Shown: positions 1 through 64,000 of the stretch, piece after piece
Layout: the number at the start of each line of letters is the position of its first letter
Position numbering within the stretch: the first letter of the stretch is position 1
Source: Geodermatophilus sabuli
Lineage (GTDB): Bacteria > Actinomycetota > Actinomycetes > Mycobacteriales > Geodermatophilaceae
Reading direction: 5' to 3'
DNA: 64,000 bases
Assembly: GCF_900215145.1 (NCBI RefSeq)
Contig: NZ_OBDO01000004.1
Location: 248,001-312,000 of the forward strand
Notes under the pieces: generated by a model
Database searches by the model: none
What the model was told of the DNA's origin: nothing
Seen by the model: only the letters and a program-made list of their open reading frames with translations
Translations under genes and position numbers: made by a program

Positions 1-575
1 AGCCCGCGCAGCTGGGCGAGGTTCGCGGCCGCGGCCTGGTCACCGGACGCGACCGCCGCCTCGGCCAGCACCGCGAGCAGGGCCCGCCAGCTCGTCATGG
101 CGAGCGTGTGCCGGTCGTTGACGGCCACCTGCCGGAAGTCCCCCGCCGGGGCGGTGGGATCGGTGAGCCCGGCGCGGGCGGTTACCTCGGTCCACAGCAG
201 TTCCAGGCGCGCGGCCGGGACGACGAACAGCAGGAGCGCCGGCCGCGCCGCCGGCAGCCGCCGCAGGTAGCCGACCGGCTGGTTCGCGGTGAGACCGGCG
301 TAGAACTTGGCCTCAAGCAGGAGCGGGGTGCTGCCGTCCTCGGCGACGCCGGCCAGGTCGGGGATGGATCCGTCGTCGGCGGCGGCCTGGACGTCGTAGT
401 GCAGGCCGACCGGCAGGTCGACGACGCGGCGCAGATGGTCCTCGAGTGCGCGACCGACTATCGGCGAGGTGCTCAGCACGTAGTGCAGGGCGTCGGTGGC
501 CACGTTCTCCGGATGTGCGGCTAGTCGGGTCACCAGGTAGCCGAACATGCCGGGAGCGTCGGACGGCAGCGTCAC
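1..575 (-). CDS. PD-(D/E)XK nuclease-like protein, C-terminus off the window
   Basis: An open minus-strand frame begins at a GTG (575-573) preceded by GGAGGA with a 5-nt spacer and runs off the left edge with no stop, leaving 191 codons. A motif typical of the PD-(D/E)XK fold is visible: I71-P-D73 followed by E88-A-K90 on a hydrophobic strand and a downstream Q99. Such proteins cut DNA or bind it as inactive nucleases, and small ones are frequent in defence islands. The alternative is a catalytically dead relative used for DNA binding. The missing C-terminus prevents a firmer family assignment. It is transcribed leftward, away from the XseA-like gene. Confidence 0.6.
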   Translation of the reverse strand, partial: MTLPSDAPGMFGYLVTRLAAHPENVATDALHYVLSTSPIVGRALEDHLRRVVDLPVGLHYDVQAAADDGSIPDLAGVAEDGSTPLLLEAKFYAGLTANQPVGYLRRLPAARPALLLFVVPAARLELLWTEVTARAGLTDPTAPAGDFRQVAVNDRHTLAMTSWRALLAVLAEAAVASGDQAAAANLAQLRG

Positions 576-1096
576 AGGGGTCCTCCGTGGTGGATGGCGC
601 CGGGTCCGGCGGCGAGCATGACGGCAGTCTGCGGGAGGCGCTGGGCGCGGACGCCGCCCCACGCCGACGCGCCGGCCGGTCCGTGGTCGGAGGTCGCGAC
701 GGGCCCGGTGTCGTCCGCGGTCGGTGACGGCGGGCGCCGGGCGGTGTGGTCCGCGTCCGCTGCTCGAGGTCGTGCCTCAGTAGTGGGCGAGCCCGGCTTG
801 GATGAGATCGCGCAGGTCCACCTTGAGCCCGAGCTGTCCGGGGCGTCGGCCCAGAGGGACTCGATGCTCGGCCTGGAGGTGTGCGTCTCGGCGGTGTCGT
901 TGACCGGCGGGGTTCTCGGCCGCCGGGGCCGTCCAGCGCGTCGGCGCACGCTTGGCAGAGTGCGGCCATGACCACGGCTGACGCCGATCCTCTTCCCGCG
1001 GCGACGCCCGACACCTTTAGCTCCACCAACCTCGCGATCCTCGCCGTCTGGGTCGGACTGGTCGCGGAGGGTTCCACCGCAGCCGCTGATGCCTGA
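576..1096. other. Gap with probable eroded coding sequence on the minus strand
   Basis: No gene here is convincing as it stands. On the minus strand one frame reads sensibly (GLKVDLRDLIQAGLAHY) and then hits TGA at 779-777. A single-base shift there would carry it into the frame that ends at 574-572, overlapping the next gene's GTG as GTGA. This looks like the 3' part of a frameshifted gene coupled to the PD-(D/E)XK gene. The DLIQAGL string recalls DNA-reader domains of restriction-linked proteins, but that is a guess. On the plus strand a 42-codon frame (968-1096) ends one base before the next ATG and has no ribosome-binding site. Confidence 0.3.
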
Positions 1097-2236
1097 ATGC
1101 GGGCGCACAGCGCCTTCGTCCCGGGCTCCGGCGACGTCACCCGCCTCCTGGTGACTCCCGCCAGCGAAGCCGACAAGGACGTCCTGCAAGACGCGCAGTC
1201 GGCCATCGAGGCCGCACTGGCCCGTCATGTCGGCCTTCGGCCGGGTGACCAGCACCGCAGCACTCTGCGGGTGGGGATCCAGCGGGCGTCGCAGCACCCG
1301 GCCCGGGCCCGACACGCTGAGCTCAGCGCAGCGCTCTACGAGGCGATCGCCGCGTCAGGAGTGGGCGCCAGCGGTGTGGACGACATGATCGCGATGCGCG
1401 ATGCCCTCAACCGGGGCCGCCTCGGGTTGGCTGGCTCAGCGTCTTGCGGACGGTACGACGTGATCATCGCCCCGGACATCAGTGAGGAAGAGCGCGTCGC
1501 ACTGGAAGGCCGGATGCAGTCAGTCGACAACGCCCTGCACGCCCGAGCCAAGCAACTCCGGCGGACCGGTCAGGCGGTCGACGGCGTCTACGTGAACAAC
1601 TACGCGCCGGTGGCCGCCGACCTGAGCACGGCGACCGCGCTCGCGCGCCTGCCGCGGGCACGTCAGTCGGAGGAGCACGACATCGTCGTCGGGGTCATCA
1701 CCCCGGGCGGCTCGGCGGCTCCGCGCGACGTCCTGGGCAAGCTAGAACAGCTGCCGGGCGTCAGCCTGCAGACGGTCACCGTGCGTCGCGGCGATCCCGC
1801 CCTCACGGCGACGATGGTGCGCGCCGTGGACGCCCTGTGTCTCAGCGCGCCCGCTGCCATCGTCGTCGACTACGGCGGCGGGGAGCGCGAGCAACTCGAC
1901 CAGGTGTTCGACGCCCTGCAGCTGGCGCTGGCCAACCGCAGCGTGCCGATGTACGTCGGCATCGGGCACCGCAACTACGAGCGAGCCCTCGACTCACCGC
2001 TCGTGCGCATGTGCGCCACCCCCGCCGACGCCGCGGAACTGTTCCGCATCGAGGTGCTCGACATCCCGCGTCGTCGTGCCGACCTCGTCGCTGGCGCGAG
2101 TGCGGACCTCCTCCTCGCCGTCGGCCACCCGGGGCGGTCGGCTCAGGTGGCGACCATGCTCGCTGGGCAGCTCGGACAGCTGGATCTCGAGTTGAAGCGG
2201 GCGCGCGACGCGCATGGGCAGCCCACCTCGAGCTGA
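1097..2236 (+). CDS. Exonuclease VII large-subunit (XseA)-like protein, catalytic residues altered
   Basis: This 379-residue protein resembles the core of the exonuclease VII large subunit. It has a hydrophobic strand leading to Y259-GGG (XseA has GRGGGS), an S-V-P-hydrophobic strand to G-I-G-H291 (XseA: VGHETD), then CATPADAAEL (XseA: APTPSAAAE). The N-terminal OB-fold and the long C-terminal coiled coil of XseA are not evident. The arginine of GRGGGS is tyrosine here and the aspartate of VGHETD is missing, so classic nuclease activity is doubtful. No XseB small subunit adjoins. The ATG follows a TGA directly with no clear Shine-Dalgarno, so a later start is possible. Known stand-alone XseA-like proteins occur near defence genes; a role here is inferred only. 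Confidence 0.6.
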   Translation: MRAHSAFVPGSGDVTRLLVTPASEADKDVLQDAQSAIEAALARHVGLRPGDQHRSTLRVGIQRASQHPARARHAELSAALYEAIAASGVGASGVDDMIAMRDALNRGRLGLAGSASCGRYDVIIAPDISEEERVALEGRMQSVDNALHARAKQLRRTGQAVDGVYVNNYAPVAADLSTATALARLPRARQSEEHDIVVGVITPGGSAAPRDVLGKLEQLPGVSLQTVTVRRGDPALTATMVRAVDALCLSAPAAIVVDYGGGEREQLDQVFDALQLALANRSVPMYVGIGHRNYERALDSPLVRMCATPADAAELFRIEVLDIPRRRADLVAGASADLLLAVGHPGRSAQVATMLAGQLGQLDLELKRARDAHGQPTSS

Positions 2237-2864
2237 GCCGCCTACGCGCCCCTCGCCCGACGACCTCGGACAGTCGGCCGCCAGCTGCCGTCCGGGTGGA
2301 CGGCGGTCTACGCCGCCGACGGTGACGCAGGGTGAACCGGCCGTCGGTCGAGTCGTGCCGCAGGAGCCGCAGGTGGAGCGCCCCGACTGCAGCGCTGACG
2401 AGATTGACGCGGGCAAGTTCTGGCGCGCGCGAGACGTGGCCCGACGCAAACCATGACGCCGGCGCAGGGTTGGCACGGCCGCAAGAGGTGGCATCAGCAA
2501 GACCCCGTGCCAATCCCGTGCAAGAACTCATCGACACTCACCGACACGCGTCAGCAGGTCGAGGTAGTCGGCGCAACGGCGCTGCCGCCAGTGCAGGCAG
2601 GCCCCGTCTGACCAGCGCCGACGATCGCACCGCGCACCGTCCGCACGAACCCAGCGTCGGTAATCACCTCCCTCGCCGTCTCCAGCACCGTCTCCGACGG
2701 TCCTACGGGTTCGGCTACCGCCTCAGCTCCTAGCGGTCCCCCGGTACGCCAGGTTGGTAGACACGCTCTGGCGCGGCCGTGCGCCGCCGACCGCGAGCGC
2801 ACACCGGCGACAGCAACCCCGGAGCCGATTGCGCACCCCCGACGTCTCGGCACGAGTGCCGTCC
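2237..2864. other. Non-coding gap with an inverted repeat
   Basis: I see no supported gene. A 9-bp perfect inverted repeat (TTGGCACGG at 2470-2478, CCGTGCCAA at 2505-2513) is followed by a partial extra copy of CCGTGC at 2516-2521. The arrangement resembles arm or core sites of a recombinase, or an operator. A weak minus-strand frame between about 2730 and 2551 has plausible codon use but no start signal. Confidence 0.35.
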
Positions 2865-3947
2865 ATGACCGAGCACAACAGCCCATCGCAGGACCATCAC
2901 ACCCCCTTCGCCCCGCCCCAGTCACGGGCAGGGGGCGCCCTCAGCGACACGACCGTCCAGCCCCCGGCGAGCTCCGCAGACACCGCCCGGGCCGCCACCG
3001 CACGCTGCCACCGCTGCAGCGACCCGGTCGGCCCCAGCCGCTACCGCGAGGCGACCGGACCGCTCTGCCGGCCGTGCGGCGAGCTGGCCCGGATGAGCCG
3101 CAAGCAGCGAGTCGCGCGGCTCCGCGACAACCCGACCGACGACCTCCTGCACCGCACCGCGCTCCTACCCCCCGACGTCGTCCGGGGCAGTCTCCGCGAA
3201 GCGTTCCCCTGGACGCCCAACGGGGACGTCGCCGGCCGCCTCGCCGCGCTGTCGACCGAGGTCCTGCAGTTCACCGCGCTCCGGTCGGGAGCCGACGCGC
3301 CGCTGATCGCCCAGGAAATCGGCCGCCGCGGCGCCGCGTTCACCCTCGCCGAGCAGGGCGGCTGGACCGACGCCGACCCACTGTCCGACAACTCCGTGCG
3401 GATGGTCCGGCAGGCACTCGAGTGCGACCAGACCCTCACCCTCGACCAGCTCAAGCAGATCACCGGCAGCCGGTTCTGCGACGGCATCGTCAGGCGCATC
3501 GCCGACCTGGACGACGCCACGGCCGCGCAACTGGCTGCGCAGGTCCACCTGTGGGAGGCGGAGCGGCTCGCCGCAGGGAACCTCACCCCCGTGTCCGCAC
3601 TCACCGCGCTGGCCGAACGAGGCCCGTCGATCGCCTGGATGGTGATCCGCGACCCCCGCGCAACCGCACAGACCATCGCCGCGATCGCGGAACACCACCG
3701 CGACCAGGCCTGGTCGCACGTGACCATCACCGCCCTCACGCACCCCAACGTGGACGTGGCGCTCCTGCCGGTGGCGCTGCTCGTCACGAGAGAGCACTCG
3801 CGTGCACGGATGCAGGGCTACCTTGACGCCCGCCTCGGCGTCGGTACCGCCGAACGCAGGATCGCCGACCGGGTCCAGGAGACGTTCCCCGGCACCCTGA
3901 ACGACCTCCTCGGCGTCGTGGCCGCGATCCACTCGACCCTCTGCTGA
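2865..3947 (+). CDS. Zinc-ribbon protein of unknown function
   Basis: The encoded protein is 360 residues from an ATG at 2865. The reading frame is open further upstream to 2754 but that extension is basic and proline-rich with poor coding character, so I chose the internal ATG. The disordered first 45 residues lead into a four-cysteine ribbon (CHRC about 20 residues before CRPC) and then an all-helical body rich in Ala and Leu. I recognise no family. The helical body looks like a repeat scaffold rather than an enzyme. A strong hairpin terminator follows 55 nt after the stop. Its position between an XseA-like gene and a Wadjet operon makes a defence or DNA-transaction role possible but unproven. 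Confidence 0.6.
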
Positions 3948-4001
3948 GTTCCGCGCCGGCGCGCCGCTCCCCCCTCAGTCCGAGCCGCCAACAGTTGACC
4001 A

Positions 4002-4039
4002 GCACGGCCTCGCATCCCGCGCAGGATGCGAGGCCGTGC
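4002..4039 (+). terminator. Strong hairpin terminator
   Basis: A perfect 16-bp stem (4002-4017 with 4024-4039) encloses a 6-nt loop, 55 nt after the stop of the zinc-ribbon gene. No T-run follows, as is common for actinobacterial terminators. Confidence 0.7.
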
Positions 4040-4258
4040 GGCTCAGGGGGCACAGCCAGGCCTTACGACCCGACGTCCGGGTGCTCAGTCGTGCCAAGGT
4101 CTGCAGCTGCCTGTGGCCCGCGGCCGTCCGGCTTCCTCGACGCAGGCAGGGACCGACAACTGGCCGTCCCCCACGCGGCTGACCGCCGACCAGCTCATTG
4201 CGCATCCACGACGACTGCGCACCGTTCCCACTCGTCAACCAATCCGAGCGGAGGACAC

Positions 4259-4654
4259 ATGAAGCTCAACGAGATCGGCCTCAGCACGCTGGCCGCGGTC
4301 AAGGCCGGCCTGACCCTGACCGGGGACATCCTGGGGTCCTTGAGGTGTGACTGTGGGAGCCAACTCGAGCAGGCTCTCGCGGCGGTGGCAGCCGAAGGCT
4401 GCGGCGCGGTCGTCTACCTGCGCGGGCACGAGGGGTGCGGCATCGGCCTCGCCCACAAGATCCGCGCCTACGCGCTACAGGAACAGGGGCTGGACACCGT
4501 CGCCAACACCGCCCTGGGACTTCCCGTCGACTTTCGCAACTACGGCGTGGGGGCGCAGATCCTCAGCGACCTCGGCGTCCGTGACGCTGCCGACCGACCG
4601 CTGATCCGCGAGCCAGGCAGGGCAAGCCGTCAGGCAGAGCCAAGTTCGGGCTGA
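4259..4654 (+). pseudogene. ribA: Remnant of GTP cyclohydrolase II (ribA)
   Basis: A 131-codon frame starts at an ATG with GGAGGA just upstream. Its middle is unmistakable GTP cyclohydrolase [14 protein letters not shown] (two of the three zinc cysteines), [20 protein letters not shown], then [12 protein letters not shown]. Intact enzymes have about 200 residues. Here the N-terminal strands with the first zinc cysteine (HSEC box) are replaced by an unrelated 20-residue leader. The C-terminal substrate loop (TNNP) is replaced by unrelated sequence after VRD. One arginine of the HEGRGIG box is cysteine. Catalysis looks impossible. The 3' end overlaps the convergent jetD stop by 25 bp. A short regulatory derivative with its own start cannot be fully excluded. 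Confidence 0.75.
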
Positions 4655-5724
4655 TCGAGCAGCCACTCCGGATGCTCCAACAGCAGCTCCAGCCCGACTG
4701 CCTCCTGGGCGAGCCGGTGCCCACCGGTGAGCACGGCGGCCGCGTCACCGGCCAGCGGTCCCAGCCACGCCGCGGCCGCGCCGGCGGCAGACTCTGCGAC
4801 GGCGATGGCCGGCGCCTTCCGCCCGTGGGCGAGCAGCGCGGTGTACAGCCGCATCACCGGCTGCACCGGAGGCAGGCCGGCGGCGGTCGCGGTTGCTGAC
4901 GCCATCGTCGGGATTTCCAGGCCTCGCAGGTCCAGGTCGCCGAAGTACTGGATGCGGGTTGGTACCGGCACCAGCAGCGGCACCGAGGCGACCGACGAGC
5001 AGAACTGCTGCCCGCCGCCGTAGCCCACCCACCGGGCTGAGCCGCCGGCTGCGGCGTGTGCGCGGGTGGCCTCCAGCAGGGACGCATACGTGTGGTGGTT
5101 CTCCGCGACCAGCAGCGTCACCTCACCGGTCGGGGCGCCGGGCACCCACTGGGCGGCGAAGGGCATCGGCACGGGGTGGCAGCGAAGCAGTTCCAGGGTC
5201 AGCGCGTGTGAGGTGAACAGGCGGCTGGCCAGCAGCGTGTCCAGCCGCTTCTCGTCACCAAACAGCTCCAGGCTCCGCTCCCGGACCGGGACGCTGATCC
5301 GGTCCGCGCCGCCGCGGCGGAGGAACTCGGCGACGACGTCGAGGACGGTGAACTCATCGGGCCGGCGGGCCATCGCCGCCGCCGGCTGCAGCGCGCTGGG
5401 CCAGACCCGGGTCCGGCCCTCCGGTGCCGTGCGGCGGCCCGCGGACGGGCGCCGCACCCACTGCGGCAGCGGTGGGGTGCTGCGGCGGTCGAAGTGCTCG
5501 CGGCCGCGGGGCAAGGCGGCGATGTCGCCCCTGTCGAGCTCGATAAGCGCGTCCAGCAGCTCCTGCCGGCCGGTGACCGAGGTGGCCAGCGACCGGTCGA
5601 AGTCGACGGCTGCCCGGTACAACACGTCCAGGTCGACGGTCTGCCGGCGGTGCGCGACGACGACGGCGGACAGATGGGCCGCCAGCGGGCTCAGCGCCGG
5701 GCTGGGAAGCGCGTCGGTGTTCAC
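4630..5724 (-). CDS. jetD: JetD, topoisomerase VI A-like nuclease of a Wadjet system
   Basis: At 364 residues it has the usual JetD length. The C-terminal half is a Toprim domain with the metal-binding glutamate in VAEN-HHT (E208) and the paired aspartates in [11 protein letters not shown] (D263, D265). The family signature LFGDEKRL sits at 155-161. In Wadjet, JetD is the dimeric nuclease that cuts small closed-circular DNA after extrusion by the JetABC motor. The GTG start overlaps the jetC stop by four bases (GTGA), so translation is coupled. It is the last gene of the operon and its stop overlaps the convergent ribA remnant. All catalytic residues I can check are present. Confidence 0.9.
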
Positions 5725-8700
5725 ACAGGTGCTCCGGTGCGGGTGACGCGCACGCCGGTGATGCCCGGCTCGTCACCGTCAGGGTCGACCGCGGAGCCGC
5801 CGCGGGCGGCGACGGTGACGTACCGGCGGTGGCGCAGCGTGCCAGGGCTGTTGCGCAGCCGCAGCACGTTAGGGAACTGCCCGACCGCCCCGAAGTCCTC
5901 CACGCCGGTGGTGAACACCAGTTGGACACCGTGAGCGGCCGCGACGTCGCGCTGCAGCCGCAGGAGCTCCACGTGGCTGGCGGTGCCGAGCGGGTTGTCG
6001 AGCACCAGCGTTCCGCCGACGTGCCCCTGGCCTCGGTTGACCGCGCGCAGCCTGGCGAGGGTGCAGTACAGGGCGACGCAGACGGTGAGCTTCTCCCCGC
6101 CGGAGTACTTCCCCAGCATGGTGATGTCCAGCGGTTCCACGGTCAGCGAGCTGTTCGGCTTGAGCACGGTGACGGTGAACCCGCGCGGGGCGACGGCCTC
6201 GTGGACGCAGCGCTTGAGCAGCGACAGCCCCTCGGGCTTGGAGCCCTCGGCGACGATCTGCTCGATGACCGCGCTGATGCGGGCCCGCAGGTCGTCGTCG
6301 CTGCCGGGCTTGGTGAAGCGGATGGTGAGGAACTGCTGGTCCGACCACTCCCCGAGCGAGCCGGGCAGCTTGGAGTGCCGCTGCGCGCCGGCGAGGGTGG
6401 TGAACACGTCGGTGACAAGGGCCGCCACCTGGGTGACCACCAGAGCCTGGTCCTTGCCGATGTCGGCGAGCAGGCCCAGCAGCACCTGCCGGCGGTCCCG
6501 CAGGTTCTGGGCGCGGACGGCGGCGAACTCGGCCAGCTGCTCGGGGTCGTCCGAGAGGAAGCGCTCCTTGAGTGGGTCCTCGATGCCGGTGAACTTCGCC
6601 GCGGCGTCGCGGACAGCGTGCGCCGCGCGGCTGACCTTGCCGCGGGCGGTCTCCGCCGCGGCCTTCGCGCCGTTGAGCTCGCCGAGGGTGGCCTGGACCA
6701 GAGCCTCAGCGTCGTCGGTGCTGCCGAGGTACGGGCCGACGATCAGCGGCGTGCTGTCGGCCGCTTCTGGCGCGTCCAGCGGCGCCGGGCCGGCGGCATC
6801 GCGCAGCCGCTGCACCTGCTGGCCGAACACGCCGGCGAAGGAGCTCGCCTCCAGCGCCTTCGCGCGGGCGTCCTCAGCCTCCCGAGCCAGCGTGGTCGTG
6901 CGCGTGGATGCCTCCGTGGCAGCTGCGGCGTACCGAGCGGCCTGCTCGCGGGCGTCGGCGGCGTCGACCGGTTCCCGCTCCAGTTCAGCGGCGCGACGCT
7001 CACGCTCGCGGACGGCCGCGGCGTCCCGCACCGCCGCCTCGGCGGCCTTGACCTCCGCGTCGGCGCGCCCGACCTCCTCCGACGCCGTCGACGCCGTCTC
7101 GCGGGCGGCGGTGAGAGCGTCCGCGCGGCGACGGACGTCCTGCCCCTCGGGTCGAGTCAGCAGCTCCCCCGCCAGGTCGAGGACGTCAGTGGGCACGCCG
7201 GCGAGCTGGCGGGCCGCTTCGGCCTCGCGGGCGATCTGCCGCGCCAACCGGTCGGCGAGGACGGAGTTCGCCGTGACCTGTGCCCAATCGCTGTCGGCGG
7301 TCGCGAACCGGCTCTGCAGCGTGGACAGCGGCACCGAGATGTCGTCAGTCACCTCACCGGCGCCGGCGCGCTCGGCGGCGGGCGTCCCCCCGAGCAGGGT
7401 GATCGCGGCGGCGTCCTCGCCGTAGCGGACCGCGGTGGCCCGCGCGGACGCGGCGCGCTCGGTCGCGGCGGTGTGCAGCTGCTCCTGCTCGGTGGCCTCT
7501 GCTCCCAGCTGCTCGGCATGACCGGTGAGGTCGGTGACGGTCGCGATGAGTTCGTCGAGCTCGGCGCGCAGCCCTGGCAGGGTGGCGACCTGCGCGGCGA
7601 GTCCGGTCAGCCGCGCCAGCCGGCCGCCGAGGTCGGTGAGCAGGGTGCTCAGCTGCATCTCGGTGGCGGCGTCGGCCCGGTCGTCGTCGTCGAGGGCGGT
7701 GGCCTGCGCGGCGAGGTCAGCCAGCTCGCCGTCGAGGCGGTCGACAGCCTGCTCTGCTTCGCGCAGTTCGGTGGCCAGCGCGTCCAGGTGACCGGCCGGG
7801 CAGTCGGTGAGCAGCTTCTGCAGCTCGGCGGCGAGTTCCCGGTCGGCGCGGGCCTGCGCGGTCCAGGCCAGGATCGCTTGCTCACGGCTGCTGCCGCGCC
7901 GCTCCCGGTCGGCGCGGTCGGTGTCGGCGGCCCCGGCGTCAAACAGGGCCGCAGTCGGTGCGGCCACCGCCCAGCCCGCCGGTGCCGCGTGGACGGCGGC
8001 TTCCAGCTGCGCGGCGGTCGCGACGGGCACGTGGGCGACGGTGGTCAGGGCCGGGTCGGTGAGCACCTGCCGGGCCGGGCCGAGATCGTCGCCGGTGACG
8101 ACAACGCCGGCGGCCAGCGCCGCCAGCGCAGGGGTCCGCAGCGCGGCGGTGCGGCTGCCGTCGTCGAGGACTTGCCGGAGCAGGTCCCAGCCGGGGCGGG
8201 CGGTGATCCCGGCGGCGGTGAGCGCGTCGGTAACCCGCTGGGCATCGCGGGTGGTGGGCAGGAAGCCGGTGGTGGCCAGCGCGTCGAGGGCCCGGATGTC
8301 CTCGGCGGCGTCGACGCCGGCGGCGATGACGGCCGCGTCGGCGTCCGTGGCCGCCCGGGTCAGCGTGGCCTGCAGTCGGACCGGATCGGCCCACAGGTCG
8401 ACGGGAATGTCGGCGTCGAGCTGCAGCAGCTCGTGCAGCCGGTCGTTGGCGGCGAGCGTCGCGGCGCGGTTGGCCAGCTTACCGTGTTCGGTCGCGAGCG
8501 CGGCCCGTTCGCTGTCCCAGGCGCTGCGGCGGCCGGTGGCGGCGCGGCGCTGCTCGGCCAGCACGCTGCGCTCGTCGATACGGGTCGCGCGGGCTGCCCG
8601 CACGTCCGACAGACGGGTCGTCGCCGACTCCCGCTTGGCGGTTACCGCGGCGACGTGCTCCGACGGGTCGGTGTCCGTGCTGGGGAGGTCTCCGGCGGCG

Positions 8701-10190
8701 ACCGCGCCGGTGAGGGCTGTGGTCACCGCGGTGATCTGCTGCTCGACGGTGTCCCGGCGGGCGGCGGCGGTGGCCCGCCTGCTGTCGGTGCTGCGCTGCT
8801 CGGCGCGCAGTCGTCTGCCCTCGGCCGCAGCCGCGGTCGCTTCGGCGGTGGTTTCGGCGTCCTGGCCGGCTTCGGTGGCCTGCAGGCTGCGGTAGCGGGT
8901 GCGCAGCGCCAGCGCGGCCTCGTCGCGGCGGTCCCGCTTGGGGGCGTTAGCCTCCTCCTCGGCCTCGAGCTGACGGCGCAGTTCAGCGGCCTGCTCGATG
9001 GCCTCGGACTGCTCGGCCAGCGGGCCGACGGCCTCCCATGCGGCGACGGTGCGCGCGGCGCCGCGGGCGAGCGCGGTCCGCTTCTCCAGCTCTGCGGTTG
9101 CGGCGATGTGCCGAAACCCCTCGGCGCGCAGCAGCAGTTCGTTGCTGATCGCGCCGAGGCGGGTGCGCTCGCGGTCGGCTTCGCGGGACGCTTCTAGCAG
9201 TCCGGGCACCGAGCCGTTGAGCCGCTGCTGGGTGGCGGTGTGCAGGTTGGCGGCTGCGGCGAGCGAGGCGGCGACTGTGTGGGCGTTCTCGGCGGCGTCC
9301 CGGGCGGCGTCCCGGGCGTCGGTGGCGGCCGTGTGCTCGGCGGCGAGCGCGTCGAGCTTGCCGGCGAGCGTCTCGCAGAACTGCGCTCCGAGCTGGTGGC
9401 GGGGCTTGGCGGCGAGGATGTCGGCGACGTCGCGCAGGTTCTTCGCGACGAGGTCGGGTTCGCCGGGGTCGACGGTGAGATCGATGAGCAGGTCGATGAA
9501 CTTGCCCGGGGTGTCGAAGGTGAACAGCTCCGCGACGCCGCCCTCGGAGTGGTTCATCTTCTTTTGGTACCGGAACAGCTGGGGGTCCAGGTGCCGCTCG
9601 GTCAGCGCGGTCATCCACTGGCTGCGCCCCTCGGTGGTCACCAACTGCAGCTGCTGCGGGTACTCGGCGGCCAGGTTGCGCAGCCGCCGCACGTAGCCGG
9701 CGCGGTCGGTCGGCCGGCCGTCGGCTTCGGTCAGCGGGAGCGTGTCGAGGGTGAGGACGCCTGGCGTGGCGGTAAACGCGTAGTAGGTGACCTTCAGCTT
9801 GTCCCGGTTGCGGTCGGGATCGGCCGGCTTGCGCCGGTCCTCCCATTCGTACACCGCGCCGGTGACCAGCCGCTGGCCGTCGTCGAACAGGGCGTCCCCG
9901 CGGCCGTCGGACCACTCGGCGACGGTGTGGCTGGTGTCGCCGTCGGAGACGTAGTCCTCCAGGTACCGCTTGACGGTCGCACCCAGGAAGTCTCGGCGCA
10001 GTGGGAGGACGAGGGCGAAGAACAGGCTGAGCAGGCTGCTCTTGCCGCCGCCGTTGCGCAGCCAGAGGATCGAGTCCAGCGGGTCGCCTCCGGCTGCAGC
10101 GGGGGCAGCCAGATCCAGGGTGACGTCGTGGAAGCGTGCGGCCCGGTCACCGACGTTGGCCAGACGGACCCTGCTCAGCTGGTAGCTCAC
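5721..10190 (-). CDS. jetC: JetC, SMC/MukB-like ATPase of a Wadjet system
   Basis: A 1,489-residue SMC-like ATPase. Walker A is at 46-52 (N-GGG-K50-S-S), close to the N-terminus as in MukB-type proteins. Long Ala/Glu/Arg-rich coiled-coil stretches fill most of the middle, interrupted near 600-750 by a globular hinge-like segment. The ABC signature SGGEK is at 1363-1367 and Walker B LVLDNP at 1395-1400. JetC is the loop-extruding motor that senses small circular plasmids. The residue after the Walker B aspartate is asparagine (N1399), not the usual catalytic glutamate. The protein is longer than many JetC proteins, so the Wadjet subtype is uncertain. It overlaps jetB and jetD by four bases each. 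Confidence 0.88.
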   Translation of the reverse strand: MSYQLSRVRLANVGDRAARFHDVTLDLAAPAAAGGDPLDSILWLRNGGGKSSLLSLFFALVLPLRRDFLGATVKRYLEDYVSDGDTSHTVAEWSDGRGDALFDDGQRLVTGAVYEWEDRRKPADPDRNRDKLKVTYYAFTATPGVLTLDTLPLTEADGRPTDRAGYVRRLRNLAAEYPQQLQLVTTEGRSQWMTALTERHLDPQLFRYQKKMNHSEGGVAELFTFDTPGKFIDLLIDLTVDPGEPDLVAKNLRDVADILAAKPRHQLGAQFCETLAGKLDALAAEHTAATDARDAARDAAENAHTVAASLAAAANLHTATQQRLNGSVPGLLEASREADRERTRLGAISNELLLRAEGFRHIAATAELEKRTALARGAARTVAAWEAVGPLAEQSEAIEQAAELRRQLEAEEEANAPKRDRRDEAALALRTRYRSLQATEAGQDAETTAEATAAAAEGRRLRAEQRSTDSRRATAAARRDTVEQQITAVTTALTGAVAAGDLPSTDTDPSEHVAAVTAKRESATTRLSDVRAARATRIDERSVLAEQRRAATGRRSAWDSERAALATEHGKLANRAATLAANDRLHELLQLDADIPVDLWADPVRLQATLTRAATDADAAVIAAGVDAAEDIRALDALATTGFLPTTRDAQRVTDALTAAGITARPGWDLLRQVLDDGSRTAALRTPALAALAAGVVVTGDDLGPARQVLTDPALTTVAHVPVATAAQLEAAVHAAPAGWAVAAPTAALFDAGAADTDRADRERRGSSREQAILAWTAQARADRELAAELQKLLTDCPAGHLDALATELREAEQAVDRLDGELADLAAQATALDDDDRADAATEMQLSTLLTDLGGRLARLTGLAAQVATLPGLRAELDELIATVTDLTGHAEQLGAEATEQEQLHTAATERAASARATAVRYGEDAAAITLLGGTPAAERAGAGEVTDDISVPLSTLQSRFATADSDWAQVTANSVLADRLARQIAREAEAARQLAGVPTDVLDLAGELLTRPEGQDVRRRADALTAARETASTASEEVGRADAEVKAAEAAVRDAAAVRERERRAAELEREPVDAADAREQAARYAAAATEASTRTTTLAREAEDARAKALEASSFAGVFGQQVQRLRDAAGPAPLDAPEAADSTPLIVGPYLGSTDDAEALVQATLGELNGAKAAAETARGKVSRAAHAVRDAAAKFTGIEDPLKERFLSDDPEQLAEFAAVRAQNLRDRRQVLLGLLADIGKDQALVVTQVAALVTDVFTTLAGAQRHSKLPGSLGEWSDQQFLTIRFTKPGSDDDLRARISAVIEQIVAEGSKPEGLSLLKRCVHEAVAPRGFTVTVLKPNSSLTVEPLDITMLGKYSGGEKLTVCVALYCTLARLRAVNRGQGHVGGTLVLDNPLGTASHVELLRLQRDVAAAHGVQLVFTTGVEDFGAVGQFPNVLRLRNSPGTLRHRRYVTVAARGGSAVDPDGDEPGITGVRVTRTGAPV

Positions 10191-11047
10191 TGGCTCACCC
10201 CGTCGTCTTGCTGGATGTCATGCTGCTCAGCCTCCTGGTGCCCGGCTTCATCTGGCCCGGCGCCGCCCAGGTCGACCACGTCCTCGAGGCTGATCGGCGG
10301 CTCCGGTGGCACGGTGGCGTCCAAGCCACTGTCGTGCGTGCGCGCCTCGGCAAGCAGCTTGTACGCCTCGTGGCCGCTGAGCTCGCGGACCTGCACGCGG
10401 AAGCGCTCCAGCAGCTGGAACGTCTCCGGGCCGTGGCGTTCGGTAAGGCGGGCCAGGCCCTGGTCGGTCAGCCACTGCAGCACGTTGGTGACCCAGTAGG
10501 TGGTGCAGGCCGGGGTGAGCCGCCCGGTGGTGCGGCCCTTTTCGGCGCGGCGGACGGCGGGCATCCGCTCGTAGGCGCGCCACGCCTCTTCCAGCCCCTC
10601 GTCATCCAACGGCGCGTCGGCGGTCCGTTTGAGATTTTCGCAGGTTTCGCGCAGGAAGCGTTCCAGGTCCGCGACGCGGACGTACCGGACGCGGTCGTCG
10701 TCGAAGTCGGCCGGGGTGGGGTAGGCGTAGGCGGCCACGCCGGCGGTGATCAGGCCGACCAGCAGTCGTTGCTCGACGCCGGCGGTGTTGGGCACGTCGG
10801 CGAGGCGGGCGGCGAACAGTGAGTCGCGGCGTGGGCCGAGGATCAGCCCGAGGTCAGCGGCGTCGGAGAGCACGACGAGGTCCATGCCGTCGAGGACGTA
10901 CCCGGTGGCGGTGCGGAACTCCTGCTCGGTGCGGTAGCGGCCCAGCAGTTGCCGGTACATGGTGTCCGCGGCCGGGTTGAGCTTCGGGCGCAGGGCGCAG
11001 GTGATCAGCATGCCGACCTCGCGCAGATCGGTCGAGGTGACGGTCAC
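10187..11047 (-). CDS. jetB: JetB, MukE-like kleisin-binding subunit of a Wadjet system
   Basis: The start is the GTG at 11047-11045, which overlaps the jetA stop (GTGA) and has AGGAG upstream. The open frame extends further but that part is arginine-rich shadow of jetA. The protein has 286 residues and ends in an acidic Gln/Asp/Glu-rich tail. I see a mixed alpha/beta body compatible with tandem winged helices, including LERFLRET and the segment W-V-T-N-V-L-Q-W-L. In Wadjet, JetB (MukE-like) binds the JetA kleisin and contacts DNA. The assignment rests mainly on size and on its place between jetA and jetC. The stop overlaps the jetC GTG. Confidence 0.8.
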   Translation of the reverse strand: MTVTSTDLREVGMLITCALRPKLNPAADTMYRQLLGRYRTEQEFRTATGYVLDGMDLVVLSDAADLGLILGPRRDSLFAARLADVPNTAGVEQRLLVGLITAGVAAYAYPTPADFDDDRVRYVRVADLERFLRETCENLKRTADAPLDDEGLEEAWRAYERMPAVRRAEKGRTTGRLTPACTTYWVTNVLQWLTDQGLARLTERHGPETFQLLERFRVQVRELSGHEAYKLLAEARTHDSGLDATVPPEPPISLEDVVDLGGAGPDEAGHQEAEQHDIQQDDGVSQ

Positions 11048-12636
11048 GGGCGCTCCTGGTCGGGTTCTGCCGGCGCGGGGGGCGGGCTTTGCTGCGCCGG
11101 GGTCTGCTGAGCAAGGCGGTAGAGGTCGGCCTCGGTGCCGGCGACAAGAAGGTCGTCGCCGGCCCAGCCGTCTACGTGCAGCGGGGCACCGTCGGTGTCG
11201 ACGACGGCGACCGGGCCGAGCACAGCGGCTGCGGCGTCGACGGCGGCCGCGGTGTCGGTGACCGCCTCGGGGGCATAGGTCCACAAGACGGCGAGCACGA
11301 GGAACCGCTCGACGTCGGCGGCCGTCACGCCGTCGGGCATGGTGGCGGTCCGCGCGGCGGTCAGCAGGGTGCTCAGGCGCGCCGGCAGGCCGGTGGCGTC
11401 GACGACCGCTGCGGCCGCCGCGATCACTGCGGGCGCGACGGCCGGTGGCTCGTCCTCACCGATCTCCTCGAGGTCCGGCGGAGGCGGGTCCGGTGGGCGT
11501 TCCCGACGGGGTGCCAGCAGGTCCTCCAGCAGGTCCCCCAGGCGGATCAGGCGTGGCGGCCGGGGGCCGGCGGTCAGCTCGGCGAAAGCCTCCGCGGGGT
11601 CTTGGGCGAGCTTGCGCGGGAGGGCCAGCAGCTCGGTGAACGTGGCGCTGACGTCGGGGTTGCCAATCCGGCCGAGCGGCCGGAAGGACTGCCGAGTCTG
11701 TTCTTCGAGGAAGACGTTACGGGCGATAACGATCCGGCCATGCAGCTCGGTGTGCCGGCGGCGGCACTCGTCGAGCAGGGCCGCGATTCGGGCCGCGGTC
11801 GCGGCGACGGGGGCGTCCTCGGCGGTGTCCAGGGCGGTACGGATGTGGTCGAGCAGCTTCTGCTCGGCGGTCAGCCGCTCGGCGATGTGGTCCCGGTTGC
11901 GGGTCAGCAGTTCCGGCACCTCCTCCGACCACCGGTCGGCGACCGACCTGATGTCGCGAACGGTGTCGGTGAGCAGAGCGCGGACTTCCTCGGCGTACCG
12001 GACCGACAGGCCGCGGTTGCGCTCGGCGGCGCGTTCGGCCTGCCCGAACGCGCCGCGTTCCAGCTGCCGGGAGAAGATCAGGTCGTTGGCGGCCTGCTCG
12101 TCCTCGACGTCGAACTCCAGGCCGCCGACCAGAGCGTTGATCGCGTCGGTGGTCGCCCGCAGGACGACGGTGTCGCGGCTGCGGTCTTCGTGTTCCGTGA
12201 CCAGCCGGAACTCCAGGGTCAGGGCCCGGTGGGTGATCTGGTCGGCCTCGAGCGCGTAGTCCGACACTCGGTATCGGAACGGCGCCTCCCGCTCTCGACG
12301 GTTCAGCAGGGTGTCCAGGACGTGTTCGGCGACCTCGTCGTGCTCGGTTGCGGGCCGATGCGGGTGCGAGGCCGCGGCCAGCCGTGTGAGGACGTCGACA
12401 GCCTCGTCATAGGTGAGCTCGTCGTCGAACCCCTGCCGCGCGATGATCGCGTCGACGGCAGCCAGCGCCAAAGTTGGCAGGTCGTACCGCTGTTCGGCCC
12501 ACGTCTGCCGGCCGGCGTCACCGGCCAACGGTCGGCCGCGCAGCAGGGCACGGACCCGATCACCGAAGGCGGTGTCGAAGACCGCACGGCTCTCGCTGGT
12601 CGTGCCGGGCGGAGCTGACCGACTCGGCTCGAACAT
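11044..12636 (-). CDS. jetA: JetA, MukF-like kleisin of a Wadjet system
   Basis: First gene of the jetABCD operon, 530 residues from the ATG at 12636. Two in-frame GTGs lie just upstream, but the AAGGGGGG ribosome-binding site is best spaced for the ATG. The N-terminal 120 residues look like winged-helix folds. A long helical middle follows (about 150-300, EEVRALLTDTVRDI and onward), then an acidic/proline-rich linker near 370-400 and a C-terminal winged-helix-like end. This is the layout of a MukF-type kleisin linking JetC heads. A damage-type promoter candidate lies about 60 bp upstream. The name rests on operon context plus architecture. Confidence 0.82.
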   Translation of the reverse strand: MFEPSRSAPPGTTSESRAVFDTAFGDRVRALLRGRPLAGDAGRQTWAEQRYDLPTLALAAVDAIIARQGFDDELTYDEAVDVLTRLAAASHPHRPATEHDEVAEHVLDTLLNRREREAPFRYRVSDYALEADQITHRALTLEFRLVTEHEDRSRDTVVLRATTDAINALVGGLEFDVEDEQAANDLIFSRQLERGAFGQAERAAERNRGLSVRYAEEVRALLTDTVRDIRSVADRWSEEVPELLTRNRDHIAERLTAEQKLLDHIRTALDTAEDAPVAATAARIAALLDECRRRHTELHGRIVIARNVFLEEQTRQSFRPLGRIGNPDVSATFTELLALPRKLAQDPAEAFAELTAGPRPPRLIRLGDLLEDLLAPRRERPPDPPPPDLEEIGEDEPPAVAPAVIAAAAAVVDATGLPARLSTLLTAARTATMPDGVTAADVERFLVLAVLWTYAPEAVTDTAAAVDAAAAVLGPVAVVDTDGAPLHVDGWAGDDLLVAGTEADLYRLAQQTPAQQSPPPAPAEPDQERP

Positions 12637-12694
12637 CACCACCCCCCTTCTCGCGGGTCACCGTTCACCCCGGCCGTCTGGGGGGAGTTGCCGG

Positions 12695-12717
12695 AGTGAA
12701 CCATGCGGCACGGACAA
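12695..12717 (-). promoter_or_regulatory. Candidate damage-type promoter of jetABCD
   Basis: On the minus strand TTGTCCGTG is followed after 8 nt by TTCACT. The published actinobacterial RecA-independent damage promoter is TTGTCRGTG-N8-TANNNT. The nonamer matches at 8 of 9 positions and the hexamer has one mismatch (T for A). It ends 58 nt before the jetA ATG. It also overlaps the start of the small divergent plus-strand gene. Confidence 0.4.
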
Positions 12718-12873
12718 GATCCGCTGGGTCGGTGCACTCCGATCGATCACTCAGACGGGGCGCTAGCGCGCCCCGAACATCCGCTGGAGTACGCGGCCAA
12801 GCCCGAGGCGGAGCGGTACTACCAGAGCTTCTCCAGCTGGCCGGACGGCATGCGCGGCGAGCCAGCGCGCTGA
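12703..12873 (+). CDS. Small protein of unknown function (56 aa)
   Basis: A 57-codon frame starts with an ATG preceded by GGAG at a spacing of 8 nt. The product is polar with an aromatic cluster (EAERYYQSFSSW) and ends in MRGEPAR. Codon use in the second half is typical of the region. It is divergent from jetA with its start inside the jetA promoter candidate. I recognise no family; it may be a small accessory protein or the tail of a lost gene. Confidence 0.4.
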   Translation: MRHGQDPLGRCTPIDHSDGALARPEHPLEYAAKPEAERYYQSFSSWPDGMRGEPAR

Positions 12874-12937
12874 CCTAATCGCAACGACCAACAGGCCAAG
12901 CTGGGCACTTGGGGACAGAAGCGCCCCGGTGCCCAGG

Positions 12938-13291
12938 TCAGCTGCGCAGATGCCTGTACAGCGACGGTCGGGCGCAGCCGGCCGCGCGGGCGACGTCCGC
13001 CAAAGTGTGCCCTGCCCCGGCGGCCTGGCGGATGAGCGCTGACCAGCGGTCGTTCAGCACGCGGTACGCGGCCCAGGCCGCCATCTGCTCGGCGGATCCC
13101 CGGCCGTGCATCGCGGTCAGGTCGGCCATGCGCCGGCGAGCCCGCCTGCGGTCGGCGCCGACGTCGCGTAGCTCGGCCAGGCCGCGGCTCGGCTGCTCGG
13201 CATCCAGGGCGGGACCGTAGCCGCATGGCGATGGGGGGGTTCGCCCCCGTGGATCGGTCAGTCGAGCAGTCGCAAGGCGCTGGCGGGCCAC
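12938..13291 (-). CDS. Small helix-turn-helix protein
   Basis: The open frame gives up to 117 residues. The first 30 are low-complexity and the start is unsure: the GTG at 13291 would overlap the upstream gene by 34 nt, and an internal ATG at about 13129 would give a 63-residue protein. The C-terminus is a clear helix-turn-helix, LADVARAAGCARPSLYRHLR, reminiscent of short recombinase- or TetR-like recognition helices. The preceding helix has a string of alanines (EQMAAWAAYRVL). It may regulate its neighbours. It appears to be co-transcribed with the 87-residue gene upstream. Confidence 0.5.
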   Translation of the reverse strand: MARQRLATARLTDPRGRTPPSPCGYGPALDAEQPSRGLAELRDVGADRRRARRRMADLTAMHGRGSAEQMAAWAAYRVLNDRWSALIRQAAGAGHTLADVARAAGCARPSLYRHLRS

Positions 13292-13521
13292 CAGCCGAGC
13301 TCTGCGCCGGAGAAGAACGACTCACCGGTCCATAGGGTGGCCAACCCCAGCCAGGTGCCGTCCTCCAGCTGCATGCGGCCCCACAGCCAGCCGACCACCT
13401 TGCGCTCGTCCCCGGTCGTGAGGGCGACTGGTCCCGGCGGTCGCACGTGACCTGTGCGGGGTCGGGCCAGCGCGGCCTCCAGCTCGGAGCCGAGCTGCTC
13501 GTCCGGCGTCGGCGCCCACAC
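13258..13521 (-). CDS. Hypothetical protein (87 aa)
   Basis: The GTG at 13521 is the only start in the frame after an upstream TGA. The product is compact and acidic, with a beta-rich C-terminal half (KVVGWLWGRMQLEDGTWLGL, then LWTGESFFSGAELGWW). The many tryptophans suggest a small folded beta domain. I do not recognise the family. It overlaps the HTH gene downstream and lies between the Wadjet and DISARM-like operons, so an accessory or regulatory role is possible. Confidence 0.55.
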   Translation of the reverse strand: MWAPTPDEQLGSELEAALARPRTGHVRPPGPVALTTGDERKVVGWLWGRMQLEDGTWLGLATLWTGESFFSGAELGWWPASALRLLD

Positions 13522-13586
13522 CGCGTCGACGCTAGGGCCGGAAGCCCCCTGTCATCGGCGCGTCTTCGCACGCATGTTCGACACAC

Positions 13587-13609
13587 TTGTCCGAGGCGCC
13601 GCCTACGGT
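13587..13609 (+). promoter_or_regulatory. Damage-type promoter candidate of the AbiEi stub
   Basis: TTGTCCGAG, 8 nt, TACGGT. The hexamer ends 7 nt before the ATG at 13617, as expected of a leaderless transcript. Layout and spacing are the same as in the two 176-bp repeats at 31.8 and 38.8 kb. Confidence 0.5.
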
Positions 13610-13616
13610 CCGCGGC

Positions 13617-13733
13617 ATGAGCGTCGATGCACTGCGGCAGTTCGCCGCCGACCACCACGGCGTCATCACCGATGAGGACGCCGTAGCTCTCGGTGTGCAT
13701 GGGCGCCGCGGTCCTCCGCGTTTCGGTAGCTGA
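13617..13733 (+). pseudogene. N-terminal stub of an AbiEi-type antitoxin/regulator
   Basis: A 38-residue frame begins MSVDALRQFAADHHG-VITDEDAVALGV, which matches the N-terminal winged-helix start of AbiEi-like type IV antitoxins of actinobacteria. It then diverges into Gly/Arg-rich sequence and stops. Full-length relatives have 200-300 residues. The stub keeps a leaderless promoter arrangement, so it may be transcribed. I take it as a truncated gene left when the DISARM-like operon was inserted or rearranged. Confidence 0.5.
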
Positions 13734-13744
13734 GCGCTGCGGTT

Positions 13745-13767
13745 CTGTCACCGCCAGCGGCTACGGT
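13745..13767 (+). promoter_or_regulatory. Promoter candidate of the DISARM-like operon, damage-type
   Basis: CTGTCACCG, 8 nt, TACGGT lies 43 nt upstream of the TTG start at 13811. The core TGTC, the purine after it and the TAnnnT hexamer agree with the actinobacterial damage-promoter consensus at the correct spacing. The last three bases of the nonamer agree only in the final G. Confidence 0.45.
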
Positions 13768-13810
13768 CGAACGGCTCCGCTCGCCCGGCACCGCTCCAGG
13801 AGGCTCCTAG

Positions 13811-16800
13811 TTGGCTCAGAACCGACGCCGTCGTCCCGTCCGCGGCCGCGCTCCGGGGCACGTGCACGAGCACACTCCACTGCCGGCCAAGCCGGAGGAG
13901 TGGCCGTCGGGCCGCGAGATCGCCGCCGTGTGCGACATCGAGAACCTTACGGCCACAGCCATCGGCGCGGTCACCGCCGATGATCTCCTGCGGGCGCTCA
14001 AGACGATGCCTCCGCACCACCAGCATTTCGTGCTCAGCGCCCTCGGGCTGCGCAAGGCCGCGACCATCAACCGGGGCATGGCCGCGCAGCTGCTCGCCCG
14101 TCTGCGGGGCGGTGAACCGGGCGCGCGCACGGAGCTGTTGCGCGACGTCATCTCCCCGGTCATCTCCGCCCTCGACGGTGGGGCCTCACCCGAGCAGTGG
14201 TCGGCAATGCTCGGCAGCGACGACCGCGCGGCCCTGGACGCGTTCGCGGCGCGACCGGCGGTCTCCGACACCCTCGCCGTCGCCGTTCGGACGTTCAGCC
14301 CCGCGCTGCTCGCCGCAGGACTGACCGCGGCAATCAACGCCGACACCGCCGCCTCGGCGATCGCGCTGGCCCTCCTCGCCGCCGACTACGACGCGGCGCG
14401 GGAAGCGCACGCCGCGCTTCTCCCCGAGCATCCGCAGCTGCCCGCCATCCCCACCTCCACGCTGGCGGAGCTGCTGCCCGCGGAGCGTCTGGCCCGACTC
14501 GGCGTGCCCAAGAGCGACATCACCGCCGAGGAGCTCGCCGACCTCCTCGATGACCTGCTCGGCGACGAAGAGAAGGCCGGCGAGCCCGAAGGCGAACAGC
14601 CCACTGGCGATACCGGTCCCCTCTTCGCGGGTGCGATCTCCGAGGACGACGTCCAGCGCACCTTGGCGGCGGCGGAGCGGCGGGTGAACGCACCGACGAC
14701 GGCCGCCGGCGAGCATGCGGCGATCATGGAGCGCGCCGCGGACCTGCTCGCCGAGTGGTCCGACGTCACCGCGGTAGCCGGGCGCGTGCTGCATGCACTG
14801 CAGGCCGGTGACATTCCGTCGCCACCCGCTGTCCTGCAGGTGCTGAACTTCGCCGCCTTCGGTCAGGCCGTCGTCAACAAGCTGCAGCGCGCCGTCGGCA
14901 CCGGCGTCCTCCCGACCCGCGACGGCGTGGACCAGGCACTCACCGCCCTCGAGGAGCGTGAGGCCAACGCGTCCGAGGACGTGTGGCTCCGACGTCTCAC
15001 CATGCTGCAGGGCCCGCCCGCGCTCGACGATGCGCTCGACGACGTTCGAGTGGCCGCCGCCGACGCTCTCGCCGACAGCAGCATCGCCCGGGACGACCTA
15101 CGCGGCCTGTGGCGGCTGCTGGAGCTGACGGCCGCCGCCCGGCGCGGTGAGCACATGGACTTCGCCGAGCTGGCCGCTGCCCAGAGTGGCGCGAATGCCG
15201 CCTGGCCCAATGCTGGCGCGGTCATCACCGCGGCCGCGGTCGGCGCGGTACATCTCCCGGAGGAGACCGCCGCTCCCGCAGCGACCGGACTCGAGCCGGG
15301 CACGAAGGGAGGGCCTGCTCGCGACTCGTCCACCGCAACCACCGACGACGCGGCCGTTCAGACCCCGGGCCATGACTTCGCGGCCGACCACGAAGTCAAC
15401 ATCGCGCCCACGGCATCCAGCTGCGACGTGCCCGACAGCGACCACAGCGCCCTCGCCGCCGAGCCCAACGCCACCGGAGCCGACGACAGCGAAGGCGCGG
15501 ACATCGACGACGACGACGACGTACCCGGCCACACCGCCGAGGCGTCGGCCGAGCCTGCTGCAGCGTCGACCCTGCCGGCCGAGGAGGGCCTTGCCTCCTA
15601 CGCCTTGAACCCCCGCGACACGAAAGACCTCGACGAGCCCGACGACCTCGAAGACCTCGACGCTCTGCTGGACGCCGGGGCCGGCGCGGCTCTGGCCGCC
15701 GTCAGCGGACCCCGCCGCCGAGCCACTACGCCCCCAGTTCCGCCCACCCCGCTTCTGAGCGCTCCTGTGCCGGCGGCGGCCGCGGACAGCGACGGCGAGG
15801 TGGAGCCCGCGGAGTTGTTGTCCGTCGCGGCCGCGCTGCTACCCGCCGAGCGGTTCGGCCTGGCCGCCGACCTGCTGGAGTCCTCCGGCGCTCCGCAGGC
15901 CCCGGTGGCCGCCCGCCGCCTCACCGCCTACGCCACCCAGCTGACGTCCCCTACTGGGCACCTGGCGTCCGCGTTCGCCGAAACCGCGACGCAGGTGAGC
16001 CGCGACGCGCTCGGTGAGGACCGCGGCGGGCAGCTCCTCGCGCTGGCCGCTGCCGCCCGCGTGGCGCTGCTGGCCCCGTCCGCGGGCCCGGCCAGCGTGC
16101 TGATGGACCTGCTGCCCTGCGTCAGCGAGCGTCCCGCGCTCACCGAGGCGTTGACCGCGTTCGCCGACGCCAGCCGCACCGGCATCGTCGTCCTCGCCGA
16201 GACCGCCGACGTGGTCGGCACGCTGGCCGCAGCCGAGACCGCCGCTGCTGACGCTGCCGCGGCGGCCGCCGAGCTGGTCTCCGGCGCGGCCCGCCGCGTC
16301 ATCAAGTACATCCCCGCCAACGGCGTTTACCAGGCGTGGATGAACCCCGACGGCGACCTCGGCGCGCTACTCACGCAGGTCGCGGCCAACGACCCGTCCA
16401 CTGTCGCCGCCGTCCGTGACGCCGTCGTGAAGCTCCGCGGCAAGGCGAACAAGGCCATCGACACGACCTTCGCCGCGCAGCGGCGCAACAACTCCAACCG
16501 GATCGTTGCTGGCTCCCGCAGCTCGCTGGTGGCCCGCTGGGAGGAAGCGGTCGAGCTCGCTGCCCGCTGGACCGCCCTGGCGGAGCGGGTCACCGAGCGG
16601 CAGGCGGCGATCGCCGCCGGCGCCTGGCAGGCTGGCCCGCTCACCAAGCTGCGGCATCGCGTCGGAGCGGTGCGCGAGGACGCGCTCGTCGAGCTCGCCG
16701 CGGTGCAGAAGCGGGAGGAGCCGATCGCCGCTGCCGCCGTGGAGGCAGCACGGGAGCTGATCGCCGAGGCCTTCGCCATCTGCGACGGCGGCGTCCCCGA

Positions 16801-19800
16801 CGGCCCCGAGCCGCCGGCCGCGTTCGCCGCGCACGCCGAGTTGCTGGCCACCGAGCTGCCGCTGGCGCCCGACACCCTGCTGCCCGACGGTGGCCTGTCC
16901 GCCGAGCACCTTCCGGCGCTGCTCGCGCTGGCCGGCGCCGACCCGGTCGACACCGCCACCATGTACGCCATCCGCGCCGAGCACGGCGACCACGACCTGA
17001 CCGCCGCACTCATCGCCGGGCTACGCGCCGGCGACCCCACGACCGCGGCCGCCCTCGACCGACGGCGCAGCGCGGACATCACGGCGCAGGCCGGCACCGT
17101 CGTCGACGAGGTTGCCGCGCTGGCCACCCTCATCGACACCCGGCGGCTGGCCGGCACGCTCGACGACCAGCCCTGGGCGGCGCTCGCCGCCCGCGCCGAG
17201 GCGCTGGCCGACCCGACCCGACGCGACTTCGGCCGCATCCGGGCCGCGGTCGTCGAGGTGTCGGCCGAGCTGGACGCGCACGGGCAGCGGCGGATCGCCG
17301 CGACCCTCGACCGGATCGACGAGCGGGCCCGGGACAACGCCGCCGTGGCTGAGAACGGCGACTTTCTCGCCGACCTCGCCCGCGGCGGACAGGTTGCCAG
17401 CGCCGAGGAGTACCTCGAGACCATCCTGGCCGGTGGTCACCTTCCCGCCATGAGCGACCGCGTCGACCACCTGGCCCGCTTCTTCCCCGCCATCCCGCAG
17501 CTGGCCGTGGACCGACCGGCGCTGCTCGCCGAGCTGCACGCCGCCCTCAGCGGCCGCGACGTCGGCGACGGTGCCGAGACGCAGACCGTCGGCTTGAACC
17601 TGGCGGCACTATCGGAAGCCCGCCGCGACGCCGGCCGCAAGGCGTTGGGCTCGTGGATGGCGTTGACCGGCCGCAGCAAGGCCGCCCCGAAGGTGGACGT
17701 GCCCACCGCCTTGCAGGCGGTGCTGGCCCAGGCCGGGCTGGAGTTCGCCGAGGCGAAGGCCGAGCCGACCACCGCCCGGCACGGCGGGCGCCAGTGGATG
17801 CGGCTGTCCGGGGTCACCGGCCTTGGCCCGGCGCTCACCCCGGCGCTGGGGTCGGCGATGAGCCCCGACGGCGGCACGCTGCGCGTACTGCTGGTCAAGC
17901 AGGCCCCGACCCCGGCGACGCTCATCGAGTGGATGAGCTCTGAGACGCCCGACCACACCGTGCTGACGTTGTGGCTGGCCGGAGCGCTCAGCCCGTCCGA
18001 CCGGCGGGCGATCGCCGACGCCGCCCGCGGGCGGCCGAACCCGCCGCTGATGCTGCTTGACGCCGCCGCGCTGGCATACCTGGTGTGTCAAAACGAGCCG
18101 CGGCGGGCGACGTTCGAGGCCACCGCGCTGCCGTTCACGGCCGCCAGCCCCTACCGCGACACCCCCGGCGACACTCCGCGGGAGATGTTCTACGGGCGCA
18201 CCGACGAGCTCGCCGCCGTCGTCGACCTCAACGGGCCGTCGTTCGTCTCCGGCGGTCGGCAGCTGGGCAAGTCGGCGCTGCTGCGCGTCGCCAAGCGCCG
18301 CTTCGAGGAGACCGAGGGTCGGCACGCGGTCCTCATCAGCGTCTTCACCGTCGGCGGCGACGGGCGGCCCGAGCGGCTGTGGGGTGTGCTGTGGCCGCAC
18401 CTGGCCCGACTGGGCATCGTGGACAACGTCCCGCCGACCGGCCTCGAGGTCGACCTGGCCGAGGTCGTGTACGCAGCGGTGCTGCGATGGCTAGAGGCCG
18501 ACCCGAGGCGCGCGCTGCTCATCCTTCTCGATGAGGCCGACGCGTTCCTCGACGCCGACGCCGCCGGCGCCCTGTTCAAGCACGTCGACACCTGCCGGCG
18601 GCTCATGTGGGACTCCAACCGGCGCGCGAAGGTCGTGTTCGCCGGTCTGCACCGCACCGCCCGGTTCGAGTCACTGCCCAACCAGCCGCTGTCGCACCTC
18701 GGCCGGCCGATCAGCGTGGGACCGCTGCGCCCGCAGCACGCCCACGACCTGATCACCGAGCCGCTGGCCGCGCTCGGGTTCACATTCGACGACAACCGGG
18801 CCCTTCCGGCGCGGATCCTGGCGATGGCCAACAACATGCCGGCGCTGCTGCAGCTGTTCGGTCAGCAGTTGGTCGCGCAGCTGACCGCCCAGCCGGTCCC
18901 CGCCGACGGGCCACCGCAGGTCATCACCGATGACGACGTCGACGACGTGTTCGCCAACGCCGAGCTGAAGGCCGCCTTCCGCGAGAAGTACGTGCTGACG
19001 CTCAACCTCGATCATCGGTACCTCGTTATCGCCTACTGCGTGGCCGCGGCCGCGCACGAGCACGGCGTCGACCGCAGCCTCAACCTCGTCGAGTTGTCCG
19101 ACATGGCCCGGCAGCACTGGCCGGAGGGGTTCAGCGCCGTCGGCGCCGACGACTTCCGCGGCCTGGTCACCGAGTGCGTCGACCTCGGCGTGCTCGCCGG
19201 CGGCGGCGGCCGGTACCGGCTGCGGACGCCGACGGTGCTGCGGCTGCTGGGCACCGAGGAGGAGGTGCTGGAGACCCTCTACACCGCCTCTGAGCGGATG
19301 GTCGTGCCCTCGGTGTCCGACGCCGGGTCGTTCCGACGCCGCGTCGGGGAGGGCAGTCGATCCCCGCTGACCGAGGGGCAGCTCGGGCGGCTGTTCGACG
19401 CCCGCCGGCAGGTGCTCACCGTGACTGGCTCGCCCGCCCTCGGCGGCGACGCGGTGCTGTCAGCGGTGGAGGCCGCGTGGGACGAGGAGGCCCACCGCGT
19501 CGGCGCGGTCACCCGGGTGCGCACCGCCAGCCCCGACGGCATCCGCGGCGCGGTTACCCGGGTCGGCGCCAGCAGCGCGCTACTGCTCGTCGACGGGCAG
19601 AACCTGACGATCCAGAAGCTCTGCGAGCTGCTGTCGGCGGCCGAGGTCGCCGTCGCCGACGCCGCGCGGGACGTGACGGTCGCGATCGTCACCGCCCCGA
19701 CCAACGCCGCGGCGTGGGCGTCCTTGGCCGCCCGCATCGACCTCGACCGGCTCGACGAGCCCGGGCTGCGGATGTGGTGCGACGAGGACGGACTGCCGTT

Positions 19801-20278
19801 CCGCGACGAGGACTCCCGGGCGCTGCTCATGGCCGCCACCGGCGGATGGCCGCGGGTCGTCGCCCAGGCCGCCCAGTTGGCCGCCGCGGCCGGGCCGGCG
19901 ACCGGCAGCGCCAAGGTTCTCGCCGACCTGGACGCGTGGCTGAACCGCGTGGGCGGCCACCGGCTGGCCGTCGGCGCCGGCCTCGGGCCCAACACCCCGG
20001 CGCTGACCGAGGCCTTCCGCTCTGCGGTCGACCTGTGCGGCCCGGACGGCGAGACTCCCGAGGTGCTCGCCGAGCTTCTCGAGCTCGACGACCGCGTCGA
20101 CCTGGCCGCCCTCGCCCAGGCCGAGCGCTTCGACTCGCTGACCGACGTCATCGCCGCGCTCACCGCGCTGGGCTGCCTGACCGTCACCGCCACCGGCCGG
20201 CTGCGGCCGGAGCCAGTGCTCGCCGCGCACCTGCCCGGCCCCGACGGCTCGCACCGCACCACCGGGAGCGCCGCGTGA
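13811..20278 (+). CDS. Giant P-loop ATPase heading a DISARM-like operon (2,155 aa)
   Basis: The TTG start at 13811 has AGGAGG 7 nt upstream and an in-frame TAG directly before it. Residues 1-480 are helical and Ala/Leu-rich, 490-660 are acidic low complexity, and 660-1450 again form a long helical scaffold. The ATPase domain follows the lead-in EMFYGRTDELAAVV: Walker A G1481-GRQLGK-S1488, Walker B LLILLDEADAF (D1574, E1575), then a sensor-like region and winged-helix-like segments to about 1850. A second degraded nucleotide-binding-like fold may follow at 1870-2050. It resembles STAND/ORC-type AAA ATPases and recalls the very large ATPases of BREX, but I cannot place it in a named family. Its stop overlaps the next GTG. 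It probably acts as the motor or signalling scaffold of the system. Confidence 0.75.
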   Translation: MAQNRRRRPVRGRAPGHVHEHTPLPAKPEEWPSGREIAAVCDIENLTATAIGAVTADDLLRALKTMPPHHQHFVLSALGLRKAATINRGMAAQLLARLRGGEPGARTELLRDVISPVISALDGGASPEQWSAMLGSDDRAALDAFAARPAVSDTLAVAVRTFSPALLAAGLTAAINADTAASAIALALLAADYDAAREAHAALLPEHPQLPAIPTSTLAELLPAERLARLGVPKSDITAEELADLLDDLLGDEEKAGEPEGEQPTGDTGPLFAGAISEDDVQRTLAAAERRVNAPTTAAGEHAAIMERAADLLAEWSDVTAVAGRVLHALQAGDIPSPPAVLQVLNFAAFGQAVVNKLQRAVGTGVLPTRDGVDQALTALEEREANASEDVWLRRLTMLQGPPALDDALDDVRVAAADALADSSIARDDLRGLWRLLELTAAARRGEHMDFAELAAAQSGANAAWPNAGAVITAAAVGAVHLPEETAAPAATGLEPGTKGGPARDSSTATTDDAAVQTPGHDFAADHEVNIAPTASSCDVPDSDHSALAAEPNATGADDSEGADIDDDDDVPGHTAEASAEPAAASTLPAEEGLASYALNPRDTKDLDEPDDLEDLDALLDAGAGAALAAVSGPRRRATTPPVPPTPLLSAPVPAAAADSDGEVEPAELLSVAAALLPAERFGLAADLLESSGAPQAPVAARRLTAYATQLTSPTGHLASAFAETATQVSRDALGEDRGGQLLALAAAARVALLAPSAGPASVLMDLLPCVSERPALTEALTAFADASRTGIVVLAETADVVGTLAAAETAAADAAAAAAELVSGAARRVIKYIPANGVYQAWMNPDGDLGALLTQVAANDPSTVAAVRDAVVKLRGKANKAIDTTFAAQRRNNSNRIVAGSRSSLVARWEEAVELAARWTALAERVTERQAAIAAGAWQAGPLTKLRHRVGAVREDALVELAAVQKREEPIAAAAVEAARELIAEAFAICDGGVPDGPEPPAAFAAHAELLATELPLAPDTLLPDGGLSAEHLPALLALAGADPVDTATMYAIRAEHGDHDLTAALIAGLRAGDPTTAAALDRRRSADITAQAGTVVDEVAALATLIDTRRLAGTLDDQPWAALAARAEALADPTRRDFGRIRAAVVEVSAELDAHGQRRIAATLDRIDERARDNAAVAENGDFLADLARGGQVASAEEYLETILAGGHLPAMSDRVDHLARFFPAIPQLAVDRPALLAELHAALSGRDVGDGAETQTVGLNLAALSEARRDAGRKALGSWMALTGRSKAAPKVDVPTALQAVLAQAGLEFAEAKAEPTTARHGGRQWMRLSGVTGLGPALTPALGSAMSPDGGTLRVLLVKQAPTPATLIEWMSSETPDHTVLTLWLAGALSPSDRRAIADAARGRPNPPLMLLDAAALAYLVCQNEPRRATFEATALPFTAASPYRDTPGDTPREMFYGRTDELAAVVDLNGPSFVSGGRQLGKSALLRVAKRRFEETEGRHAVLISVFTVGGDGRPERLWGVLWPHLARLGIVDNVPPTGLEVDLAEVVYAAVLRWLEADPRRALLILLDEADAFLDADAAGALFKHVDTCRRLMWDSNRRAKVVFAGLHRTARFESLPNQPLSHLGRPISVGPLRPQHAHDLITEPLAALGFTFDDNRALPARILAMANNMPALLQLFGQQLVAQLTAQPVPADGPPQVITDDDVDDVFANAELKAAFREKYVLTLNLDHRYLVIAYCVAAAAHEHGVDRSLNLVELSDMARQHWPEGFSAVGADDFRGLVTECVDLGVLAGGGGRYRLRTPTVLRLLGTEEEVLETLYTASERMVVPSVSDAGSFRRRVGEGSRSPLTEGQLGRLFDARRQVLTVTGSPALGGDAVLSAVEAAWDEEAHRVGAVTRVRTASPDGIRGAVTRVGASSALLLVDGQNLTIQKLCELLSAAEVAVADAARDVTVAIVTAPTNAAAWASLAARIDLDRLDEPGLRMWCDEDGLPFRDEDSRALLMAATGGWPRVVAQAAQLAAAAGPATGSAKVLADLDAWLNRVGGHRLAVGAGLGPNTPALTEAFRSAVDLCGPDGETPEVLAELLELDDRVDLAALAQAERFDSLTDVIAALTALGCLTVTATGRLRPEPVLAAHLPGPDGSHRTTGSAA

Positions 20279-22482
20279 GCCCACCGGACGGTGCGGTGGC
20301 CGCCGTCGCAGCACTGCCCGACGGGGTCCGCGCCGTGCTGCACGCCGCCGCCACGGTGGTCGCCGAGCGCGCCAAGCAGCCGGTGCACCCCGACGAGGTC
20401 GTCGCCGACCCGCAGGGCGTCCACCAGACGCTGATGCTGCTCGAGCGGTCCGCCGGGCTGCGCGCAGCCGTCGCCCGCCGCTCCCCCCCGGCGGCCCCCG
20501 ACACCGCAGGCGACGACGTCATCGACGGCGCGGAGCTCAGCGCCGGGCTGACCGCCCGCAGTGACGATGAAGCCGCGCGCGCCGCGGCCGGGGTGCGGGC
20601 GCTGCTCGACGACCACCGCCGCGCAGCACGGCGGGCCGCGCGGGGTGCCGCCCGCGCCGCCCGTACGCCGGCCGCCGAACGGGACGAGCAGCGGCAGGTG
20701 CAGCGGCTGGCCGAGGTGCGCGCGGCCCGCGACGCCGCCCGCGCGCAGCGCGACCAGGCTCTCGCCGAGGCGGCGGCGCTGCGCGACGACGTTGCCGAGA
20801 TCACCGACGAGGTGTCAGCGACCATCGCTCGCGCCGAGGCCGCCGAGGCACAACTGGCCGCGGCCCGCGCCGCGGCCGCCGACCCGGTGCAGGCGGCAGC
20901 GGCGCTCGCGGCCGCACTCACACCCGGTACCAGCAGCGCGCTGCGCGACTCCCGCGGTGTCGGCCCCGGCGAGCCCACCCGCGTCGACCCCGGCCGCGGG
21001 CCGACCGGCCCGGCGCTCGACGTCGACCGGCTCGCCGCCGCCGTCCGCTCAGCCGGCCTGCCGGCCGACCTGGCGCCCACCGCTGCGACCTGGCTGCCGG
21101 CGCTGTTGGCCGCGTTTGCCGACCCGCCCCGCCCGACGGTGCAACTGTCCGAGCGCGACCTGTGCGTCGACGTGCTCGGCGGGGGTGCGGAGATCGGCGG
21201 CTCCTGTGTGCTGGTCACCGCCGGCGGTTCCCGCATCCTCGTCGACGCAGGCACCCGGCCCGGCGCCACTCCCGCCGGTCCGCCGCGGATCGCCGAGGCG
21301 CTCGCCGCGCGGCTGGACGGCATCGTCATCACACACGCGCATAACGACCACGCCGGCTGGGTGCCGACCATTCTCACCCAGCAGCCGGACGTGCCGGTGA
21401 TCGCCACCGAAGCCACCGCCTCACTGCTGGCCACGATGTGGTTCGACTCGGCGAAGGTGATGGCCCGCCGGCGCTCCGACGACGGGGACATCGGCCCGCT
21501 GCCGCCCTACGGCCGCGACGACGTCCGCCACACCCTCTCCCGGTTGCAGACGGCCCCGTTCGGCCGACGGCGACGGCTCGGAGAGCTGGAGATCGAGCTG
21601 TTCCCCGCCGGACACATCGTCGGCGCCGCGGGCGTCGTCGTGCACGCCGGCGGGCAGCGGGTCGTGGTGTCCGGCGACGTGTCCCGGCCCGGGCAGCGGA
21701 CCGTCGGTGGCATCGACGTCCCCGACGCGGCCAAGGGCGCGAACCTGCTGCTGCTTGAGTCGACGTACGCCGGCTCCGGGCGGCTGCCTCCACGTCATGT
21801 CGCGGCCACCGACCTCGTGCGGACGGTCGCGACGATCACCGGCGCTGGCGGGCGGGTGCTGGTGCCGGCGTTCGCGCTCGGCCGGGCGCAGGAGGTCGCG
21901 CTCACCCTCGCCGAGGCGCTGCCAGACGTCGACGTGCTCATCGACGGGTTGGCGCGGGACGTGTCGGCGGTCTACGAGCAGTACGCCGGCCCCGACGGTG
22001 CCGCGATGAAGATCTTCGGCTCCCGGGTGCGGGCAGTGCCGCCACGCGGCACCCGCGACGCGATCGCGAGTCTCAAGAGCGGGGTGGTCATCGCGACGTC
22101 GGGCATGCTCACCGCCGGGCCGGCGGTCAGCTGGGCGAAGGCGATCCTGCCCGACCCGACGTCGGGGCTGATGGTCGTCGGCTACCAGGACGAGGACTCG
22201 CCCGGCGCGCGGTTGCTTGCGCTGGCAGAGAACGGCGGCGGGGAGTTTGAGCTTCTCGCGCCTGACGGGACGCCGACCAGCGTGCCGGTGCAGGCGCAGG
22301 TGAGCAGCTACAAGCTCGGTGCGCACGCCAGCGCCGATGAGCTGGCGACCATCACCCAGGAGGTCGGCGCCGGTGCGGTGATGCTGGTGCACGGCGAGGC
22401 CCGCGGGCAGGCGACGTTCGCCGAGCGTCTCGCGCTGCGCGGGCAGGCCACCGTGCCCGCCGGCGGCTGGTCCCCGGCGTGA
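20275..22482 (+). CDS. Coiled-coil plus beta-CASP metallo-beta-lactamase nuclease
   Basis: The start is a GTG overlapping the previous stop (GTGA). The protein has 735 residues. The first 280 are Ala/Arg/Glu-rich, with a strong coiled-coil stretch around 120-200. The C-terminal 440 residues form an intact CPSF/RNase-J-type beta-CASP nuclease: ITHAHNDHAG (H354, H356, D358, H359), SGDVS, LLLEST, VLVPAFALGRAQE, a late HASADE histidine and LVHGE. All zinc ligands I can check are present. Members of this family cut RNA or, less often, DNA. It is not a component of the described DISARM classes. Overlap with both neighbours shows it is part of the operon, so it is the likely nucleic-acid-cleaving effector of this variant. 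Confidence 0.85.
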   Translation: MSPPDGAVAAVAALPDGVRAVLHAAATVVAERAKQPVHPDEVVADPQGVHQTLMLLERSAGLRAAVARRSPPAAPDTAGDDVIDGAELSAGLTARSDDEAARAAAGVRALLDDHRRAARRAARGAARAARTPAAERDEQRQVQRLAEVRAARDAARAQRDQALAEAAALRDDVAEITDEVSATIARAEAAEAQLAAARAAAADPVQAAAALAAALTPGTSSALRDSRGVGPGEPTRVDPGRGPTGPALDVDRLAAAVRSAGLPADLAPTAATWLPALLAAFADPPRPTVQLSERDLCVDVLGGGAEIGGSCVLVTAGGSRILVDAGTRPGATPAGPPRIAEALAARLDGIVITHAHNDHAGWVPTILTQQPDVPVIATEATASLLATMWFDSAKVMARRRSDDGDIGPLPPYGRDDVRHTLSRLQTAPFGRRRRLGELEIELFPAGHIVGAAGVVVHAGGQRVVVSGDVSRPGQRTVGGIDVPDAAKGANLLLLESTYAGSGRLPPRHVAATDLVRTVATITGAGGRVLVPAFALGRAQEVALTLAEALPDVDVLIDGLARDVSAVYEQYAGPDGAAMKIFGSRVRAVPPRGTRDAIASLKSGVVIATSGMLTAGPAVSWAKAILPDPTSGLMVVGYQDEDSPGARLLALAENGGGEFELLAPDGTPTSVPVQAQVSSYKLGAHASADELATITQEVGAGAVMLVHGEARGQATFAERLALRGQATVPAGGWSPA

Positions 22483-24905
22483 CCGGTCCGGCAGGGGAGG
22501 CCGCGGCCGGGTTGTCGCAGGTAGTCCGCCGCGGCGACCTGCGGCTGCGGGTGCCCGGCGCCAGCGTGCGCCGGCTGTCCCCGACACCGTTCGACGGCGA
22601 GCTGCTCTCCGCCGTCGACGCGGCCGCCGCCGGCGGGTTGCCGCTCGCGCTAGTGGTGCCGCTGCCGGCGGCCGACATCCCGATCATGCTCGGCGCGGCC
22701 GCGGTCACCGCGGAGATCACCCGCAGCTGGAGCGTGGCGGTGTCGGCGACCGTGGTGTCGTCCCGGCTGTCGCAGCGGACCCGCTACGACCAACTGCACG
22801 TCCGCGACGCCGCCCTCTCCTCGATTCTTCCCCGGGCGCGCCTGGACGCCGACGGAGCCGTCGTCCCGATCGGCGACCCGTTCCCCGCGGCCGGTGGTGG
22901 GCGGCTGGTGCTCACCGGCGACCTCGAGCGGGTGCCGCCGTTCGGCGGGGCGCTGGTCGTCGACGGGACCGGCGGCGCTGGCGGGGATCTCGCCGCGCTG
23001 CTGCGGACCCGCCGCGCGGTCATCTACATCACTGACAACCCGTTCGACGCCGCCCTAGACGCCGTCCGGGCCGCCGGCGGTGCGGTGTGGGCGTTCGACC
23101 CGGCGACGCTGGCCCGGCTCGCCGGAGATTCGCCCGCCCCGCCGTCCGGTGCTTTGAGGGAGGAAGACCCCGCGGTCGCCGCGCCGTCCAGATTGCTCCG
23201 GGCCGCCGGCGCCGCCACCCGGCAGGTGTGGGCGCCGGCAACCGACACCGACCTCGACGGGGCGCTGCATGCGGCGTGGGTGGCGCTCAGCGCGTTGCCC
23301 GCCGGCCGTGGACCCGCCGCCGCGGTAGCGCTGCGGTGGGCGTGGGGCACGTTCGCGACGTTCGCGCTGCTGCCAGTCGACGCCGCCGGCTACGACCGGC
23401 ACGTGCCCCGCGGGCCGTACTCCACCCGGCTGGCCGACGCACCCGACCATGCTCGCGCGGTGGCTGCGGCCGCGGCGCAGACCGGTGGCGCCGCACCCTG
23501 GACGTCGGTGGCCGGCGCCTTCGCCGGCCTGCTACGGACCTCCGGCAGCGCCCCCAAGCTGCCGCTGGTGTCGCAGTGGCTGGCCGGCGTCGTGGACGGC
23601 GGGCAACACGGTCTGCTGGTCACCCGGAACCGGGCGGCCGTGGAGGCGCTCACCGCCGCGCTGCAGGAGTCGACCGGGACGCCGTTCGGCTGGCAGGCAC
23701 GCGCGCGCATCGTCGGGATCCGCGACCTGCTGTTAGGCCGGGTGCCGGGGCTGCCGGTCGACTCGATGCTGCTGACCGGGCCGGTCCCCCGCGCGTACGC
23801 CAGCCTCGTCGCTGCGCCGGCCGCCGCCGAGGTGACGGTGCTGGGCGCCGGTGACTGGGAGGCCGAGCGCGCCGCTCGGCAGGCAACGCAGACGCTTCGG
23901 GCGCTGGCTGAGCTGCGCCGCGAGACAGTGGCGGTCACCGCCCCGCTGCTGAGGCTGCAAGCCGACGGTCCGGGTGCTGCGGAGCCGGTGACCATCCGCC
24001 GGGACGGCGCGGTCCTCCCCCCGCCACCCGATGGCGGGTCCTCGCCGTGGGAGCCGTTCTCCGCCGCCGTGCAGGCGGTGCTCGCTGCCGAGCGCCGTGG
24101 CCGGCCCGACGACGACGGCGACGCTCCTCCCCCGGCTCGCGACGGCGAGGACGGGGAGGCAGCGCAGGTGCCGGCGCTGCTGGTGACGTTCACCGACGGG
24201 CAGGGGCTGCTGCTGGCGCCCAACGACCCGGTGTACCGCCGCGCCGGTGACGAGGTCCGCAAGGTCGCGGCCAAGGCGCTGGTGCACGGCGACTGGGTGG
24301 CGCTGGTCGACGCCACCACCCGGCGGGACCTGTTCGACACCGTCATCGCCGCGCTAGCCGGGGTCGACATGCAGTACCACCTGCTGACGGTGATGCGGGA
24401 CGTGTGGCGCCAGCGGGTCGACGTCGCCCGCGGCTGCGGACTCACGCAGCGGGAGATCCTCGCCCGGATGCAGGCCGGCCCCGACCCGACCGGCGTGACG
24501 GCGGAGACGACCATCGGTTCGTGGCTACGGCATGACGCAGTGCCGCTGCGCGCCGAGGACGTCTCCCGGTTCGCTGCTGCCGTCGGCGACGCCGAGCTCC
24601 GCCGCAACGGAGCCGCGGTCGGCGCCGCGCTACTACACCTGCGGAGCATCCACCAGCAGGTCGGGCGGCGCCTCACCGCGCAGATCACCGGCGCGCACGT
24701 GCACGCCGCGGAGACCCTCGTCGACGCGCAGCTGCGGATCCACGCCGGCGACCTGCTCGAGGCCGTGACCGTGCACGAGGTCGACGACGTCGGCTCGAAG
24801 CTGATCGCCGTTCCGGCAGCCCTGCTCGGAGTGCTGCTCGACGCCGACACCCGCACCGCGGTGCATGCCTCCGCACCACCGGTGGCACCCCGCGGCGACC
24901 GCTGA
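22479..24905 (+). CDS. drmE: DrmE-like protein (candidate DISARM component)
   Basis: An 808-residue protein whose GTG start overlaps the upstream stop by four bases. The N-terminal two thirds alternate strands and helices like Rossmann-type folds (LALVVPLP, LLVTRNRAAVEAL). A beta-rich insert near 560-610 reads LLVTFTDGQGLLLAPNDPVY and then VHGDWVALVD. The C-terminal 180 residues contain WRQRVDVARGCGLTQREIL, then TTIGSWLRHDAVPLRAEDV. This resembles the C-terminal region I associate with DrmE of class 2 DISARM, whose function is unknown. The name is an inference from this pattern, the length near 800 residues and the adjacent drmABC. About 200 bp separate it from drmA. Confidence 0.5.
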   Translation: MTGPAGEAAAGLSQVVRRGDLRLRVPGASVRRLSPTPFDGELLSAVDAAAAGGLPLALVVPLPAADIPIMLGAAAVTAEITRSWSVAVSATVVSSRLSQRTRYDQLHVRDAALSSILPRARLDADGAVVPIGDPFPAAGGGRLVLTGDLERVPPFGGALVVDGTGGAGGDLAALLRTRRAVIYITDNPFDAALDAVRAAGGAVWAFDPATLARLAGDSPAPPSGALREEDPAVAAPSRLLRAAGAATRQVWAPATDTDLDGALHAAWVALSALPAGRGPAAAVALRWAWGTFATFALLPVDAAGYDRHVPRGPYSTRLADAPDHARAVAAAAAQTGGAAPWTSVAGAFAGLLRTSGSAPKLPLVSQWLAGVVDGGQHGLLVTRNRAAVEALTAALQESTGTPFGWQARARIVGIRDLLLGRVPGLPVDSMLLTGPVPRAYASLVAAPAAAEVTVLGAGDWEAERAARQATQTLRALAELRRETVAVTAPLLRLQADGPGAAEPVTIRRDGAVLPPPPDGGSSPWEPFSAAVQAVLAAERRGRPDDDGDAPPPARDGEDGEAAQVPALLVTFTDGQGLLLAPNDPVYRRAGDEVRKVAAKALVHGDWVALVDATTRRDLFDTVIAALAGVDMQYHLLTVMRDVWRQRVDVARGCGLTQREILARMQAGPDPTGVTAETTIGSWLRHDAVPLRAEDVSRFAAAVGDAELRRNGAAVGAALLHLRSIHQQVGRRLTAQITGAHVHAAETLVDAQLRIHAGDLLEAVTVHEVDDVGSKLIAVPAALLGVLLDADTRTAVHASAPPVAPRGDR

Positions 24906-25104
24906 CCAGGCCGGTCATGGCGCCGCGAACACCCGGGTGGACGCATCCTCACGCAGATCCTGTTGACAGCTGCAGCCGGTCCGGTCAAGCTGCCCGACAC
25001 AACTACACACCGTAACCACCCACAGGGCGGGCGAGGACCTCGAGGTCTGGACCCGTCCCCTTCGCCTACGGGCGACCACACACACCGCTGAAGGGAAGCC
25101 GCCC

Positions 25105-28100
25105 ATGTCGGCTCTACTGAGCGTGCCCGCAGGCACGCCCGCGCCCACGCAGGCGCAGATCCGCGACGCACTGCTGCGCCACCTGCAGCAGCAGATCCTT
25201 GCCCAGGCCGCCGGCGAGCACATCCCCGCCGCGACCGTGCTGACCGACACCCCGCAGGAGCGGCACTGGCTCGGCCAGCTGGCCAGCGAGCCGCAGCTGA
25301 CCGTCGACGCCGCTCGCGGGTTCAGCCCTCGCCTGGTACCCGCCGCACAGGGGTTCTCCTTCCCCGTGCACGGCACTGGCCCCGTCCACCTCGACGTGCA
25401 GTTGTCGTTCGCCGTCTACGTGGCGCTGCACCCGACCGCCGCCGAGCAGCGCGAGTTCGTCCACGCCGGTGACGACGACAGTCGCTCCACCAGCGGGTCG
25501 GCGCAGGGCCGGCACCTGGCCCGGGTGTGGACGAAGGTGCTCGTCGGCCCGCTGACCGTGCCGATCACCGTTGCCGCTGACGACACCAGCCGGCGGTTCG
25601 CCGCCGCCGAGATCACCACGGCGGTCACTGACGCTGTCGCCGCCGCGGCCCGCGCCGCCGGCGGCCGAGATCTGTACCGGGCCAAGCGGACCGGCACCCC
25701 GCGCGCGCTGCTGCCTGTAGACGCCGACTTCGTCGACGACACCTCCTGGGCCTCCTACGCCGGCGCGAACTTGCTGCCGGCCGCCGACGTCACCGCACCG
25801 CAGTTCGCCGCCGCGATCGAAGTCGACGCCACGGTGACCCAGCACGGCCGCGAGCTGCTGGTCACCGTCATCAACACCTCCCCGGCCGACGACGCCCAGT
25901 TCGCCGACCTCACCGGCAGCACCCCGCTGGACCGCGACCACCTCGACAGCCGCCTGTACGAGGTGCAGCTGGCCGCCACCACCGACGCGCCGGTCGACGT
26001 CTACACCCTTGAGCAGGTCGCCCGTTCCCACCGCTACGACCGCACCGTCGAGGCGTTCGGGCAGGCCTGCCCCGTCGAGGTCGACCCTCTGCCGGGCGGG
26101 CAGACCCGCCTCCGCACCGTGTACGGGGCCGTCAACACCACCGGACGATCGCACCCGACCGACGCCGTCGACACGTCGTTCACCGCGTTCATCTCCGACC
26201 CGGTCGCCGCCGCCGGGGCGCTCGTCGAGGCGCACGAGCAGTGGGTGACCGAGCACTGGTCGACCGCCGCCCTCGACCGGCGCCACGCAGCCGGCGCCTG
26301 GACGCCCGAGCAGCGGGCCGCCGCCGACACCGAAGCCGACGCCGCGCACGCCGAGGTCGCGTGGCTGCGCGCCGGCCTGGACGCGCTGCGCGGCGACCCG
26401 ATGCTGCGCCGCGCGTTCGTGCTGATGAACACCGCCATGGAGCGGGTGGCCGCGGCGAAGAACTTCAAGGCGTGGTTTCCGTTCCAGATCGCGTGGATCC
26501 TCGGCTGCCTACCCGCCGTCGCCGACCCGACGGCCGACCTGGCCGTGCAGATCCTCACCGTGCCGCCGGGCGGTGGGAAGTCCGAGGCCTACAACGGCGT
26601 CGCGCTCGTCCACCTCTTCTACGCCCGGATGCGCGGCGACCTGCGTGGGGTGACGGTGTGGGCGCGGTTCCCGCTGCGGCTCTTGTCGGCACAGCAAACC
26701 GAGCGGTTCGCCGCAGCGGTGTTCGCCGCCGAGCTCGTCCGCTTGGACCAGGCCGACCTGCGCGCCGGCGACCCGTTCGGCATCGGCTTCTTCGTCGGCA
26801 GCGGCACCACCCCGAACAAGTACTGGCCGGCCGACGTCGCCTGGGCGCGCGGGGTGGACCCCTTCGACCCGGCCGAGGCCGAGCGCTGCCGGGTGCTTGA
26901 GCACTGCCCCGTCTGCGACCCGGCCGGAGCCGGCCCCCGCCTGGTCGTCCGGTTCGACGGGCCCAGTTGGACGATGCAGCACCTGTGCGCCAACCGCAGC
27001 TGCTCGCTGGGTGGTCAGCTGCCGCTGTGGGTCGTCGACGACGACATCTACCGGCAGGCGCCGTCGGTGTTGGTGGGGACCGTCGACAAGCTCGCCCAGG
27101 TCGCGCACAGCGACAAGTTCAAGATCCTTTTCGGCCGTGCGCTGGGCCGCTGCGCGGAGCACGGCTGGACCGTCGACCCGGCCCGCTGCGGGGTGTACCG
27201 CTGCAACGAGCCGCGGCTGCCGGTCGGCGAGGGCTTCGGGCACCTGCGGTGCGAGATCACCGACGAGCTGCACCTGCTCGACGAGAGCCTCGGCGCGCTC
27301 GACGGCATGTACGAGACCCTGGTTCAGCAGATCGGCGCCGACCTCGGCAACACCCCGCTGCACATCCTGGCCGCCACCGCCACGATCGAGGGCTACCAGA
27401 CGCAGGTGCAGCACCTCTACCGCCGCACCGCCCGCCGGTTCCCCGAGCCTGGCCCCTCGGCCGCGGCGAACTTCTTCTCCGCCGTCGACCCCGACGAGCC
27501 GCTGCGGCGGCACCTCGGCGTCCGCCCACGAGGCACCACCATGGTCACCGCCTCAGCCGACGTCACCCGAGTGCACCGCGACTGGCTCACCACCGCGCTC
27601 GCCGACCCCGCCGCGGCCGCGACCGCCGCCGGTCTCGACGCGATCGGACAGGCCCGCGACGGAGTGCCGGTGGTCGACGTCGTCACCCGCGCCGTCCGCC
27701 ACGACTACGAGGTGCTGCTGGCCTACTGCCTGCGCAACGAGGACATGGCCGCCTACGCCAGCGACGACCGGGTCGCCGACGTCGCGACCACCACCGAGCA
27801 GCGGGCGGTCATCTCCGGCGACGCCGACGCCGTCGACATCCGCGCCGCCGTCGACCGGTTGAACAAGCCGCCGGCCGACGCCGAGCGGCGCACTCGCCTC
27901 ATCGTCGCCACCAAGGCCATCGGGCACGGGTTCGACTCCCCACGGCTGGGCGTCATGGTCCTCATGGGCACCCCCACCCAGGCGGCGGAGGTCATCCAGG
28001 CCACCGCCCGCGTCGGGCGCACTCACCCCGGCCTGGTCGTGCACGTGTTCAACCCCTCCCGCGACCGGGATTCCTCGGTGTTCCGCTGGTACGCCAAGTG

Positions 28101-28530
28101 GGTCGACTACCTCGACCGGTTGCTCACCAAGGTGCCAGTCAACCGCGAGTCGCTGCCGGTGCTGCGCCGCGCGCTGCCCGGTGCGTTGATGGCCCGGCTG
28201 CTGCAGATCCACGACCCCGCGTGGATGACCTCCGGCCGCGGCCGCTACTCCCTGGGCGACGCCGGCCAGGTTCGCGACGCCCTCGCCGCCGGATTCCTCA
28301 CCGACGCCCAGCTGATCACCGAGCTGTCGGCCGGCCTCGGCCTGGAGGCGGCCAACCCCTACCACCAGATGCACCACGCCGAGGTCGCCGAGTTCGTCTC
28401 CAACACCCTCGTCCGGCTGCCGGTCGCCACCGGCGGCGGCCGCACCCGCACCGCCGACCAGCTGCGCCCCGGCGTGCCGCGGTCGCTGCGCGACATCGAA
28501 GAGCCCATCACCATCACCGGGAACCTGTGA
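25105..28530 (+). CDS. drmA: DrmA, DISARM helicase
   Basis: A 1,141-residue SF2-type helicase starting at an ATG about 200 bp after the previous gene. Motifs in order: Walker A PPGGGK492-S, a DEAH-like box TDELHLLDE, motif III LAATATI, and QATARVGRTHPG as motif VI (Q-x3-R-x-G-R). Between the first two lies a cysteine cluster (CRVLEHCPVC and later CANRSC) that probably binds zinc. The first 440 residues have no recognised domain. In DISARM, DrmA forms a complex with DrmB that loads on DNA, and incoming phage DNA is blocked. It is followed at 8 nt by drmB. The 199-bp gap upstream contains a TTGACA at 24963 with no convincing -10, so drmABC might also have its own weak promoter. Confidence 0.88.
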   Translation: MSALLSVPAGTPAPTQAQIRDALLRHLQQQILAQAAGEHIPAATVLTDTPQERHWLGQLASEPQLTVDAARGFSPRLVPAAQGFSFPVHGTGPVHLDVQLSFAVYVALHPTAAEQREFVHAGDDDSRSTSGSAQGRHLARVWTKVLVGPLTVPITVAADDTSRRFAAAEITTAVTDAVAAAARAAGGRDLYRAKRTGTPRALLPVDADFVDDTSWASYAGANLLPAADVTAPQFAAAIEVDATVTQHGRELLVTVINTSPADDAQFADLTGSTPLDRDHLDSRLYEVQLAATTDAPVDVYTLEQVARSHRYDRTVEAFGQACPVEVDPLPGGQTRLRTVYGAVNTTGRSHPTDAVDTSFTAFISDPVAAAGALVEAHEQWVTEHWSTAALDRRHAAGAWTPEQRAAADTEADAAHAEVAWLRAGLDALRGDPMLRRAFVLMNTAMERVAAAKNFKAWFPFQIAWILGCLPAVADPTADLAVQILTVPPGGGKSEAYNGVALVHLFYARMRGDLRGVTVWARFPLRLLSAQQTERFAAAVFAAELVRLDQADLRAGDPFGIGFFVGSGTTPNKYWPADVAWARGVDPFDPAEAERCRVLEHCPVCDPAGAGPRLVVRFDGPSWTMQHLCANRSCSLGGQLPLWVVDDDIYRQAPSVLVGTVDKLAQVAHSDKFKILFGRALGRCAEHGWTVDPARCGVYRCNEPRLPVGEGFGHLRCEITDELHLLDESLGALDGMYETLVQQIGADLGNTPLHILAATATIEGYQTQVQHLYRRTARRFPEPGPSAAANFFSAVDPDEPLRRHLGVRPRGTTMVTASADVTRVHRDWLTTALADPAAAATAAGLDAIGQARDGVPVVDVVTRAVRHDYEVLLAYCLRNEDMAAYASDDRVADVATTTEQRAVISGDADAVDIRAAVDRLNKPPADAERRTRLIVATKAIGHGFDSPRLGVMVLMGTPTQAAEVIQATARVGRTHPGLVVHVFNPSRDRDSSVFRWYAKWVDYLDRLLTKVPVNRESLPVLRRALPGALMARLLQIHDPAWMTSGRGRYSLGDAGQVRDALAAGFLTDAQLITELSAGLGLEAANPYHQMHHAEVAEFVSNTLVRLPVATGGGRTRTADQLRPGVPRSLRDIEEPITITGNL

Positions 28531-28538
28531 GGACCGCC

Positions 28539-30428
28539 ATGACCACCGAGGAGATCAGCCGCTCCGGGATGCAGGCGCTGTGGCGGAACATGCCCCGGCA
28601 GCCGTTCCAGTGGGGCCCGCACAAGGTGTCGGTGCTCGGGCGTACCCCGCGCAACCCCACCCCGCTCGACGTGCCCGAGGAGTACGTCGCCGCGCAGCTA
28701 CGCCGCCTGGTGCGCCCCTTCTCCGCCCAGCGGGCCACCCCGACCAGCCCTGGCCCCGAACTGGAGGTCATCGACCGGCAGCAGTACCAGCTGGTCAAGG
28801 TCGAAGACCTCGTCGCCGACCGGTTCCCCAACGCGTTCCTGTGCCGCAAATGCAACGCGTTCGCCACCGTCCGCCCCGAGCAGCGCCCGCCGACCTGCCC
28901 GGCTGGGCACGGCCCGATGCCGCAGTTCCAGTTCGCCGAGGTGCACAACTGCGGCCTGCTGCGCGACCTCGCCCCGCCGCGGTGCCCCCGTGGCTGCCGC
29001 GCGCCGATGCAGCTGCACAACACCCACCAGCTCAAGGTCGGGCAGTGGTTCTGGGCGTGCTCGCAGTGCCGGACCCGGCCCGACGGCGGCGTCCTGCGGT
29101 TCTGCAGCGAGTGCCGCGCCGGGCGGGTGTCGGTCACCCGCATCCCGCAAAACTCCGTGCACTACGCCCAGCACCTGACGGTGCTCAACCCGCCGGACCG
29201 GGCCTCCTACGGGGCCCTGGCCGGCGCCGACATCCACGCCGCCGCCGTCGGGCAGCTCATCGGCGCCGTCGGCCCGGGGCTGACCACGCTCGCTCAGGCG
29301 GCTGGCACCGCTGGAGAGGACCCCGAGGCGGCGGCGCGGGCGATGGCCGCCTCCCTCGGCATCGAGGAGGGCACGCCGCTGTTCGACCAGCTGCTCGAGG
29401 CGGCCCGCGCAAAGGCTGCCTCCAGCGGCGGGTGGCGCGCCGACGTCGACGCCCTCGGGCTGGACGCCGACACCCTGGAGGCCATCGGCGACGAGGCGCT
29501 GGCCCTGGCCCGGGCGAGTGAAGCCGAGCCGCTGACGCTGGAGCACCTCACTGCCAACCCGCCCTCGCCGAGCCTGACGCCGGTCTATCACCGCTACGCC
29601 CAGCTGCTCGACCAGTACTCGCTGACCGAGGTGCGGCTGCTGCGGGAGCTGCCGGTCGCGCACATCGTCGCCGGGTACAGCCGCATGTCGGCCACCCACC
29701 AGCAGGTGACCCGCCGCGGCAACGTGCCCACGCGGTTCAACTTCTTCCCCAACGAGCGCTCCGACCGCTTCCCCATGTACGGGCGCCGCGCGACCACTGA
29801 GGGCCTGCTGGTCCGCATCGACCCGCTGGCGGTCATCTCGTGGCTCGTGGACTCGCTGCCCGGTGACGTGCCCGACCCCGGCATTACCGACTCCGCCGCT
29901 GCCTACCGGTGGCTTCTGCAGGCGTGCCCGCCGGTCACCGACGTGTTCAACCCGCCCGACCACCCGGTCACTGGCGCGGTGCTCGGGCTCGTGCACTCCA
30001 TGGCGCACCGGTTCATGAAGTCGCTTGCGACCCGGTGCGGGCTGCACATCGACTCCCTGGCCGAGTACCTGTTCCCGTCGGCGGCGGCGTTCCTCATCTA
30101 CGCCAACACCCGCAGCGAGTTCACCCTCGGCGGCATCGAACACGTCTTCCGCTACGACCTCGCCGACGCCCTCGAGGAGCTCGACAGCGACCCGCGGTGC
30201 GTGTTCGACCCGCCGTGCCGCCGGTCGTTCGGTGGCGCGTGCGCGGCCTGTCTGCACACCAGCGAGGTCGCCTGCGAGCGGTTCAACACCGAGCTCGACC
30301 GCAACAAGCTGTTCGGGACGCTGTCACCGCCGGCCGGCGCCCCGGTACCCGCAGGCACCGGTACGGGTGCCGGTGGGTCATCCACGTCGTCGGCGGAGCC
30401 GGTGTGGCGAGCCTTCTGGAAACCGTGA
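28539..30428 (+). CDS. drmB: DrmB, DUF1998 zinc protein of DISARM
   Basis: The ATG follows the drmA stop by 8 nt, with GAGGA overlapping that stop. The protein has 629 residues. Several cysteine pairs occur: FLCRKCNAF (about 105), PTCPAGH, CPRGC, CSQCRT and CSECRAG, consistent with zinc ribbons. The C-terminal DUF1998 part is clear: LHIDSLAEYLFP, FTLGGIEHVF, CVFDPPCRRSFGGACAACLH and ERFNTELDR. DrmB is the partner of DrmA, and the pair is the conserved core of all DISARM classes. The open frame extends far upstream only because it shadows drmA in another frame; the codon pattern and ribosome-binding site fix the start here. Confidence 0.9.
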   Translation: MTTEEISRSGMQALWRNMPRQPFQWGPHKVSVLGRTPRNPTPLDVPEEYVAAQLRRLVRPFSAQRATPTSPGPELEVIDRQQYQLVKVEDLVADRFPNAFLCRKCNAFATVRPEQRPPTCPAGHGPMPQFQFAEVHNCGLLRDLAPPRCPRGCRAPMQLHNTHQLKVGQWFWACSQCRTRPDGGVLRFCSECRAGRVSVTRIPQNSVHYAQHLTVLNPPDRASYGALAGADIHAAAVGQLIGAVGPGLTTLAQAAGTAGEDPEAAARAMAASLGIEEGTPLFDQLLEAARAKAASSGGWRADVDALGLDADTLEAIGDEALALARASEAEPLTLEHLTANPPSPSLTPVYHRYAQLLDQYSLTEVRLLRELPVAHIVAGYSRMSATHQQVTRRGNVPTRFNFFPNERSDRFPMYGRRATTEGLLVRIDPLAVISWLVDSLPGDVPDPGITDSAAAYRWLLQACPPVTDVFNPPDHPVTGAVLGLVHSMAHRFMKSLATRCGLHIDSLAEYLFPSAAAFLIYANTRSEFTLGGIEHVFRYDLADALEELDSDPRCVFDPPCRRSFGGACAACLHTSEVACERFNTELDRNKLFGTLSPPAGAPVPAGTGTGAGGSSTSSAEPVWRAFWKP

Positions 30429-31210
30429 CCCCGCTGGCGGACCTGGTGACCCGCACCTGCGACTCGGCTGGGGCCGTGGCCGCGGTGCGGGCCGCCACCG
30501 CCGATGGGGCCGCAGCCATCGCCGGCGTTCTCGTCGAAGCAGGCGCCGACCGCCGACTACTGCCCGGCGCACTGGAGTACGCCGGAGTGACCGCCACCGC
30601 TACCCCGCTGGAGCTGGCGGCGATCGCCGGGGCGCTGGAGGTTCTCGTCGCCTCTCAGCGCACAGGGCAGCCGTCGCTGGTGCTCACGGTGCCCGAGTTC
30701 CTCACCGGCGCCTACGCCCGCTTCCTCGCCGACCACCCGGCTGTCCACGCACGGCGCACCTCCGCAGTCCTCGCCGAGGTCGCCGCCGGCGCCGAGGGCC
30801 GGCTGCTGGTGGCCGCGCCGTACCTCACCGGTGTCGCCCTCGAGCGGCTGGTGCCGCACGCCGGCCGAGTCCTCACCGACGGCGGCACGGTCTGCGTCAT
30901 CACACGGGCGCTCACCGGCAGGAGCCCCGAGCCGTCGCCGGCGAACATCGCTGCGGTCGGCGCCCTGCGGCGGGTGACCCAGAGCCGCCCCGGGCGGCTG
31001 CTCGTCCGCTCATGGGAAGGGCCTGGCCTCGGAGTGCACCTCAAGGCGGTGATCGCCGACCGTGACGACGCCTACCTGGGATCCGCGAACATGACCGATG
31101 GCGGACACCGCGGACACGCCGAAGCCGGGGTGCGCCTGCCGGCCGCGATCGCCGGCCCGCTCGCCGACTGGTTGGAGATGCTCGCCGGCGCCCTGACCGA
31201 GGTCCCCTAG
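30404..31210 (+). CDS. drmC: DrmC, phospholipase D-family protein of DISARM
   Basis: This PLD-superfamily protein has 268 residues with one HKD motif, H-L-K-A-V-I-A-D-R-D-D-A-Y-L-G-S-A-N, near the C-terminus; the N-terminal half is a degenerate partner. In DISARM, DrmC is the third core gene, though it appears dispensable for protection in published work. The GTG at 30404 lies inside the drmB 3' end; a second GTG at 30425 would overlap the drmB stop as GTGA. I prefer the first because the helix LLETVTPLADL looks native. A hairpin terminator lies 120 bp downstream, closing the operon. Confidence 0.85.
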   Translation: MASLLETVTPLADLVTRTCDSAGAVAAVRAATADGAAAIAGVLVEAGADRRLLPGALEYAGVTATATPLELAAIAGALEVLVASQRTGQPSLVLTVPEFLTGAYARFLADHPAVHARRTSAVLAEVAAGAEGRLLVAAPYLTGVALERLVPHAGRVLTDGGTVCVITRALTGRSPEPSPANIAAVGALRRVTQSRPGRLLVRSWEGPGLGVHLKAVIADRDDAYLGSANMTDGGHRGHAEAGVRLPAAIAGPLADWLEMLAGALTEVP

Positions 31211-31330
31211 CCCGCCCCGCCGACGATCTAGTCGTGTCCGTTGCACGGGGCACTGCACCGCGGGCACAGCGGCTCCGGACCGCGTAGCCGCCGCACCCCA
31301 GGGGCTGCCGCGCCCGATGAGCGACACCAC

Positions 31331-31367
31331 GAGCCCTGGATCTCGTCACGCAGGAGATCCAGGGCTC
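31331..31367 (+). terminator. Hairpin terminator of the DISARM-like operon
   Basis: A perfect 14-bp stem (31331-31344 with 31354-31367) encloses a 9-nt loop and lies 120 nt after the drmC stop. No T-run is present. Confidence 0.65.
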
Positions 31368-31493
31368 GCCTCATGCAGCCGGCTCCTGGTCGGTCGCTTG
31401 CTCGTGAGGGTGGTGCGCCATGTGACGCCCTCCGTAGCAGCTCGAGGCCGATGGGCTGTCCCACCGGCCCCGAGCCTCTGTTGGCGGCGAGAG

Positions 31494-31757
31494 TCAGAAC
31501 CGGACCCGGACCTGCAGTCGGTCGCTGTCGAGGCGGGCGACGCCCGGCTTGGGCGGAAGTACGACGATGCGCTCGATGCCCTGGTCGTAGACGGCCCGCC
31601 GCCGCGCGTCATCGAAGCCTGCCCAGAGCTGGCGCAGCTCGGTGTTCGTCTCCGCGCCCACGACCGGGCCCACGGCCTGGCCGGTGGCGGCGATCTCGAC
31701 GGTGAGCTTCTCGATACTGTCGGTGAGGCGAACCGCCGGGGGACCTACCGCTCTCAC
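31494..31757 (-). pseudogene. C-terminal fragment of a serine recombinase
   Basis: The last 80 or so residues of a minus-strand frame read TELRQLWAGFDDARRRAVYD, then IERIVVLPPKPG, then LDSDRLQVRVRF. This is the usual ending of large actinobacterial serine recombinases: a helix with W-x(2-4)-L/F-x-R-R-A-V, then a VVVLP strand and an R-V-x-V-R-F close. The stop is intact but the coding sequence ends abruptly on the 5' side at about 31757, exactly where the 176-bp repeat begins. The catalytic domain is absent from the window. It is a relic of an integrase cut off by the neighbouring element. Confidence 0.55.
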
Positions 31758-31928
31758 GCCTCGTCGTGCGAGAGGACCCCGCGGGGCGCCGATCCGTGAT
31801 CTTGTCCGAGGGGCGCGCTACGTTCCGACTATGACAGAGAAGCCGCGCACACCTGGCCTCTCCACGACGGTGGAGACGCCCGGTGGGACGGCTCCCACTT
31901 CGCGGTGCCCAAGTCCCCCCTCGGACAC
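31753..31928 (+). repeat. Left 176-bp direct repeat (R1)
   Basis: This segment matches 38789-38964 over the same length at roughly three quarters identity, with an identical 26-bp core at the right end (31903-31928). Inside it are the damage-type promoter and a start codon at 31831. The reading frame is conserved in both copies (M-x-x-K-PRTP, then GGTAPT-x-RCPSPPSDT). The first 18 bp recur at 34873-34890. The bracketed 7-kb segment carries an integrase relic, so the two copies may be attachment-site flanks. Confidence 0.65.
31802..31824 (+). promoter_or_regulatory. Damage-type promoter candidate inside R1
   Basis: TTGTCCGAG, 8 nt, TACGTT, with an ATG 6 nt further on (31831), suggesting a leaderless transcript. 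The same arrangement is found at 38838-38860 and 13587-13609. Confidence 0.5.
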
Positions 31929-31940
31929 TTTGAAGTGGGA
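31893..31940. other. Palindromic site around the repeat core
   Basis: TCCCACTTC (31893-31901) and GAAGTGGGA (31932-31940) are perfect inverted arms around the 26-bp core. In the right repeat only the left arm is present (TCCCACTTT at 38930-38938) and the sequence right of the core differs. A full site at one end and a half site at the other is what recombination through the core would give. The core end AAGTCCCCCCTCGG also resembles the 3' end of a tRNA-Leu gene. Confidence 0.4.
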
Positions 31941-31960
31941 AATCTACCCACCTCCCAGGC

Positions 31961-32944
31961 ATGCAGCAGGCCCTTCCTGATCGACGCATCGACACGGTCC
32001 CGGCCACCTCGGGTACGGCAACCAGCCCGCCCGGCACCCCCGTCGGACGCTCCGTCTCCCCGGCCGACCACACCGCGGACACCGCCGCCGCCCAGCGGCT
32101 GCTGGCCGCTAGTGCCCAAGCCGGGCCCGCCCGGACCGGTCGGTCCATGCCGAACCCCGCTCCTCCGGCCCATCTGGCCGCCCGCCGCCGCGCCACCGAG
32201 TCCTCTCCACGCTCCGCGGCCCACGCCGTCTCCCGCCCCGACGCCGGCGGCGGCACGAACAGCTTGCCCGTCGCCGGACGGCAGGCCTCCCCCACTCTGA
32301 TCGGTGTGCCCTCCTCGTGGACCGGCCTCGGGGGGCTGCTGGGTGGTGCCGGCAAACGTGCACCTGCCGACGCGCTCACCCTGGCCGCGGTCACCTCCGG
32401 TGCCGGCCAGGGCGGCGGCCGTGCCCAGGTGGACCTGTCCGGCATCTGGGCGCTGCCCGCCGACATGGCCGCCGCCCGCAGCACGAGCGTCACGCGCACC
32501 CTGGACGCCAAGGGCGGGCTGCAACTGCCGATCGACGCCGACGCCGCCACCAAGCTCCCCGCCGAGCGCGACGGCGCGCTGGTCACCGTGTACCTGCCCG
32601 GTAGCCCCGACCAGCCGCGTCCCAGCTACGCCACCAACGCACTCCCGCTGGACGCTCGCGGCCGACTCACCGTCACCGCCGGCGTGCGCCGGGAGGCCGG
32701 CATCCCTGATGGCGCCGACGTCCTCGCCGTCGTAGATCCCGACCGGCGCACCCTCATTCTGACCGCAGCCAGCCGCCTCGACGCCGGCCTCGCCGGCCTG
32801 CTCGACGGCCTGCGCCGTCCCACCGCCGTCCCGGCCGCCACCGATGCCACGGCTGTCCCCGCGACCGACGTCACCGCGCCGGTGACTGGCGCGGATGCCG
32901 GCGCCCCGAGCACCTCTGGCGGGCGACTGCGCAGCGTCGGCTGA
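31961..32944 (+). CDS. Protein with two AbrB/SpoVT-like DNA-binding domains
   Basis: A 327-residue protein whose first 150 residues are Ala/Pro/Ser-rich and disordered. Two swapped-hairpin AbrB-type domains follow: LDAKGGLQLPIDADAATKL at 181 onwards and LDARGRLTVTAGVRREAGI at 230-273, the second ending VLAVVDPDRRTLIL. AbrB-like proteins bind DNA as dimers and often repress transition-state or plasmid genes. The start is unsure: the ATG at 31961 has only a weak AGG upstream, and ATGs at 32148 or 32466 are alternatives. It lies just right of repeat R1 and 60 bp before the integrase, so it probably regulates element genes. Confidence 0.6.
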   Translation: MQQALPDRRIDTVPATSGTATSPPGTPVGRSVSPADHTADTAAAQRLLAASAQAGPARTGRSMPNPAPPAHLAARRRATESSPRSAAHAVSRPDAGGGTNSLPVAGRQASPTLIGVPSSWTGLGGLLGGAGKRAPADALTLAAVTSGAGQGGGRAQVDLSGIWALPADMAAARSTSVTRTLDAKGGLQLPIDADAATKLPAERDGALVTVYLPGSPDQPRPSYATNALPLDARGRLTVTAGVRREAGIPDGADVLAVVDPDRRTLILTAASRLDAGLAGLLDGLRRPTAVPAATDATAVPATDVTAPVTGADAGAPSTSGGRLRSVG

Positions 32945-33005
32945 CCGGCACCTTCCCAGGTGCCCGCGGCACAAGAGGTGCCGCCGCAACCCACGGAGAC
33001 CTCCG

Positions 33006-34397
33006 ATGACCACCATCCCCACCGCCCACGACGGCGACCGGCACGACGGCGAGCCGACCGACAACCGCGCCAGCCGGCGCGAGGCTGACCGGGAGGCCGA
33101 CCGGGAGGCCAAGCGGGCCGCGAAGCGCGCTAAGAAGACCAAGAGCGTCGACGCGGCCGCCGCCACCCGCGAGGCGATGCGCGCCAGCCTGATCGCGGAG
33201 GGCTTCGACCCCGTCGACGTCGAGGCCATGCTCCCGCCGCTCGCGACGCCGAAGAACGCCTACACGGTCCAGCTGGCCGTGGCCGACGCCGTGACGGCGA
33301 TGCGCCAGGACCTGCCGCGCAGCGAGAAGACCTGGGCGCCCTATCTGCAGCTGCTCGTCGACGGACTGCTGGGCATGTGCCCCTGCCCGTGCCCAGCGTG
33401 CGCGATCGGCCCCTGCCCGTGCCCGGGCGGCGACGACGGCCACGCCGACTGCTGTCGCATGCCCGACGACGAGCTGCACACCGACTGCGCCGAGCGCTAC
33501 ACCGGCGTGCCGGACATGTCGGTCAAGAAGGTCGCCCGAAGCACGCTGGCCGACGCCGCCTGGTGGGCCCAGCGGCGCGGCCTCAAGCGCACCGTCGCGC
33601 GCAACGTCAAGCACGCGCAGCAGGGCCGCCCGCTACTGCACAGCGACGGACGCGGCGCCCGCGAGCAGTTCCTGCAGGCCAGCCGCTGGATGTTCACCTG
33701 GCTCGGCGATGACGACAAGGTCAAGGCCAACCCCGCCACGAAGCTCAAGCTGCCCCCACGCCAGGAGGCCGGGGCCCGGTCGCTGACGGAGGAGGAGTTC
33801 CTCGAGGTCTACGGGGTCGCCGTCAGCACCGGACAGGACCCCACGCTGGACGGACTCATCCTCCGCCACCTGCTCATCCAGGCCGTGCGGCGCGGCGCGC
33901 TGCTGGCCACCGCCTGCGGCGGGCTGGACGTCGAGGGCTGCCGCATCAGCTACTGGGACCAGAAGAAGCAGACGTGGCGCTACCGGCCCACCACGCCCAC
34001 GCACATGGCCGACCTCCTCACCCACGCGCTCACCCGCGGGCCGCGGGTGGCCGCCCCGCCGGACGCGACGCCCGAGGAGCGCCGGCACGGCATCCCGGCG
34101 CTGACCGACACCTCTCCGGTCTTCTACGCCCGGCCGGTCGACACCTTCGACGCCGACGGCAACTTCGTCTCGCGGGAGGTCCACCCCATCACCCGCAAGC
34201 GTCGAGAGCCTGTTCGCCCGCATCCGCCGCAACCTGCCCTGGACCGAGCGCATCGAGCTCCGCTGCCACGATGTCAGGCACACGAGCGGGCGGATCGTGC
34301 ACAAGGCAGCCGATCAGCAGGCCGCCAAGCTGCACCTGGCCCACGACGGCGGCAGCACCACCGACCACTACCTCAAGGAGCGGCTCGACAAGCTCAC
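33006..34397 (+). pseudogene. Tyrosine recombinase (integrase), frameshifted and chimeric at its 3' end
   Basis: The ATG at 33006 has GGAG upstream. The first frame runs 398 codons: a basic N-terminus, a cysteine-rich insert (about 120-150, CPCPCPACAIGPCPCP), an arm/core-binding helix and the first catalytic arginine region (QAVRRGALLA). Near 34200 the frame breaks. From 34201 a different frame continues the same protein: VESLFARIRRNLPW, then HDVRHTSGR (H-x-x-R box) and LAHDGGSTTDHYLK with the candidate nucleophile tyrosine. Without repair the enzyme lacks its active site. After about 34396 the sequence switches to a piece of the neighbouring sensor gene. It is the likely integrase of the 31.9-38.96 kb segment. 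Confidence 0.75.
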
Positions 34398-34640
34398 CCG
34401 CCGAGGGGCGTTCGGTGTGCTCACCGAGGCCGTCGCCCGCAGCGGACACCTGTCGGAGACCCTGCCCTTTCTCGTCTGCCGCGGCTTCGTCGAGATGTAC
34501 GGCGGCTCGCTGGAGCAGGCAGAGGCCGACTTCCGTGCCGCAGCGGCGGTCGATCCGGGCTCGGCCGAGTGGCCGGCGTGGCGCGGGACCGCGCTGCGCT
34601 ACATGGGCCGGGCTGCCGAGGCGGTCGAGGTGCTCGGGCC
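34396..34640 (+). pseudogene. Fragment of a second nucleosidase-STAND-TPR gene
   Basis: The DNA and its translation (RRGAFGVLTEAVARSGHL onward, then EMYGGSLEQAEADF and WRGTALRYMGRAAEA) match residues about 716-795 of the intact sensor gene (37108-37345) at roughly 80 percent. It joins the integrase tail in frame at the shared sequence RRGAFGVL, and switches at about 34640 to a fragment of the SLATT-like gene. This is a scar of a former second copy. Confidence 0.7.
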
Positions 34641-34890
34641 AACCTCGAGGCCTTCACCCGCCGCCTGGACTACTACCAGGCCGGCCTCGACGGCAAGCCC
34701 CACGACCCCGCCACCGTCGACGCCCTGCACGCCGAACTCGACGGCATCCTCACCGCCGACCACACCGCCTGGCAGCACCTACGCGCCACCACCAGCGCCA
34801 CCCCCGGCACCGCCGACACGACCGCGATCAGCACCCCACCGCCAGCACCCAGCCAGTAGTCGACTGCTCGAACTCACGCGCCTCGTCGTG
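34641..34890 (+). repeat. Duplicate of the SLATT-like gene 3' end
   Basis: These 250 bp align without gaps to 38557-38806 at about 95 percent identity. They cover the last 72 codons (from NLEAFTRRLDYYQAGLD to the stop), the following intergenic bases and the first 18 bp of the 176-bp repeat. The high identity contrasts with the older sensor-gene fragment next to it, so the two pieces were acquired or converted at different times. Confidence 0.85.
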
Positions 34891-34962
34891 AGAAGACAGG
34901 GCCCTGTATCAGGATGACTGGTTCTACGCTCCCTTTACTCAGGTGCAAGCGGGGGGGAAGCC

Positions 34963-37900
34963 GTGACCGGGAGTCGGCCGAAAGGCGATGCAACTGGCGG
35001 CGGGCGGGCGGTGGTCCTGTGTGCGCTGCCCGCCGAGTTCGAGGCGGTCGAGGCCACGCTGACCGACCTGGAGGAGCGCGAGCTGCCCGGCGGGGCGCTG
35101 TTCGAGGAAGGCCGTCTGCCCGGCTCGCAGTGGACGGTGGCGGTCGGGGAGCTTGGCGAGGGCAACGTCGGGGCCGGGGTGCTGGCCGAGCGGGCCATGA
35201 ACTTCTTCAGCCCGGATCTGGTGCTCTTCGTGGGGGTCGCCGGGGCATTGAAGGACGACATCCTGGTTGGTGACGTAGTGGTCGCCACCCGGGTCGACGC
35301 CTATGCCGGCGGCAAGGCCGCCGAGGACTTCCTCGCCCGGCCCCAGACCTGGCCCGCGCCGTTCCGTATGGTGCAGAGGGCCCGCCGGGTGGCGGGGAAG
35401 AAGAAGTGGATGCCGCCGGAGCTCCGACGGGTCGACGGAGCCCCACCAGCGGTACACCTAAAGCCGATCGCGGCCGGTGAAGTGGTGCTCACCTCCCGCG
35501 ATAGCCCGCTGTACGCACATCTGCGCCTGCACCACAACGACGCGGTCGCCATCGAGATGGAGGGCGTCGGCCTGGCCCAGGCCGCCCACCTCAACGACAG
35601 CCTGCCCGCGCTGGTCATCCGCGGCATCAGCGACACCACCAGTCCCGACAAGGCCGAACTCGATGCCGCCGGCTGGCAGCCCCGCGCCGCCGCCCACGCC
35701 GCCAGCTTCGCCACCGCCCTGCTGCGCGCCCTCGACCCCGCCCGCCTATCGGGCCGCGCCGGGGCGGATTCCGCGCAGGTCGCTTCCGGCACGGGTGCGG
35801 GATCCGGCGAGGAGCGGGATAGCGCCGATGACGCGGCCCCGTCCGGAACGACCTCTGGCTCTTCGGAGCCCGTGGCGGCGGACCGGCGAGTCGTCGGGGT
35901 GCCTCCGGCCGGCGCACTCAAGCACTGGTACGACCGGGAGACCGTACGGCAGAAGCTCGTCCACCGGATCCGGTCGCGGGAACCGATCACCCAGGTCGTG
36001 GGACGACGAGGAGTCGGCAAGAGCGGAGTGGTCACCCGCGTCCTGACTGCGGAGCAGGATGCGGCGCACCTGGTCGACGACGTGGTGTTCCTCAGCACCC
36101 GGACCGGTGTCGGTGAGGTGCGGCTCGGACGCATAGTGCACTGCCTTGCGGGGCTGCTGCCGTCCGCGGAGGAAGAGCGACTCCTCGCTCGGTGGGCCGG
36201 CGTGGGTACGGCCGTCTTGCCCGACCTCTTCCAGTCGCTGCGCGAGCGCACCGTCGTCGTCGTGCTGGACAACCTTGACGATCTGCAGGACAAGGGGACA
36301 GGCATGCTCCTTGCCGAGGACTTGGTGGCATTCCTGTGTGCTGTCGTAGCCACGCCCCACCCGCCGATCGTCATTACCACCTCGCAGCTGCCGCTCGGCG
36401 TTCCACCGGATCTGGACGTGCAGTTGCCGAAGCCGGTGCCCGTCACCGACGGCCTGCCTGACGACGAGGCGGTGGCAATGCTGCGGCAGCTGGACGATCA
36501 GCAGGGGTCCTCGGTCTTGGCCGCCCTGGACGACGTCACGCTTGCGGGCCTCGCCCGCCGGGTCGGAGGCATGCCTCGGGGCTTGCAGCTCATCAGCGGG
36601 TACCTGCGCAGCAGGAGGGCCCGGGGCGTCGACAGGCTGCTGCGGATGGACCAGGCACCGGCTGACGTGTTGGACCAGCTGGTGTGCATCGCCTACGACC
36701 AGCTCGAAGGAACGTCGAAGGAGATCATTGACGTCATGGCGGTGGCCGCTCGGCCGCTGGGTCATGACGAAGTGCTCGAGCTCGCATGCGTTACTGAGGA
36801 GGACGAGTTCGAGGATGCTCTCGATGACCTCTTGGGGCGCCAGGAGCTCGTCAGGGATGAGTCCGAGGACATCTACCGTCTGCACCCCCTGGACACCGAC
36901 CACGTGCAGCGGAGCCTGCCGGCCGACCGTCGGGCCGAGCTACACCGCAGGCTGGCTGACTGGTACCGCGGGCAAGCGCCACCCCGGCAGACCTGGGACC
37001 ACGTCCCCGACGCCGATCCCACGGTGCGTGAGTACAAGCACCTTTGGGCCGCCGGTGAGCATCAACAGGCACTCGAGGTGCTTGCCAGCGTGGCCGAGTT
37101 CCTGGCCCGCCGAGGAGCGTTTGGTGTGCTGAATCAGGCCATCAGTCGCGGAGGGCACCTGTCGGACACCCTGCCCTTCCGCATCTGCCGGGCGTTCACC
37201 GAGATGTACGGCGGATCCCAAGAGCAGGCAGAAGTCGACTTCCACGCTGCCGCGGCGCTCGATCCGGACTCGGCCGACTGGCCAACCTGGCGCGGAAGCG
37301 CCCTGCGTCACATGGGCCGCGCCGCCGAAGCAGCCGAGATCCTCGCGCCGGTCTTCATCGACGACACCGCCCCACGGGACATCCGCTTGCTCGCCGGCCT
37401 TCAGTACGGACTGTCCTTGTGCTACCTGCGCAGCGTCGACGAAGCGCTGCGCGTCGCCGCTCAAGTGACGGGCTTGTTGACCCTGGGAGATCCTCCCGGA
37501 GTCCGGGCCTTCGCAGCCGACATTCGGTCACTTGCCCTCATCCTGGCTGGCGAGTACGACGAAGCGCTGAGCACCGCCGACGCAGCCCTTGAGGACTACC
37601 GCCTCGGCGGAGTGCCGGACAACGTGGAGTACCTGCGGAACGTGCGGGGCTTGGCTCTCCTGCGGCTGAGGCGCCAGGATGAAGCGGTGGCGGCGCTCAC
37701 CGACTGCCAGAAGACCTCGCACCAGCTGGGCCAGGACCGACTGGAGGGCTTGGCCGGGGTGAACCTGGCATGGGCCTTGCTGCTGCAGGGCCGTGCCCAT
37801 GAGGCCGCGGAGGCAGCACGGGAAGCGGCTGAGCGGCTGGCTGCCAGTCGGACGGACGGCGCGGAGGGGGCGAGTGCGCTGGCGCGGGCAGCGACCGCGT

Positions 37901-38016
37901 CCGACCCGGCGCTTGAACTGCGTCGCGCTACCGCCGCGCTACGAGCCAACCCGGACTTCCACCAGGCGACTGACGAGGAGATCGCCGAGATCACGGCCTT
38001 GAGGGGTATGCGGTGA
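34963..38016 (+). CDS. Nucleosidase (PNP-like)-STAND-TPR defence sensor
   Basis: Begins at a GTG with a GGGGGG tract upstream; 1,017 residues. Residues 15-250 form a PNP/MTAN-type nucleosidase domain: VVLCALPAEFEAV, LVLFVGVAGALKDD, A-IEMEGVGLAQAA (E198, E200) and VIRGISDTTSPD with the catalytic aspartate D224. Residues 330-690 form an NB-ARC-type STAND NTPase with Walker A GRRGVGK353-S and Walker B VVVVLDNLDD (D436). The rest is a TPR-like array with WRGSALRHMGRAAEA units. Such NLR-like proteins sense phage products through the repeats and activate the N-terminal enzyme, here predicted to deplete a nucleoside or nucleotide. All motifs are intact. The SLATT-like gene 100 bp downstream is probably its partner. 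Confidence 0.85.
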   Translation: MTGSRPKGDATGGGRAVVLCALPAEFEAVEATLTDLEERELPGGALFEEGRLPGSQWTVAVGELGEGNVGAGVLAERAMNFFSPDLVLFVGVAGALKDDILVGDVVVATRVDAYAGGKAAEDFLARPQTWPAPFRMVQRARRVAGKKKWMPPELRRVDGAPPAVHLKPIAAGEVVLTSRDSPLYAHLRLHHNDAVAIEMEGVGLAQAAHLNDSLPALVIRGISDTTSPDKAELDAAGWQPRAAAHAASFATALLRALDPARLSGRAGADSAQVASGTGAGSGEERDSADDAAPSGTTSGSSEPVAADRRVVGVPPAGALKHWYDRETVRQKLVHRIRSREPITQVVGRRGVGKSGVVTRVLTAEQDAAHLVDDVVFLSTRTGVGEVRLGRIVHCLAGLLPSAEEERLLARWAGVGTAVLPDLFQSLRERTVVVVLDNLDDLQDKGTGMLLAEDLVAFLCAVVATPHPPIVITTSQLPLGVPPDLDVQLPKPVPVTDGLPDDEAVAMLRQLDDQQGSSVLAALDDVTLAGLARRVGGMPRGLQLISGYLRSRRARGVDRLLRMDQAPADVLDQLVCIAYDQLEGTSKEIIDVMAVAARPLGHDEVLELACVTEEDEFEDALDDLLGRQELVRDESEDIYRLHPLDTDHVQRSLPADRRAELHRRLADWYRGQAPPRQTWDHVPDADPTVREYKHLWAAGEHQQALEVLASVAEFLARRGAFGVLNQAISRGGHLSDTLPFRICRAFTEMYGGSQEQAEVDFHAAAALDPDSADWPTWRGSALRHMGRAAEAAEILAPVFIDDTAPRDIRLLAGLQYGLSLCYLRSVDEALRVAAQVTGLLTLGDPPGVRAFAADIRSLALILAGEYDEALSTADAALEDYRLGGVPDNVEYLRNVRGLALLRLRRQDEAVAALTDCQKTSHQLGQDRLEGLAGVNLAWALLLQGRAHEAAEAAREAAERLAASRTDGAEGASALARAATASDPALELRRATAALRANPDFHQATDEEIAEITALRGMR

Positions 38017-38118
38017 GCCCCGTTCACCAGGCTGACGGCGCGCCGCCGCCTCGGGGTCACCTCCCGCCGTCATCCGTCGGCAGTGCCCAGCCCCTGGCCG
38101 GCTGAGTACGAGGCCGCC

Positions 38119-38775
38119 ATGCCCGAGAAACCACCCTCACGGACGGAACGGACCCAGGGCGATGACCTCCGACCCAGCCCATCGGCGACACCGGTCCCGG
38201 ACACCACACCGCCGTCAGCCCTCACAGGGACCACCCCACAGGACAGAGCCACCGGCTCACCCGCCGGGGACAGCGCCGCCCGGCTGACCTGGCTACACCA
38301 GGAACTGGGCCGGCAGCTCGCCGCCTACCGGCGGCGCCGCAAACGGGACAAGCGCAAGGCCTTCGCCCTGCAGATGGCCACCGTCACCCTGTCAGCGACC
38401 ATCACCGTGCTGCTCGGTGTGCGCGCCACCGGCACCGCCCAGGACCGCCTCGCCGACATCGCCCTCGCCCTCGGCGCGATCATCACCGTGCTCGCCGCCG
38501 CCGAGGCCTTCTTCGCCCACCGCGGCCTGTGGATCCTGCGCACCGAGACCGTCCGCAACCTCGAGGCCTTCACCCGCCGCCTGGACTACTACCAGGCCGG
38601 CCTCGACAGCCGGCCCCCCGACCCGGCCGCCGTCGACGCCCTGCACGCCGAACTCGACGGCATCCTCACCGCCGACCACACCGCCTGGCAACACCTACGC
38701 GCCACCACCAGCGCCACCCCCGGCACCGCCGACACGACCGCGATCAGCACCCCACCGCCAGCACCCAGCCAGTAG
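38119..38775 (+). CDS. Two-TM SLATT-like membrane protein
   Basis: I chose the ATG at 38119 because GAGG lies 5 nt upstream; a GTG at 38083 has none. The protein has 218 residues: a disordered Pro/Thr-rich first 50, an amphipathic basic helix (RQLAAYRRRRKRDKRK), two hydrophobic helices at about 82-101 and 112-134, then a long helix with ETVRNLEAFTRRLDYYQAG and a disordered tail. This is the layout of SLATT/DUF4231-type proteins. They act as membrane-damaging effectors next to nucleotide- or NLR-type sensors. No signal peptide is present. The gene follows the sensor by 102 bp and its 3' third is duplicated at 34.6 kb. Confidence 0.65.
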   Translation: MPEKPPSRTERTQGDDLRPSPSATPVPDTTPPSALTGTTPQDRATGSPAGDSAARLTWLHQELGRQLAAYRRRRKRDKRKAFALQMATVTLSATITVLLGVRATGTAQDRLADIALALGAIITVLAAAEAFFAHRGLWILRTETVRNLEAFTRRLDYYQAGLDSRPPDPAAVDALHAELDGILTADHTAWQHLRATTSATPGTADTTAISTPPPAPSQ

Positions 38776-38788
38776 TCGACTGCTCGAA

Positions 38789-38964
38789 CTCACGCGCCTC
38801 GTCGTGGAAGAGGACCCCACGGCCTAACGGAACGATCTTGTCCGACAGCCGCGCTACGTTCCGACCATGTCCACGAAGCCGCGCACACCGCGCTCCTCCC
38901 CCACCACGGGAGACGCTGGTGGGACGGCTCCCACTTTCCGGTGCCCAAGTCCCCCCTCGGACAC
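38789..38964 (+). repeat. Right 176-bp direct repeat (R3)
   Basis: Partner of 31753-31928, with the same promoter (38838-38860: TTGTCCGAC, 8 nt, TACGTT), start codon (38867) and N-terminal frame, and the identical 26-bp core at 38939-38964. It begins 14 bp after the SLATT-like stop. Immediately right of the core the sequence reads CA, so the core end plus flank gives the ACACCA end typical of tRNA genes. Confidence 0.65.
38838..38860 (+). promoter_or_regulatory. Damage-type promoter candidate inside R3
   Basis: TTGTCCGAC, 8 nt, TACGTT, then 6 nt to an ATG. It would drive a 64-codon frame that shares its first 33 codons with the frame in R1 and then runs into flanking DNA. Confidence 0.5.
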
Positions 38965-39363
38965 CAGTTTGATGTACATCGAGTGGTTGGCCCGCACCTC
39001 CGCGTGCTCCGGCTGGCCTCCGAGCTGTAGAGCGTCTCGGAATCCATGCCGGCGCAGGTAGCCACCAAGCCCCGGGGATGAGGGGCTCGATCGGTCCGCG
39101 ACGGCAGCCAGGCGCTTCCCGGCTGCCGCGCTGGTGCCGACGAGGAATCCGGCGACACCGCCGCCCGCCAGCTTCCCGAGCGGCCTCCGCCATGGCTTCG
39201 ATCCCACCTTCTCCCCCGGACCGCAGGACAGCTCCGCCGTGCACGGCGCCTCGCTGGTACCGGCGAGTCCCGATCCGACGTCGCCCCGCGGCACCGCGAT
39301 CGAGACCCCTCCGGTGCGCACGGGTTCTGGAAGCATCGACGCCGGTTTCAGGAGGCCGTCGTG
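38965..39363. other. Gap right of repeat R3, no firm gene
   Basis: A minus-strand frame from an ATG near 39336 reads down to the repeat (for example LGGYLRRHGFRDALQLGG, HAEVRANHSMYIKLV). Its codon use is plausible, but it has no ribosome-binding site and no family I recognise, and it then runs through the repeat. It may be the end of a chromosomal gene interrupted at the repeat core. Confidence 0.3.
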
Positions 39364-41634
39364 ATGGGACCACCGAGCTCCCCGCTGCTGTCCGTGAAGC
39401 ACGTGGTCCCACCTGCCCGACCCGGGGCAGTGGTCCGGCAGCGGTTGTATGACCGGCTCCGCGCCGCCCAGGACGCACGACTGTGCGTGGTGGTGGCTCC
39501 CGCCGGCTGGGGCAAGACGACGGTGCTGGCCCTCTGGGCGAGGGAGCCCGAGCAACGGCCGCGAACCGCGTGGGTGTCGCTCGACGCGTCGGACGACGAG
39601 CCGGTCCGGTTCTGGACCTACGTGCTCACGGCGCTCCGCGGAGTCGACCCCCAAGTCGGCAAGAGAGCGCTCGCGGCGCTGTCCGCACCGGCGGTGGAGC
39701 CGGTCGCCGTCGCACTGCCGCTGCTGATCAACGACCTGGCCGCGACCAGCGGCCGGTACGTGCTGGTCCTGGACGACGTCCACGTCCTGCACGACCGCCG
39801 GGTCTGGGAGGCGCTCGAGTTCCTGGTCACGTACCTGCCAGAGTCCCTGCGCGTGGTGATGGCCGCACGAGCCGACCCGGCACTGCCACTGGCCAGGCTG
39901 CGGGCTCGCGGCCAGCTGACCGAGCTCCGGGCGGCCGACCTGCGGTTCACCCTGGAGGAGTCGACCGCACTGGTCGCCGCCGTCGGCGGAGTCCGGTTGC
40001 CACCGTCCTCGTCGACGCAGCTCTGGGAACGCACCGAGGGCTGGGCGGTCGGGCTGCAGCTGGCCGCGCTGTCCGTCCGCGGCTCCGACCAGCCCGAGGC
40101 CGCGGTCTCCCGACTTCGCGGCGACGACCGCCACATCCTGGACTACCTCGCGACCGAGGTCCTGGACGCCTTGGAGCCGGTGGAGAGAGACCTTCTCGTC
40201 CGGACGTCGGTCCTGGACCGCCTGTCCGGATCCCTCTGCGACGCCGTCCTCGGGCGCAGCGGGTCGGCCGAGATCCTGCGGCACGTCGAGGACGTGAACC
40301 TGTTCGTGGCGGCGCTCGATCCGGGTCGACGGTGGTACCGGTGCCACAGCCTCCTTCGTGATGTGCTGCGACGGGAGCTGGAGACCACCCATCCCGACGC
40401 CGTGCCCTCGCTGCTGGGGCGGGCCGCCGACTGGTACGCGGCAGAGGACCGGATGGACGAGGCCGCCCGGCTGCTGATCGCCGCCGGGGACGTCGACGGC
40501 GCGATGGACCTGCTGAGGACGTCTCAGGCGTGGTTCTTCGAGTCCGGTGCCGCTGCCGTCTACCTGCAGCTCGGTGAGGAAGCGGTCTCGAGCGGAGGGG
40601 CGGCCGACGCCGAGGTGTTCGTGATGCTGGCGTACGCCGCGGTGCTCAGCGGCCGGTTCGACCGCGCGCGCCACTGGTGCGACGCCGCCGATCTCCTGGT
40701 CGAGGACCGGACCCCGTCCATCGACGGATGGCTCAGCGCCCGCGCCTGCCTGCTGACGATGCGCGCCGCCTACGGACACGAGGAGGGCGACCGGTCCGCC
40801 GCCGACCTCGTCGAGGGCGGCCGCGCCGTGCATCTCGAGACCGATCCCGCGCTTCCCGGTTACGTCCTCGCGCGCGCCGCGCTGGCGAGCGCGCACATGC
40901 GCGCCGAACGGTACGGGGACGCGGTCGCGCTTCTCAACGAAGCCTGGCAGCACCCCGCGCGCGCGCTGCTTCCGACACCCGCACTGCTGCAGACCGCGGG
41001 GCTGCTGGCCCTGAACCTGCTTCAGGTGGGTGCCGCCGAGGCAGCGCGGGAGGTCTGTGCCGAGGTGGCGGCTCCCGCCGACGCCGTGGAGCACGCGTGG
41101 GGCGAGGCCGCCGCTGCGTCGGTCGCCTGGCTCAGGCTGGTGGAGGGCCGCCTCGCGCGATCCGATGGGGACCTGGTCTTCGCTCGCCGCCGCCTGCGCC
41201 GCGCGGTCGAGCTCGCCGAGGTCTGGGGGCGGGACGTCGAACTGGTGCGGGCGCTGAGCAGCCTGGCCGAGGTGCAACTCGCCGCCGGCGACCGCCAGGC
41301 CGCCCGCGAGGCGGCCACCCGTGCCCGCGAGGTTGCGGACGCAGCACCGATCCGCCGGCTAGCGGCGGCGGAGCTGCAGGCGGTCGAGACGCGACTCGGC
41401 CGGGGCGCCGTGCGGGCCGCACGGCGCCTTGGCCGCCTCCACGAGGAGCTCACCGACCGGGAGCTGTCGGTGCTGCAGGCGTTCTCCGGCCCGGCCACCC
41501 AGCGGGAGGTCAGCGCCGCGCTGTTCCTGTCGGTGAACACCGTGAAGGGCTACACCAAGAGCCTGTACCGCAAGCTCGGCGCCTCATCGCGTCGCGACGC
41601 CGTCGAGCGGGGCAGGGCGCTCGGCCTGGTCTGA
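39364..41634 (+). CDS. LuxR-family regulator, MalT/LAL type
   Basis: AGGAGG lies 8 nt before the ATG (a GTG one codon earlier is also usable). The product is 756 residues: a P-loop NTPase with Walker A APAGWGK51-TT, a Walker B-like VLVLDDVHVLHDRR, then helical TPR-like repeats and a C-terminal LuxR helix-turn-helix (LTDRELSVLQAF, TQREVSAALFLSVNTVKGY, KLGASSRRDAVERGRALGL). MalT-type activators bind ATP and a small effector through the repeats. The 3' end overlaps the convergent Lnt-like gene by 51 bp. No obvious target is adjacent, though the Lnt-like gene could be one. Confidence 0.85.
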   Translation: MGPPSSPLLSVKHVVPPARPGAVVRQRLYDRLRAAQDARLCVVVAPAGWGKTTVLALWAREPEQRPRTAWVSLDASDDEPVRFWTYVLTALRGVDPQVGKRALAALSAPAVEPVAVALPLLINDLAATSGRYVLVLDDVHVLHDRRVWEALEFLVTYLPESLRVVMAARADPALPLARLRARGQLTELRAADLRFTLEESTALVAAVGGVRLPPSSSTQLWERTEGWAVGLQLAALSVRGSDQPEAAVSRLRGDDRHILDYLATEVLDALEPVERDLLVRTSVLDRLSGSLCDAVLGRSGSAEILRHVEDVNLFVAALDPGRRWYRCHSLLRDVLRRELETTHPDAVPSLLGRAADWYAAEDRMDEAARLLIAAGDVDGAMDLLRTSQAWFFESGAAAVYLQLGEEAVSSGGAADAEVFVMLAYAAVLSGRFDRARHWCDAADLLVEDRTPSIDGWLSARACLLTMRAAYGHEEGDRSAADLVEGGRAVHLETDPALPGYVLARAALASAHMRAERYGDAVALLNEAWQHPARALLPTPALLQTAGLLALNLLQVGAAEAAREVCAEVAAPADAVEHAWGEAAAASVAWLRLVEGRLARSDGDLVFARRRLRRAVELAEVWGRDVELVRALSSLAEVQLAAGDRQAAREAATRAREVADAAPIRRLAAAELQAVETRLGRGAVRAARRLGRLHEELTDRELSVLQAFSGPATQREVSAALFLSVNTVKGYTKSLYRKLGASSRRDAVERGRALGLV

Positions 41635-43248
41635 GCCGGTCGCTGCGGGAGCCGCACCACCGTCCCGGCGCCGGCTCCGCGAGTTCCAGGCCGCCCTCGT
41701 CAGGACGAGCAGGCCGACGGCGCTGGCGAAGGCGACGGTGTCGCCCATGCGGGCGTACCAGGTGCCCGTGCCCTGCGTCGGCACGGACACCACGAGGGTC
41801 TGGTCGGCAGCGGTGAAGTAGTCGGCCTTGTGACCGAGCAGGCGGCCCTGCGCGTCCGTGGCCAACGAGATCCCCTGCCGCGTGGGGCGGACCAGCGCCA
41901 CGCCGTTCTCGACGGCACGGAACGGTGCCTGCTGGGCGTGCCACGCCGAGATGCTCCGCCAGTCGCTGGACGGCACGAGCAAGATGTCGACCCCGGCCCG
42001 CCCTGCCTGGCGGACCAGGCCGGGGAAGAAGTCGTCCTGGCAGATGATCGTGGCGAGCCGGCCGTAGGGCGTGTCGACGGTCGGCACGATCCCCGGGCCG
42101 GGGTCGTGCCCGTCGCCGGGGACCGGCTTGGATTTCAGGTAGTCCCACACGACCGTGCCACGCGGGTCCATCAGGACGGCGTGGTTCTCGTTCACCGCTG
42201 CGCCATCCGATCCGTCCCCGGCGTCGGCCAGCTGCACCATCATCGAGACCTGCAGGTAGACGCCGTGCTCCCGGGCCAGGTCGGCCGCGCGTGCCACGAC
42301 GGCGGACTGCTCCTCCTCGAGCGTGAGCGCCGCCGCCTCCGACCACGCGATGATCTCCGCGCCGGCCTCCGCCTCGCGCTCGGAGCGCTCGAACAGCTCG
42401 TCGAGCACCGGTCGGAAGTACTCGTCCCGGACTGCGGCACGCTCGGCGGGATCACCCGGGGTCAGTGGCGGGGCCGAGTAGGCCAGGTCGGACAGCTGCC
42501 GGTCGGGGGCGAGGGCGGCCACGCGGACCGTGTCGGCCGCCGGCGTGGCGAACGCCAATTGCGCGCCGCCGAAGACCAGAGCCGCCGCGAGCGTCGCGGC
42601 GAAGACCACGGACGGGGACCGGTGCCGGGAGCCCTCCAGCCCACGCTCCCAGAGCTCGTTCACGACCGGCGCCAGCCAACTGACCAGGAACGTCAAACCC
42701 CAGATTCCGGTGACGGACGCCAATTGCAGAAGTGGGAGGCCGGCGTACTGGGAGTACGCAGTGCTGCCGGCGGCGCCGTAGGCGCTGCTGATCGTGCCGA
42801 TGAAGTCCGCGGTCGTCACGGCGGCCGGGAAGACGAGCGTGCGCGGCAGGCCGGTCAGCCTCGGGGCCAGGAGGCGGTCGACCGCGAAGGGCAGCGCACC
42901 CCCCAGACCGAGCATGGCGACGAAGAGGTAGTAGCCGACCCCGTCCTCCACGGGGAAGAACCCGTTCCGGAGCCCCGCCAGTAGTGCCAGCGACATGGCC
43001 ACCGTCAGCACGAGGAGCCCGGTCAGGGGCCGTTGGCTGCGCGAGAAGCGCATGAGGAACACCGGCGCCACCCAGGCCGTGAGGGGGATCAGGGTCTGGA
43101 GGTTCGCAAAGGGCAGCAGCAGCGTGCCTAGGAGCAGCCACACCCATGGTGACCGGCCCCCCGGGTACGGTCGGCGCACCCGCGAAGGGCGGCCCCGCAC
43201 CGCCGCGCCGGCGGACGTCGCAACGGGATCACCGCTGATCGTGGCCAT
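41584..43248 (-). CDS. Apolipoprotein N-acyltransferase-like membrane CN-hydrolase
   Basis: A 554-residue protein with about seven hydrophobic segments in the first 235 residues and a nitrilase-fold domain at 240-515, the layout of Lnt. The Glu-Lys-Cys triad is visible: W-S-E304, DYLK372 and IICQDDFF (C403). One more TM helix follows at 505-525 with a basic tail. Lnt transfers a third acyl chain to the N-terminal cysteine of lipoproteins; actinobacteria often carry several paralogues. It shares only part of the typical Lnt signature (KPVPGDG for LVPFGE), so a divergent amidase is possible. Its ATG overlaps the small gene upstream by 20 nt. Confidence 0.75.
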   Translation of the reverse strand: MATISGDPVATSAGAAVRGRPSRVRRPYPGGRSPWVWLLLGTLLLPFANLQTLIPLTAWVAPVFLMRFSRSQRPLTGLLVLTVAMSLALLAGLRNGFFPVEDGVGYYLFVAMLGLGGALPFAVDRLLAPRLTGLPRTLVFPAAVTTADFIGTISSAYGAAGSTAYSQYAGLPLLQLASVTGIWGLTFLVSWLAPVVNELWERGLEGSRHRSPSVVFAATLAAALVFGGAQLAFATPAADTVRVAALAPDRQLSDLAYSAPPLTPGDPAERAAVRDEYFRPVLDELFERSEREAEAGAEIIAWSEAAALTLEEEQSAVVARAADLAREHGVYLQVSMMVQLADAGDGSDGAAVNENHAVLMDPRGTVVWDYLKSKPVPGDGHDPGPGIVPTVDTPYGRLATIICQDDFFPGLVRQAGRAGVDILLVPSSDWRSISAWHAQQAPFRAVENGVALVRPTRQGISLATDAQGRLLGHKADYFTAADQTLVVSVPTQGTGTWYARMGDTVAFASAVGLLVLTRAAWNSRSRRRDGGAAPAATGSDQAERPAPLDGVATR

Positions 43249-43477
43249 GTCGACTCCTCTCGCTGCTGGGCATCACGGCGACGAGGACGACCGCGCCGCC
43301 CACGTCCCACACCTGGTTCAGGAGCGCCCTCAGCGCGGCCTGGTCGGGAATCGAACACTCGATCACCATTCCGGCCGGCACGGCGGAGACGCGGGCGCCG
43401 TCGAATCGGTCCCGCACCATCCCGATGACTCCCGACGGCATCGGGTCGGTGACGATCAGGCAGTACGTCGATCCCAC
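43229..43477 (-). CDS. Small conserved-looking protein (82 aa)
   Basis: The GTG at 43477 has AGGAGG 5 nt upstream; the longer frame to 43531 lacks a site. The product is a compact alpha/beta protein: TYCLIVTD, PAGMVIECSIPDQAALRALLNQVWD and GGAVVLVAV. It resembles a small ferredoxin-fold domain. I do not recognise the family. It precedes the Lnt-like gene with a 20-nt overlap and is probably co-transcribed with it. Confidence 0.65.
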   Translation of the reverse strand: MGSTYCLIVTDPMPSGVIGMVRDRFDGARVSAVPAGMVIECSIPDQAALRALLNQVWDVGGAVVLVAVMPSSERSRHGHDQR

Positions 43478-43578
43478 GGTGGCCTCCTGCTTCTCGACCA
43501 CCGTGCCGCCGCAGCCCGCTGTGCACACCACCCTGATCGCAGAACCACCCCGGGTGGGCGGGGATCACCCGTCTCTGG

Positions 43579-43605
43579 CAGGGCGCCCACGTCGTGGGCG
43601 CCCTG
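43579..43605. terminator. Hairpin terminator
   Basis: A perfect 12-bp stem (43579-43590 with 43594-43605) has a 3-nt loop. It lies about 100 bp upstream of the minus-strand small gene, so it probably ends a transcript arriving from the right on the minus strand. Confidence 0.6.
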
Positions 43606-44232
43606 TCATCGTTCATGGGCCAGTCCTGCCCGACCTGGCTGGTGTCGGACGCCGACCGCTCGGGGGACGGCGTGTCGTCCTGGTCCCACGCCAGGGCTGC
43701 GGTGAGCAACTCCTCGCCCGACCCGGAGCGGCACGCTGTAGGCGTAGAAGTCGTACCGGGCGTGACTTCATCGCCCCGAGCACTCGGGCGGACCAGAACG
43801 GTCGTGAGCCCACCGACCTGCGCCGGCGCGGCGTCGGTGGCGTTCCCGGTGTCGGGGTAGTCGCCGCTGCCCTCGGACAGGGGGGCACCGTCGTCGGCCA
43901 CGTCCGTGCTCGGTGAATCCTCGGGGGCATGCGCGCTGCCGCCGCGGCGGACGACGGCGCGCTCCTGCTCCATCCGCTCGAGGAGCGCCCATCGCCACCC
44001 GCGGCGCCCACCCACCCATTCGCCCCGGCCACGGCGTGAAGAGCGGAGCAAGCCATGCCGTCCACCCTGTCCGCGGCGCGACAGTGGCGCCCGCTGTCGA
44101 AGCACCAGCGGAAGGAACGACCAACTGTCCGCATCCCTGGGCGCCGGTCGTCCGGAAGAGAGGTCATCAGCAACCCACGGAAGAGATCGTCGGAACGCCG
44201 GCGGCCACCATGACGCGCAAGGAGATCGCACC
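43606..44232. other. Gap with a possible minus-strand relic
   Basis: On the minus strand a frame from an ATG near 43973 reads MEQERAVVRRGGSAHAPEDS and then an acidic Thr/Ala/Pro-rich stretch. Third positions stay GC-rich for about 70 codons and then drift. It would end near the hairpin at 43.6 kb. There is no clear ribosome-binding site or family. Nothing else in this interval is supported. Confidence 0.3.
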
Positions 44233-44481
44233 ATGAGCATGACCAGCACCGACGCCGCAACCGGCTTGCGGGACATCAAGAGCCACGAGAAGACCAGCTT
44301 CGCCGACCTCGGCAAGGAGATGTGGGCCTACCTGACCGGCAAGGGCGCCGCAATCAACTACGAGTTCGTCGACATGGTCGTCGAGGTGCCTCGCGAGACC
44401 GGGCCGGATGCCCCCCGCGCCGTCTGGCGGCTCAACGGCACCCTGCGCATCACGACCGCCGAGAACGCCAGCCGGGGATGA
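44233..44481 (+). CDS. Small conserved hypothetical protein (82 aa)
   Basis: The ATG has AAGGAG 9 nt upstream. The protein contains S-F-A-D-L-G-K-E-M-W-A-Y-L-T-G-K-G-A-A-I and then a beta strand YEFVDMVVEVP followed by AVWRLNGTLRIT. This alternation suggests a small alpha/beta protein of cytoplasmic type. I do not recognise the family. Its stop overlaps the ATG of the next gene (ATGA), so both are coupled. Confidence 0.7.
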   Translation: MSMTSTDAATGLRDIKSHEKTSFADLGKEMWAYLTGKGAAINYEFVDMVVEVPRETGPDAPRAVWRLNGTLRITTAENASRG

Positions 44482-44909
44482 CGGACCCACGCGGCCCGGT
44501 GCACCTGTCCGGTGAGCTGTCGCTGGAGGTGGACGGGGCGGGCGTGCAGGTGCACGCCGACGGCGCGGACGTGCGGATCGTCGCCGAGGACGTCGGCGCC
44601 TTCGTGATGCGGGTCCGAGAGGCGGCGACCGCACGGAGCGGGGTGGCGCCCGGCCGCCGGGATCTGGGCGGGCTGGCCGAGGCCCTGGCCGCCTCCGGGT
44701 TCACGGCGCACCTGGAGTCCCCCACGCGCCCGGTGGCCGTCGCCGGTGCCGGCGTCGACTCGCCGGCCGGGGGACTGCTGCTGGGCACCCGGCGGGTACG
44801 GCCCCGCGCGGCCGTGGTGGTGATCGCCGTCGGCCGCGGCCGCCGGCCGCTCGCCGCGGGCGCCGTAGCGGTGGTGCTGGCGACCGTCCTCGCCCGCCGA
44901 CGCCGCTGA
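44478..44909 (+). CDS. Hypothetical protein with C-terminal hydrophobic helix (143 aa)
   Basis: Start ATG overlaps the previous stop. Strands VHLSGELSLEVDGAGVQVHADG and IVAEDVGAFVMRV suggest a beta domain over the first 60 residues. A helical part (GLAEALAASGF) and a C-terminal hydrophobic segment (AAGAVAVVLATVLA) end in RRRR, which could anchor it in the membrane with the tail inside. No family recognised. A long hairpin begins at its stop codon. Confidence 0.65.
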   Translation: MTDPRGPVHLSGELSLEVDGAGVQVHADGADVRIVAEDVGAFVMRVREAATARSGVAPGRRDLGGLAEALAASGFTAHLESPTRPVAVAGAGVDSPAGGLLLGTRRVRPRAAVVVIAVGRGRRPLAAGAVAVVLATVLARRRR

Positions 44910-44942
44910 CAGGCGCGGCCGGTCATCGAACCGGCCGCGCCT
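44909..44942. terminator. Bidirectional hairpin terminator
   Basis: A 14-bp perfect stem (44909-44922 with 44929-44942) with a 6-nt loop sits between two convergent genes whose stops are at 44909 and 44973. Confidence 0.75.
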
Positions 44943-44972
44943 GACGGGCCCGTCACCGGCCGGCGTCCTCCC

Positions 44973-45752
44973 TCACCGCGGTGACGACGACCGCTCCTCT
45001 GCGAGTCGGCGGGCGAACAGTGGCGGCAGGTAGCGGAGCATCAGGGCCGACCACACCAGGTGCGTGAGCATGGGCGCCTGGATCCCCCCGGTGACCCGGC
45101 GCTGCTGCGCGAAGAGCAGACCCATCGGAACGCTCGCCAGCACCAGCGCCGGGTTGCGGGTGGCGGTGGTGGCCAGCCCGTAGACCGCGGTCGAGGCGAG
45201 CACCGGCCGGGTCGCGCCCGCCGCCGCGTAGACCGAGCCGCGGAAGAACACCTCTTCCGCGACGCCGTTGGCCAACGTGGTGGTGAGGACCAGCGGCGTC
45301 GTCCCCTGGTCGGCGTAGCGGAGCACCGACCCGATCGCCCGTTCCAGGACCGGGATCCGGCGGGCGACCAGCGCCGCGGCGTAGAAGGCCCCGAAGGCGC
45401 CGACCCCCGAGACGACCGGCGTGAGCACCGGGCGGCGCAGCTGCTCCCCGGGCCCGAACATCCGTCCCAGGTGCAGCGGACCGGATGCCAGCCCACCGAC
45501 CACCCAGGTGCCGGCGACCCCGAGGGTCAGCCAGTAGAACCGGGGTGAACCCGGCGGCGTCGACAGCGACACCCCCAGCAGCGAGGCGCCGGTGACCGCG
45601 GTGGCGCCGGTGACCCGCCGGCGGCGCCGGAAGGCCTCGTCGCTCTCCCAGTGGTCCCGCGGCACGCTCCGCAGCAGTGGCCCGGCCACCCGCCGGACCC
45701 GGGCCCGCACGGCAGCGAGCCCGGTCAACGCCGCGCTCCGCGGCTCAGCCAT
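44973..45752 (-). CDS. CPBP-family intramembrane protein (Abi family), one motif altered
   Basis: I chose the ATG at 45752 because longer frames upstream are shadows of the reductase gene. 259 residues with about six TM segments. Motif 1 of CPBP proteases is intact (VAEEVFFRGSVY: E166, E167, R171) and a late histidine is present (T-H231-L-V-W). The middle motif, usually F/Y-x-x-x-H, reads YGLATT, so one expected histidine is missing. The protein may be an inactive membrane scaffold or a divergent protease. CPBP proteins process membrane peptides or act in bacteriocin immunity. Its start overlaps the reductase stop by 28 bp. Confidence 0.75.
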   Translation of the reverse strand: MAEPRSAALTGLAAVRARVRRVAGPLLRSVPRDHWESDEAFRRRRRVTGATAVTGASLLGVSLSTPPGSPRFYWLTLGVAGTWVVGGLASGPLHLGRMFGPGEQLRRPVLTPVVSGVGAFGAFYAAALVARRIPVLERAIGSVLRYADQGTTPLVLTTTLANGVAEEVFFRGSVYAAAGATRPVLASTAVYGLATTATRNPALVLASVPMGLLFAQQRRVTGGIQAPMLTHLVWSALMLRYLPPLFARRLAEERSSSPR

Positions 45753-46666
45753 CCGCTGCGCCGCTCCCCCGCCTGCCGTCGGCGTTCTCGTGCCCGTTCG
45801 ACCAGCGCGGTCATCACCATCTCGTCGTAGTCCATCGGCTCGAAGGGCACTACCGAGCGGATGGCGTCGTCGGTGACGACCACCTCGTTGGTCATGGAGT
45901 CGATGAGCGAGCGGCCGGTGGCCACGTCGACGTCGGTGACCAGGGCCAGCCAGCGCGAGGACAGCTGCGGGCTGAGCAGCGGCACGGGGACGACGAACAG
46001 GTGCCGGTTCTGGATCTCGGCGACCCGGATCATCATCTGCAGGTAGGTGAGCACATCGGGGCCACCCACCTCGAACACCCGCCCGGCGGCCTCCGGTGCG
46101 TCGAGGACCCCGACCAGATACCGGACGACGTCGGCGACCGCGATCGGCTGCGTCCGCGTGCTCACCCACCGGGGGGTGACCATGGCGGGCAGGTGCGCCA
46201 CGAGCTGGCGGGTGAGCTCCCAGGACACCCCGCCGTGGCCGACGACGATGCCCGCGCGCAGCACCGTCACCGGAACGCCGGTGCCGCCCAGGAGCCGCTC
46301 GACCTCACGGCGGCTGCGAAGGTGCCGGGACAGCTGGTCACTGTCCTGGCCCAGGCCGCCGAGGTAGATGATCCGGTCGACCCCGGCCGCGGCCGCGGCC
46401 CGGGCGAAGGTGCGCGCCGCCTCGGCGTCCTTGCGCTCGAAGTCCGGGTCGTCGAGGGAGTGCACCAGGTAGTAGGCGACCTCGCAGCCTTCGAGTGCCT
46501 CCCGCAGCGATCCCTCCTCCCCGACGTCTCCGGCGACCGGGTGGCCGGCCCCCTCGTAGCGCTCGGGGCGTCGGGTCATCGCGCGGACCTCGTGGCCTTC
46601 CCCGTCGAGCGCGGCGACCAGCCGGCTGCCCACGAACCCCGACGCGCCAGTGACCAGGATCCTCAC
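45725..46666 (-). CDS. NmrA/SDR-type NAD(P)-binding reductase or epimerase
   Basis: A 313-residue Rossmann protein. The dinucleotide motif is ILVTGASGFVGSRLV at the N-terminus, followed by AYYLVHSL and RIIYLGGLG, the atypical SDR pattern in which the YxxxK pair is lost. AGIVVGHGGVSWEL and PIAVADVVRYLVGVL are typical of the YbjT/SDR group that contains NmrA-like regulators and quinone reductase-like proteins. The substrate is unknown. It starts the two-gene unit with the CPBP protein. A palindrome 70 bp upstream may control it. Confidence 0.8.
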   Translation of the reverse strand: MRILVTGASGFVGSRLVAALDGEGHEVRAMTRRPERYEGAGHPVAGDVGEEGSLREALEGCEVAYYLVHSLDDPDFERKDAEAARTFARAAAAAGVDRIIYLGGLGQDSDQLSRHLRSRREVERLLGGTGVPVTVLRAGIVVGHGGVSWELTRQLVAHLPAMVTPRWVSTRTQPIAVADVVRYLVGVLDAPEAAGRVFEVGGPDVLTYLQMMIRVAEIQNRHLFVVPVPLLSPQLSSRWLALVTDVDVATGRSLIDSMTNEVVVTDDAIRSVVPFEPMDYDEMVMTALVERARERRRQAGERRSGWLSRGARR

Positions 46667-46734
46667 CGGCGCAGGGTGACCCGGGTGAGCGGTCGGCGCG
46701 AATCGTCCGGCGCCGGCGGCGGACCCATGTCAGC

Positions 46735-46750
46735 CGTGAATCCATTCACG
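46735..46750. promoter_or_regulatory. Palindromic operator candidate
   Basis: CGTGAAT-CC-ATTCACG, a perfect 7-bp inverted repeat with 2-bp spacer, lies 69 bp upstream of the reductase start. A TetR- or MarR-type repressor site is plausible; no such regulator is adjacent. Confidence 0.45.
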
Positions 46751-47000
46751 CCAGTCGAGGCGTGTGCGGAGTCCACGAGGCACTGGCTGGGTTGCCGGTC
46801 CCCCGCCGTGCGCCGCCTCCAGCAGCGTCGTGCGGCTCCCGTCACCGCGTTGGCAACAGGTGGCCGATCCGGATACCAGCGACCGGTGACGACGCCAGAG
46901 AGGCCGACGCCCGGACGCGATCTGGCGACCGCCGTGAGCGCCGACGGCTCGCCACGAGTCCTCAGTGGAGCCGTCCGAGTCGGAGATGACGACGGCCGAG

Positions 47001-47198
47001 TCACAGAGGGACTCGGACGCCGGCGTTCCAGGAGTCGAGGATCCTGTCGATCCGCGCCCGGCAGTTCGCGACCTCCCCGCGCGCGGTAGGCGTGTCCTTG
47101 TGGCGCAGGGCCGCGGTGGCGGCCGCCAGGTCCAGGCGGGCCAACTCGAACTCCACGAGGAGGACGTCCGGGGCGCCGTCCGTAGTCATCACGCTCAT
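47001..47198 (-). CDS. Small helical protein (65 aa)
   Basis: The ATG at 47198 has GGAG 13 nt upstream; a second ATG at 47189 is possible. The product is one long helical hairpin: DVLLVEFELARLDLAAATAAL, then ARGEVANCRARIDRILDSW, ending VRVPL. It resembles short heptad-rich actinobacterial proteins of unknown function. It stands alone between the reductase and a 650-bp gap. Confidence 0.55.
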   Translation of the reverse strand: MSVMTTDGAPDVLLVEFELARLDLAAATAALRHKDTPTARGEVANCRARIDRILDSWNAGVRVPL

Positions 47199-47845
47199 GG
47201 CCGGTCTTCGTCTCCGCCGGTGGGCGCGGATGCATCGGCTTCGCTTCGGTGCCTGTCGCCGCCTGTGCTCCGCCTGGGCGATTCACCACCCCGGGTGTCC
47301 AGGCCCCCTTCGGCATCTGGTCGATCGACGCCGTCCGGCGCCTGTCCTGGCCTTTCGATACGCGCCATCCAGTCAGATCCGTCGCCGTCCAGACCGCGTT
47401 GCTGTACCGGTTGCTGTAGTGCCCCCACGCGCTCGAGCGTGTCATCCGCTCGACTTCGCCGCGGACTCTCGCGGTCACCCGCCCCTCCCGGCCCACAGGA
47501 ACGCATCAGGAGTCCGGCCTCTCCTGATGTCAGTTGGCGGCGGCGCGGTAGGCCTCGATCACCTCGTCTGCTCCGGGCGACACTCCCTGTCGGCGCAGTA
47601 GGCCAGCTCTGACATCTCGGCGCCTCCGTCGCTTGCCCCCCGCACTGACGTGCAGGCACCCCGAAGCCATGCCGCATCGGGGTCGCCGCCCGTGTAGCGC
47701 AGGCGCGCGGATGGGCGGCCGCGGCGAAGAGCGCGCGAATCAGCTGTTGGAGGTTGCATGCGATGGCAACAGCCGCTGCGACCACCCGCGGGCCGCGCCA
47801 TGGCCGCCATCCAACCCGCGCTGCGCCGAGCCGCCGAGGTGTCAG
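47199..47845. other. Gap with gene debris
   Basis: On the minus strand near 47585-47530 a clean coding tail reads LLRRQGVSPGADEVIEAYRAAAN before a stop, without a recognisable front part. At 47393-47455 the minus strand encodes MTRSSAWGHYSNRYSNAV, a motif repeated near 61.35 kb. At the DNA level TACAGCAAC occurs twice, 3 bp apart. No intact gene is supported. Confidence 0.35.
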
Positions 47846-48060
47846 CGTGTCGTGCGGGCGTCGGTCATCGATGAGGTCGAGCCGCGGATCCGGGCGCTAC
47901 TGCGGGCGTTTCGACGATCCCGTCGACGGTGATCGCCGAGCGGATCCCCTGGATCCGGTCATGACCGCGCTGAAGAACCGGGTGGCCGACCTGCGGCGAG
48001 GTGTATCTGCGGCCGAATCCGGCGTCCCAAACGGCATGTGTGGCCGGCGAGATTTCCCAG
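47846..48060 (+). pseudogene. Relic of an IS21-family transposase (istA)
   Basis: Three frames read in order give a recognisable IstA segment: RVVRASVIDEVEPRIRALLRA, then TIPSTVIAERIPWIRS, then MTALKNRVADLR, and finally VYLRPNPASQTA-x-VAGEIS. This is the region just before the DDE domain of IS21 transposases. At least three frameshifts break it, and neither end of the element nor istB is present. It marks an old insertion upstream of the MFS gene. Confidence 0.7.
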
Positions 48061-48087
48061 TGACATCGACCACCGCCGCTTGCACAA

Positions 48088-48139
48088 GGTACCCCCGTGG
48101 GGTATCACTTACTGGTGCCCAGTACCCCGATGGGGTACT
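48088..48139. promoter_or_regulatory. Two tandem palindromic operators before the MFS gene
   Basis: Site 1 (48088-48106) and site 2 (48121-48139) share the pattern GTACCCC, 3-4 nt, GGGGTA(C/T) and have centres 33 bp apart, about three helical turns. The second is nearly a perfect palindrome. ATACCCC-GGGGTAT-type palindromes are typical targets of CsoR/FrmR-type repressors. Site 2 ends 35 bp before the start codon. Confidence 0.6.
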
Positions 48140-48174
48140 AGCCCATCGTCATCACAAGCACCAGGAGTTCTCGC

Positions 48175-49743
48175 ATGTCAGCCGCCTCGCCCGACCAGTC
48201 GCAGGCCTCCGCGGGTCGTCGGCTGGGCCTGTCCCTGCTGGTGATCGCCACTGCCCAGCTGATGCTGGTCCTCGACGACAGCATCGCCAACATCGCCCTG
48301 CCGAGCATCCAGGCCGACCTGGACGTCTCCGCGGCGAGCCTGCCGTGGGTGATCAACGCCTACGTCCTCGTCTTCGGGGCGCTGCTGCTGTTCGGTGGCC
48401 GGCTCGGTGACCTGTTCGGCCGGCGGCGAGTGCTGCGGACCGGGCTGGCCGTCTTCGTGGCCGCGTCGCTGCTCGGCGGCCTGGCGCCCAACACCGGCCT
48501 CCTGATCGCCGCCCGCGCCCTGCAGGGACTCGGCGCGGCGCTGGCCGCCCCGAACGCTCTCGCGCTGATCGCCACCACCTTCCCGACGGGCAAGCCGCGC
48601 AACTCCGCGATGGCCGCCTACGGCGCCATGTCCGCCGTCGGCATCGTCGCCGGCGTGCTGCTCGGCGGGGCGCTCACCGGCCTGCTCGACTGGCGCTGGG
48701 TCTTCTTCATCAACATCCCCATCGGCCTGGCCGTCCTCGCCGGCACCGCCGTCCTCGCCGAGGGCGGCCGCGGCCGCGGCCGGCTGGACACCCCGGGCGC
48801 GGTGACCGGCACCGGCGCGATGGTCGCCCTGGTCTACGGCATCACCCGCGCCGGCGAGCACGGCTGGACCGACCCCTTCACCCTGGCCGCGTTCGCCGCC
48901 GCCGTGCTGCTGCTGACCGTGTTCCTGGCGCTGCAGGCACGCACGGCCGAGCCGCTGCTGCCGCTGGGCCTGTTCGCCGACCGCAACCGGGCCGGCTCCT
49001 ACGCCACCATCCTGTTCATCGGCGCCGGCCTGATGGGCTCGTTCTACCTGCTGGCGCTGTTCCTGCAGCAGGTGCTGCAGTTCGGGGCCCTGGAGACCGG
49101 GGTGGCGTCGCTGCCGTTCGCCGCCGGCATCATCCTGGCCTCGGGCATCAGCTCCAAGCTGGTCGAGCGCCTCACACCGCGGGTCGTGGCCGCGCCCGGT
49201 TTGCTGCTCGCGGCGGGCGGCATGCTCTGGCTGTCCACGCTGACCGTGGACTCCTCCTACGTCGCGCACATCATGCCGGCGCTGTTCCTCACCTCGTTCG
49301 GCCTCGGCCTGGCGTTCGTGCCACTGACCCTGACCGCCGTGCACCGCGTCGCCGAGGACCGGGCCGGCGTCGCCTCCGCGCTGGTCAACACGGCCCAGCA
49401 GATCGGCGCCGCGCTCGGCCTGGCCGTGCTGACCACCGTCTCCACCACCGCAGCCGACGAGCAGCGGCCCGGTGCCGCCCAGGTGCTGCAGCAGGGCCTG
49501 GCTGTCGACGATCCCGGCGCCGTGGCCCGGGCCGGCGAGGCGCTGGCGCAGGGCTACACCACCGGCTTCCTCACCGGAGCCGGCCTGCTGCTGGCCGCCG
49601 CCATCCTCGTCGCCGCGACCGTGGCCACCCGGGGCACCCAGCGCGCCGCCGACCCGGCAGACGTCGCAGACGAGACCCGTCCGCGACGGCGGAGTCGACT
49701 GGCTGGTGAACAGTTCACAACCGCCAGCGGGAACCGGCGCTGA
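48175..49743 (+). CDS. MFS exporter, DHA2 (EmrB/QacA-type) family
   Basis: The ATG has AGGAG 7 nt upstream. The 522-residue protein has the 14 predicted TM helices of the DHA2 group. Motif A is GGRLGDLFGRRRVLRTG between TM2 and TM3, and LDDSIANIALPSIQADL in TM1 is the D1-type motif of this group. It probably exports drugs, dyes or toxic metabolites by proton antiport. The C-terminal tail is basic. Two palindromic operators directly upstream indicate tight repression, but the regulator gene is not adjacent. The next gene, HxlR-type, has its own apparent target. Confidence 0.85.
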   Translation: MSAASPDQSQASAGRRLGLSLLVIATAQLMLVLDDSIANIALPSIQADLDVSAASLPWVINAYVLVFGALLLFGGRLGDLFGRRRVLRTGLAVFVAASLLGGLAPNTGLLIAARALQGLGAALAAPNALALIATTFPTGKPRNSAMAAYGAMSAVGIVAGVLLGGALTGLLDWRWVFFINIPIGLAVLAGTAVLAEGGRGRGRLDTPGAVTGTGAMVALVYGITRAGEHGWTDPFTLAAFAAAVLLLTVFLALQARTAEPLLPLGLFADRNRAGSYATILFIGAGLMGSFYLLALFLQQVLQFGALETGVASLPFAAGIILASGISSKLVERLTPRVVAAPGLLLAAGGMLWLSTLTVDSSYVAHIMPALFLTSFGLGLAFVPLTLTAVHRVAEDRAGVASALVNTAQQIGAALGLAVLTTVSTTAADEQRPGAAQVLQQGLAVDDPGAVARAGEALAQGYTTGFLTGAGLLLAAAILVAATVATRGTQRAADPADVADETRPRRRSRLAGEQFTTASGNRR

Positions 49744-50000
49744 CAGCAACCGACCGTAGGAGCGTGCGCAGCTTCCTCACGCACCCGATACCCACCACTC
49801 CTCTTCAGCTTGTCGGTCGCGAGGGGTCCGTCAACGGGCGCCGTCGACAGTTCTGGGTGGCCTCCGACCCGGTGACGTCCACCCGGACATCACGCGCGTC
49901 GACCGTCGCAGACGGCAGACGCCGCACGCGGCAGAATTCGATGCAGTAGAGCCGCGCACGGGCCAGCCCGCCGGTCGTCGCGCAGCATACGATCGCCAGC

Positions 50001-50693
50001 GTGGGTGTCGCCGAGTACTGCCCCGTCTCCATGGCAGCCTCGGTGGTCTGTGAGCGATGGAACATACTCATCCTGCGCGAGATGCTCGCTGGCGCTCGCG
50101 GGTTCAACGACATCCACCGCGGTCTGCCAGGACTGTCACGCACCCTGCTGAGCCACCGCTTGCACACGTTGCAGCAGGCAGGACTTGTTGTCACCGCAGC
50201 CGCGGACGGATCCGGCAGGCAGGGCTACGAACTCACCGACAAGGGCGCGGATCTCCGCGGCCTGGTGATGGAACTCGGGGCATGGAGCGTTCGCTGGAGC
50301 TTTCCGAGACCTACCGATGATCAGCTCGACCCGCATCTGCTCTTGTGGCGCATGCAATCCGGACTCGCCCGGGAGAACCTGCCCGCCCGTCGCGTCACCG
50401 TGGAAGTCACCTTCGACCAGCAACCGCAACCGGTGCTGGGATGGCTGGTCCTGTGTGGTGAAGATTCCTCCGCCTGCATCCGGCATCCCATGTTCGCCGT
50501 GGATGTCCATGCTCGCGCCAGCTCGAGAGTCTGGCACGAATTGTGGTACGGACATCGCACCTGGCGACAGGCCCTCGCCACCAACGACCTCGTGCTGACC
50601 GGCGACGCGAAACTGTTGGCCGATTTCCCTGGCTGGTTCACGCTCAGCGCCTTCGCCGGCCGCGTCTCCGAAGTCCACTCCCCCGACGCCTGA
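50001..50693 (+). CDS. HxlR-family transcriptional regulator
   Basis: A 230-residue protein whose first 100 residues are a winged helix of HxlR/MarR type: CPVSMAASVVCERWNILILREML, GFNDIHRGLPGLSRTLLSHRL and LQQAGLVV. The C-terminal 110 residues form an SCP2-like or ligand-sensing domain (RVTVEVTFDQ, WLVLCGED). The GTG start lacks a clear Shine-Dalgarno. HxlR proteins sense oxidants, aldehydes or quinones. A perfect palindrome between this gene and the MBL hydrolase downstream is its probable operator. Confidence 0.8.
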   Translation: MGVAEYCPVSMAASVVCERWNILILREMLAGARGFNDIHRGLPGLSRTLLSHRLHTLQQAGLVVTAAADGSGRQGYELTDKGADLRGLVMELGAWSVRWSFPRPTDDQLDPHLLLWRMQSGLARENLPARRVTVEVTFDQQPQPVLGWLVLCGEDSSACIRHPMFAVDVHARASSRVWHELWYGHRTWRQALATNDLVLTGDAKLLADFPGWFTLSAFAGRVSEVHSPDA

Positions 50694-50709
50694 GTCAGCC
50701 CCCTCCCTT

Positions 50710-50732
50710 GGTGGTACAAAGTCTGTACCACC
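50710..50732. promoter_or_regulatory. Operator-like palindrome
   Basis: GGTGGTACA, 5 nt, TGTACCACC: a perfect 9-bp inverted repeat placed 17 bp after the HxlR-type stop and 31 bp before the MBL start. HxlR sites often contain GTAC-type half-sites. Confidence 0.65.
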
Positions 50733-50763
50733 TGCTGGCTGTGACCCGTGCCACGCTCTGGTC

Positions 50764-51447
50764 ATGCCGCCTGAGTTGCGCAAGGTCGCCGACGGGATCC
50801 ACGTCGGCGCTCTGTTCCCCCGCAGCGTCTTCAACACGGTGGTGATCGAGGGGCCCGAGGGCGACGTCGTCGTCGACGCCGGCTTTCCCTGGTCGCGGAA
50901 ACGCCTGGCCCACTTCCTGCGCGGGCGAGATGTGTCCGAGCATGTCGTCACCCACGCCCACGGCGACCACGTGGGAGCCACCGCATGGCTCTGCGAACAC
51001 ACCGGGGCTCCACTGGCCATGAGCGAGATCGAGGCCGACGACTTCGAGCACGGCGACATCGCCTGGCACGCGGGCGCCGGCGGCAAGTACTGGATCGCCC
51101 CACTCGGTCGCGCTCGCCGACACGTCGACCGGCGGCTCAAACGGGGCGACACCGTCGCCGGCTTCGAAGCCATCGCCCAGCCCGGGCACAGCCCCGGCCT
51201 CCTCGCCTTCTGGCGGGCGGCCGACCGGACCTTGATCGTCGGTGACGGGCCGATCAACCTCTCCCCAGACCCCACGAGTCCTCGGTGGCTGCACCTGCCC
51301 GCCAAGCTGCACCACAACCCGGCCGAGGCCGTGGCCTCGCGCAAGCGACTCACCGAACTCGAACCCGAACTGATCATCTCCACGCACGGTCATCCCGTCC
51401 GCGGCCTCGACCGGTGGCGGCAGGGAATTCACAAAGTGGCCCACTGA
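50764..51447 (+). CDS. MBL-fold metallo-hydrolase
   Basis: A 227-residue metallo-beta-lactamase-fold protein. VVTHAHGDHVG carries the zinc ligands H64, H66, D68, H69; AQPGHSPG gives the next histidine, IVGDGP the bridging aspartate and STHGHPV the last. The compact size fits the glyoxalase-II/lactonase-like group. The substrate is unknown; a quorum-signal lactone or thioester is possible. It follows an HxlR regulator and an operator palindrome, so it is likely induced by the regulator's ligand. Confidence 0.8.
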   Translation: MPPELRKVADGIHVGALFPRSVFNTVVIEGPEGDVVVDAGFPWSRKRLAHFLRGRDVSEHVVTHAHGDHVGATAWLCEHTGAPLAMSEIEADDFEHGDIAWHAGAGGKYWIAPLGRARRHVDRRLKRGDTVAGFEAIAQPGHSPGLLAFWRAADRTLIVGDGPINLSPDPTSPRWLHLPAKLHHNPAEAVASRKRLTELEPELIISTHGHPVRGLDRWRQGIHKVAH

Positions 51448-51608
51448 GGCCTGATGTCATCCGACCAGCGGATCGGTACTCCCTCCTGCACTTGCTGACA
51501 GATCCTCACGTTCGGCGACGGGGCGTTACGGCTGATCACCAAGCGCCTCGTCCGAGGTCAGAGCACCGCCGTCGACCCGGCACTCCCCCCGCGAGATCGG
51601 AGATCACA

Positions 51609-52289
51609 GTGAGCACGCCCAATGCTCGACTCGCCATGCAGATAGGCGGACGCGGGTTCCTTGAAGCGCATCCACCCAATGACGTCACCGGCGCCCGCTT
51701 CGAGGGCCGATTCGTCATCTACGGCATGATGAGTCATGGCAGTCCGATCTTCGGCGACGACGTGTCCCTGTTCGAGAGAGACTGCGCAGCGCAACACGGG
51801 CTAGGACCTGGAAGTGCCCATTTCGTTGCGATGCGCAGCGGCTTCGGCCTGGAGAGTTTCCACACGGGCGATGACGAATTCGTCGGACACCTGTACGCCC
51901 GGACGTCCGCACGCACACGCCTTCGCATCTACTTCGATCCCGCACCCGACGGGTCTCGGAGCTTCGAGGATCGCGACTCGTTCACCCGGGGCCAATTGAT
52001 TGGCACCTACCGCGCCGAGGAGTTCTTCCAGCTCGATGCTCGCGCAGGAGTGTTCAACACCCGGGTGAGCTACACCTTGATCGAGAGCTCGCCGTTCACG
52101 TTCATGGACACGACGGTGGATCTCGCAGAGGTCGCTCCGTCCATGACCGATCTGTCAGCGGGTCACGCTCCGGAAGACGCGCCCCGTCCCATTCCGATCC
52201 CCCATGGAGAGGAACCGTTCACCGACCGGGGTCCTGGCGTCTTCGCGCAACGCTTCCCGGTCGGCGGGGCCTGGCTCACCGTGGACTGA
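51609..52289 (+). CDS. Hypothetical protein (226 aa)
   Basis: The GTG has GGAG 6 nt upstream. The protein is beta-rich (RFEGRFVIYGM, RTRLRIYFDP, VFNTRVSYTLIESSPFTF) and has no Lys in most of its length, many Asp and Phe, and no signal peptide or TM segment. It could be a jelly-roll or lipocalin-like fold. I recognise no family. It lies 160 bp after the MBL gene on the same strand but has its own ribosome-binding site. Confidence 0.6.
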   Translation: MSTPNARLAMQIGGRGFLEAHPPNDVTGARFEGRFVIYGMMSHGSPIFGDDVSLFERDCAAQHGLGPGSAHFVAMRSGFGLESFHTGDDEFVGHLYARTSARTRLRIYFDPAPDGSRSFEDRDSFTRGQLIGTYRAEEFFQLDARAGVFNTRVSYTLIESSPFTFMDTTVDLAEVAPSMTDLSAGHAPEDAPRPIPIPHGEEPFTDRGPGVFAQRFPVGGAWLTVD

Positions 52290-52604
52290 GGCACCCAGCA
52301 GCAGGAAGACATCTGAACGACTCCAGCGACCAGCCGAGTTCGTGCCCCGGGGAGCGAAGGAGACACCTCGTGAAGTCCGTCGCGCACCCGAGCGAGCCGT
52401 CATGGATGCCGACGCTGGTTCTGCGTGCTCCACGCGACCAGCCCAACGGCATCACACCTGTCCACGACCCGGTCAGCGCCTCGACGGCGTGTCCACGACT
52501 CGAGGAGAGCCGAGTGTTCGACACCCGCCTGTCCGACGAGCAGGTGCACCCGACGAAGACCGACTCCTCGGCAGCCCCGAGCTGCCATTCCTCCGGAGGT
52601 CACC
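52290..52604. other. Intergenic gap, nothing supported
   Basis: No gene, hairpin or operator is evident. The last 15 bases carry CGGAGGT, the ribosome-binding site for the TTG start of the permease. Confidence 0.5.
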
Positions 52605-54095
52605 TTGGCCACCATCTCTGACCCGCCCCCGACCTCCTCACCGACGGCCACCCCCGTCGGCGGTCACTCGCCGTCACACCGGCTCGAGGGACGGTTGGGT
52701 GCCGGCTCGATCGTCTTCATGGTGGTCGCCGCAGCCGCACCGCTGACCGTCATCGCGGGATCGGTGCCGATCGGCATCGCCGCGGGCAACGGCGCCGGAT
52801 ACCCCGCGATGTACGTCGTGGCCGCCGTCGTGCTGGCGTTCTTCGCGGTGGGGTTCACCGCGATGACCCGGCACGTCCCCAACGCCGGCGCCTTCTACTC
52901 CTACGTCGGCACCGGCCTGGGTCGCGGGGCGGGGCTGGGGAGCGCGCTGATCGCGCTGATCAGCTACATCACCGTGCAGGGCGCGGTGTACGGGTACATC
53001 GGGTTCCTCATCGACGACCTGGTCACCGGGTACGGCGGGCCGACGGTGCCGTGGTGGGTGTGGACCCTCCTCGTGCTGGTCGTCACCGGCGTGCTCGGCT
53101 ACCGGCACATCGAGCTGTCGAGCAAGGTGCTCGGCGTCCTGCTGATCGCCGAGGTCGCCATCGTCCTGGTCCTGGACGCCGCCGTGATCGGCCAGGGCGG
53201 TGGACCCGAAGGACTCTCGACGGCGTTCCTGACGCCGAGCGACGTCCTCTCCGGAGCCCCGGGCATCGGCCTGATGTTCGCCATCGCCGGCTTCATCGGC
53301 TTCGAGGCGACGGCGATCTTCCGGGACGAGGCGCGCGACCCCGAGCGCACGATCCCCCGGGCCACGTACGCCGCCCTGCTGATCATCGGCGTCTTCTACA
53401 CCCTCTCAGCCTGGGCGATCGTCAGCGCCTGGGGCGACAGCCGGATCGTCGAGGAGTCGGCCGCCGACCCGGGCGGCATCGTCGTGACGACCGCCGCGGA
53501 CTTCGTGGGGACGGCGGCCGCGGACATCATGCTCGTGCTCTTCGTCACCAGCCTGTTCGCCGCCATCCTGTCCTTCCACAACGTGTTGGCTCGGTACTTC
53601 TTCTCGCTGGGCAACACCGGCGTCCTGCACGTCGCCTGCGGACGCAGCCACCCCAGGCACGCCTCACCGCACGTGGCGTCGCTGGTGACGTCGGTGGTCG
53701 GCGCGGTGCTGATGGTGGTCTGCGCGATCGCGGGGCTGGACCCGGTGCTGGAGATCTTCACCTGGCTCGCCGGCATCGCGAGCGTCGGCATCGTCCTGCT
53801 CATGGCCCTCGCCTGCCTGGCGGTGCTGGTGTTCTTCCGGCGCACGGGCGTCGACCGGCGTCCGTGGCAGACGGTCATCGCGCCCGCCCTCGGGGTGGTC
53901 GGGCTCTCCCTCATCCTGGTCCTGCTCGTGAAGAACCTGGCGCTGCTGATGGGCGGGTCCACCCCGCTCGGCGTCGGCGTCGGTGTGCTGCTGGCCGTCG
54001 CGCTGGCCGCTGGCTGGTTGCTGGCCCGGGCCCGCCCCCAGGCGGCGCAGAACCTGACCCGCGCCACGCCCGCTGACGAAGCTCCCCTGATCTGA
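52605..54095 (+). CDS. APC-superfamily amino acid/amine permease
   Basis: The start is a TTG with GGAGGT 5 nt upstream; the longer open frame from 52425 encodes a basic Pro/Arg-rich leader without a ribosome-binding site. 496 residues, about 12 TM segments. The first helix, AGSIVFMVVAAAAPLTVIAG, and GFIGFEATAIFRDEARDPERTIPRA-type TM6 region are typical of the APC family. It lies 29 bp upstream of the copper amine oxidase and most likely imports the amine substrate. Confidence 0.85.
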   Translation: MATISDPPPTSSPTATPVGGHSPSHRLEGRLGAGSIVFMVVAAAAPLTVIAGSVPIGIAAGNGAGYPAMYVVAAVVLAFFAVGFTAMTRHVPNAGAFYSYVGTGLGRGAGLGSALIALISYITVQGAVYGYIGFLIDDLVTGYGGPTVPWWVWTLLVLVVTGVLGYRHIELSSKVLGVLLIAEVAIVLVLDAAVIGQGGGPEGLSTAFLTPSDVLSGAPGIGLMFAIAGFIGFEATAIFRDEARDPERTIPRATYAALLIIGVFYTLSAWAIVSAWGDSRIVEESAADPGGIVVTTAADFVGTAAADIMLVLFVTSLFAAILSFHNVLARYFFSLGNTGVLHVACGRSHPRHASPHVASLVTSVVGAVLMVVCAIAGLDPVLEIFTWLAGIASVGIVLLMALACLAVLVFFRRTGVDRRPWQTVIAPALGVVGLSLILVLLVKNLALLMGGSTPLGVGVGVLLAVALAAGWLLARARPQAAQNLTRATPADEAPLI

Positions 54096-54124
54096 CCCAC
54101 CCACCGCACGAACCGGAGGACGAG

Positions 54125-56041
54125 ATGACTCTCACCGCACCGAGCACCACCGTCAGCCACCCGCTGTCCCGGCTCACCGCCGAGGAGATCACCGCCGTGA
54201 GCACGATCGTGCGCGACGCCGGCCTGGTGAAGGAGAGCAGCAAGTTCGTCTACATGGGCCTGGAGGAGCCGCACAAGCGCGACGTCCTGGCCTGGTCCCC
54301 CGGTCAGCCGGTCGAGCGGCGGGTGCGTGCGCTGCTGCTCGACCGGGCCACCGGCAACGGCCGCGACCTGACCGTCTCGATCACCGGTGCAGCGGTGGTC
54401 AGGGACGACGAGATCGACGGGGTCGCCGACGGACAGGTCCCGATCCTCGACGCCGAGTTCGAGGCGATCGAGCCGATCCTCGCCGCCGACGAGCGCTGGG
54501 TCGCCGCCATGGCCAAGCGCGGCCTGGACGTCGCGAACGTGCGTGCGGTTCCGCTGTCGGCCGGCTCCTACTTCCCCGACGAGACCGGCGACCGGGTCGT
54601 GCGGGTGCTCGGCTTCCACCAGGCCGACCCGGCCGACCTGCCGTGGGCGCACCCGGTGGACGGCGTCGTCGCCTACGTCGACATCACCCGCGGCGTCACC
54701 ACGGCGGTGCACGACCACTTCGACCTGCCGGTGCCCGCCGAGCGCGCCGACCTCGACCAGGCCACCCACCCGCACCCGGTGCGCGACCTCAAGCCCATCG
54801 AGATCACCCAGCCCGAGGGCCCCAGCTTCACCGTCGACGACGACGTCGTCCGCTGGGCCGGGTGGGAGTTCCGGGTCGGCTTCGACGCCCGGGAGGGCCT
54901 GGTCCTCCACCAGCTGTCCATCGACGGCCGCTCGGTGGTGCACCGCGCCTCGATCGCCGAGATGGTCGTGCCCTACGCCGACCCCTCCCCGGTGCGGTTC
55001 TGGCAGAACTACTTCGACGTCGGCGAGTACCTCTTCGCCCGCTACAGCAACCCTCTCGAGCTGGGCTGCGACTGCCTCGGCGAGATCCACTACTTCGACG
55101 GCACCCTGGCTGACGAGGACGGCGCGCCGCGGGTGATCCGCAACGCCATCTGCCTCCACGAGGAGGACTACGGCGTCGGCTGGAAGCACACCGACCTGTT
55201 CAACGGCATGGCCGAGACCCGCCGCTCCCGCCGGCTGGTGATCAGCTTCTTCACCACCGTCGGCAACTACGACTACGGCTTCTACTGGTACCTCTACACC
55301 GACGGCACCATCCAGCTGGAGAGCAAGGCGACGGGCATCGTGTTCACCTCTGCCTACCGCGGCGAGGACCACCCCTACGCCACCGAGGTCGCCCCGGGGC
55401 TGGGTGCGCCGTTCCACCAGCACCTGTTCTCCGCGCGGCTGGACATGGCCGTCGACGGCACCGGCAACACCGTGCACGAGGTGGAGGCCGTCCGCATGCC
55501 CATGGGTGAGGCCAATCCGTACGGCAACGCGTTCATGAAGCGGTCGACGCCGCTGACGCGGGAGTCCGAGGCACAGCGGCTCGGGGACGCCACGGTCGGA
55601 CGGGTCTGGCACGTGGTCAACCCGTCGAAGACCAACCGGCTCGGCCAGCCGGTCGGCTACGCGCTGCACCCGCAGAACTCCCCCGTGCTGCTGGCCGACG
55701 ACCAGTCGTCGATCCACCAGCGGGCGACCTTCTCCACCAAGAGCCTGTGGGTCACCGCCTACGACCCCGCCGAGCGCTATCCGGCCGGCGACTTCGTCAA
55801 CCAGCACCCCGGCGAGGGCGGGCTGCCGACCTTCGTCGCCGACGACGCCCCGCTGGAGGACACCGACGTCGTCCTGTGGCACACCTTCGGGCTGACCCAC
55901 TTCCCGCGGCCCGAGGACTGGCCGGTCATGCCCACCGACTACACCGGGTTCACCCTCAAGCCGGTCGGCTTCTTCGACCGCAACCCGGCGCTTGGCGTGC
56001 CCCAGTCCACGTCTACGCACTGCTCCTCGCACGACTCGTGA
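54125..56041 (+). CDS. Copper amine oxidase (primary-amine oxidase, AGAO-like)
   Basis: A 638-residue quinoprotein. The topaquinone precursor is Y382 in G-N-Y382-D-Y; copper ligands are H431, H433 (H-Q-H-L-F) and H592 (L-T-H-F-P); the catalytic base is D298 in NYFD. These numbers coincide with those of the Arthrobacter phenylethylamine oxidase, so the N-terminal start at 54125 (GGAGGAC upstream) is very likely right. The enzyme converts primary amines, oxygen and water to aldehyde, ammonia and peroxide. No signal peptide is present. It is coupled to the upstream permease and followed by a strong terminator, so these two form one transcription unit. Confidence 0.92.
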   Translation: MTLTAPSTTVSHPLSRLTAEEITAVSTIVRDAGLVKESSKFVYMGLEEPHKRDVLAWSPGQPVERRVRALLLDRATGNGRDLTVSITGAAVVRDDEIDGVADGQVPILDAEFEAIEPILAADERWVAAMAKRGLDVANVRAVPLSAGSYFPDETGDRVVRVLGFHQADPADLPWAHPVDGVVAYVDITRGVTTAVHDHFDLPVPAERADLDQATHPHPVRDLKPIEITQPEGPSFTVDDDVVRWAGWEFRVGFDAREGLVLHQLSIDGRSVVHRASIAEMVVPYADPSPVRFWQNYFDVGEYLFARYSNPLELGCDCLGEIHYFDGTLADEDGAPRVIRNAICLHEEDYGVGWKHTDLFNGMAETRRSRRLVISFFTTVGNYDYGFYWYLYTDGTIQLESKATGIVFTSAYRGEDHPYATEVAPGLGAPFHQHLFSARLDMAVDGTGNTVHEVEAVRMPMGEANPYGNAFMKRSTPLTRESEAQRLGDATVGRVWHVVNPSKTNRLGQPVGYALHPQNSPVLLADDQSSIHQRATFSTKSLWVTAYDPAERYPAGDFVNQHPGEGGLPTFVADDAPLEDTDVVLWHTFGLTHFPRPEDWPVMPTDYTGFTLKPVGFFDRNPALGVPQSTSTHCSSHDS

Positions 56042-56056
56042 CACCGGCGGTCCTCA

Positions 56057-56085
56057 CCCCAGCCCGGGTTCGTCCCGGGCTGGGG
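56057..56085 (+). terminator. Hairpin terminator after the amine oxidase
   Basis: A perfect 12-bp stem (56057-56068 with 56074-56085) with a 5-nt loop starts 16 bp after the stop codon. Confidence 0.75.
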
Positions 56086-56344
56086 CGAGCGCGGCGGTGC
56101 CGGCCGTGACCTCGGCGGTCGTACAACTCGTGCAGGTGACGAGCACGGCGCTCGGTTAGCTCGCCATGGCGGGATGACGTTGGCCTGCCCTCCCTGTGCA
56201 CAGCACCTGGGCGACGTCGCGCCTCCACCCGGCGACAGACGCATGTCCGGTCGAGCCGGGCCTGGCCCAGTGGGCGGATCTGCCCATTGTCCGCGGTCAC
56301 AGGTCGTCGCTTGGCTCCCTCTGTCAAGCGCACGAGGAGGACCC

Positions 56345-56701
56345 ATGCGAGACAGGCAGTCAGAGGTCTATGAACTGTTCGACAGGGGCGCTCGGAAGCG
56401 CACGGCCGCCCTGGTCACCGACGCGGTCATCGCCGAGCACGAGGCCAACCCCGCCGGGCCGCACAGCGACGCGCTGCAGCGAGTGCTGCGTTACATGCGC
56501 CGAGCCCCGCTGCCGGGCAAGTACGTCATCGTTGCCGTGCGGCCCTGGCATGAGTACCGGATCGCCACGCTGACCGGGGTGCACGGTGAGGCGCCGCCCG
56601 TCCTCGACGACGGCCCCTGGGCCACGGAGCAGGAGGCGATGCACGCGGTCTTCCTGCGGCGGGTGGCCGACTTGCGCAAGGCCGTCGAGGGAGCTGCGTG
56701 A
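56345..56701 (+). CDS. dmfA1: N,N-dimethylformamidase, small (alpha) subunit
   Basis: The ATG has GAGGAGG 4 nt upstream. 118 residues, mostly helical (ALVTDAVIAEHEANP, ALQRVLRYMRRAP) with a strand GKYVIVAVRPWHEYRIATLTG. Size, sequence style and the overlap (TGATG) with the large-subunit gene fit the small subunit of N,N-dimethylformamidase, which stabilises the large subunit in the (alpha-beta)2 enzyme. Alone its sequence would not be recognisable to me; the call rests on position. Confidence 0.75.
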   Translation: MRDRQSEVYELFDRGARKRTAALVTDAVIAEHEANPAGPHSDALQRVLRYMRRAPLPGKYVIVAVRPWHEYRIATLTGVHGEAPPVLDDGPWATEQEAMHAVFLRRVADLRKAVEGAA

Positions 56702-58983
56702 TGGTCGACGTGCCGCGCCCTGTGATCACCGGTTACGCCGACCGGTTCTCGGTCGCGCCCGGCGAGACGGTGGAGTTCAAGATCAGCTGCGATGAGCCCG
56801 GGGAGTTCCAGGCCGAGGTCGTGAGGCTGCGGAACGGCGACACCAACCCGGCCGGTCCCGGCTTCCTCGAGACGGTGATCGACACAGCGGCCAACGGTCG
56901 CTACCCGGGCCGAAAGCAGGAGATCCACCCCGGCTCAGCTGTCCTCGTCCAGGACGGTGGAGGCCTCGCTCTCGGCGCAACCGGAGCGCTTCACGTGTAC
57001 GCGCAACCAACCACCCCGGCGGTGGACGGCCAGACGCTGCTCTCCCGATGGGACGAGGCGACTCGAACCGGCTGGTGGCTGGGGCTGGTGGGCGGAAGGC
57101 TGACCCTCCGGCTGGGGGACGGGACGGTGGTGCACGAGACCTCCGCTGACGCCCCCCTGCTGCCCTGGATCTGGTATTCCGTCACCGCCAGCTGGGCTGG
57201 TGGCACGACAGAAGTAGGCGCCGTACCGACGCTCACCGCGACCAACAGCCTGTGGAGCCCGGCCATCGGCCTGGCGACGCCGACGGGCGCATCGGGTACC
57301 GGTGCCCCCGTACCCGGCAGCCCCGAGGTCCCGACCGTCCTCGCCGCCGGTTGGGACACCGCGCGCGGTGTCACCCGAGGACACCTGAACGGCAAGCTCG
57401 ACTCGCCCGCCGTCTTCGGCGGTCCGCTCGACGGCGCCGCGCGTGAGGCACTGGCTCGCGGCGAGCGTCCCGCCATCGACGTCCTCGCCCGCTACGACTT
57501 CGGCGCAGACATCGGCCCGGCCGGCGTTCCCTCGGACCGCTGTTCGGACATCGGGCCGAACGGCTGGCACGGCGTCTGCCACAACGCCCCCTACCGCGCC
57601 ATGACGGGGTGGAACTGGAGCGGGGAGGAGGAGAACTACCGGCACGCCCCGGAGCAGTACGGGGCGATCCACTTCACCGACGATGCGCTCGAGGACGCCG
57701 GCTGGACCACCGACGTCCGCCTGACGGTCCCCGACGACCTGCACAGCGGCGTCTACGCCTTGCGGACGAGGCTGGGCGACTCCGTGGACCACATCCCCTT
57801 CTGGGTGCTGCCGCCCCGCGGCACGGCGACCGAGAAGGTCCTCCTGCTGTTCCCCACCGCCAGCTACCTCGCCTACGCGAACGACCACATCGTCCCCGAC
57901 GTGCCCGTCGCGCAGTCGATCCTCGGGCACACCTCGGTGATGGCAGCAGCGGACCTGCACCTCCTGGAACACCCCGAGTACGGCCTGTCCACGTACGACC
58001 ACCACAACGACGGCAGCGGCGTGGCACACACCAGTCGGCTGCGGCCCATCACGACGATGCGTCCGGGACACCGGCACACGACCGGCTCCCTGTGGCAGTT
58101 CCCCGCCGACCTGCACCTGGTCGACTGGCTGACCGGCGTCGGCCTCGACTTCGACGTGGCCACCGACGAGGACCTCGACGCCGAGGGCGTGGAACTGCTG
58201 TCCCGGTACTCCGTCGTGCTCACCGGTACACACCCGGAGTACTACTCCGCACGGATGCTCGACGCGTGGGAGACCTATCTCGGCACCGGCGGCCGCGGGA
58301 TGTACCTGGGCGCCAACGGCTTCTACTGGGTGACCAGCTTCCACCCGGACAAGCCGCACCTCGTCGAGGTCCGCAAGGGTGAGGGGGGATGCCGTGCATG
58401 GCAGGCCCGCCCGGGGGAACTGCACATGGCCTTCACCCCGGAGCGCGGCGGGATCTGGCGCAACCGCGGCCGAGCGCCGCAGAAGCTCTTCGGTGTCGGC
58501 TTCACCACCGAGGGCATGGACCGCTCCTCCGCCTACGACACCCTGGCCGACTTCGCCTCCCCGCACGGGGCTTTCATCGTCGAGGGCTGCGCCGGGGCCA
58601 CCGTCATCGGAGACCACGGCTTGGTGGGCGGGGGCGCTGCCGGTCACGAGTGCGACCGGTACGACCTCACGTTGGGTACTCCGCCGAACGCCCTCCTGCT
58701 TGCCACGAGCGCCGGCAGGCACTCGGACAACTACCCGCTGGTGGCCGAGGACATCTACTTCCCCTTCGACGGACTGGGGGGAACGGACAACTTCCAGGTG
58801 CGCGCCGACATCGTCTACATGACGACGGCGAACGGGGGCGGGGTCTTCTCCACCGGATCCATCGCCTGGTCGGGCAGCCTCGCGCACAACGGCTACGACA
58901 ACGACATCTCACGGATCACCGGCAACGTCCTGCGCCGCTTTCTCGACCCCACGCCACTGGAGCCCCTGCCGTCGGACGCTTGA
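56701..58983 (+). CDS. dmfA2: N,N-dimethylformamidase, large (beta) subunit
   Basis: A 760-residue protein starting at the ATG that overlaps the dmfA1 stop by one base; a GTG one codon earlier is an alternative. The first 230 residues are beta-sandwich (VSVAPGE-like start, a LamG-type domain with WWLGLVGGRLTLRLGDG). The C-terminal part is the catalytic domain: ASYLAYAND (Y389, Y392), LSTYDHHNDGSG (Y432), TGTHPEYYS (H511, E513) and LGANGFYW. As I recall, the known enzyme has a mononuclear iron bound by two tyrosines and a glutamate, which these residues can supply. It hydrolyses dimethylformamide to dimethylamine and formate; related amides may be used. Confidence 0.88.
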   Translation: MVDVPRPVITGYADRFSVAPGETVEFKISCDEPGEFQAEVVRLRNGDTNPAGPGFLETVIDTAANGRYPGRKQEIHPGSAVLVQDGGGLALGATGALHVYAQPTTPAVDGQTLLSRWDEATRTGWWLGLVGGRLTLRLGDGTVVHETSADAPLLPWIWYSVTASWAGGTTEVGAVPTLTATNSLWSPAIGLATPTGASGTGAPVPGSPEVPTVLAAGWDTARGVTRGHLNGKLDSPAVFGGPLDGAAREALARGERPAIDVLARYDFGADIGPAGVPSDRCSDIGPNGWHGVCHNAPYRAMTGWNWSGEEENYRHAPEQYGAIHFTDDALEDAGWTTDVRLTVPDDLHSGVYALRTRLGDSVDHIPFWVLPPRGTATEKVLLLFPTASYLAYANDHIVPDVPVAQSILGHTSVMAAADLHLLEHPEYGLSTYDHHNDGSGVAHTSRLRPITTMRPGHRHTTGSLWQFPADLHLVDWLTGVGLDFDVATDEDLDAEGVELLSRYSVVLTGTHPEYYSARMLDAWETYLGTGGRGMYLGANGFYWVTSFHPDKPHLVEVRKGEGGCRAWQARPGELHMAFTPERGGIWRNRGRAPQKLFGVGFTTEGMDRSSAYDTLADFASPHGAFIVEGCAGATVIGDHGLVGGGAAGHECDRYDLTLGTPPNALLLATSAGRHSDNYPLVAEDIYFPFDGLGGTDNFQVRADIVYMTTANGGGVFSTGSIAWSGSLAHNGYDNDISRITGNVLRRFLDPTPLEPLPSDA

Positions 58984-59086
58984 GGCCTGTCTCGAGGTCG
59001 CGCGGGGCGGGTCCCGATGTCGCGGCCGGGGAGCAGGCGAGGCCCCAGGTGCCTGACGTGAGCGCGCCGCGTCCTTGCTAGGCCGA

Positions 59087-59131
59087 GTGGTGGTGGGAAG
59101 ACTGTCCCTCCGGCAGTCCTTCCACCACCAC
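59087..59131. promoter_or_regulatory. Long imperfect inverted repeat before the LuxR-type gene
   Basis: Arms of 18 bp (59087-59104 and 59114-59131) match at 16 positions around a 9-nt loop. It ends 4 bp before the presumed GTG start. It could end the dmfA1A2 transcript (about 100 bp after its stop) or act as an operator; if it is a terminator, the LuxR-type gene may start further in. Confidence 0.5.
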
Positions 59132-59135
59132 CGAG

Positions 59136-60146
59136 GTGCTGCGAGTGCACGACGCCAGGCTCCCCCTCGCACTCCGCATCGCCTCCGCGGTGATCGAGTC
59201 CACCTCACCACGGTCGGCCGCTACTGCCCTCCTCGAACAGATCTGTGATCACACGCCCGTCCTGGCGGCCTCGGTGATGAGCTTCAATCCGATCACCGGC
59301 CAGCACACCGTGCTCTCCTCGACCGGCTACCGGCTGGAGGTGCTCGACTTCCTCAGGTCTCCTGCATTCCTGCAGGACGACGTCGGATACCAGCAACTCG
59401 TCCGGCGTCCTGATGGCGGCGCGCTGGGCTGGCGAGACGTTCCCGGGGACTACGGGCAGAGCCCATCGGCCGTCCGGGTGTTCCGGCCGGCCGGCTACTC
59501 CGGAGGGGCGACGGCGCGGCTGTTGACCACCGACGGGCGCTACACCGGCGATCTGCACCTGAGCTGCGACGATCCCGATCGACCGACCCTGGACGTCCTG
59601 CAGGCCCTGCGGTCGGTGGTCTCGGTCATGGCGGTGACCACCGATGCCACCCGGCGCCTGAGCGATGTCCTGTCCTACGTCGACGCGGAGGTCAGCGCGG
59701 CGGTGGTCACGGCATGGGCCGGGATCGTGCCCATCCCGGGACGCGCTGTTCCCGCGCTCCTCCATGACCGGTCCGACGTCGTGCTCTGCGTCATGGCCTG
59801 GCGCACCCGCGGCCAGCCGACCAGCCGGGCGCTGTTCTACATGCCGCGCGGGACCGCGGGTCTCCAGATCGAACTGATCGCGGTACCAGGCGGCAGCCTG
59901 GTGATCGAGCATCCGGCACCTCCCTCGTACGGCCTGACCGCTCGAGAAGTGGAGATCTTGACGTTCGTCAGCGACGGGATGCTGAACGTCTCCATCGCCC
60001 GCCGGCTGGAGATCAGCGAACGGACCGTCGCTCACCACGTGGAGCACCTGCTGGGGAAGCTCGGGGTTCGGAGCCGCACCGCCGCCGCACGCATCGCGAT
60101 CGAGTACGGCCTGCGTCTGCTACCGGGCTGTCCGGGACCGACCTGA
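59136..60146 (+). CDS. LuxR-family regulator, probable regulator of the dmf genes
   Basis: A 336-residue protein. The C-terminal 65 residues are a LuxR helix-turn-helix: [37 protein letters not shown] and [22 protein letters not shown]. The N-terminal 190 residues look like a GAF-type sensor ([37 protein letters not shown]). The GTG at 59136 lacks a good ribosome-binding site and abuts a hairpin; the GTG at 59145 is an alternative. Same strand and position after dmfA2 suggest it controls amide use. A similar GAF-LuxR pairing is common beside catabolic genes in actinobacteria. Confidence 0.75.
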
Positions 60147-60169
60147 CGGTGCCGTCGAGCGGCCGGCAG

Positions 60170-60736
60170 GCGCGCTCACCCCATGGCCGATGGACGACGA
60201 CCGGGACAAGAGGCGCCGACCCCCAGGGACGTGCCGGCTGCGCTCGCCGCCGCCGCGCCGGCGCAGCTCGAGGGCCAGGTCGGGCACGATCCGGGCGCCG
60301 CTCATCCCGATCGGGTGGCCGAGGGCGATGGCGCCGCCGTTGGGGTTGACCTGCTGCGGGTCGATGCCGCGCTCGCGGGTGGAGACGACGGCCACGGCGG
60401 CGAAGGCCTCGTTGAGCTCGATCAGGTCCAGTTCCTGGGGGGCAATGCCCTCACCCCGCAGGCCTTCTGGATGGCCCGGGACGCCTGGGTCTGCAGCGTG
60501 GCGTCTGGGCCGGCGACGACGCCGTGCGCGCCGATCTCCGCCAGTGGCGTGAGGCCCAGCTCGTCGGCCTCCTCCGCGCTCATGACCACGACCGCGCAGG
60601 CGCCGTCGGAGATCTGCGACGCCGTCCCTGGGGTGATCGTGCCGTCCTTGGCGAAGGCCAGCTTGAGCTTCGCCAGGGTCTCGACGGTCGTGTCGGTGCG
60701 GATGCCCTCGGACGTCCGCGCCAGCAGGAAGAACAC
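60170..60736 (-). pseudogene. Decayed thiolase (acetyl-CoA acetyltransferase) C-terminal half
   Basis: One minus-strand frame (from 60736) gives [37 protein letters not shown] and [14 protein letters not shown]. Another gives [21 protein letters not shown] and [21 protein letters not shown]. Both are diagnostic of thiolase II, including the NEAF and GHP motifs. The final CxGGG box is scrambled by a further shift and the N-terminal half with the nucleophilic cysteine is missing. It is a relic. Confidence 0.8.
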
Positions 60737-60826
60737 GGGACCCAGGGCGACCCAATGGTGGTCACACCACCGCCGGAACGCGCAGCGATCAGAGAGGCGC
60801 GTCCTTCATCCGCGGTGTTGGTGGGC

Positions 60827-61156
60827 TTACTCGTCCTCGGAGATGCCCTTCATCGCCTTCCATCCGTGCGTGACGCCGCCGCCGGCGCGCAGGGCAGCCG
60901 CGACCATGACCGCTTCGGCCACATCGGCCTTGGATGCACCGGCCTTCACGGCGCGCTTGGCATGGTCCTCGATGCAGAAGGGGCACTGCGTCGTCACCGC
61001 GACGCCGACCGCGATCAGCTCACGGGTGGCCAGATCCAGGTTGCCGGTGTTCTTGGTGAACACGGCCTTGTCGAAGCCGAAGAACGCCGACACCATCTCC
61101 GGCGCGGCCTCCTTGATGTCGGCCATGAACTTCGCCTCCTCGTTGTGCGAATGCAT
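60827..61156 (-). CDS. Carboxymuconolactone decarboxylase-family (AhpD-like) protein
   Basis: A 109-residue helical protein with the family core ELIAVGVAVTTQCPFCIEDHAKRAVKAGA; the redox pair is C58-P-F-C61 with H65 nearby, as in AhpD. Such proteins reduce peroxides or act as thiol-disulfide relays. AGGAAGGGG lies upstream of the ATG. A palindrome of the ATACC-GGTAT type about 75 bp upstream may bind a CsoR/CstR-like regulator, which would fit a redox or persulfide stress role. It stands alone in its transcript. Confidence 0.85.
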   Translation of the reverse strand: MHSHNEEAKFMADIKEAAPEMVSAFFGFDKAVFTKNTGNLDLATRELIAVGVAVTTQCPFCIEDHAKRAVKAGASKADVAEAVMVAAALRAGGGVTHGWKAMKGISEDE

Positions 61157-61230
61157 CCACTACCCCTTCCTGGTTGGTGTCGTGCTCTCTCCGGAACGGC
61201 CTGGAGGAGCACCGGCAGCACATCGAGCTT

Positions 61231-61247
61231 ATACCCCCACCCGGTAT
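61231..61247. promoter_or_regulatory. CsoR/CstR-like operator candidate
   Basis: ATACCCCCACCCGGTAT: inverted ATACC/GGTAT arms, related in pattern to the two sites before the MFS gene at 48.1 kb. It lies 75 bp upstream of the minus-strand start at 61156. Confidence 0.45.
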
Positions 61248-61984
61248 CCGCCACCTGTGGCCGAGAACGGCGGATCCGCACGGGGCCGCCGTCGGTGCTG
61301 GGCCGGCGGCCGCGGCCGTTCGAACCGCGTTGCTGTACCGGCCGCTGTATCGCTCCCAGTCACTCCGACGCGTCACGCAACGCGGTCCGGCCGGACATCA
61401 CGTCCCGCCTGGCTCGACAGCGGTCCCCGGGACCATGCGCGACACCACGCCGGGCGAAGGCGAGAGCGAGGGCCGTGGCCGCCGCGCCAGTCAGGCCGAT
61501 GCCCAACAGCGCGGCGACCGGTGCGGTTCAGCAGACCGTGCAGGCCGTGGCAGCCGCGGCGACCACACCACTCCGGGATCCGACAAGGCGGGAAGCCACA
61601 TGCGCTGACGCCAGGCCTCCACGCGACCGGGGCGACGGCCGCGACGTCCCCGAGGCCGGTCGGGTCGGTAAGTCACGGCCGCCTGACCCCGGCGACGTAC
61701 GGAGCTCCCGTTCCATCGGTGCCGACGAGCTGCCCGCCGGACACGACCGCTGGTCAGGCACGGTCGACCGGCGATTCCTGGCGAGGGCAGCAGCCTCCGT
61801 CTCAAGGCACGCGACCGGTCGTGCTCCCTACCACCAGATCTGCTTGGCCGGCTCCGCCGATCCGGTACTGGAGGGCCAGCACGGCGGCGTAACCTTCGTG
61901 CGCTACGTGCACCAGGGGCCACAGCTGAGAGGTGGCCGGCCCCTTCGAGCCTCCCTCGCTCGCCAAGCGACGAACGGAGAAGCC
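61248..61984. other. Gap with a minus-strand gene relic
   Basis: The minus strand at about 61600-61440 encodes VVAAAATACTVC, then a TGA (61530-61528), then TAPVAALLGIGLTGAAATALALAFARRG. This looks like a small membrane protein with a CC pair whose second cysteine codon is TGA. It is followed at 61376-61325 by MTRRSDWERYSGRYSNAV, the motif also found near 47.4 kb. No intact gene is supported, and the plus strand holds none before 61985. Confidence 0.4.
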
Positions 61985-63181
61985 GTGTGTGACGTCATCT
62001 CCCGCGCCATGAGCCGGGCCGGAGAACTCCCCGAGAGCAGTCGCCGCCGCTTCCTGCAGGGCATGGGGGCGACCGCCGTGGCCGGCGGGATGCTGATGGC
62101 CGGCACGGGGACGGCGAGGGCACACTCGGGCGGAGGCGGCCGGAACCACCCCGTGGCCACCCGCACCCGGCTGATCCTGCTGGGCGTGGGGGGCGGTCCC
62201 GCGTACACGAGGTCTGACGTGTTCGGGATCTCCACCGCCGTGGTCTACGAGAACCGCGTGTACCTGGTGGACGCAGGGCTCGGCTCGTATCGGCGTCTGG
62301 TCCAGAGTGGCCTGGCCGCACAGCCCACCGCCCCCTCGTCCCTGACCAACGTCCGCGGCATCTTCTTCACCCACCTGCACAGCGACCACATCACCGACTG
62401 GCCGGCGATGTACGTGACCGGACCGTCCAACCGCACCGGGCGCCCGGCCGGGGACCGCATCGCGGTGCGCGGCCCCGGCCGGCGAGACACCCTCCCGCGC
62501 CTCTTCCGCCCGAACCTCCCCGAGCCGGAGTTGGTCAACCCGGACGATCCGACGCCGGGGATCGCCGGCATGACCGGCTACCTGCGCCAGGCCTTCGCCT
62601 CGGACTTCAACGACCGCGCCCGCGACGGCAGCGGCACGGCACCGGACGCACTGTTCGACGTGCAGGACATCGACCTGAGCGGGATCTGGGAGATCGACCC
62701 CGAGGGTCGGCCACCGCGGCTGCCCCGCCCGATCGAGGTGTGGCAGGACGGGGAGGTGAGGATCACCGCGACCCTCGTCGACCACCACCCCACCGCGCCG
62801 TCCTTCGGCTTCCGCTTCGACACACCCGACGGGTCGATCGTCGTCTCCGGGGACACCACGGTCAGCCAGAACCTCATCGACCTGGCCAGGAACACCGACT
62901 ACCTCGTACACGAGGTCATCGACCCCGTCTTCGTGGACGAGATCGTGGCCCGCACGCCACCGGACTTGCGTGAGGGGTTGCGCGAGCACCTGCTGGAGTC
63001 CCACACGACCATCGAGCAGGTCGGCCGGGACGTGGCCGAGCCCGCCAGGGTCAGGCACCTGGTGCTCAACCATCTCGTGCCCAACGACCCCTCCCCGCTG
63101 CGCTGGGCGGCCGCCCAGAGCGGCTACTCCGGAACGCTGACCGTCGGCACGGACCTGCTGCAGCTGGGCGTCGGCCGCTGA
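61985..63181 (+). CDS. Tat-exported MBL-fold hydrolase
   Basis: The GTG at 61985 has GGAG 5 nt upstream; an ATG at 62009 is an alternative. 398 residues with a twin-arginine signal S-R-R-R-F-L-Q-G-M-G followed by a hydrophobic stretch and an A-R-A cleavage region near 45. The mature part is an RNase Z/arylsulfatase-like MBL domain: FFTHLHSDHITDWP, VVSGDTT, HEVIDPV and LVLNHLVP. All zinc ligands appear present. It probably acts in the cell envelope on an ester or phosphodiester. It is not coupled to neighbours. Confidence 0.85.
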   Translation: MCDVISRAMSRAGELPESSRRRFLQGMGATAVAGGMLMAGTGTARAHSGGGGRNHPVATRTRLILLGVGGGPAYTRSDVFGISTAVVYENRVYLVDAGLGSYRRLVQSGLAAQPTAPSSLTNVRGIFFTHLHSDHITDWPAMYVTGPSNRTGRPAGDRIAVRGPGRRDTLPRLFRPNLPEPELVNPDDPTPGIAGMTGYLRQAFASDFNDRARDGSGTAPDALFDVQDIDLSGIWEIDPEGRPPRLPRPIEVWQDGEVRITATLVDHHPTAPSFGFRFDTPDGSIVVSGDTTVSQNLIDLARNTDYLVHEVIDPVFVDEIVARTPPDLREGLREHLLESHTTIEQVGRDVAEPARVRHLVLNHLVPNDPSPLRWAAAQSGYSGTLTVGTDLLQLGVGR

Positions 63182-63364
63182 ACGCGGTCGTCCTGTATCG
63201 CCCGCGGAGACATCACCGGGGCGTCACGGTGGCGGTGCTGGGTGGGGCGCTCGGCTTGGCTTGCCCGCCCGGGAGCGAGCCGCTGGAGCCCGGCGCCGGC
63301 GACCCGGGACGCGACCGTCATGACCCACTCGTGTCCGCGGGCGAAGGACACCCCGAGTCACGGG

Positions 63365-64000
63365 TCAGGGCACCTCAGGCGCCCGCACGGGGGATACGGC
63401 GACGGAACCGCGCCGCGGCAGCGTCGCGGCGGCACAGGCAGCCCCGAACGCGGCCGCGGCGGCGAGCAGGAACGCCGCCGAGAAGCTGCCGGTGCGGTCG
63501 GCGATCGACCCGCCGAGCAGAGGGCCGATCAACTGGGCCAGCCCGAAGACGAGGGTGACCGCCCCGAACGCCGCGGCGAACCGGCGTGCGTCCAGCCAGT
63601 CGGCCAGGTGGGCGGCAAGAACCGCCGGCGCCCCGGACATCGCGAGCCCGAACAGGACGGCGGAGGACGACGCCCACGGCTCGGCCCCGACCGGGACGAG
63701 CAGGACCGCCACGGTCATGCCCACGTAGGCCCACGTCATCGCCGCCCGCCGTCCGACCGAGTCCGACCAGCGGCCGAGCAGGATCCCGCCAGCGATGATG
63801 AACACCCCGGTGAGGGCGAACACCCCGGAGGCGTGCCCGGAGCCGAAGCCGGCGTCGTCCTCGTACGCGGCGACCAGGAAGGTCATGTAGATGGAGATCG
63901 CCAGGCCGTAGCCGCCGTACGACAGCGTCGAGCCGATCCAGCTGGGGACCGCGCGCAGCGCGGAGATGCGGACCGGGCCGGAGACCAAGACGACCTGCGG
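63365..64000 (-). CDS. MFS transporter, C-terminal half (5' end beyond the window)
   Basis: An open minus-strand frame enters from the right edge and stops at 63365. The visible 211 residues contain six hydrophobic helices and the second-half motif GGILLGRWSDSVGRRAAM, which is the MFS loop between TM8 and TM9. Internal helices include SAVLFGLAMSGAPAVLAAHL and FGLAQLIGPLLGGSIAD. The C-terminus is short and hydrophilic. The YbfB/UhpT-like small-solute group is possible; the substrate cannot be told. 183 bp separate its stop from the MBL gene, with convergent orientation. Confidence 0.8.
   Translation of the reverse strand, partial: PQVVLVSGPVRISALRAVPSWIGSTLSYGGYGLAISIYMTFLVAAYEDDAGFGSGHASGVFALTGVFIIAGGILLGRWSDSVGRRAAMTWAYVGMTVAVLLVPVGAEPWASSSAVLFGLAMSGAPAVLAAHLADWLDARRFAAAFGAVTLVFGLAQLIGPLLGGSIADRTGSFSAAFLLAAAAAFGAACAAATLPRRGSVAVSPVRAPEVP

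What the first reader, a model, noticed from the sequence alone, without database searches (positions are those of the whole stretch)
13811..31210. Methyltransferase-free DISARM variant headed by a giant ATPase and a beta-CASP nuclease
The cluster ends in a clear DISARM core (DrmA helicase, DrmB DUF1998, DrmC PLD). Its first three genes are a 2,155-residue ATPase, a coiled-coil/beta-CASP nuclease with all zinc ligands, and a DrmE-like protein. The first three are joined by four-base overlaps. Described DISARM classes carry an adenine or cytosine methyltransferase to mark self DNA; none occurs in the cluster or window. Self/non-self distinction must use another principle, perhaps ATP-driven sensing of DNA topology or translocation that licenses the nuclease.
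Basis: partly seen in the sequence, partly recalled or inferred. Interest (0 to 1): 0.93.

Follow-up and report, generated by a model that had tools for sequence, protein, structure and literature searches.

The report
DISARM variant with swappable nuclease module
An actinobacterium carries a virus-defence gene cluster that lacks the usual DNA-marking enzyme and is joined instead to a portable pair of genes, a giant ATP-using protein and an RNA-cutting type of enzyme, which related bacteria have combined with it in more than one way.

Summary
Confirmed: a giant P-loop ATPase, a CPSF73-type beta-CASP nuclease with its catalytic residues, a DrmE-like protein, DrmA, DrmB and DrmC lie in order at 13811-31210. 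The host genome has no match to five DNA-methyltransferase families, but carries a dnd-like phosphorothioation locus.

ATPase and beta-CASP overlap by 4 bp in 47 of 49 non-duplicate rows; 42 of 51 pair loci show no DISARM in the DNA held. DrmE goes with DrmA. Nine loci join both modules. ATPase and beta-CASP trees share one split, DrmE and DrmA trees another; forcing either onto the other is rejected, a conflict that in the nine-row trees rests on one locus, L115, but that outgroup-rooted trees also show.

One of the nine clusters (L115) has a methyltransferase gene inside; some DISARM loci without the pair seem to lack one too.

Likely working, inferred: DNA-end sensing by DrmAB, ATPase-gated RNA cleavage by beta-CASP. 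Structure prediction never ran. New variant of a known kind.

The parts
13811..20278 (+). Giant P-loop ATPase, 2155 aa, gene 1 of the portable pair
   Evidence: relatives; no above-cut-off family match
20275..22482 (+). CPSF73-type beta-CASP nuclease with N-terminal coiled-coil-like region, 735 aa, gene 2 of the pair; overlaps gene 1 by 4 bp
22479..24905 (+). DrmE-like protein, 808 aa; overlaps gene 2 by 4 bp; evolves with DrmA
24906..25104 (.). 199-bp gap between the DrmE-like gene and drmA; no consensus promoter or terminator by simple scan
25105..28530 (+). DrmA helicase, 1141 aa
28539..30428 (+). DrmB (DUF1998-type), 629 aa; an alternative start at 28527 would overlap drmA by 4 bp
30404..31210 (+). 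DrmC PLD-type nuclease, 268 aa, HKD motif intact

Best explanation
The locus is a class-2-like DISARM (DrmE-DrmA-DrmB-DrmC) without its methyltransferase, translationally coupled to a portable two-gene module of a giant P-loop ATPase and a CPSF73-type beta-CASP nuclease. Proposed working: DrmAB stays autoinhibited until it meets DNA with free 5' single-stranded ends, as reported for Serratia DISARM, so entering or replicating foreign DNA is recognised by its structure rather than by missing methylation. DrmE and DrmAB pass this to the ATPase, an ATP-dependent switch that holds the beta-CASP nuclease inactive and releases it on infection. The beta-CASP enzyme then cuts RNA (or single strands), while DrmC/DrmAB act on DNA. 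Shown here by sequence: gene set, motifs, absence of five methyltransferase families, recurrence, re-pairing of the two modules. Inferred: sensing mode, the ATPase as gate, RNA as substrate, antiviral function.
For: Nine loci in diverse Actinomycetota join both modules. ATPase and beta-CASP trees share one split, DrmE and DrmA trees a different one, each 100/100; forcing each onto the other's split is rejected (p-AU 8.9e-59, 8.7e-107, 1.9e-5, 2.3e-55). Outgroup-rooted trees conflict likewise: the L134/L181 ATPases group with the Nocardia ones, their DrmA with the window's. A start codon overlapping beta-CASP by 4 bp is available for drmE in the window, L110, L112 and L126; ATPase/beta-CASP overlap by 4 bp in 47 of 49 non-duplicate rows. 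Beta-CASP kinship to aCPSF1/FttA, TTHA0252, INTS11, CPSF73 and Cas14, motif-C His kept (that it marks RNA-acting members is recalled). Host genome without PF00145, PF01555, PF07669, PF02384, PF02086. DrmAB sensing of 5'-overhang DNA: PMC9142583 (abstract, passages, section 10). Defence setting: Wadjet III genes alongside; 3 of 4 pair-only loci sampled lie near BREX/Pgl or Hma/DpdE-type genes. Precedent for enzyme pairs acquired repeatedly by unrelated systems: PMC12799240 (passages).
Against: 42 of 51 pair loci show no DISARM in the DNA held, and G265, whose DrmE-A-B-C lies inside the joined clade, has no ATPase match, so neither module strictly needs the other. In the nine-row trees the conflict disappears when L115, a long-branched row, is left out. 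The host's dnd-like locus could mark self DNA. L115 has a methyltransferase gene inside the cluster. The Serratia DrmA aligns to the window's only over part of its length. No experiment, and no structure model could be made.
Confidence: 0.4

Rival explanations
1. Two independent defence systems sit side by side: the ATPase/beta-CASP pair is a stand-alone system, and DrmE-A-B-C is a methyltransferase-free DISARM that works on its own. Shared transcription only.
For: 42 of 51 pair loci show no DISARM in the DNA held; G265 has DrmE-A-B-C but no ATPase match; pair-only loci lie near BREX/Pgl or Hma/DpdE genes; the two modules have separate histories.
Against: 4-bp overlap of the pair with drmE in four loci; linkage kept although partners differ; each of the nine pair loci with DrmA also has the DrmE-like gene.
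Confidence: 0.27
2. Self DNA is marked in trans by another modification, in this host phosphorothioation by the dnd locus, and the DISARM part spares DNA so marked.
For: DndB match E 4.9e-135 on another contig; neighbours fit dndA, dndC, dndD, dndE by size, order and motifs, DndE also by PDB 7x4e at E 2e-4.
Against: DndB found in only 1 of 9 genomes with the joined cluster, so it is no general partner; the dndC candidate had no PDB match. Reported DrmAB inhibition was by 5-methylcytosine (PMC9142583).
Confidence: 0.1
3. One reading: the ATPase senses DNA topology or translocates on DNA and licenses the beta-CASP enzyme as a DNA nuclease.
For: P-loop ATPase coupled to a nuclease gene; other branches of the ATPase family sit with DNA helicase genes.
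Against: Nearest solved relatives of the beta-CASP protein are RNA-processing enzymes; no helicase or translocase family match in gene 1.
Confidence: 0.1
4. The DISARM part is decaying after loss of its methyltransferase and is no longer used.
For: Methyltransferase missing; profile scores below the NCBIfam cut-offs.
Against: Open frames, intact motifs of DrmA and DrmC, and the same gene set kept in L110 and L112 at 54-82% identity.
Confidence: 0.05

Closest known systems
DISARM class/type II (DrmA, B, C, E, MII; rule from PMC9252829 passage)
   Same: DrmE-like, DrmA, DrmB, DrmC in the same operon-like run
   Different: No DrmMII, and no match to five methyltransferase families in the genome; giant ATPase and beta-CASP nuclease coupled upstream
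DISARM class/type I (DrmA, B, C, D, MI)
   Same: DrmA, DrmB, DrmC
   Different: No DrmD or DrmMI found in the cluster; DrmE-like present. Actinobacterial class-I-like loci D375, D351, D301 fall in another DrmA branch
ARMADA, BRIGADE, TALON, Druantia, Dpd (YprA-family systems; PMC12458937: abstract, passages, section 8, first of eight parts of the text)
   Same: YprA-like helicase with DUF1998 part
   Different: DrmA and DrmB are separate genes as in DISARM; a term search of that preprint's main text gave no 'beta-CASP' or 'DrmE', and its two 'MBL' hits are protein accessions
Nuclease-protease pairs of Hachiman, AVAST, Lamassu, DRT (PMC12799240, passages)
   Same: Metallo-beta-lactamase-superfamily nuclease with a partner gene, joined to different defence systems
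   Different: Partner here is a giant ATPase, not a protease; nuclease is CPSF73-type; the joined system is DISARM, which that paper's text does not mention
Cas14 of type VII CRISPR and archaeal aCPSF1/FttA
   Same: Beta-CASP catalytic core
   Different: Below the curated cut-offs of both models; no CRISPR gene seen; ATPase partner

Membership tests
DISARM (any class) | drmA, drmB and drmC core adjacent | tested here: met
   PADLOC hits; HKD and helicase motifs; NCBIfam hits below curated cut-offs
DISARM type II | DrmE present | tested here: met
   Pfam DrmE_C above cut-off over the C-terminal part; no PADLOC DrmE hit; NCBIfam DrmE_fam below cut-off
DISARM type II | DrmMII cytosine methyltransferase present | tested here: not met
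   No PF00145 match in the own genome; control rings in 10 of 14 genomes
DISARM type I | DrmD and DrmMI present, DrmE absent | tested here: not met
   No such gene among the six; no PF07669 or PF02384 match in the own genome; DrmE-like present
DISARM | Antiphage activity; DNA-end and methylation sensing | not testable with these tools
   Needs experiment
CPSF73/aCPSF1-type beta-CASP nucleases | MBL motifs 1-4 and beta-CASP motifs A, B, C (His) | tested here: met
   10 positions identical in 10 of 10 sequences (motif names recalled); PDB profile matches E 5.2e-69 to 7e-49 before RNase J at 1.6e-14
STAND/AAA sensor NTPases | P-loop NTPase core with a family profile match | tested here: inconclusive
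   Walker A and B intact but no Pfam, NCBIfam, PADLOC or PDB-sequence match to the core; likeness is my reading of the motifs
Nuclease-protease pair (Hachiman/AVAST type) | Trypsin-like or caspase protease partner | tested here: not met
   No protease family hit in genes 1 or 3

The most novel reading that the evidence does not exclude
The ATPase/beta-CASP pair is a portable, ATP-gated RNA-destroying effector that plugs into DISARM in place of methylation-based restriction: a DNA-end sensor (DrmAB with DrmE) triggers RNA cleavage, giving a DISARM that needs no self mark.
Probability: 0.27. Interest if true: 0.82.

Novelty: new variant of a known kind. Interest (0 to 1): 0.6.

Why it matters
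DISARM is usually described as restriction-modification-like, with methylation marking self, while structural work on DrmAB points to sensing of DNA ends. A natural DISARM family without the methyltransferase, in a host with none of five methyltransferase families, makes the question whether methylation is needed for self-tolerance directly testable. It would also show defence systems exchanging a coupled ATPase-nuclease module, and could link DNA sensing to RNA destruction. The pair on its own is a common actinobacterial gene pair for which the ten library searches made here listed no description.

Tried and rejected
Chance or misframe: rejected, since the frames are open and conserved in relatives. 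Methyltransferase in trans: five Pfam families searched in the own genome with controls, no match. Searches covered 8 genomes (not that of L115); searches covered 9. Matches on the cluster's own contig in relatives: G422 (Eco57I and N6_Mtase about 27-55 kb from drmB, and one Eco57I fragment below the cut-off just beyond the drmE gene), G424 (N6_Mtase about 15 kb from drmB), G420 (marginal N6_Mtase about 770 kb away) and G421's single chromosome (more than 3 Mb away). DrmA methylation-sensor residue V1296 of Serratia: the PDB alignments stop short of it and a search with the C-terminal piece found nothing useful. The conserved C-terminal SLRD(V/I)-like motif, with Ile in the window, L110 and L112, is only a guess at the same site. 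Promoter or terminator in the gap: none by simple scan. Phage records: no ATPase match; plasmids: ATPase relatives in 24 records, no beta-CASP match at E 1e-40. Rubrobacter plasmid DISARM: no methyltransferase annotated, but a neighbouring 645-aa protein has a DPPY motif and the 839-aa neighbour no DrmE-like match, so it is not counted. G265: a neighbouring 354-aa gene has a sub-cut-off Methyltransf_11 match, and a PF00145 match lies on another contig. Leaving out L115 removes the tree conflict in the nine-row trees. The ATPase pieces used in the trees are unequal in length. Structure prediction of the DrmE-like protein and the ATPase core never ran. Not examined: what the 500-aa and 735-aa partners are, and the ATPase relatives beyond the 80 kept of at least 489.

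Full report
OBSERVATION. The six genes are real and sit at the stated places. DrmA, DrmB and DrmC match PADLOC models, best E 7.8e-90, 7.4e-43 and 1.9e-9; matches to NCBIfam DISARM models are below the curated cut-offs. Gene 3 matches Pfam DrmE_C above the cut-off, in its C-terminal part. Gene 2 has Lactamase_B, Beta-Casp and RMMBL. Gene 1 has intact Walker A and B motifs and no family match above a cut-off. Overlaps of 4 bp join genes 1/2 and 2/3; 199 bp precede drmA. The DrmE-like gene was found in 1 of 26 genomes of the genus, the own one.

GENE 2. A profile of ten relatives finds aCPSF1, FttA, TTHA0252, INTS11, CPSF73 and Cas14 chains at E 5.2e-69 to 7e-49, RNase J next at 1.6e-14 (best 60 of 78 shown). 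Ten ligand/catalytic positions are identical in 10 of 10 sequences, including the His of motif C that is typical of RNA-acting members (recalled). I therefore expect an RNA nuclease.

GENE 1. In 394 genomes of the class, 18 match its C-terminal 725 aa, 15 of them strongly (E below 1e-70). A scan of genome contigs gave at least 489 relatives, of which the best 80 were kept: 78 Actinomycetota and 2 cyanobacteria (groups). Among 91 non-duplicate loci, 42 have beta-CASP without DISARM, 9 have both, 28 have a conserved upstream protein of about 735 aa (with a large helicase-type gene further upstream in at least 10 of the rows printed), 4 a 400-505 aa partner, and 8 something else. Fifty of the 51 beta-CASP loci form one branch (support 100); G333, a long branch, falls outside. 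ATPase and beta-CASP overlap by exactly 4 bp in 51 of 53 rows, 47 of 49 after removal of four duplicates.

LINK TO DISARM. With HMMs built here, 9 of 51 pair loci also hold DrmA and DrmE-like genes: the window, Goekera deserti (L110), 'Nocardia' NRRL S-836 (L112), Kutzneria CA-103260 (L134), Micromonospora chaiyaphumensis (L181), Nocardioides speluncae (L115), Nocardia higoensis (L123), N. mikamii (L125) and N. exalbida (L126). DrmB is present in 8 and for L115. The DNA held downstream of some of the other 42 is short (about 2 kb in G232), so 42 is an upper limit for 'without'. L110 has the same six-gene order including DrmC. L112 has an endonuclease/exonuclease/phosphatase-family gene after drmB where DrmC would be. 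In L134 and L181 the DrmE gene is upstream and divergent.

TWO MODULES. In nine-row trees ATPase and beta-CASP both split {window, L110, L112, L115} from {L134, L181, L123, L125, L126}; DrmE and DrmA both split {window, L110, L112, L134, L181} from {L115, L123, L125, L126}; each 100/100. Forcing each onto the other's split is rejected, p-AU 8.9e-59 (ATPase), 8.7e-107 (beta-CASP), 1.9e-5 (DrmE), 2.3e-55 (DrmA). Without L115, a long-branched row, the unrooted trees no longer conflict, so there the fourth combination rests on this one locus. Trees with outgroups show a conflict apart from it: the L134/L181 ATPases lie with those of the three Nocardia, their DrmA with the window's. L134/L181 and L123/L125/L126 are about equally far from the window in ATPase (35-37%), but at 50-52% against 29-33% in DrmA. 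So the modules were re-paired at least once but are found linked again. Gene 3 belongs with DISARM, not with the head pair. Against strict dependence, G265 carries DrmE-A-B-C inside the joined clade but no ATPase match.

METHYLTRANSFERASES. The own genome (100% complete by the tool) has no match to PF00145, PF01555, PF07669, PF02384 or PF02086 (controls ring in 10, 11, 11, 13 and 4 of 14). Of nine joined clusters, L115 has an N6_N4_Mtase gene on the other strand between beta-CASP and DrmE. For the other eight no above-cut-off match lies closer to drmB than about 15 kb. Of ten DISARM loci without the pair that I looked at, six have a methyltransferase within 5 kb of drmA (G120, G189, G138 with 31 and 34; D375, D351, D301), one at about 12.5 kb (G403), and in G265, D266 and D143 none was found among the neighbours scanned, which were only some of them. 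Lack of a methyltransferase is thus commoner with the pair in this small sample, and not confined to it.

ANOTHER SELF MARK. The own genome has DndB at E 4.9e-135. Its neighbours fit dndA (divergent), dndC (SGGKDS), dndD (ABC-type Walker A) and dndE by size, order and motif (DndE also by PDB 7x4e, E 2e-4; no PDB match for the dndC candidate; dnd motifs recalled). DNA phosphorothioation in this host is likely. None of the other eight genomes matched DndB, so this cannot be the general answer.

MECHANISM. For Serratia DISARM, DrmAB is reported as autoinhibited by a trigger loop and activated by 5'-overhang DNA, with lower ATPase activity on methylated DNA (PMC9142583; abstract, passages and section 10). 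I propose that the present variant keeps DNA-end sensing and adds an ATP-gated beta-CASP effector. That is inference. The main rival is two systems side by side. A precedent for exchange of enzyme pairs between defence systems is PMC12799240 (passages).

LITERATURE. Ten library searches listed no paper that, by title, abstract start or the passages I opened, describes a beta-CASP gene or giant ATPase with DISARM; 'DISARM' with 'beta-CASP' and 'defense' gave 0 papers. The library lacks most subscription papers and the original DISARM paper; class rules are taken from PMC9252829 (passage). Passages only were seen of PMC11090510, PMC10270631 and PMC13142454.

VERDICT. A real, recurrent, new variant of DISARM built of two exchangeable modules. 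The mechanism is plausible and untested.

Noticed in passing
window 4630-12642 (- strand): Wadjet type III genes (JetD3, JetC3, JetA3 by PADLOC; the 365-aa gene 10187-11284 at the JetB place has no hit), divergent from the cluster. A Wadjet-like set by gene sizes, with a DUF3323/DUF2399 gene, also follows the cluster in Kutzneria (L134/L192).
   Followed up: partly
window 34963-38016 (+): Phosphorylase-superfamily domain with an AAA_16 ATPase part and PADLOC hits PDC-M60C and Effector: probably a further defence gene.
   Followed up: no
L151:22-8075 and 27 further loci: Another branch of the giant ATPase sits downstream of a protein of about 735 aa without Pfam hit (in L151), which follows a 1,949-aa protein with RNase_T, DinG-like and DpdF-like helicase parts: perhaps an undescribed three-gene defence system.
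   Followed up: partly
L032:8107-9600, and G043, G178, L142: Giant ATPase followed by a 400-505 aa protein (4-bp overlap in G148 and G178) that did not cluster with beta-CASP by BLAST; the one scanned had no Pfam or PADLOC hit.
   Followed up: no
G000 contig C8:59794-66137 (L204): dnd-like phosphorothioation locus in a host genome with no match to five methyltransferase families.
   Followed up: partly
L200 (Methylocystis parvus plasmid): ATPase relative next to UvrD and PD-(D/E)XK genes and before STY4851-family and DEAD-helicase genes: the ATPase family joins several helicase-nuclease gene runs.
   Followed up: no
L191:17471-18400 (-): An endonuclease/exonuclease/phosphatase-family gene follows drmB in the L112 genome where DrmC would stand.
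   Followed up: no
L028, L048, L029, L026: Pair-only loci near BREX/Pgl genes (G205, G196) and Hma/DpdE-type helicases (G186); the one protein scanned from G240 had no hit.
   Followed up: partly
L173 and L176: Giant ATPases without beta-CASP also lie near DrmA/DrmB genes of another branch, in L173 with a type-I-like N6 methyltransferase and a kinase gene beside them.
   Followed up: no
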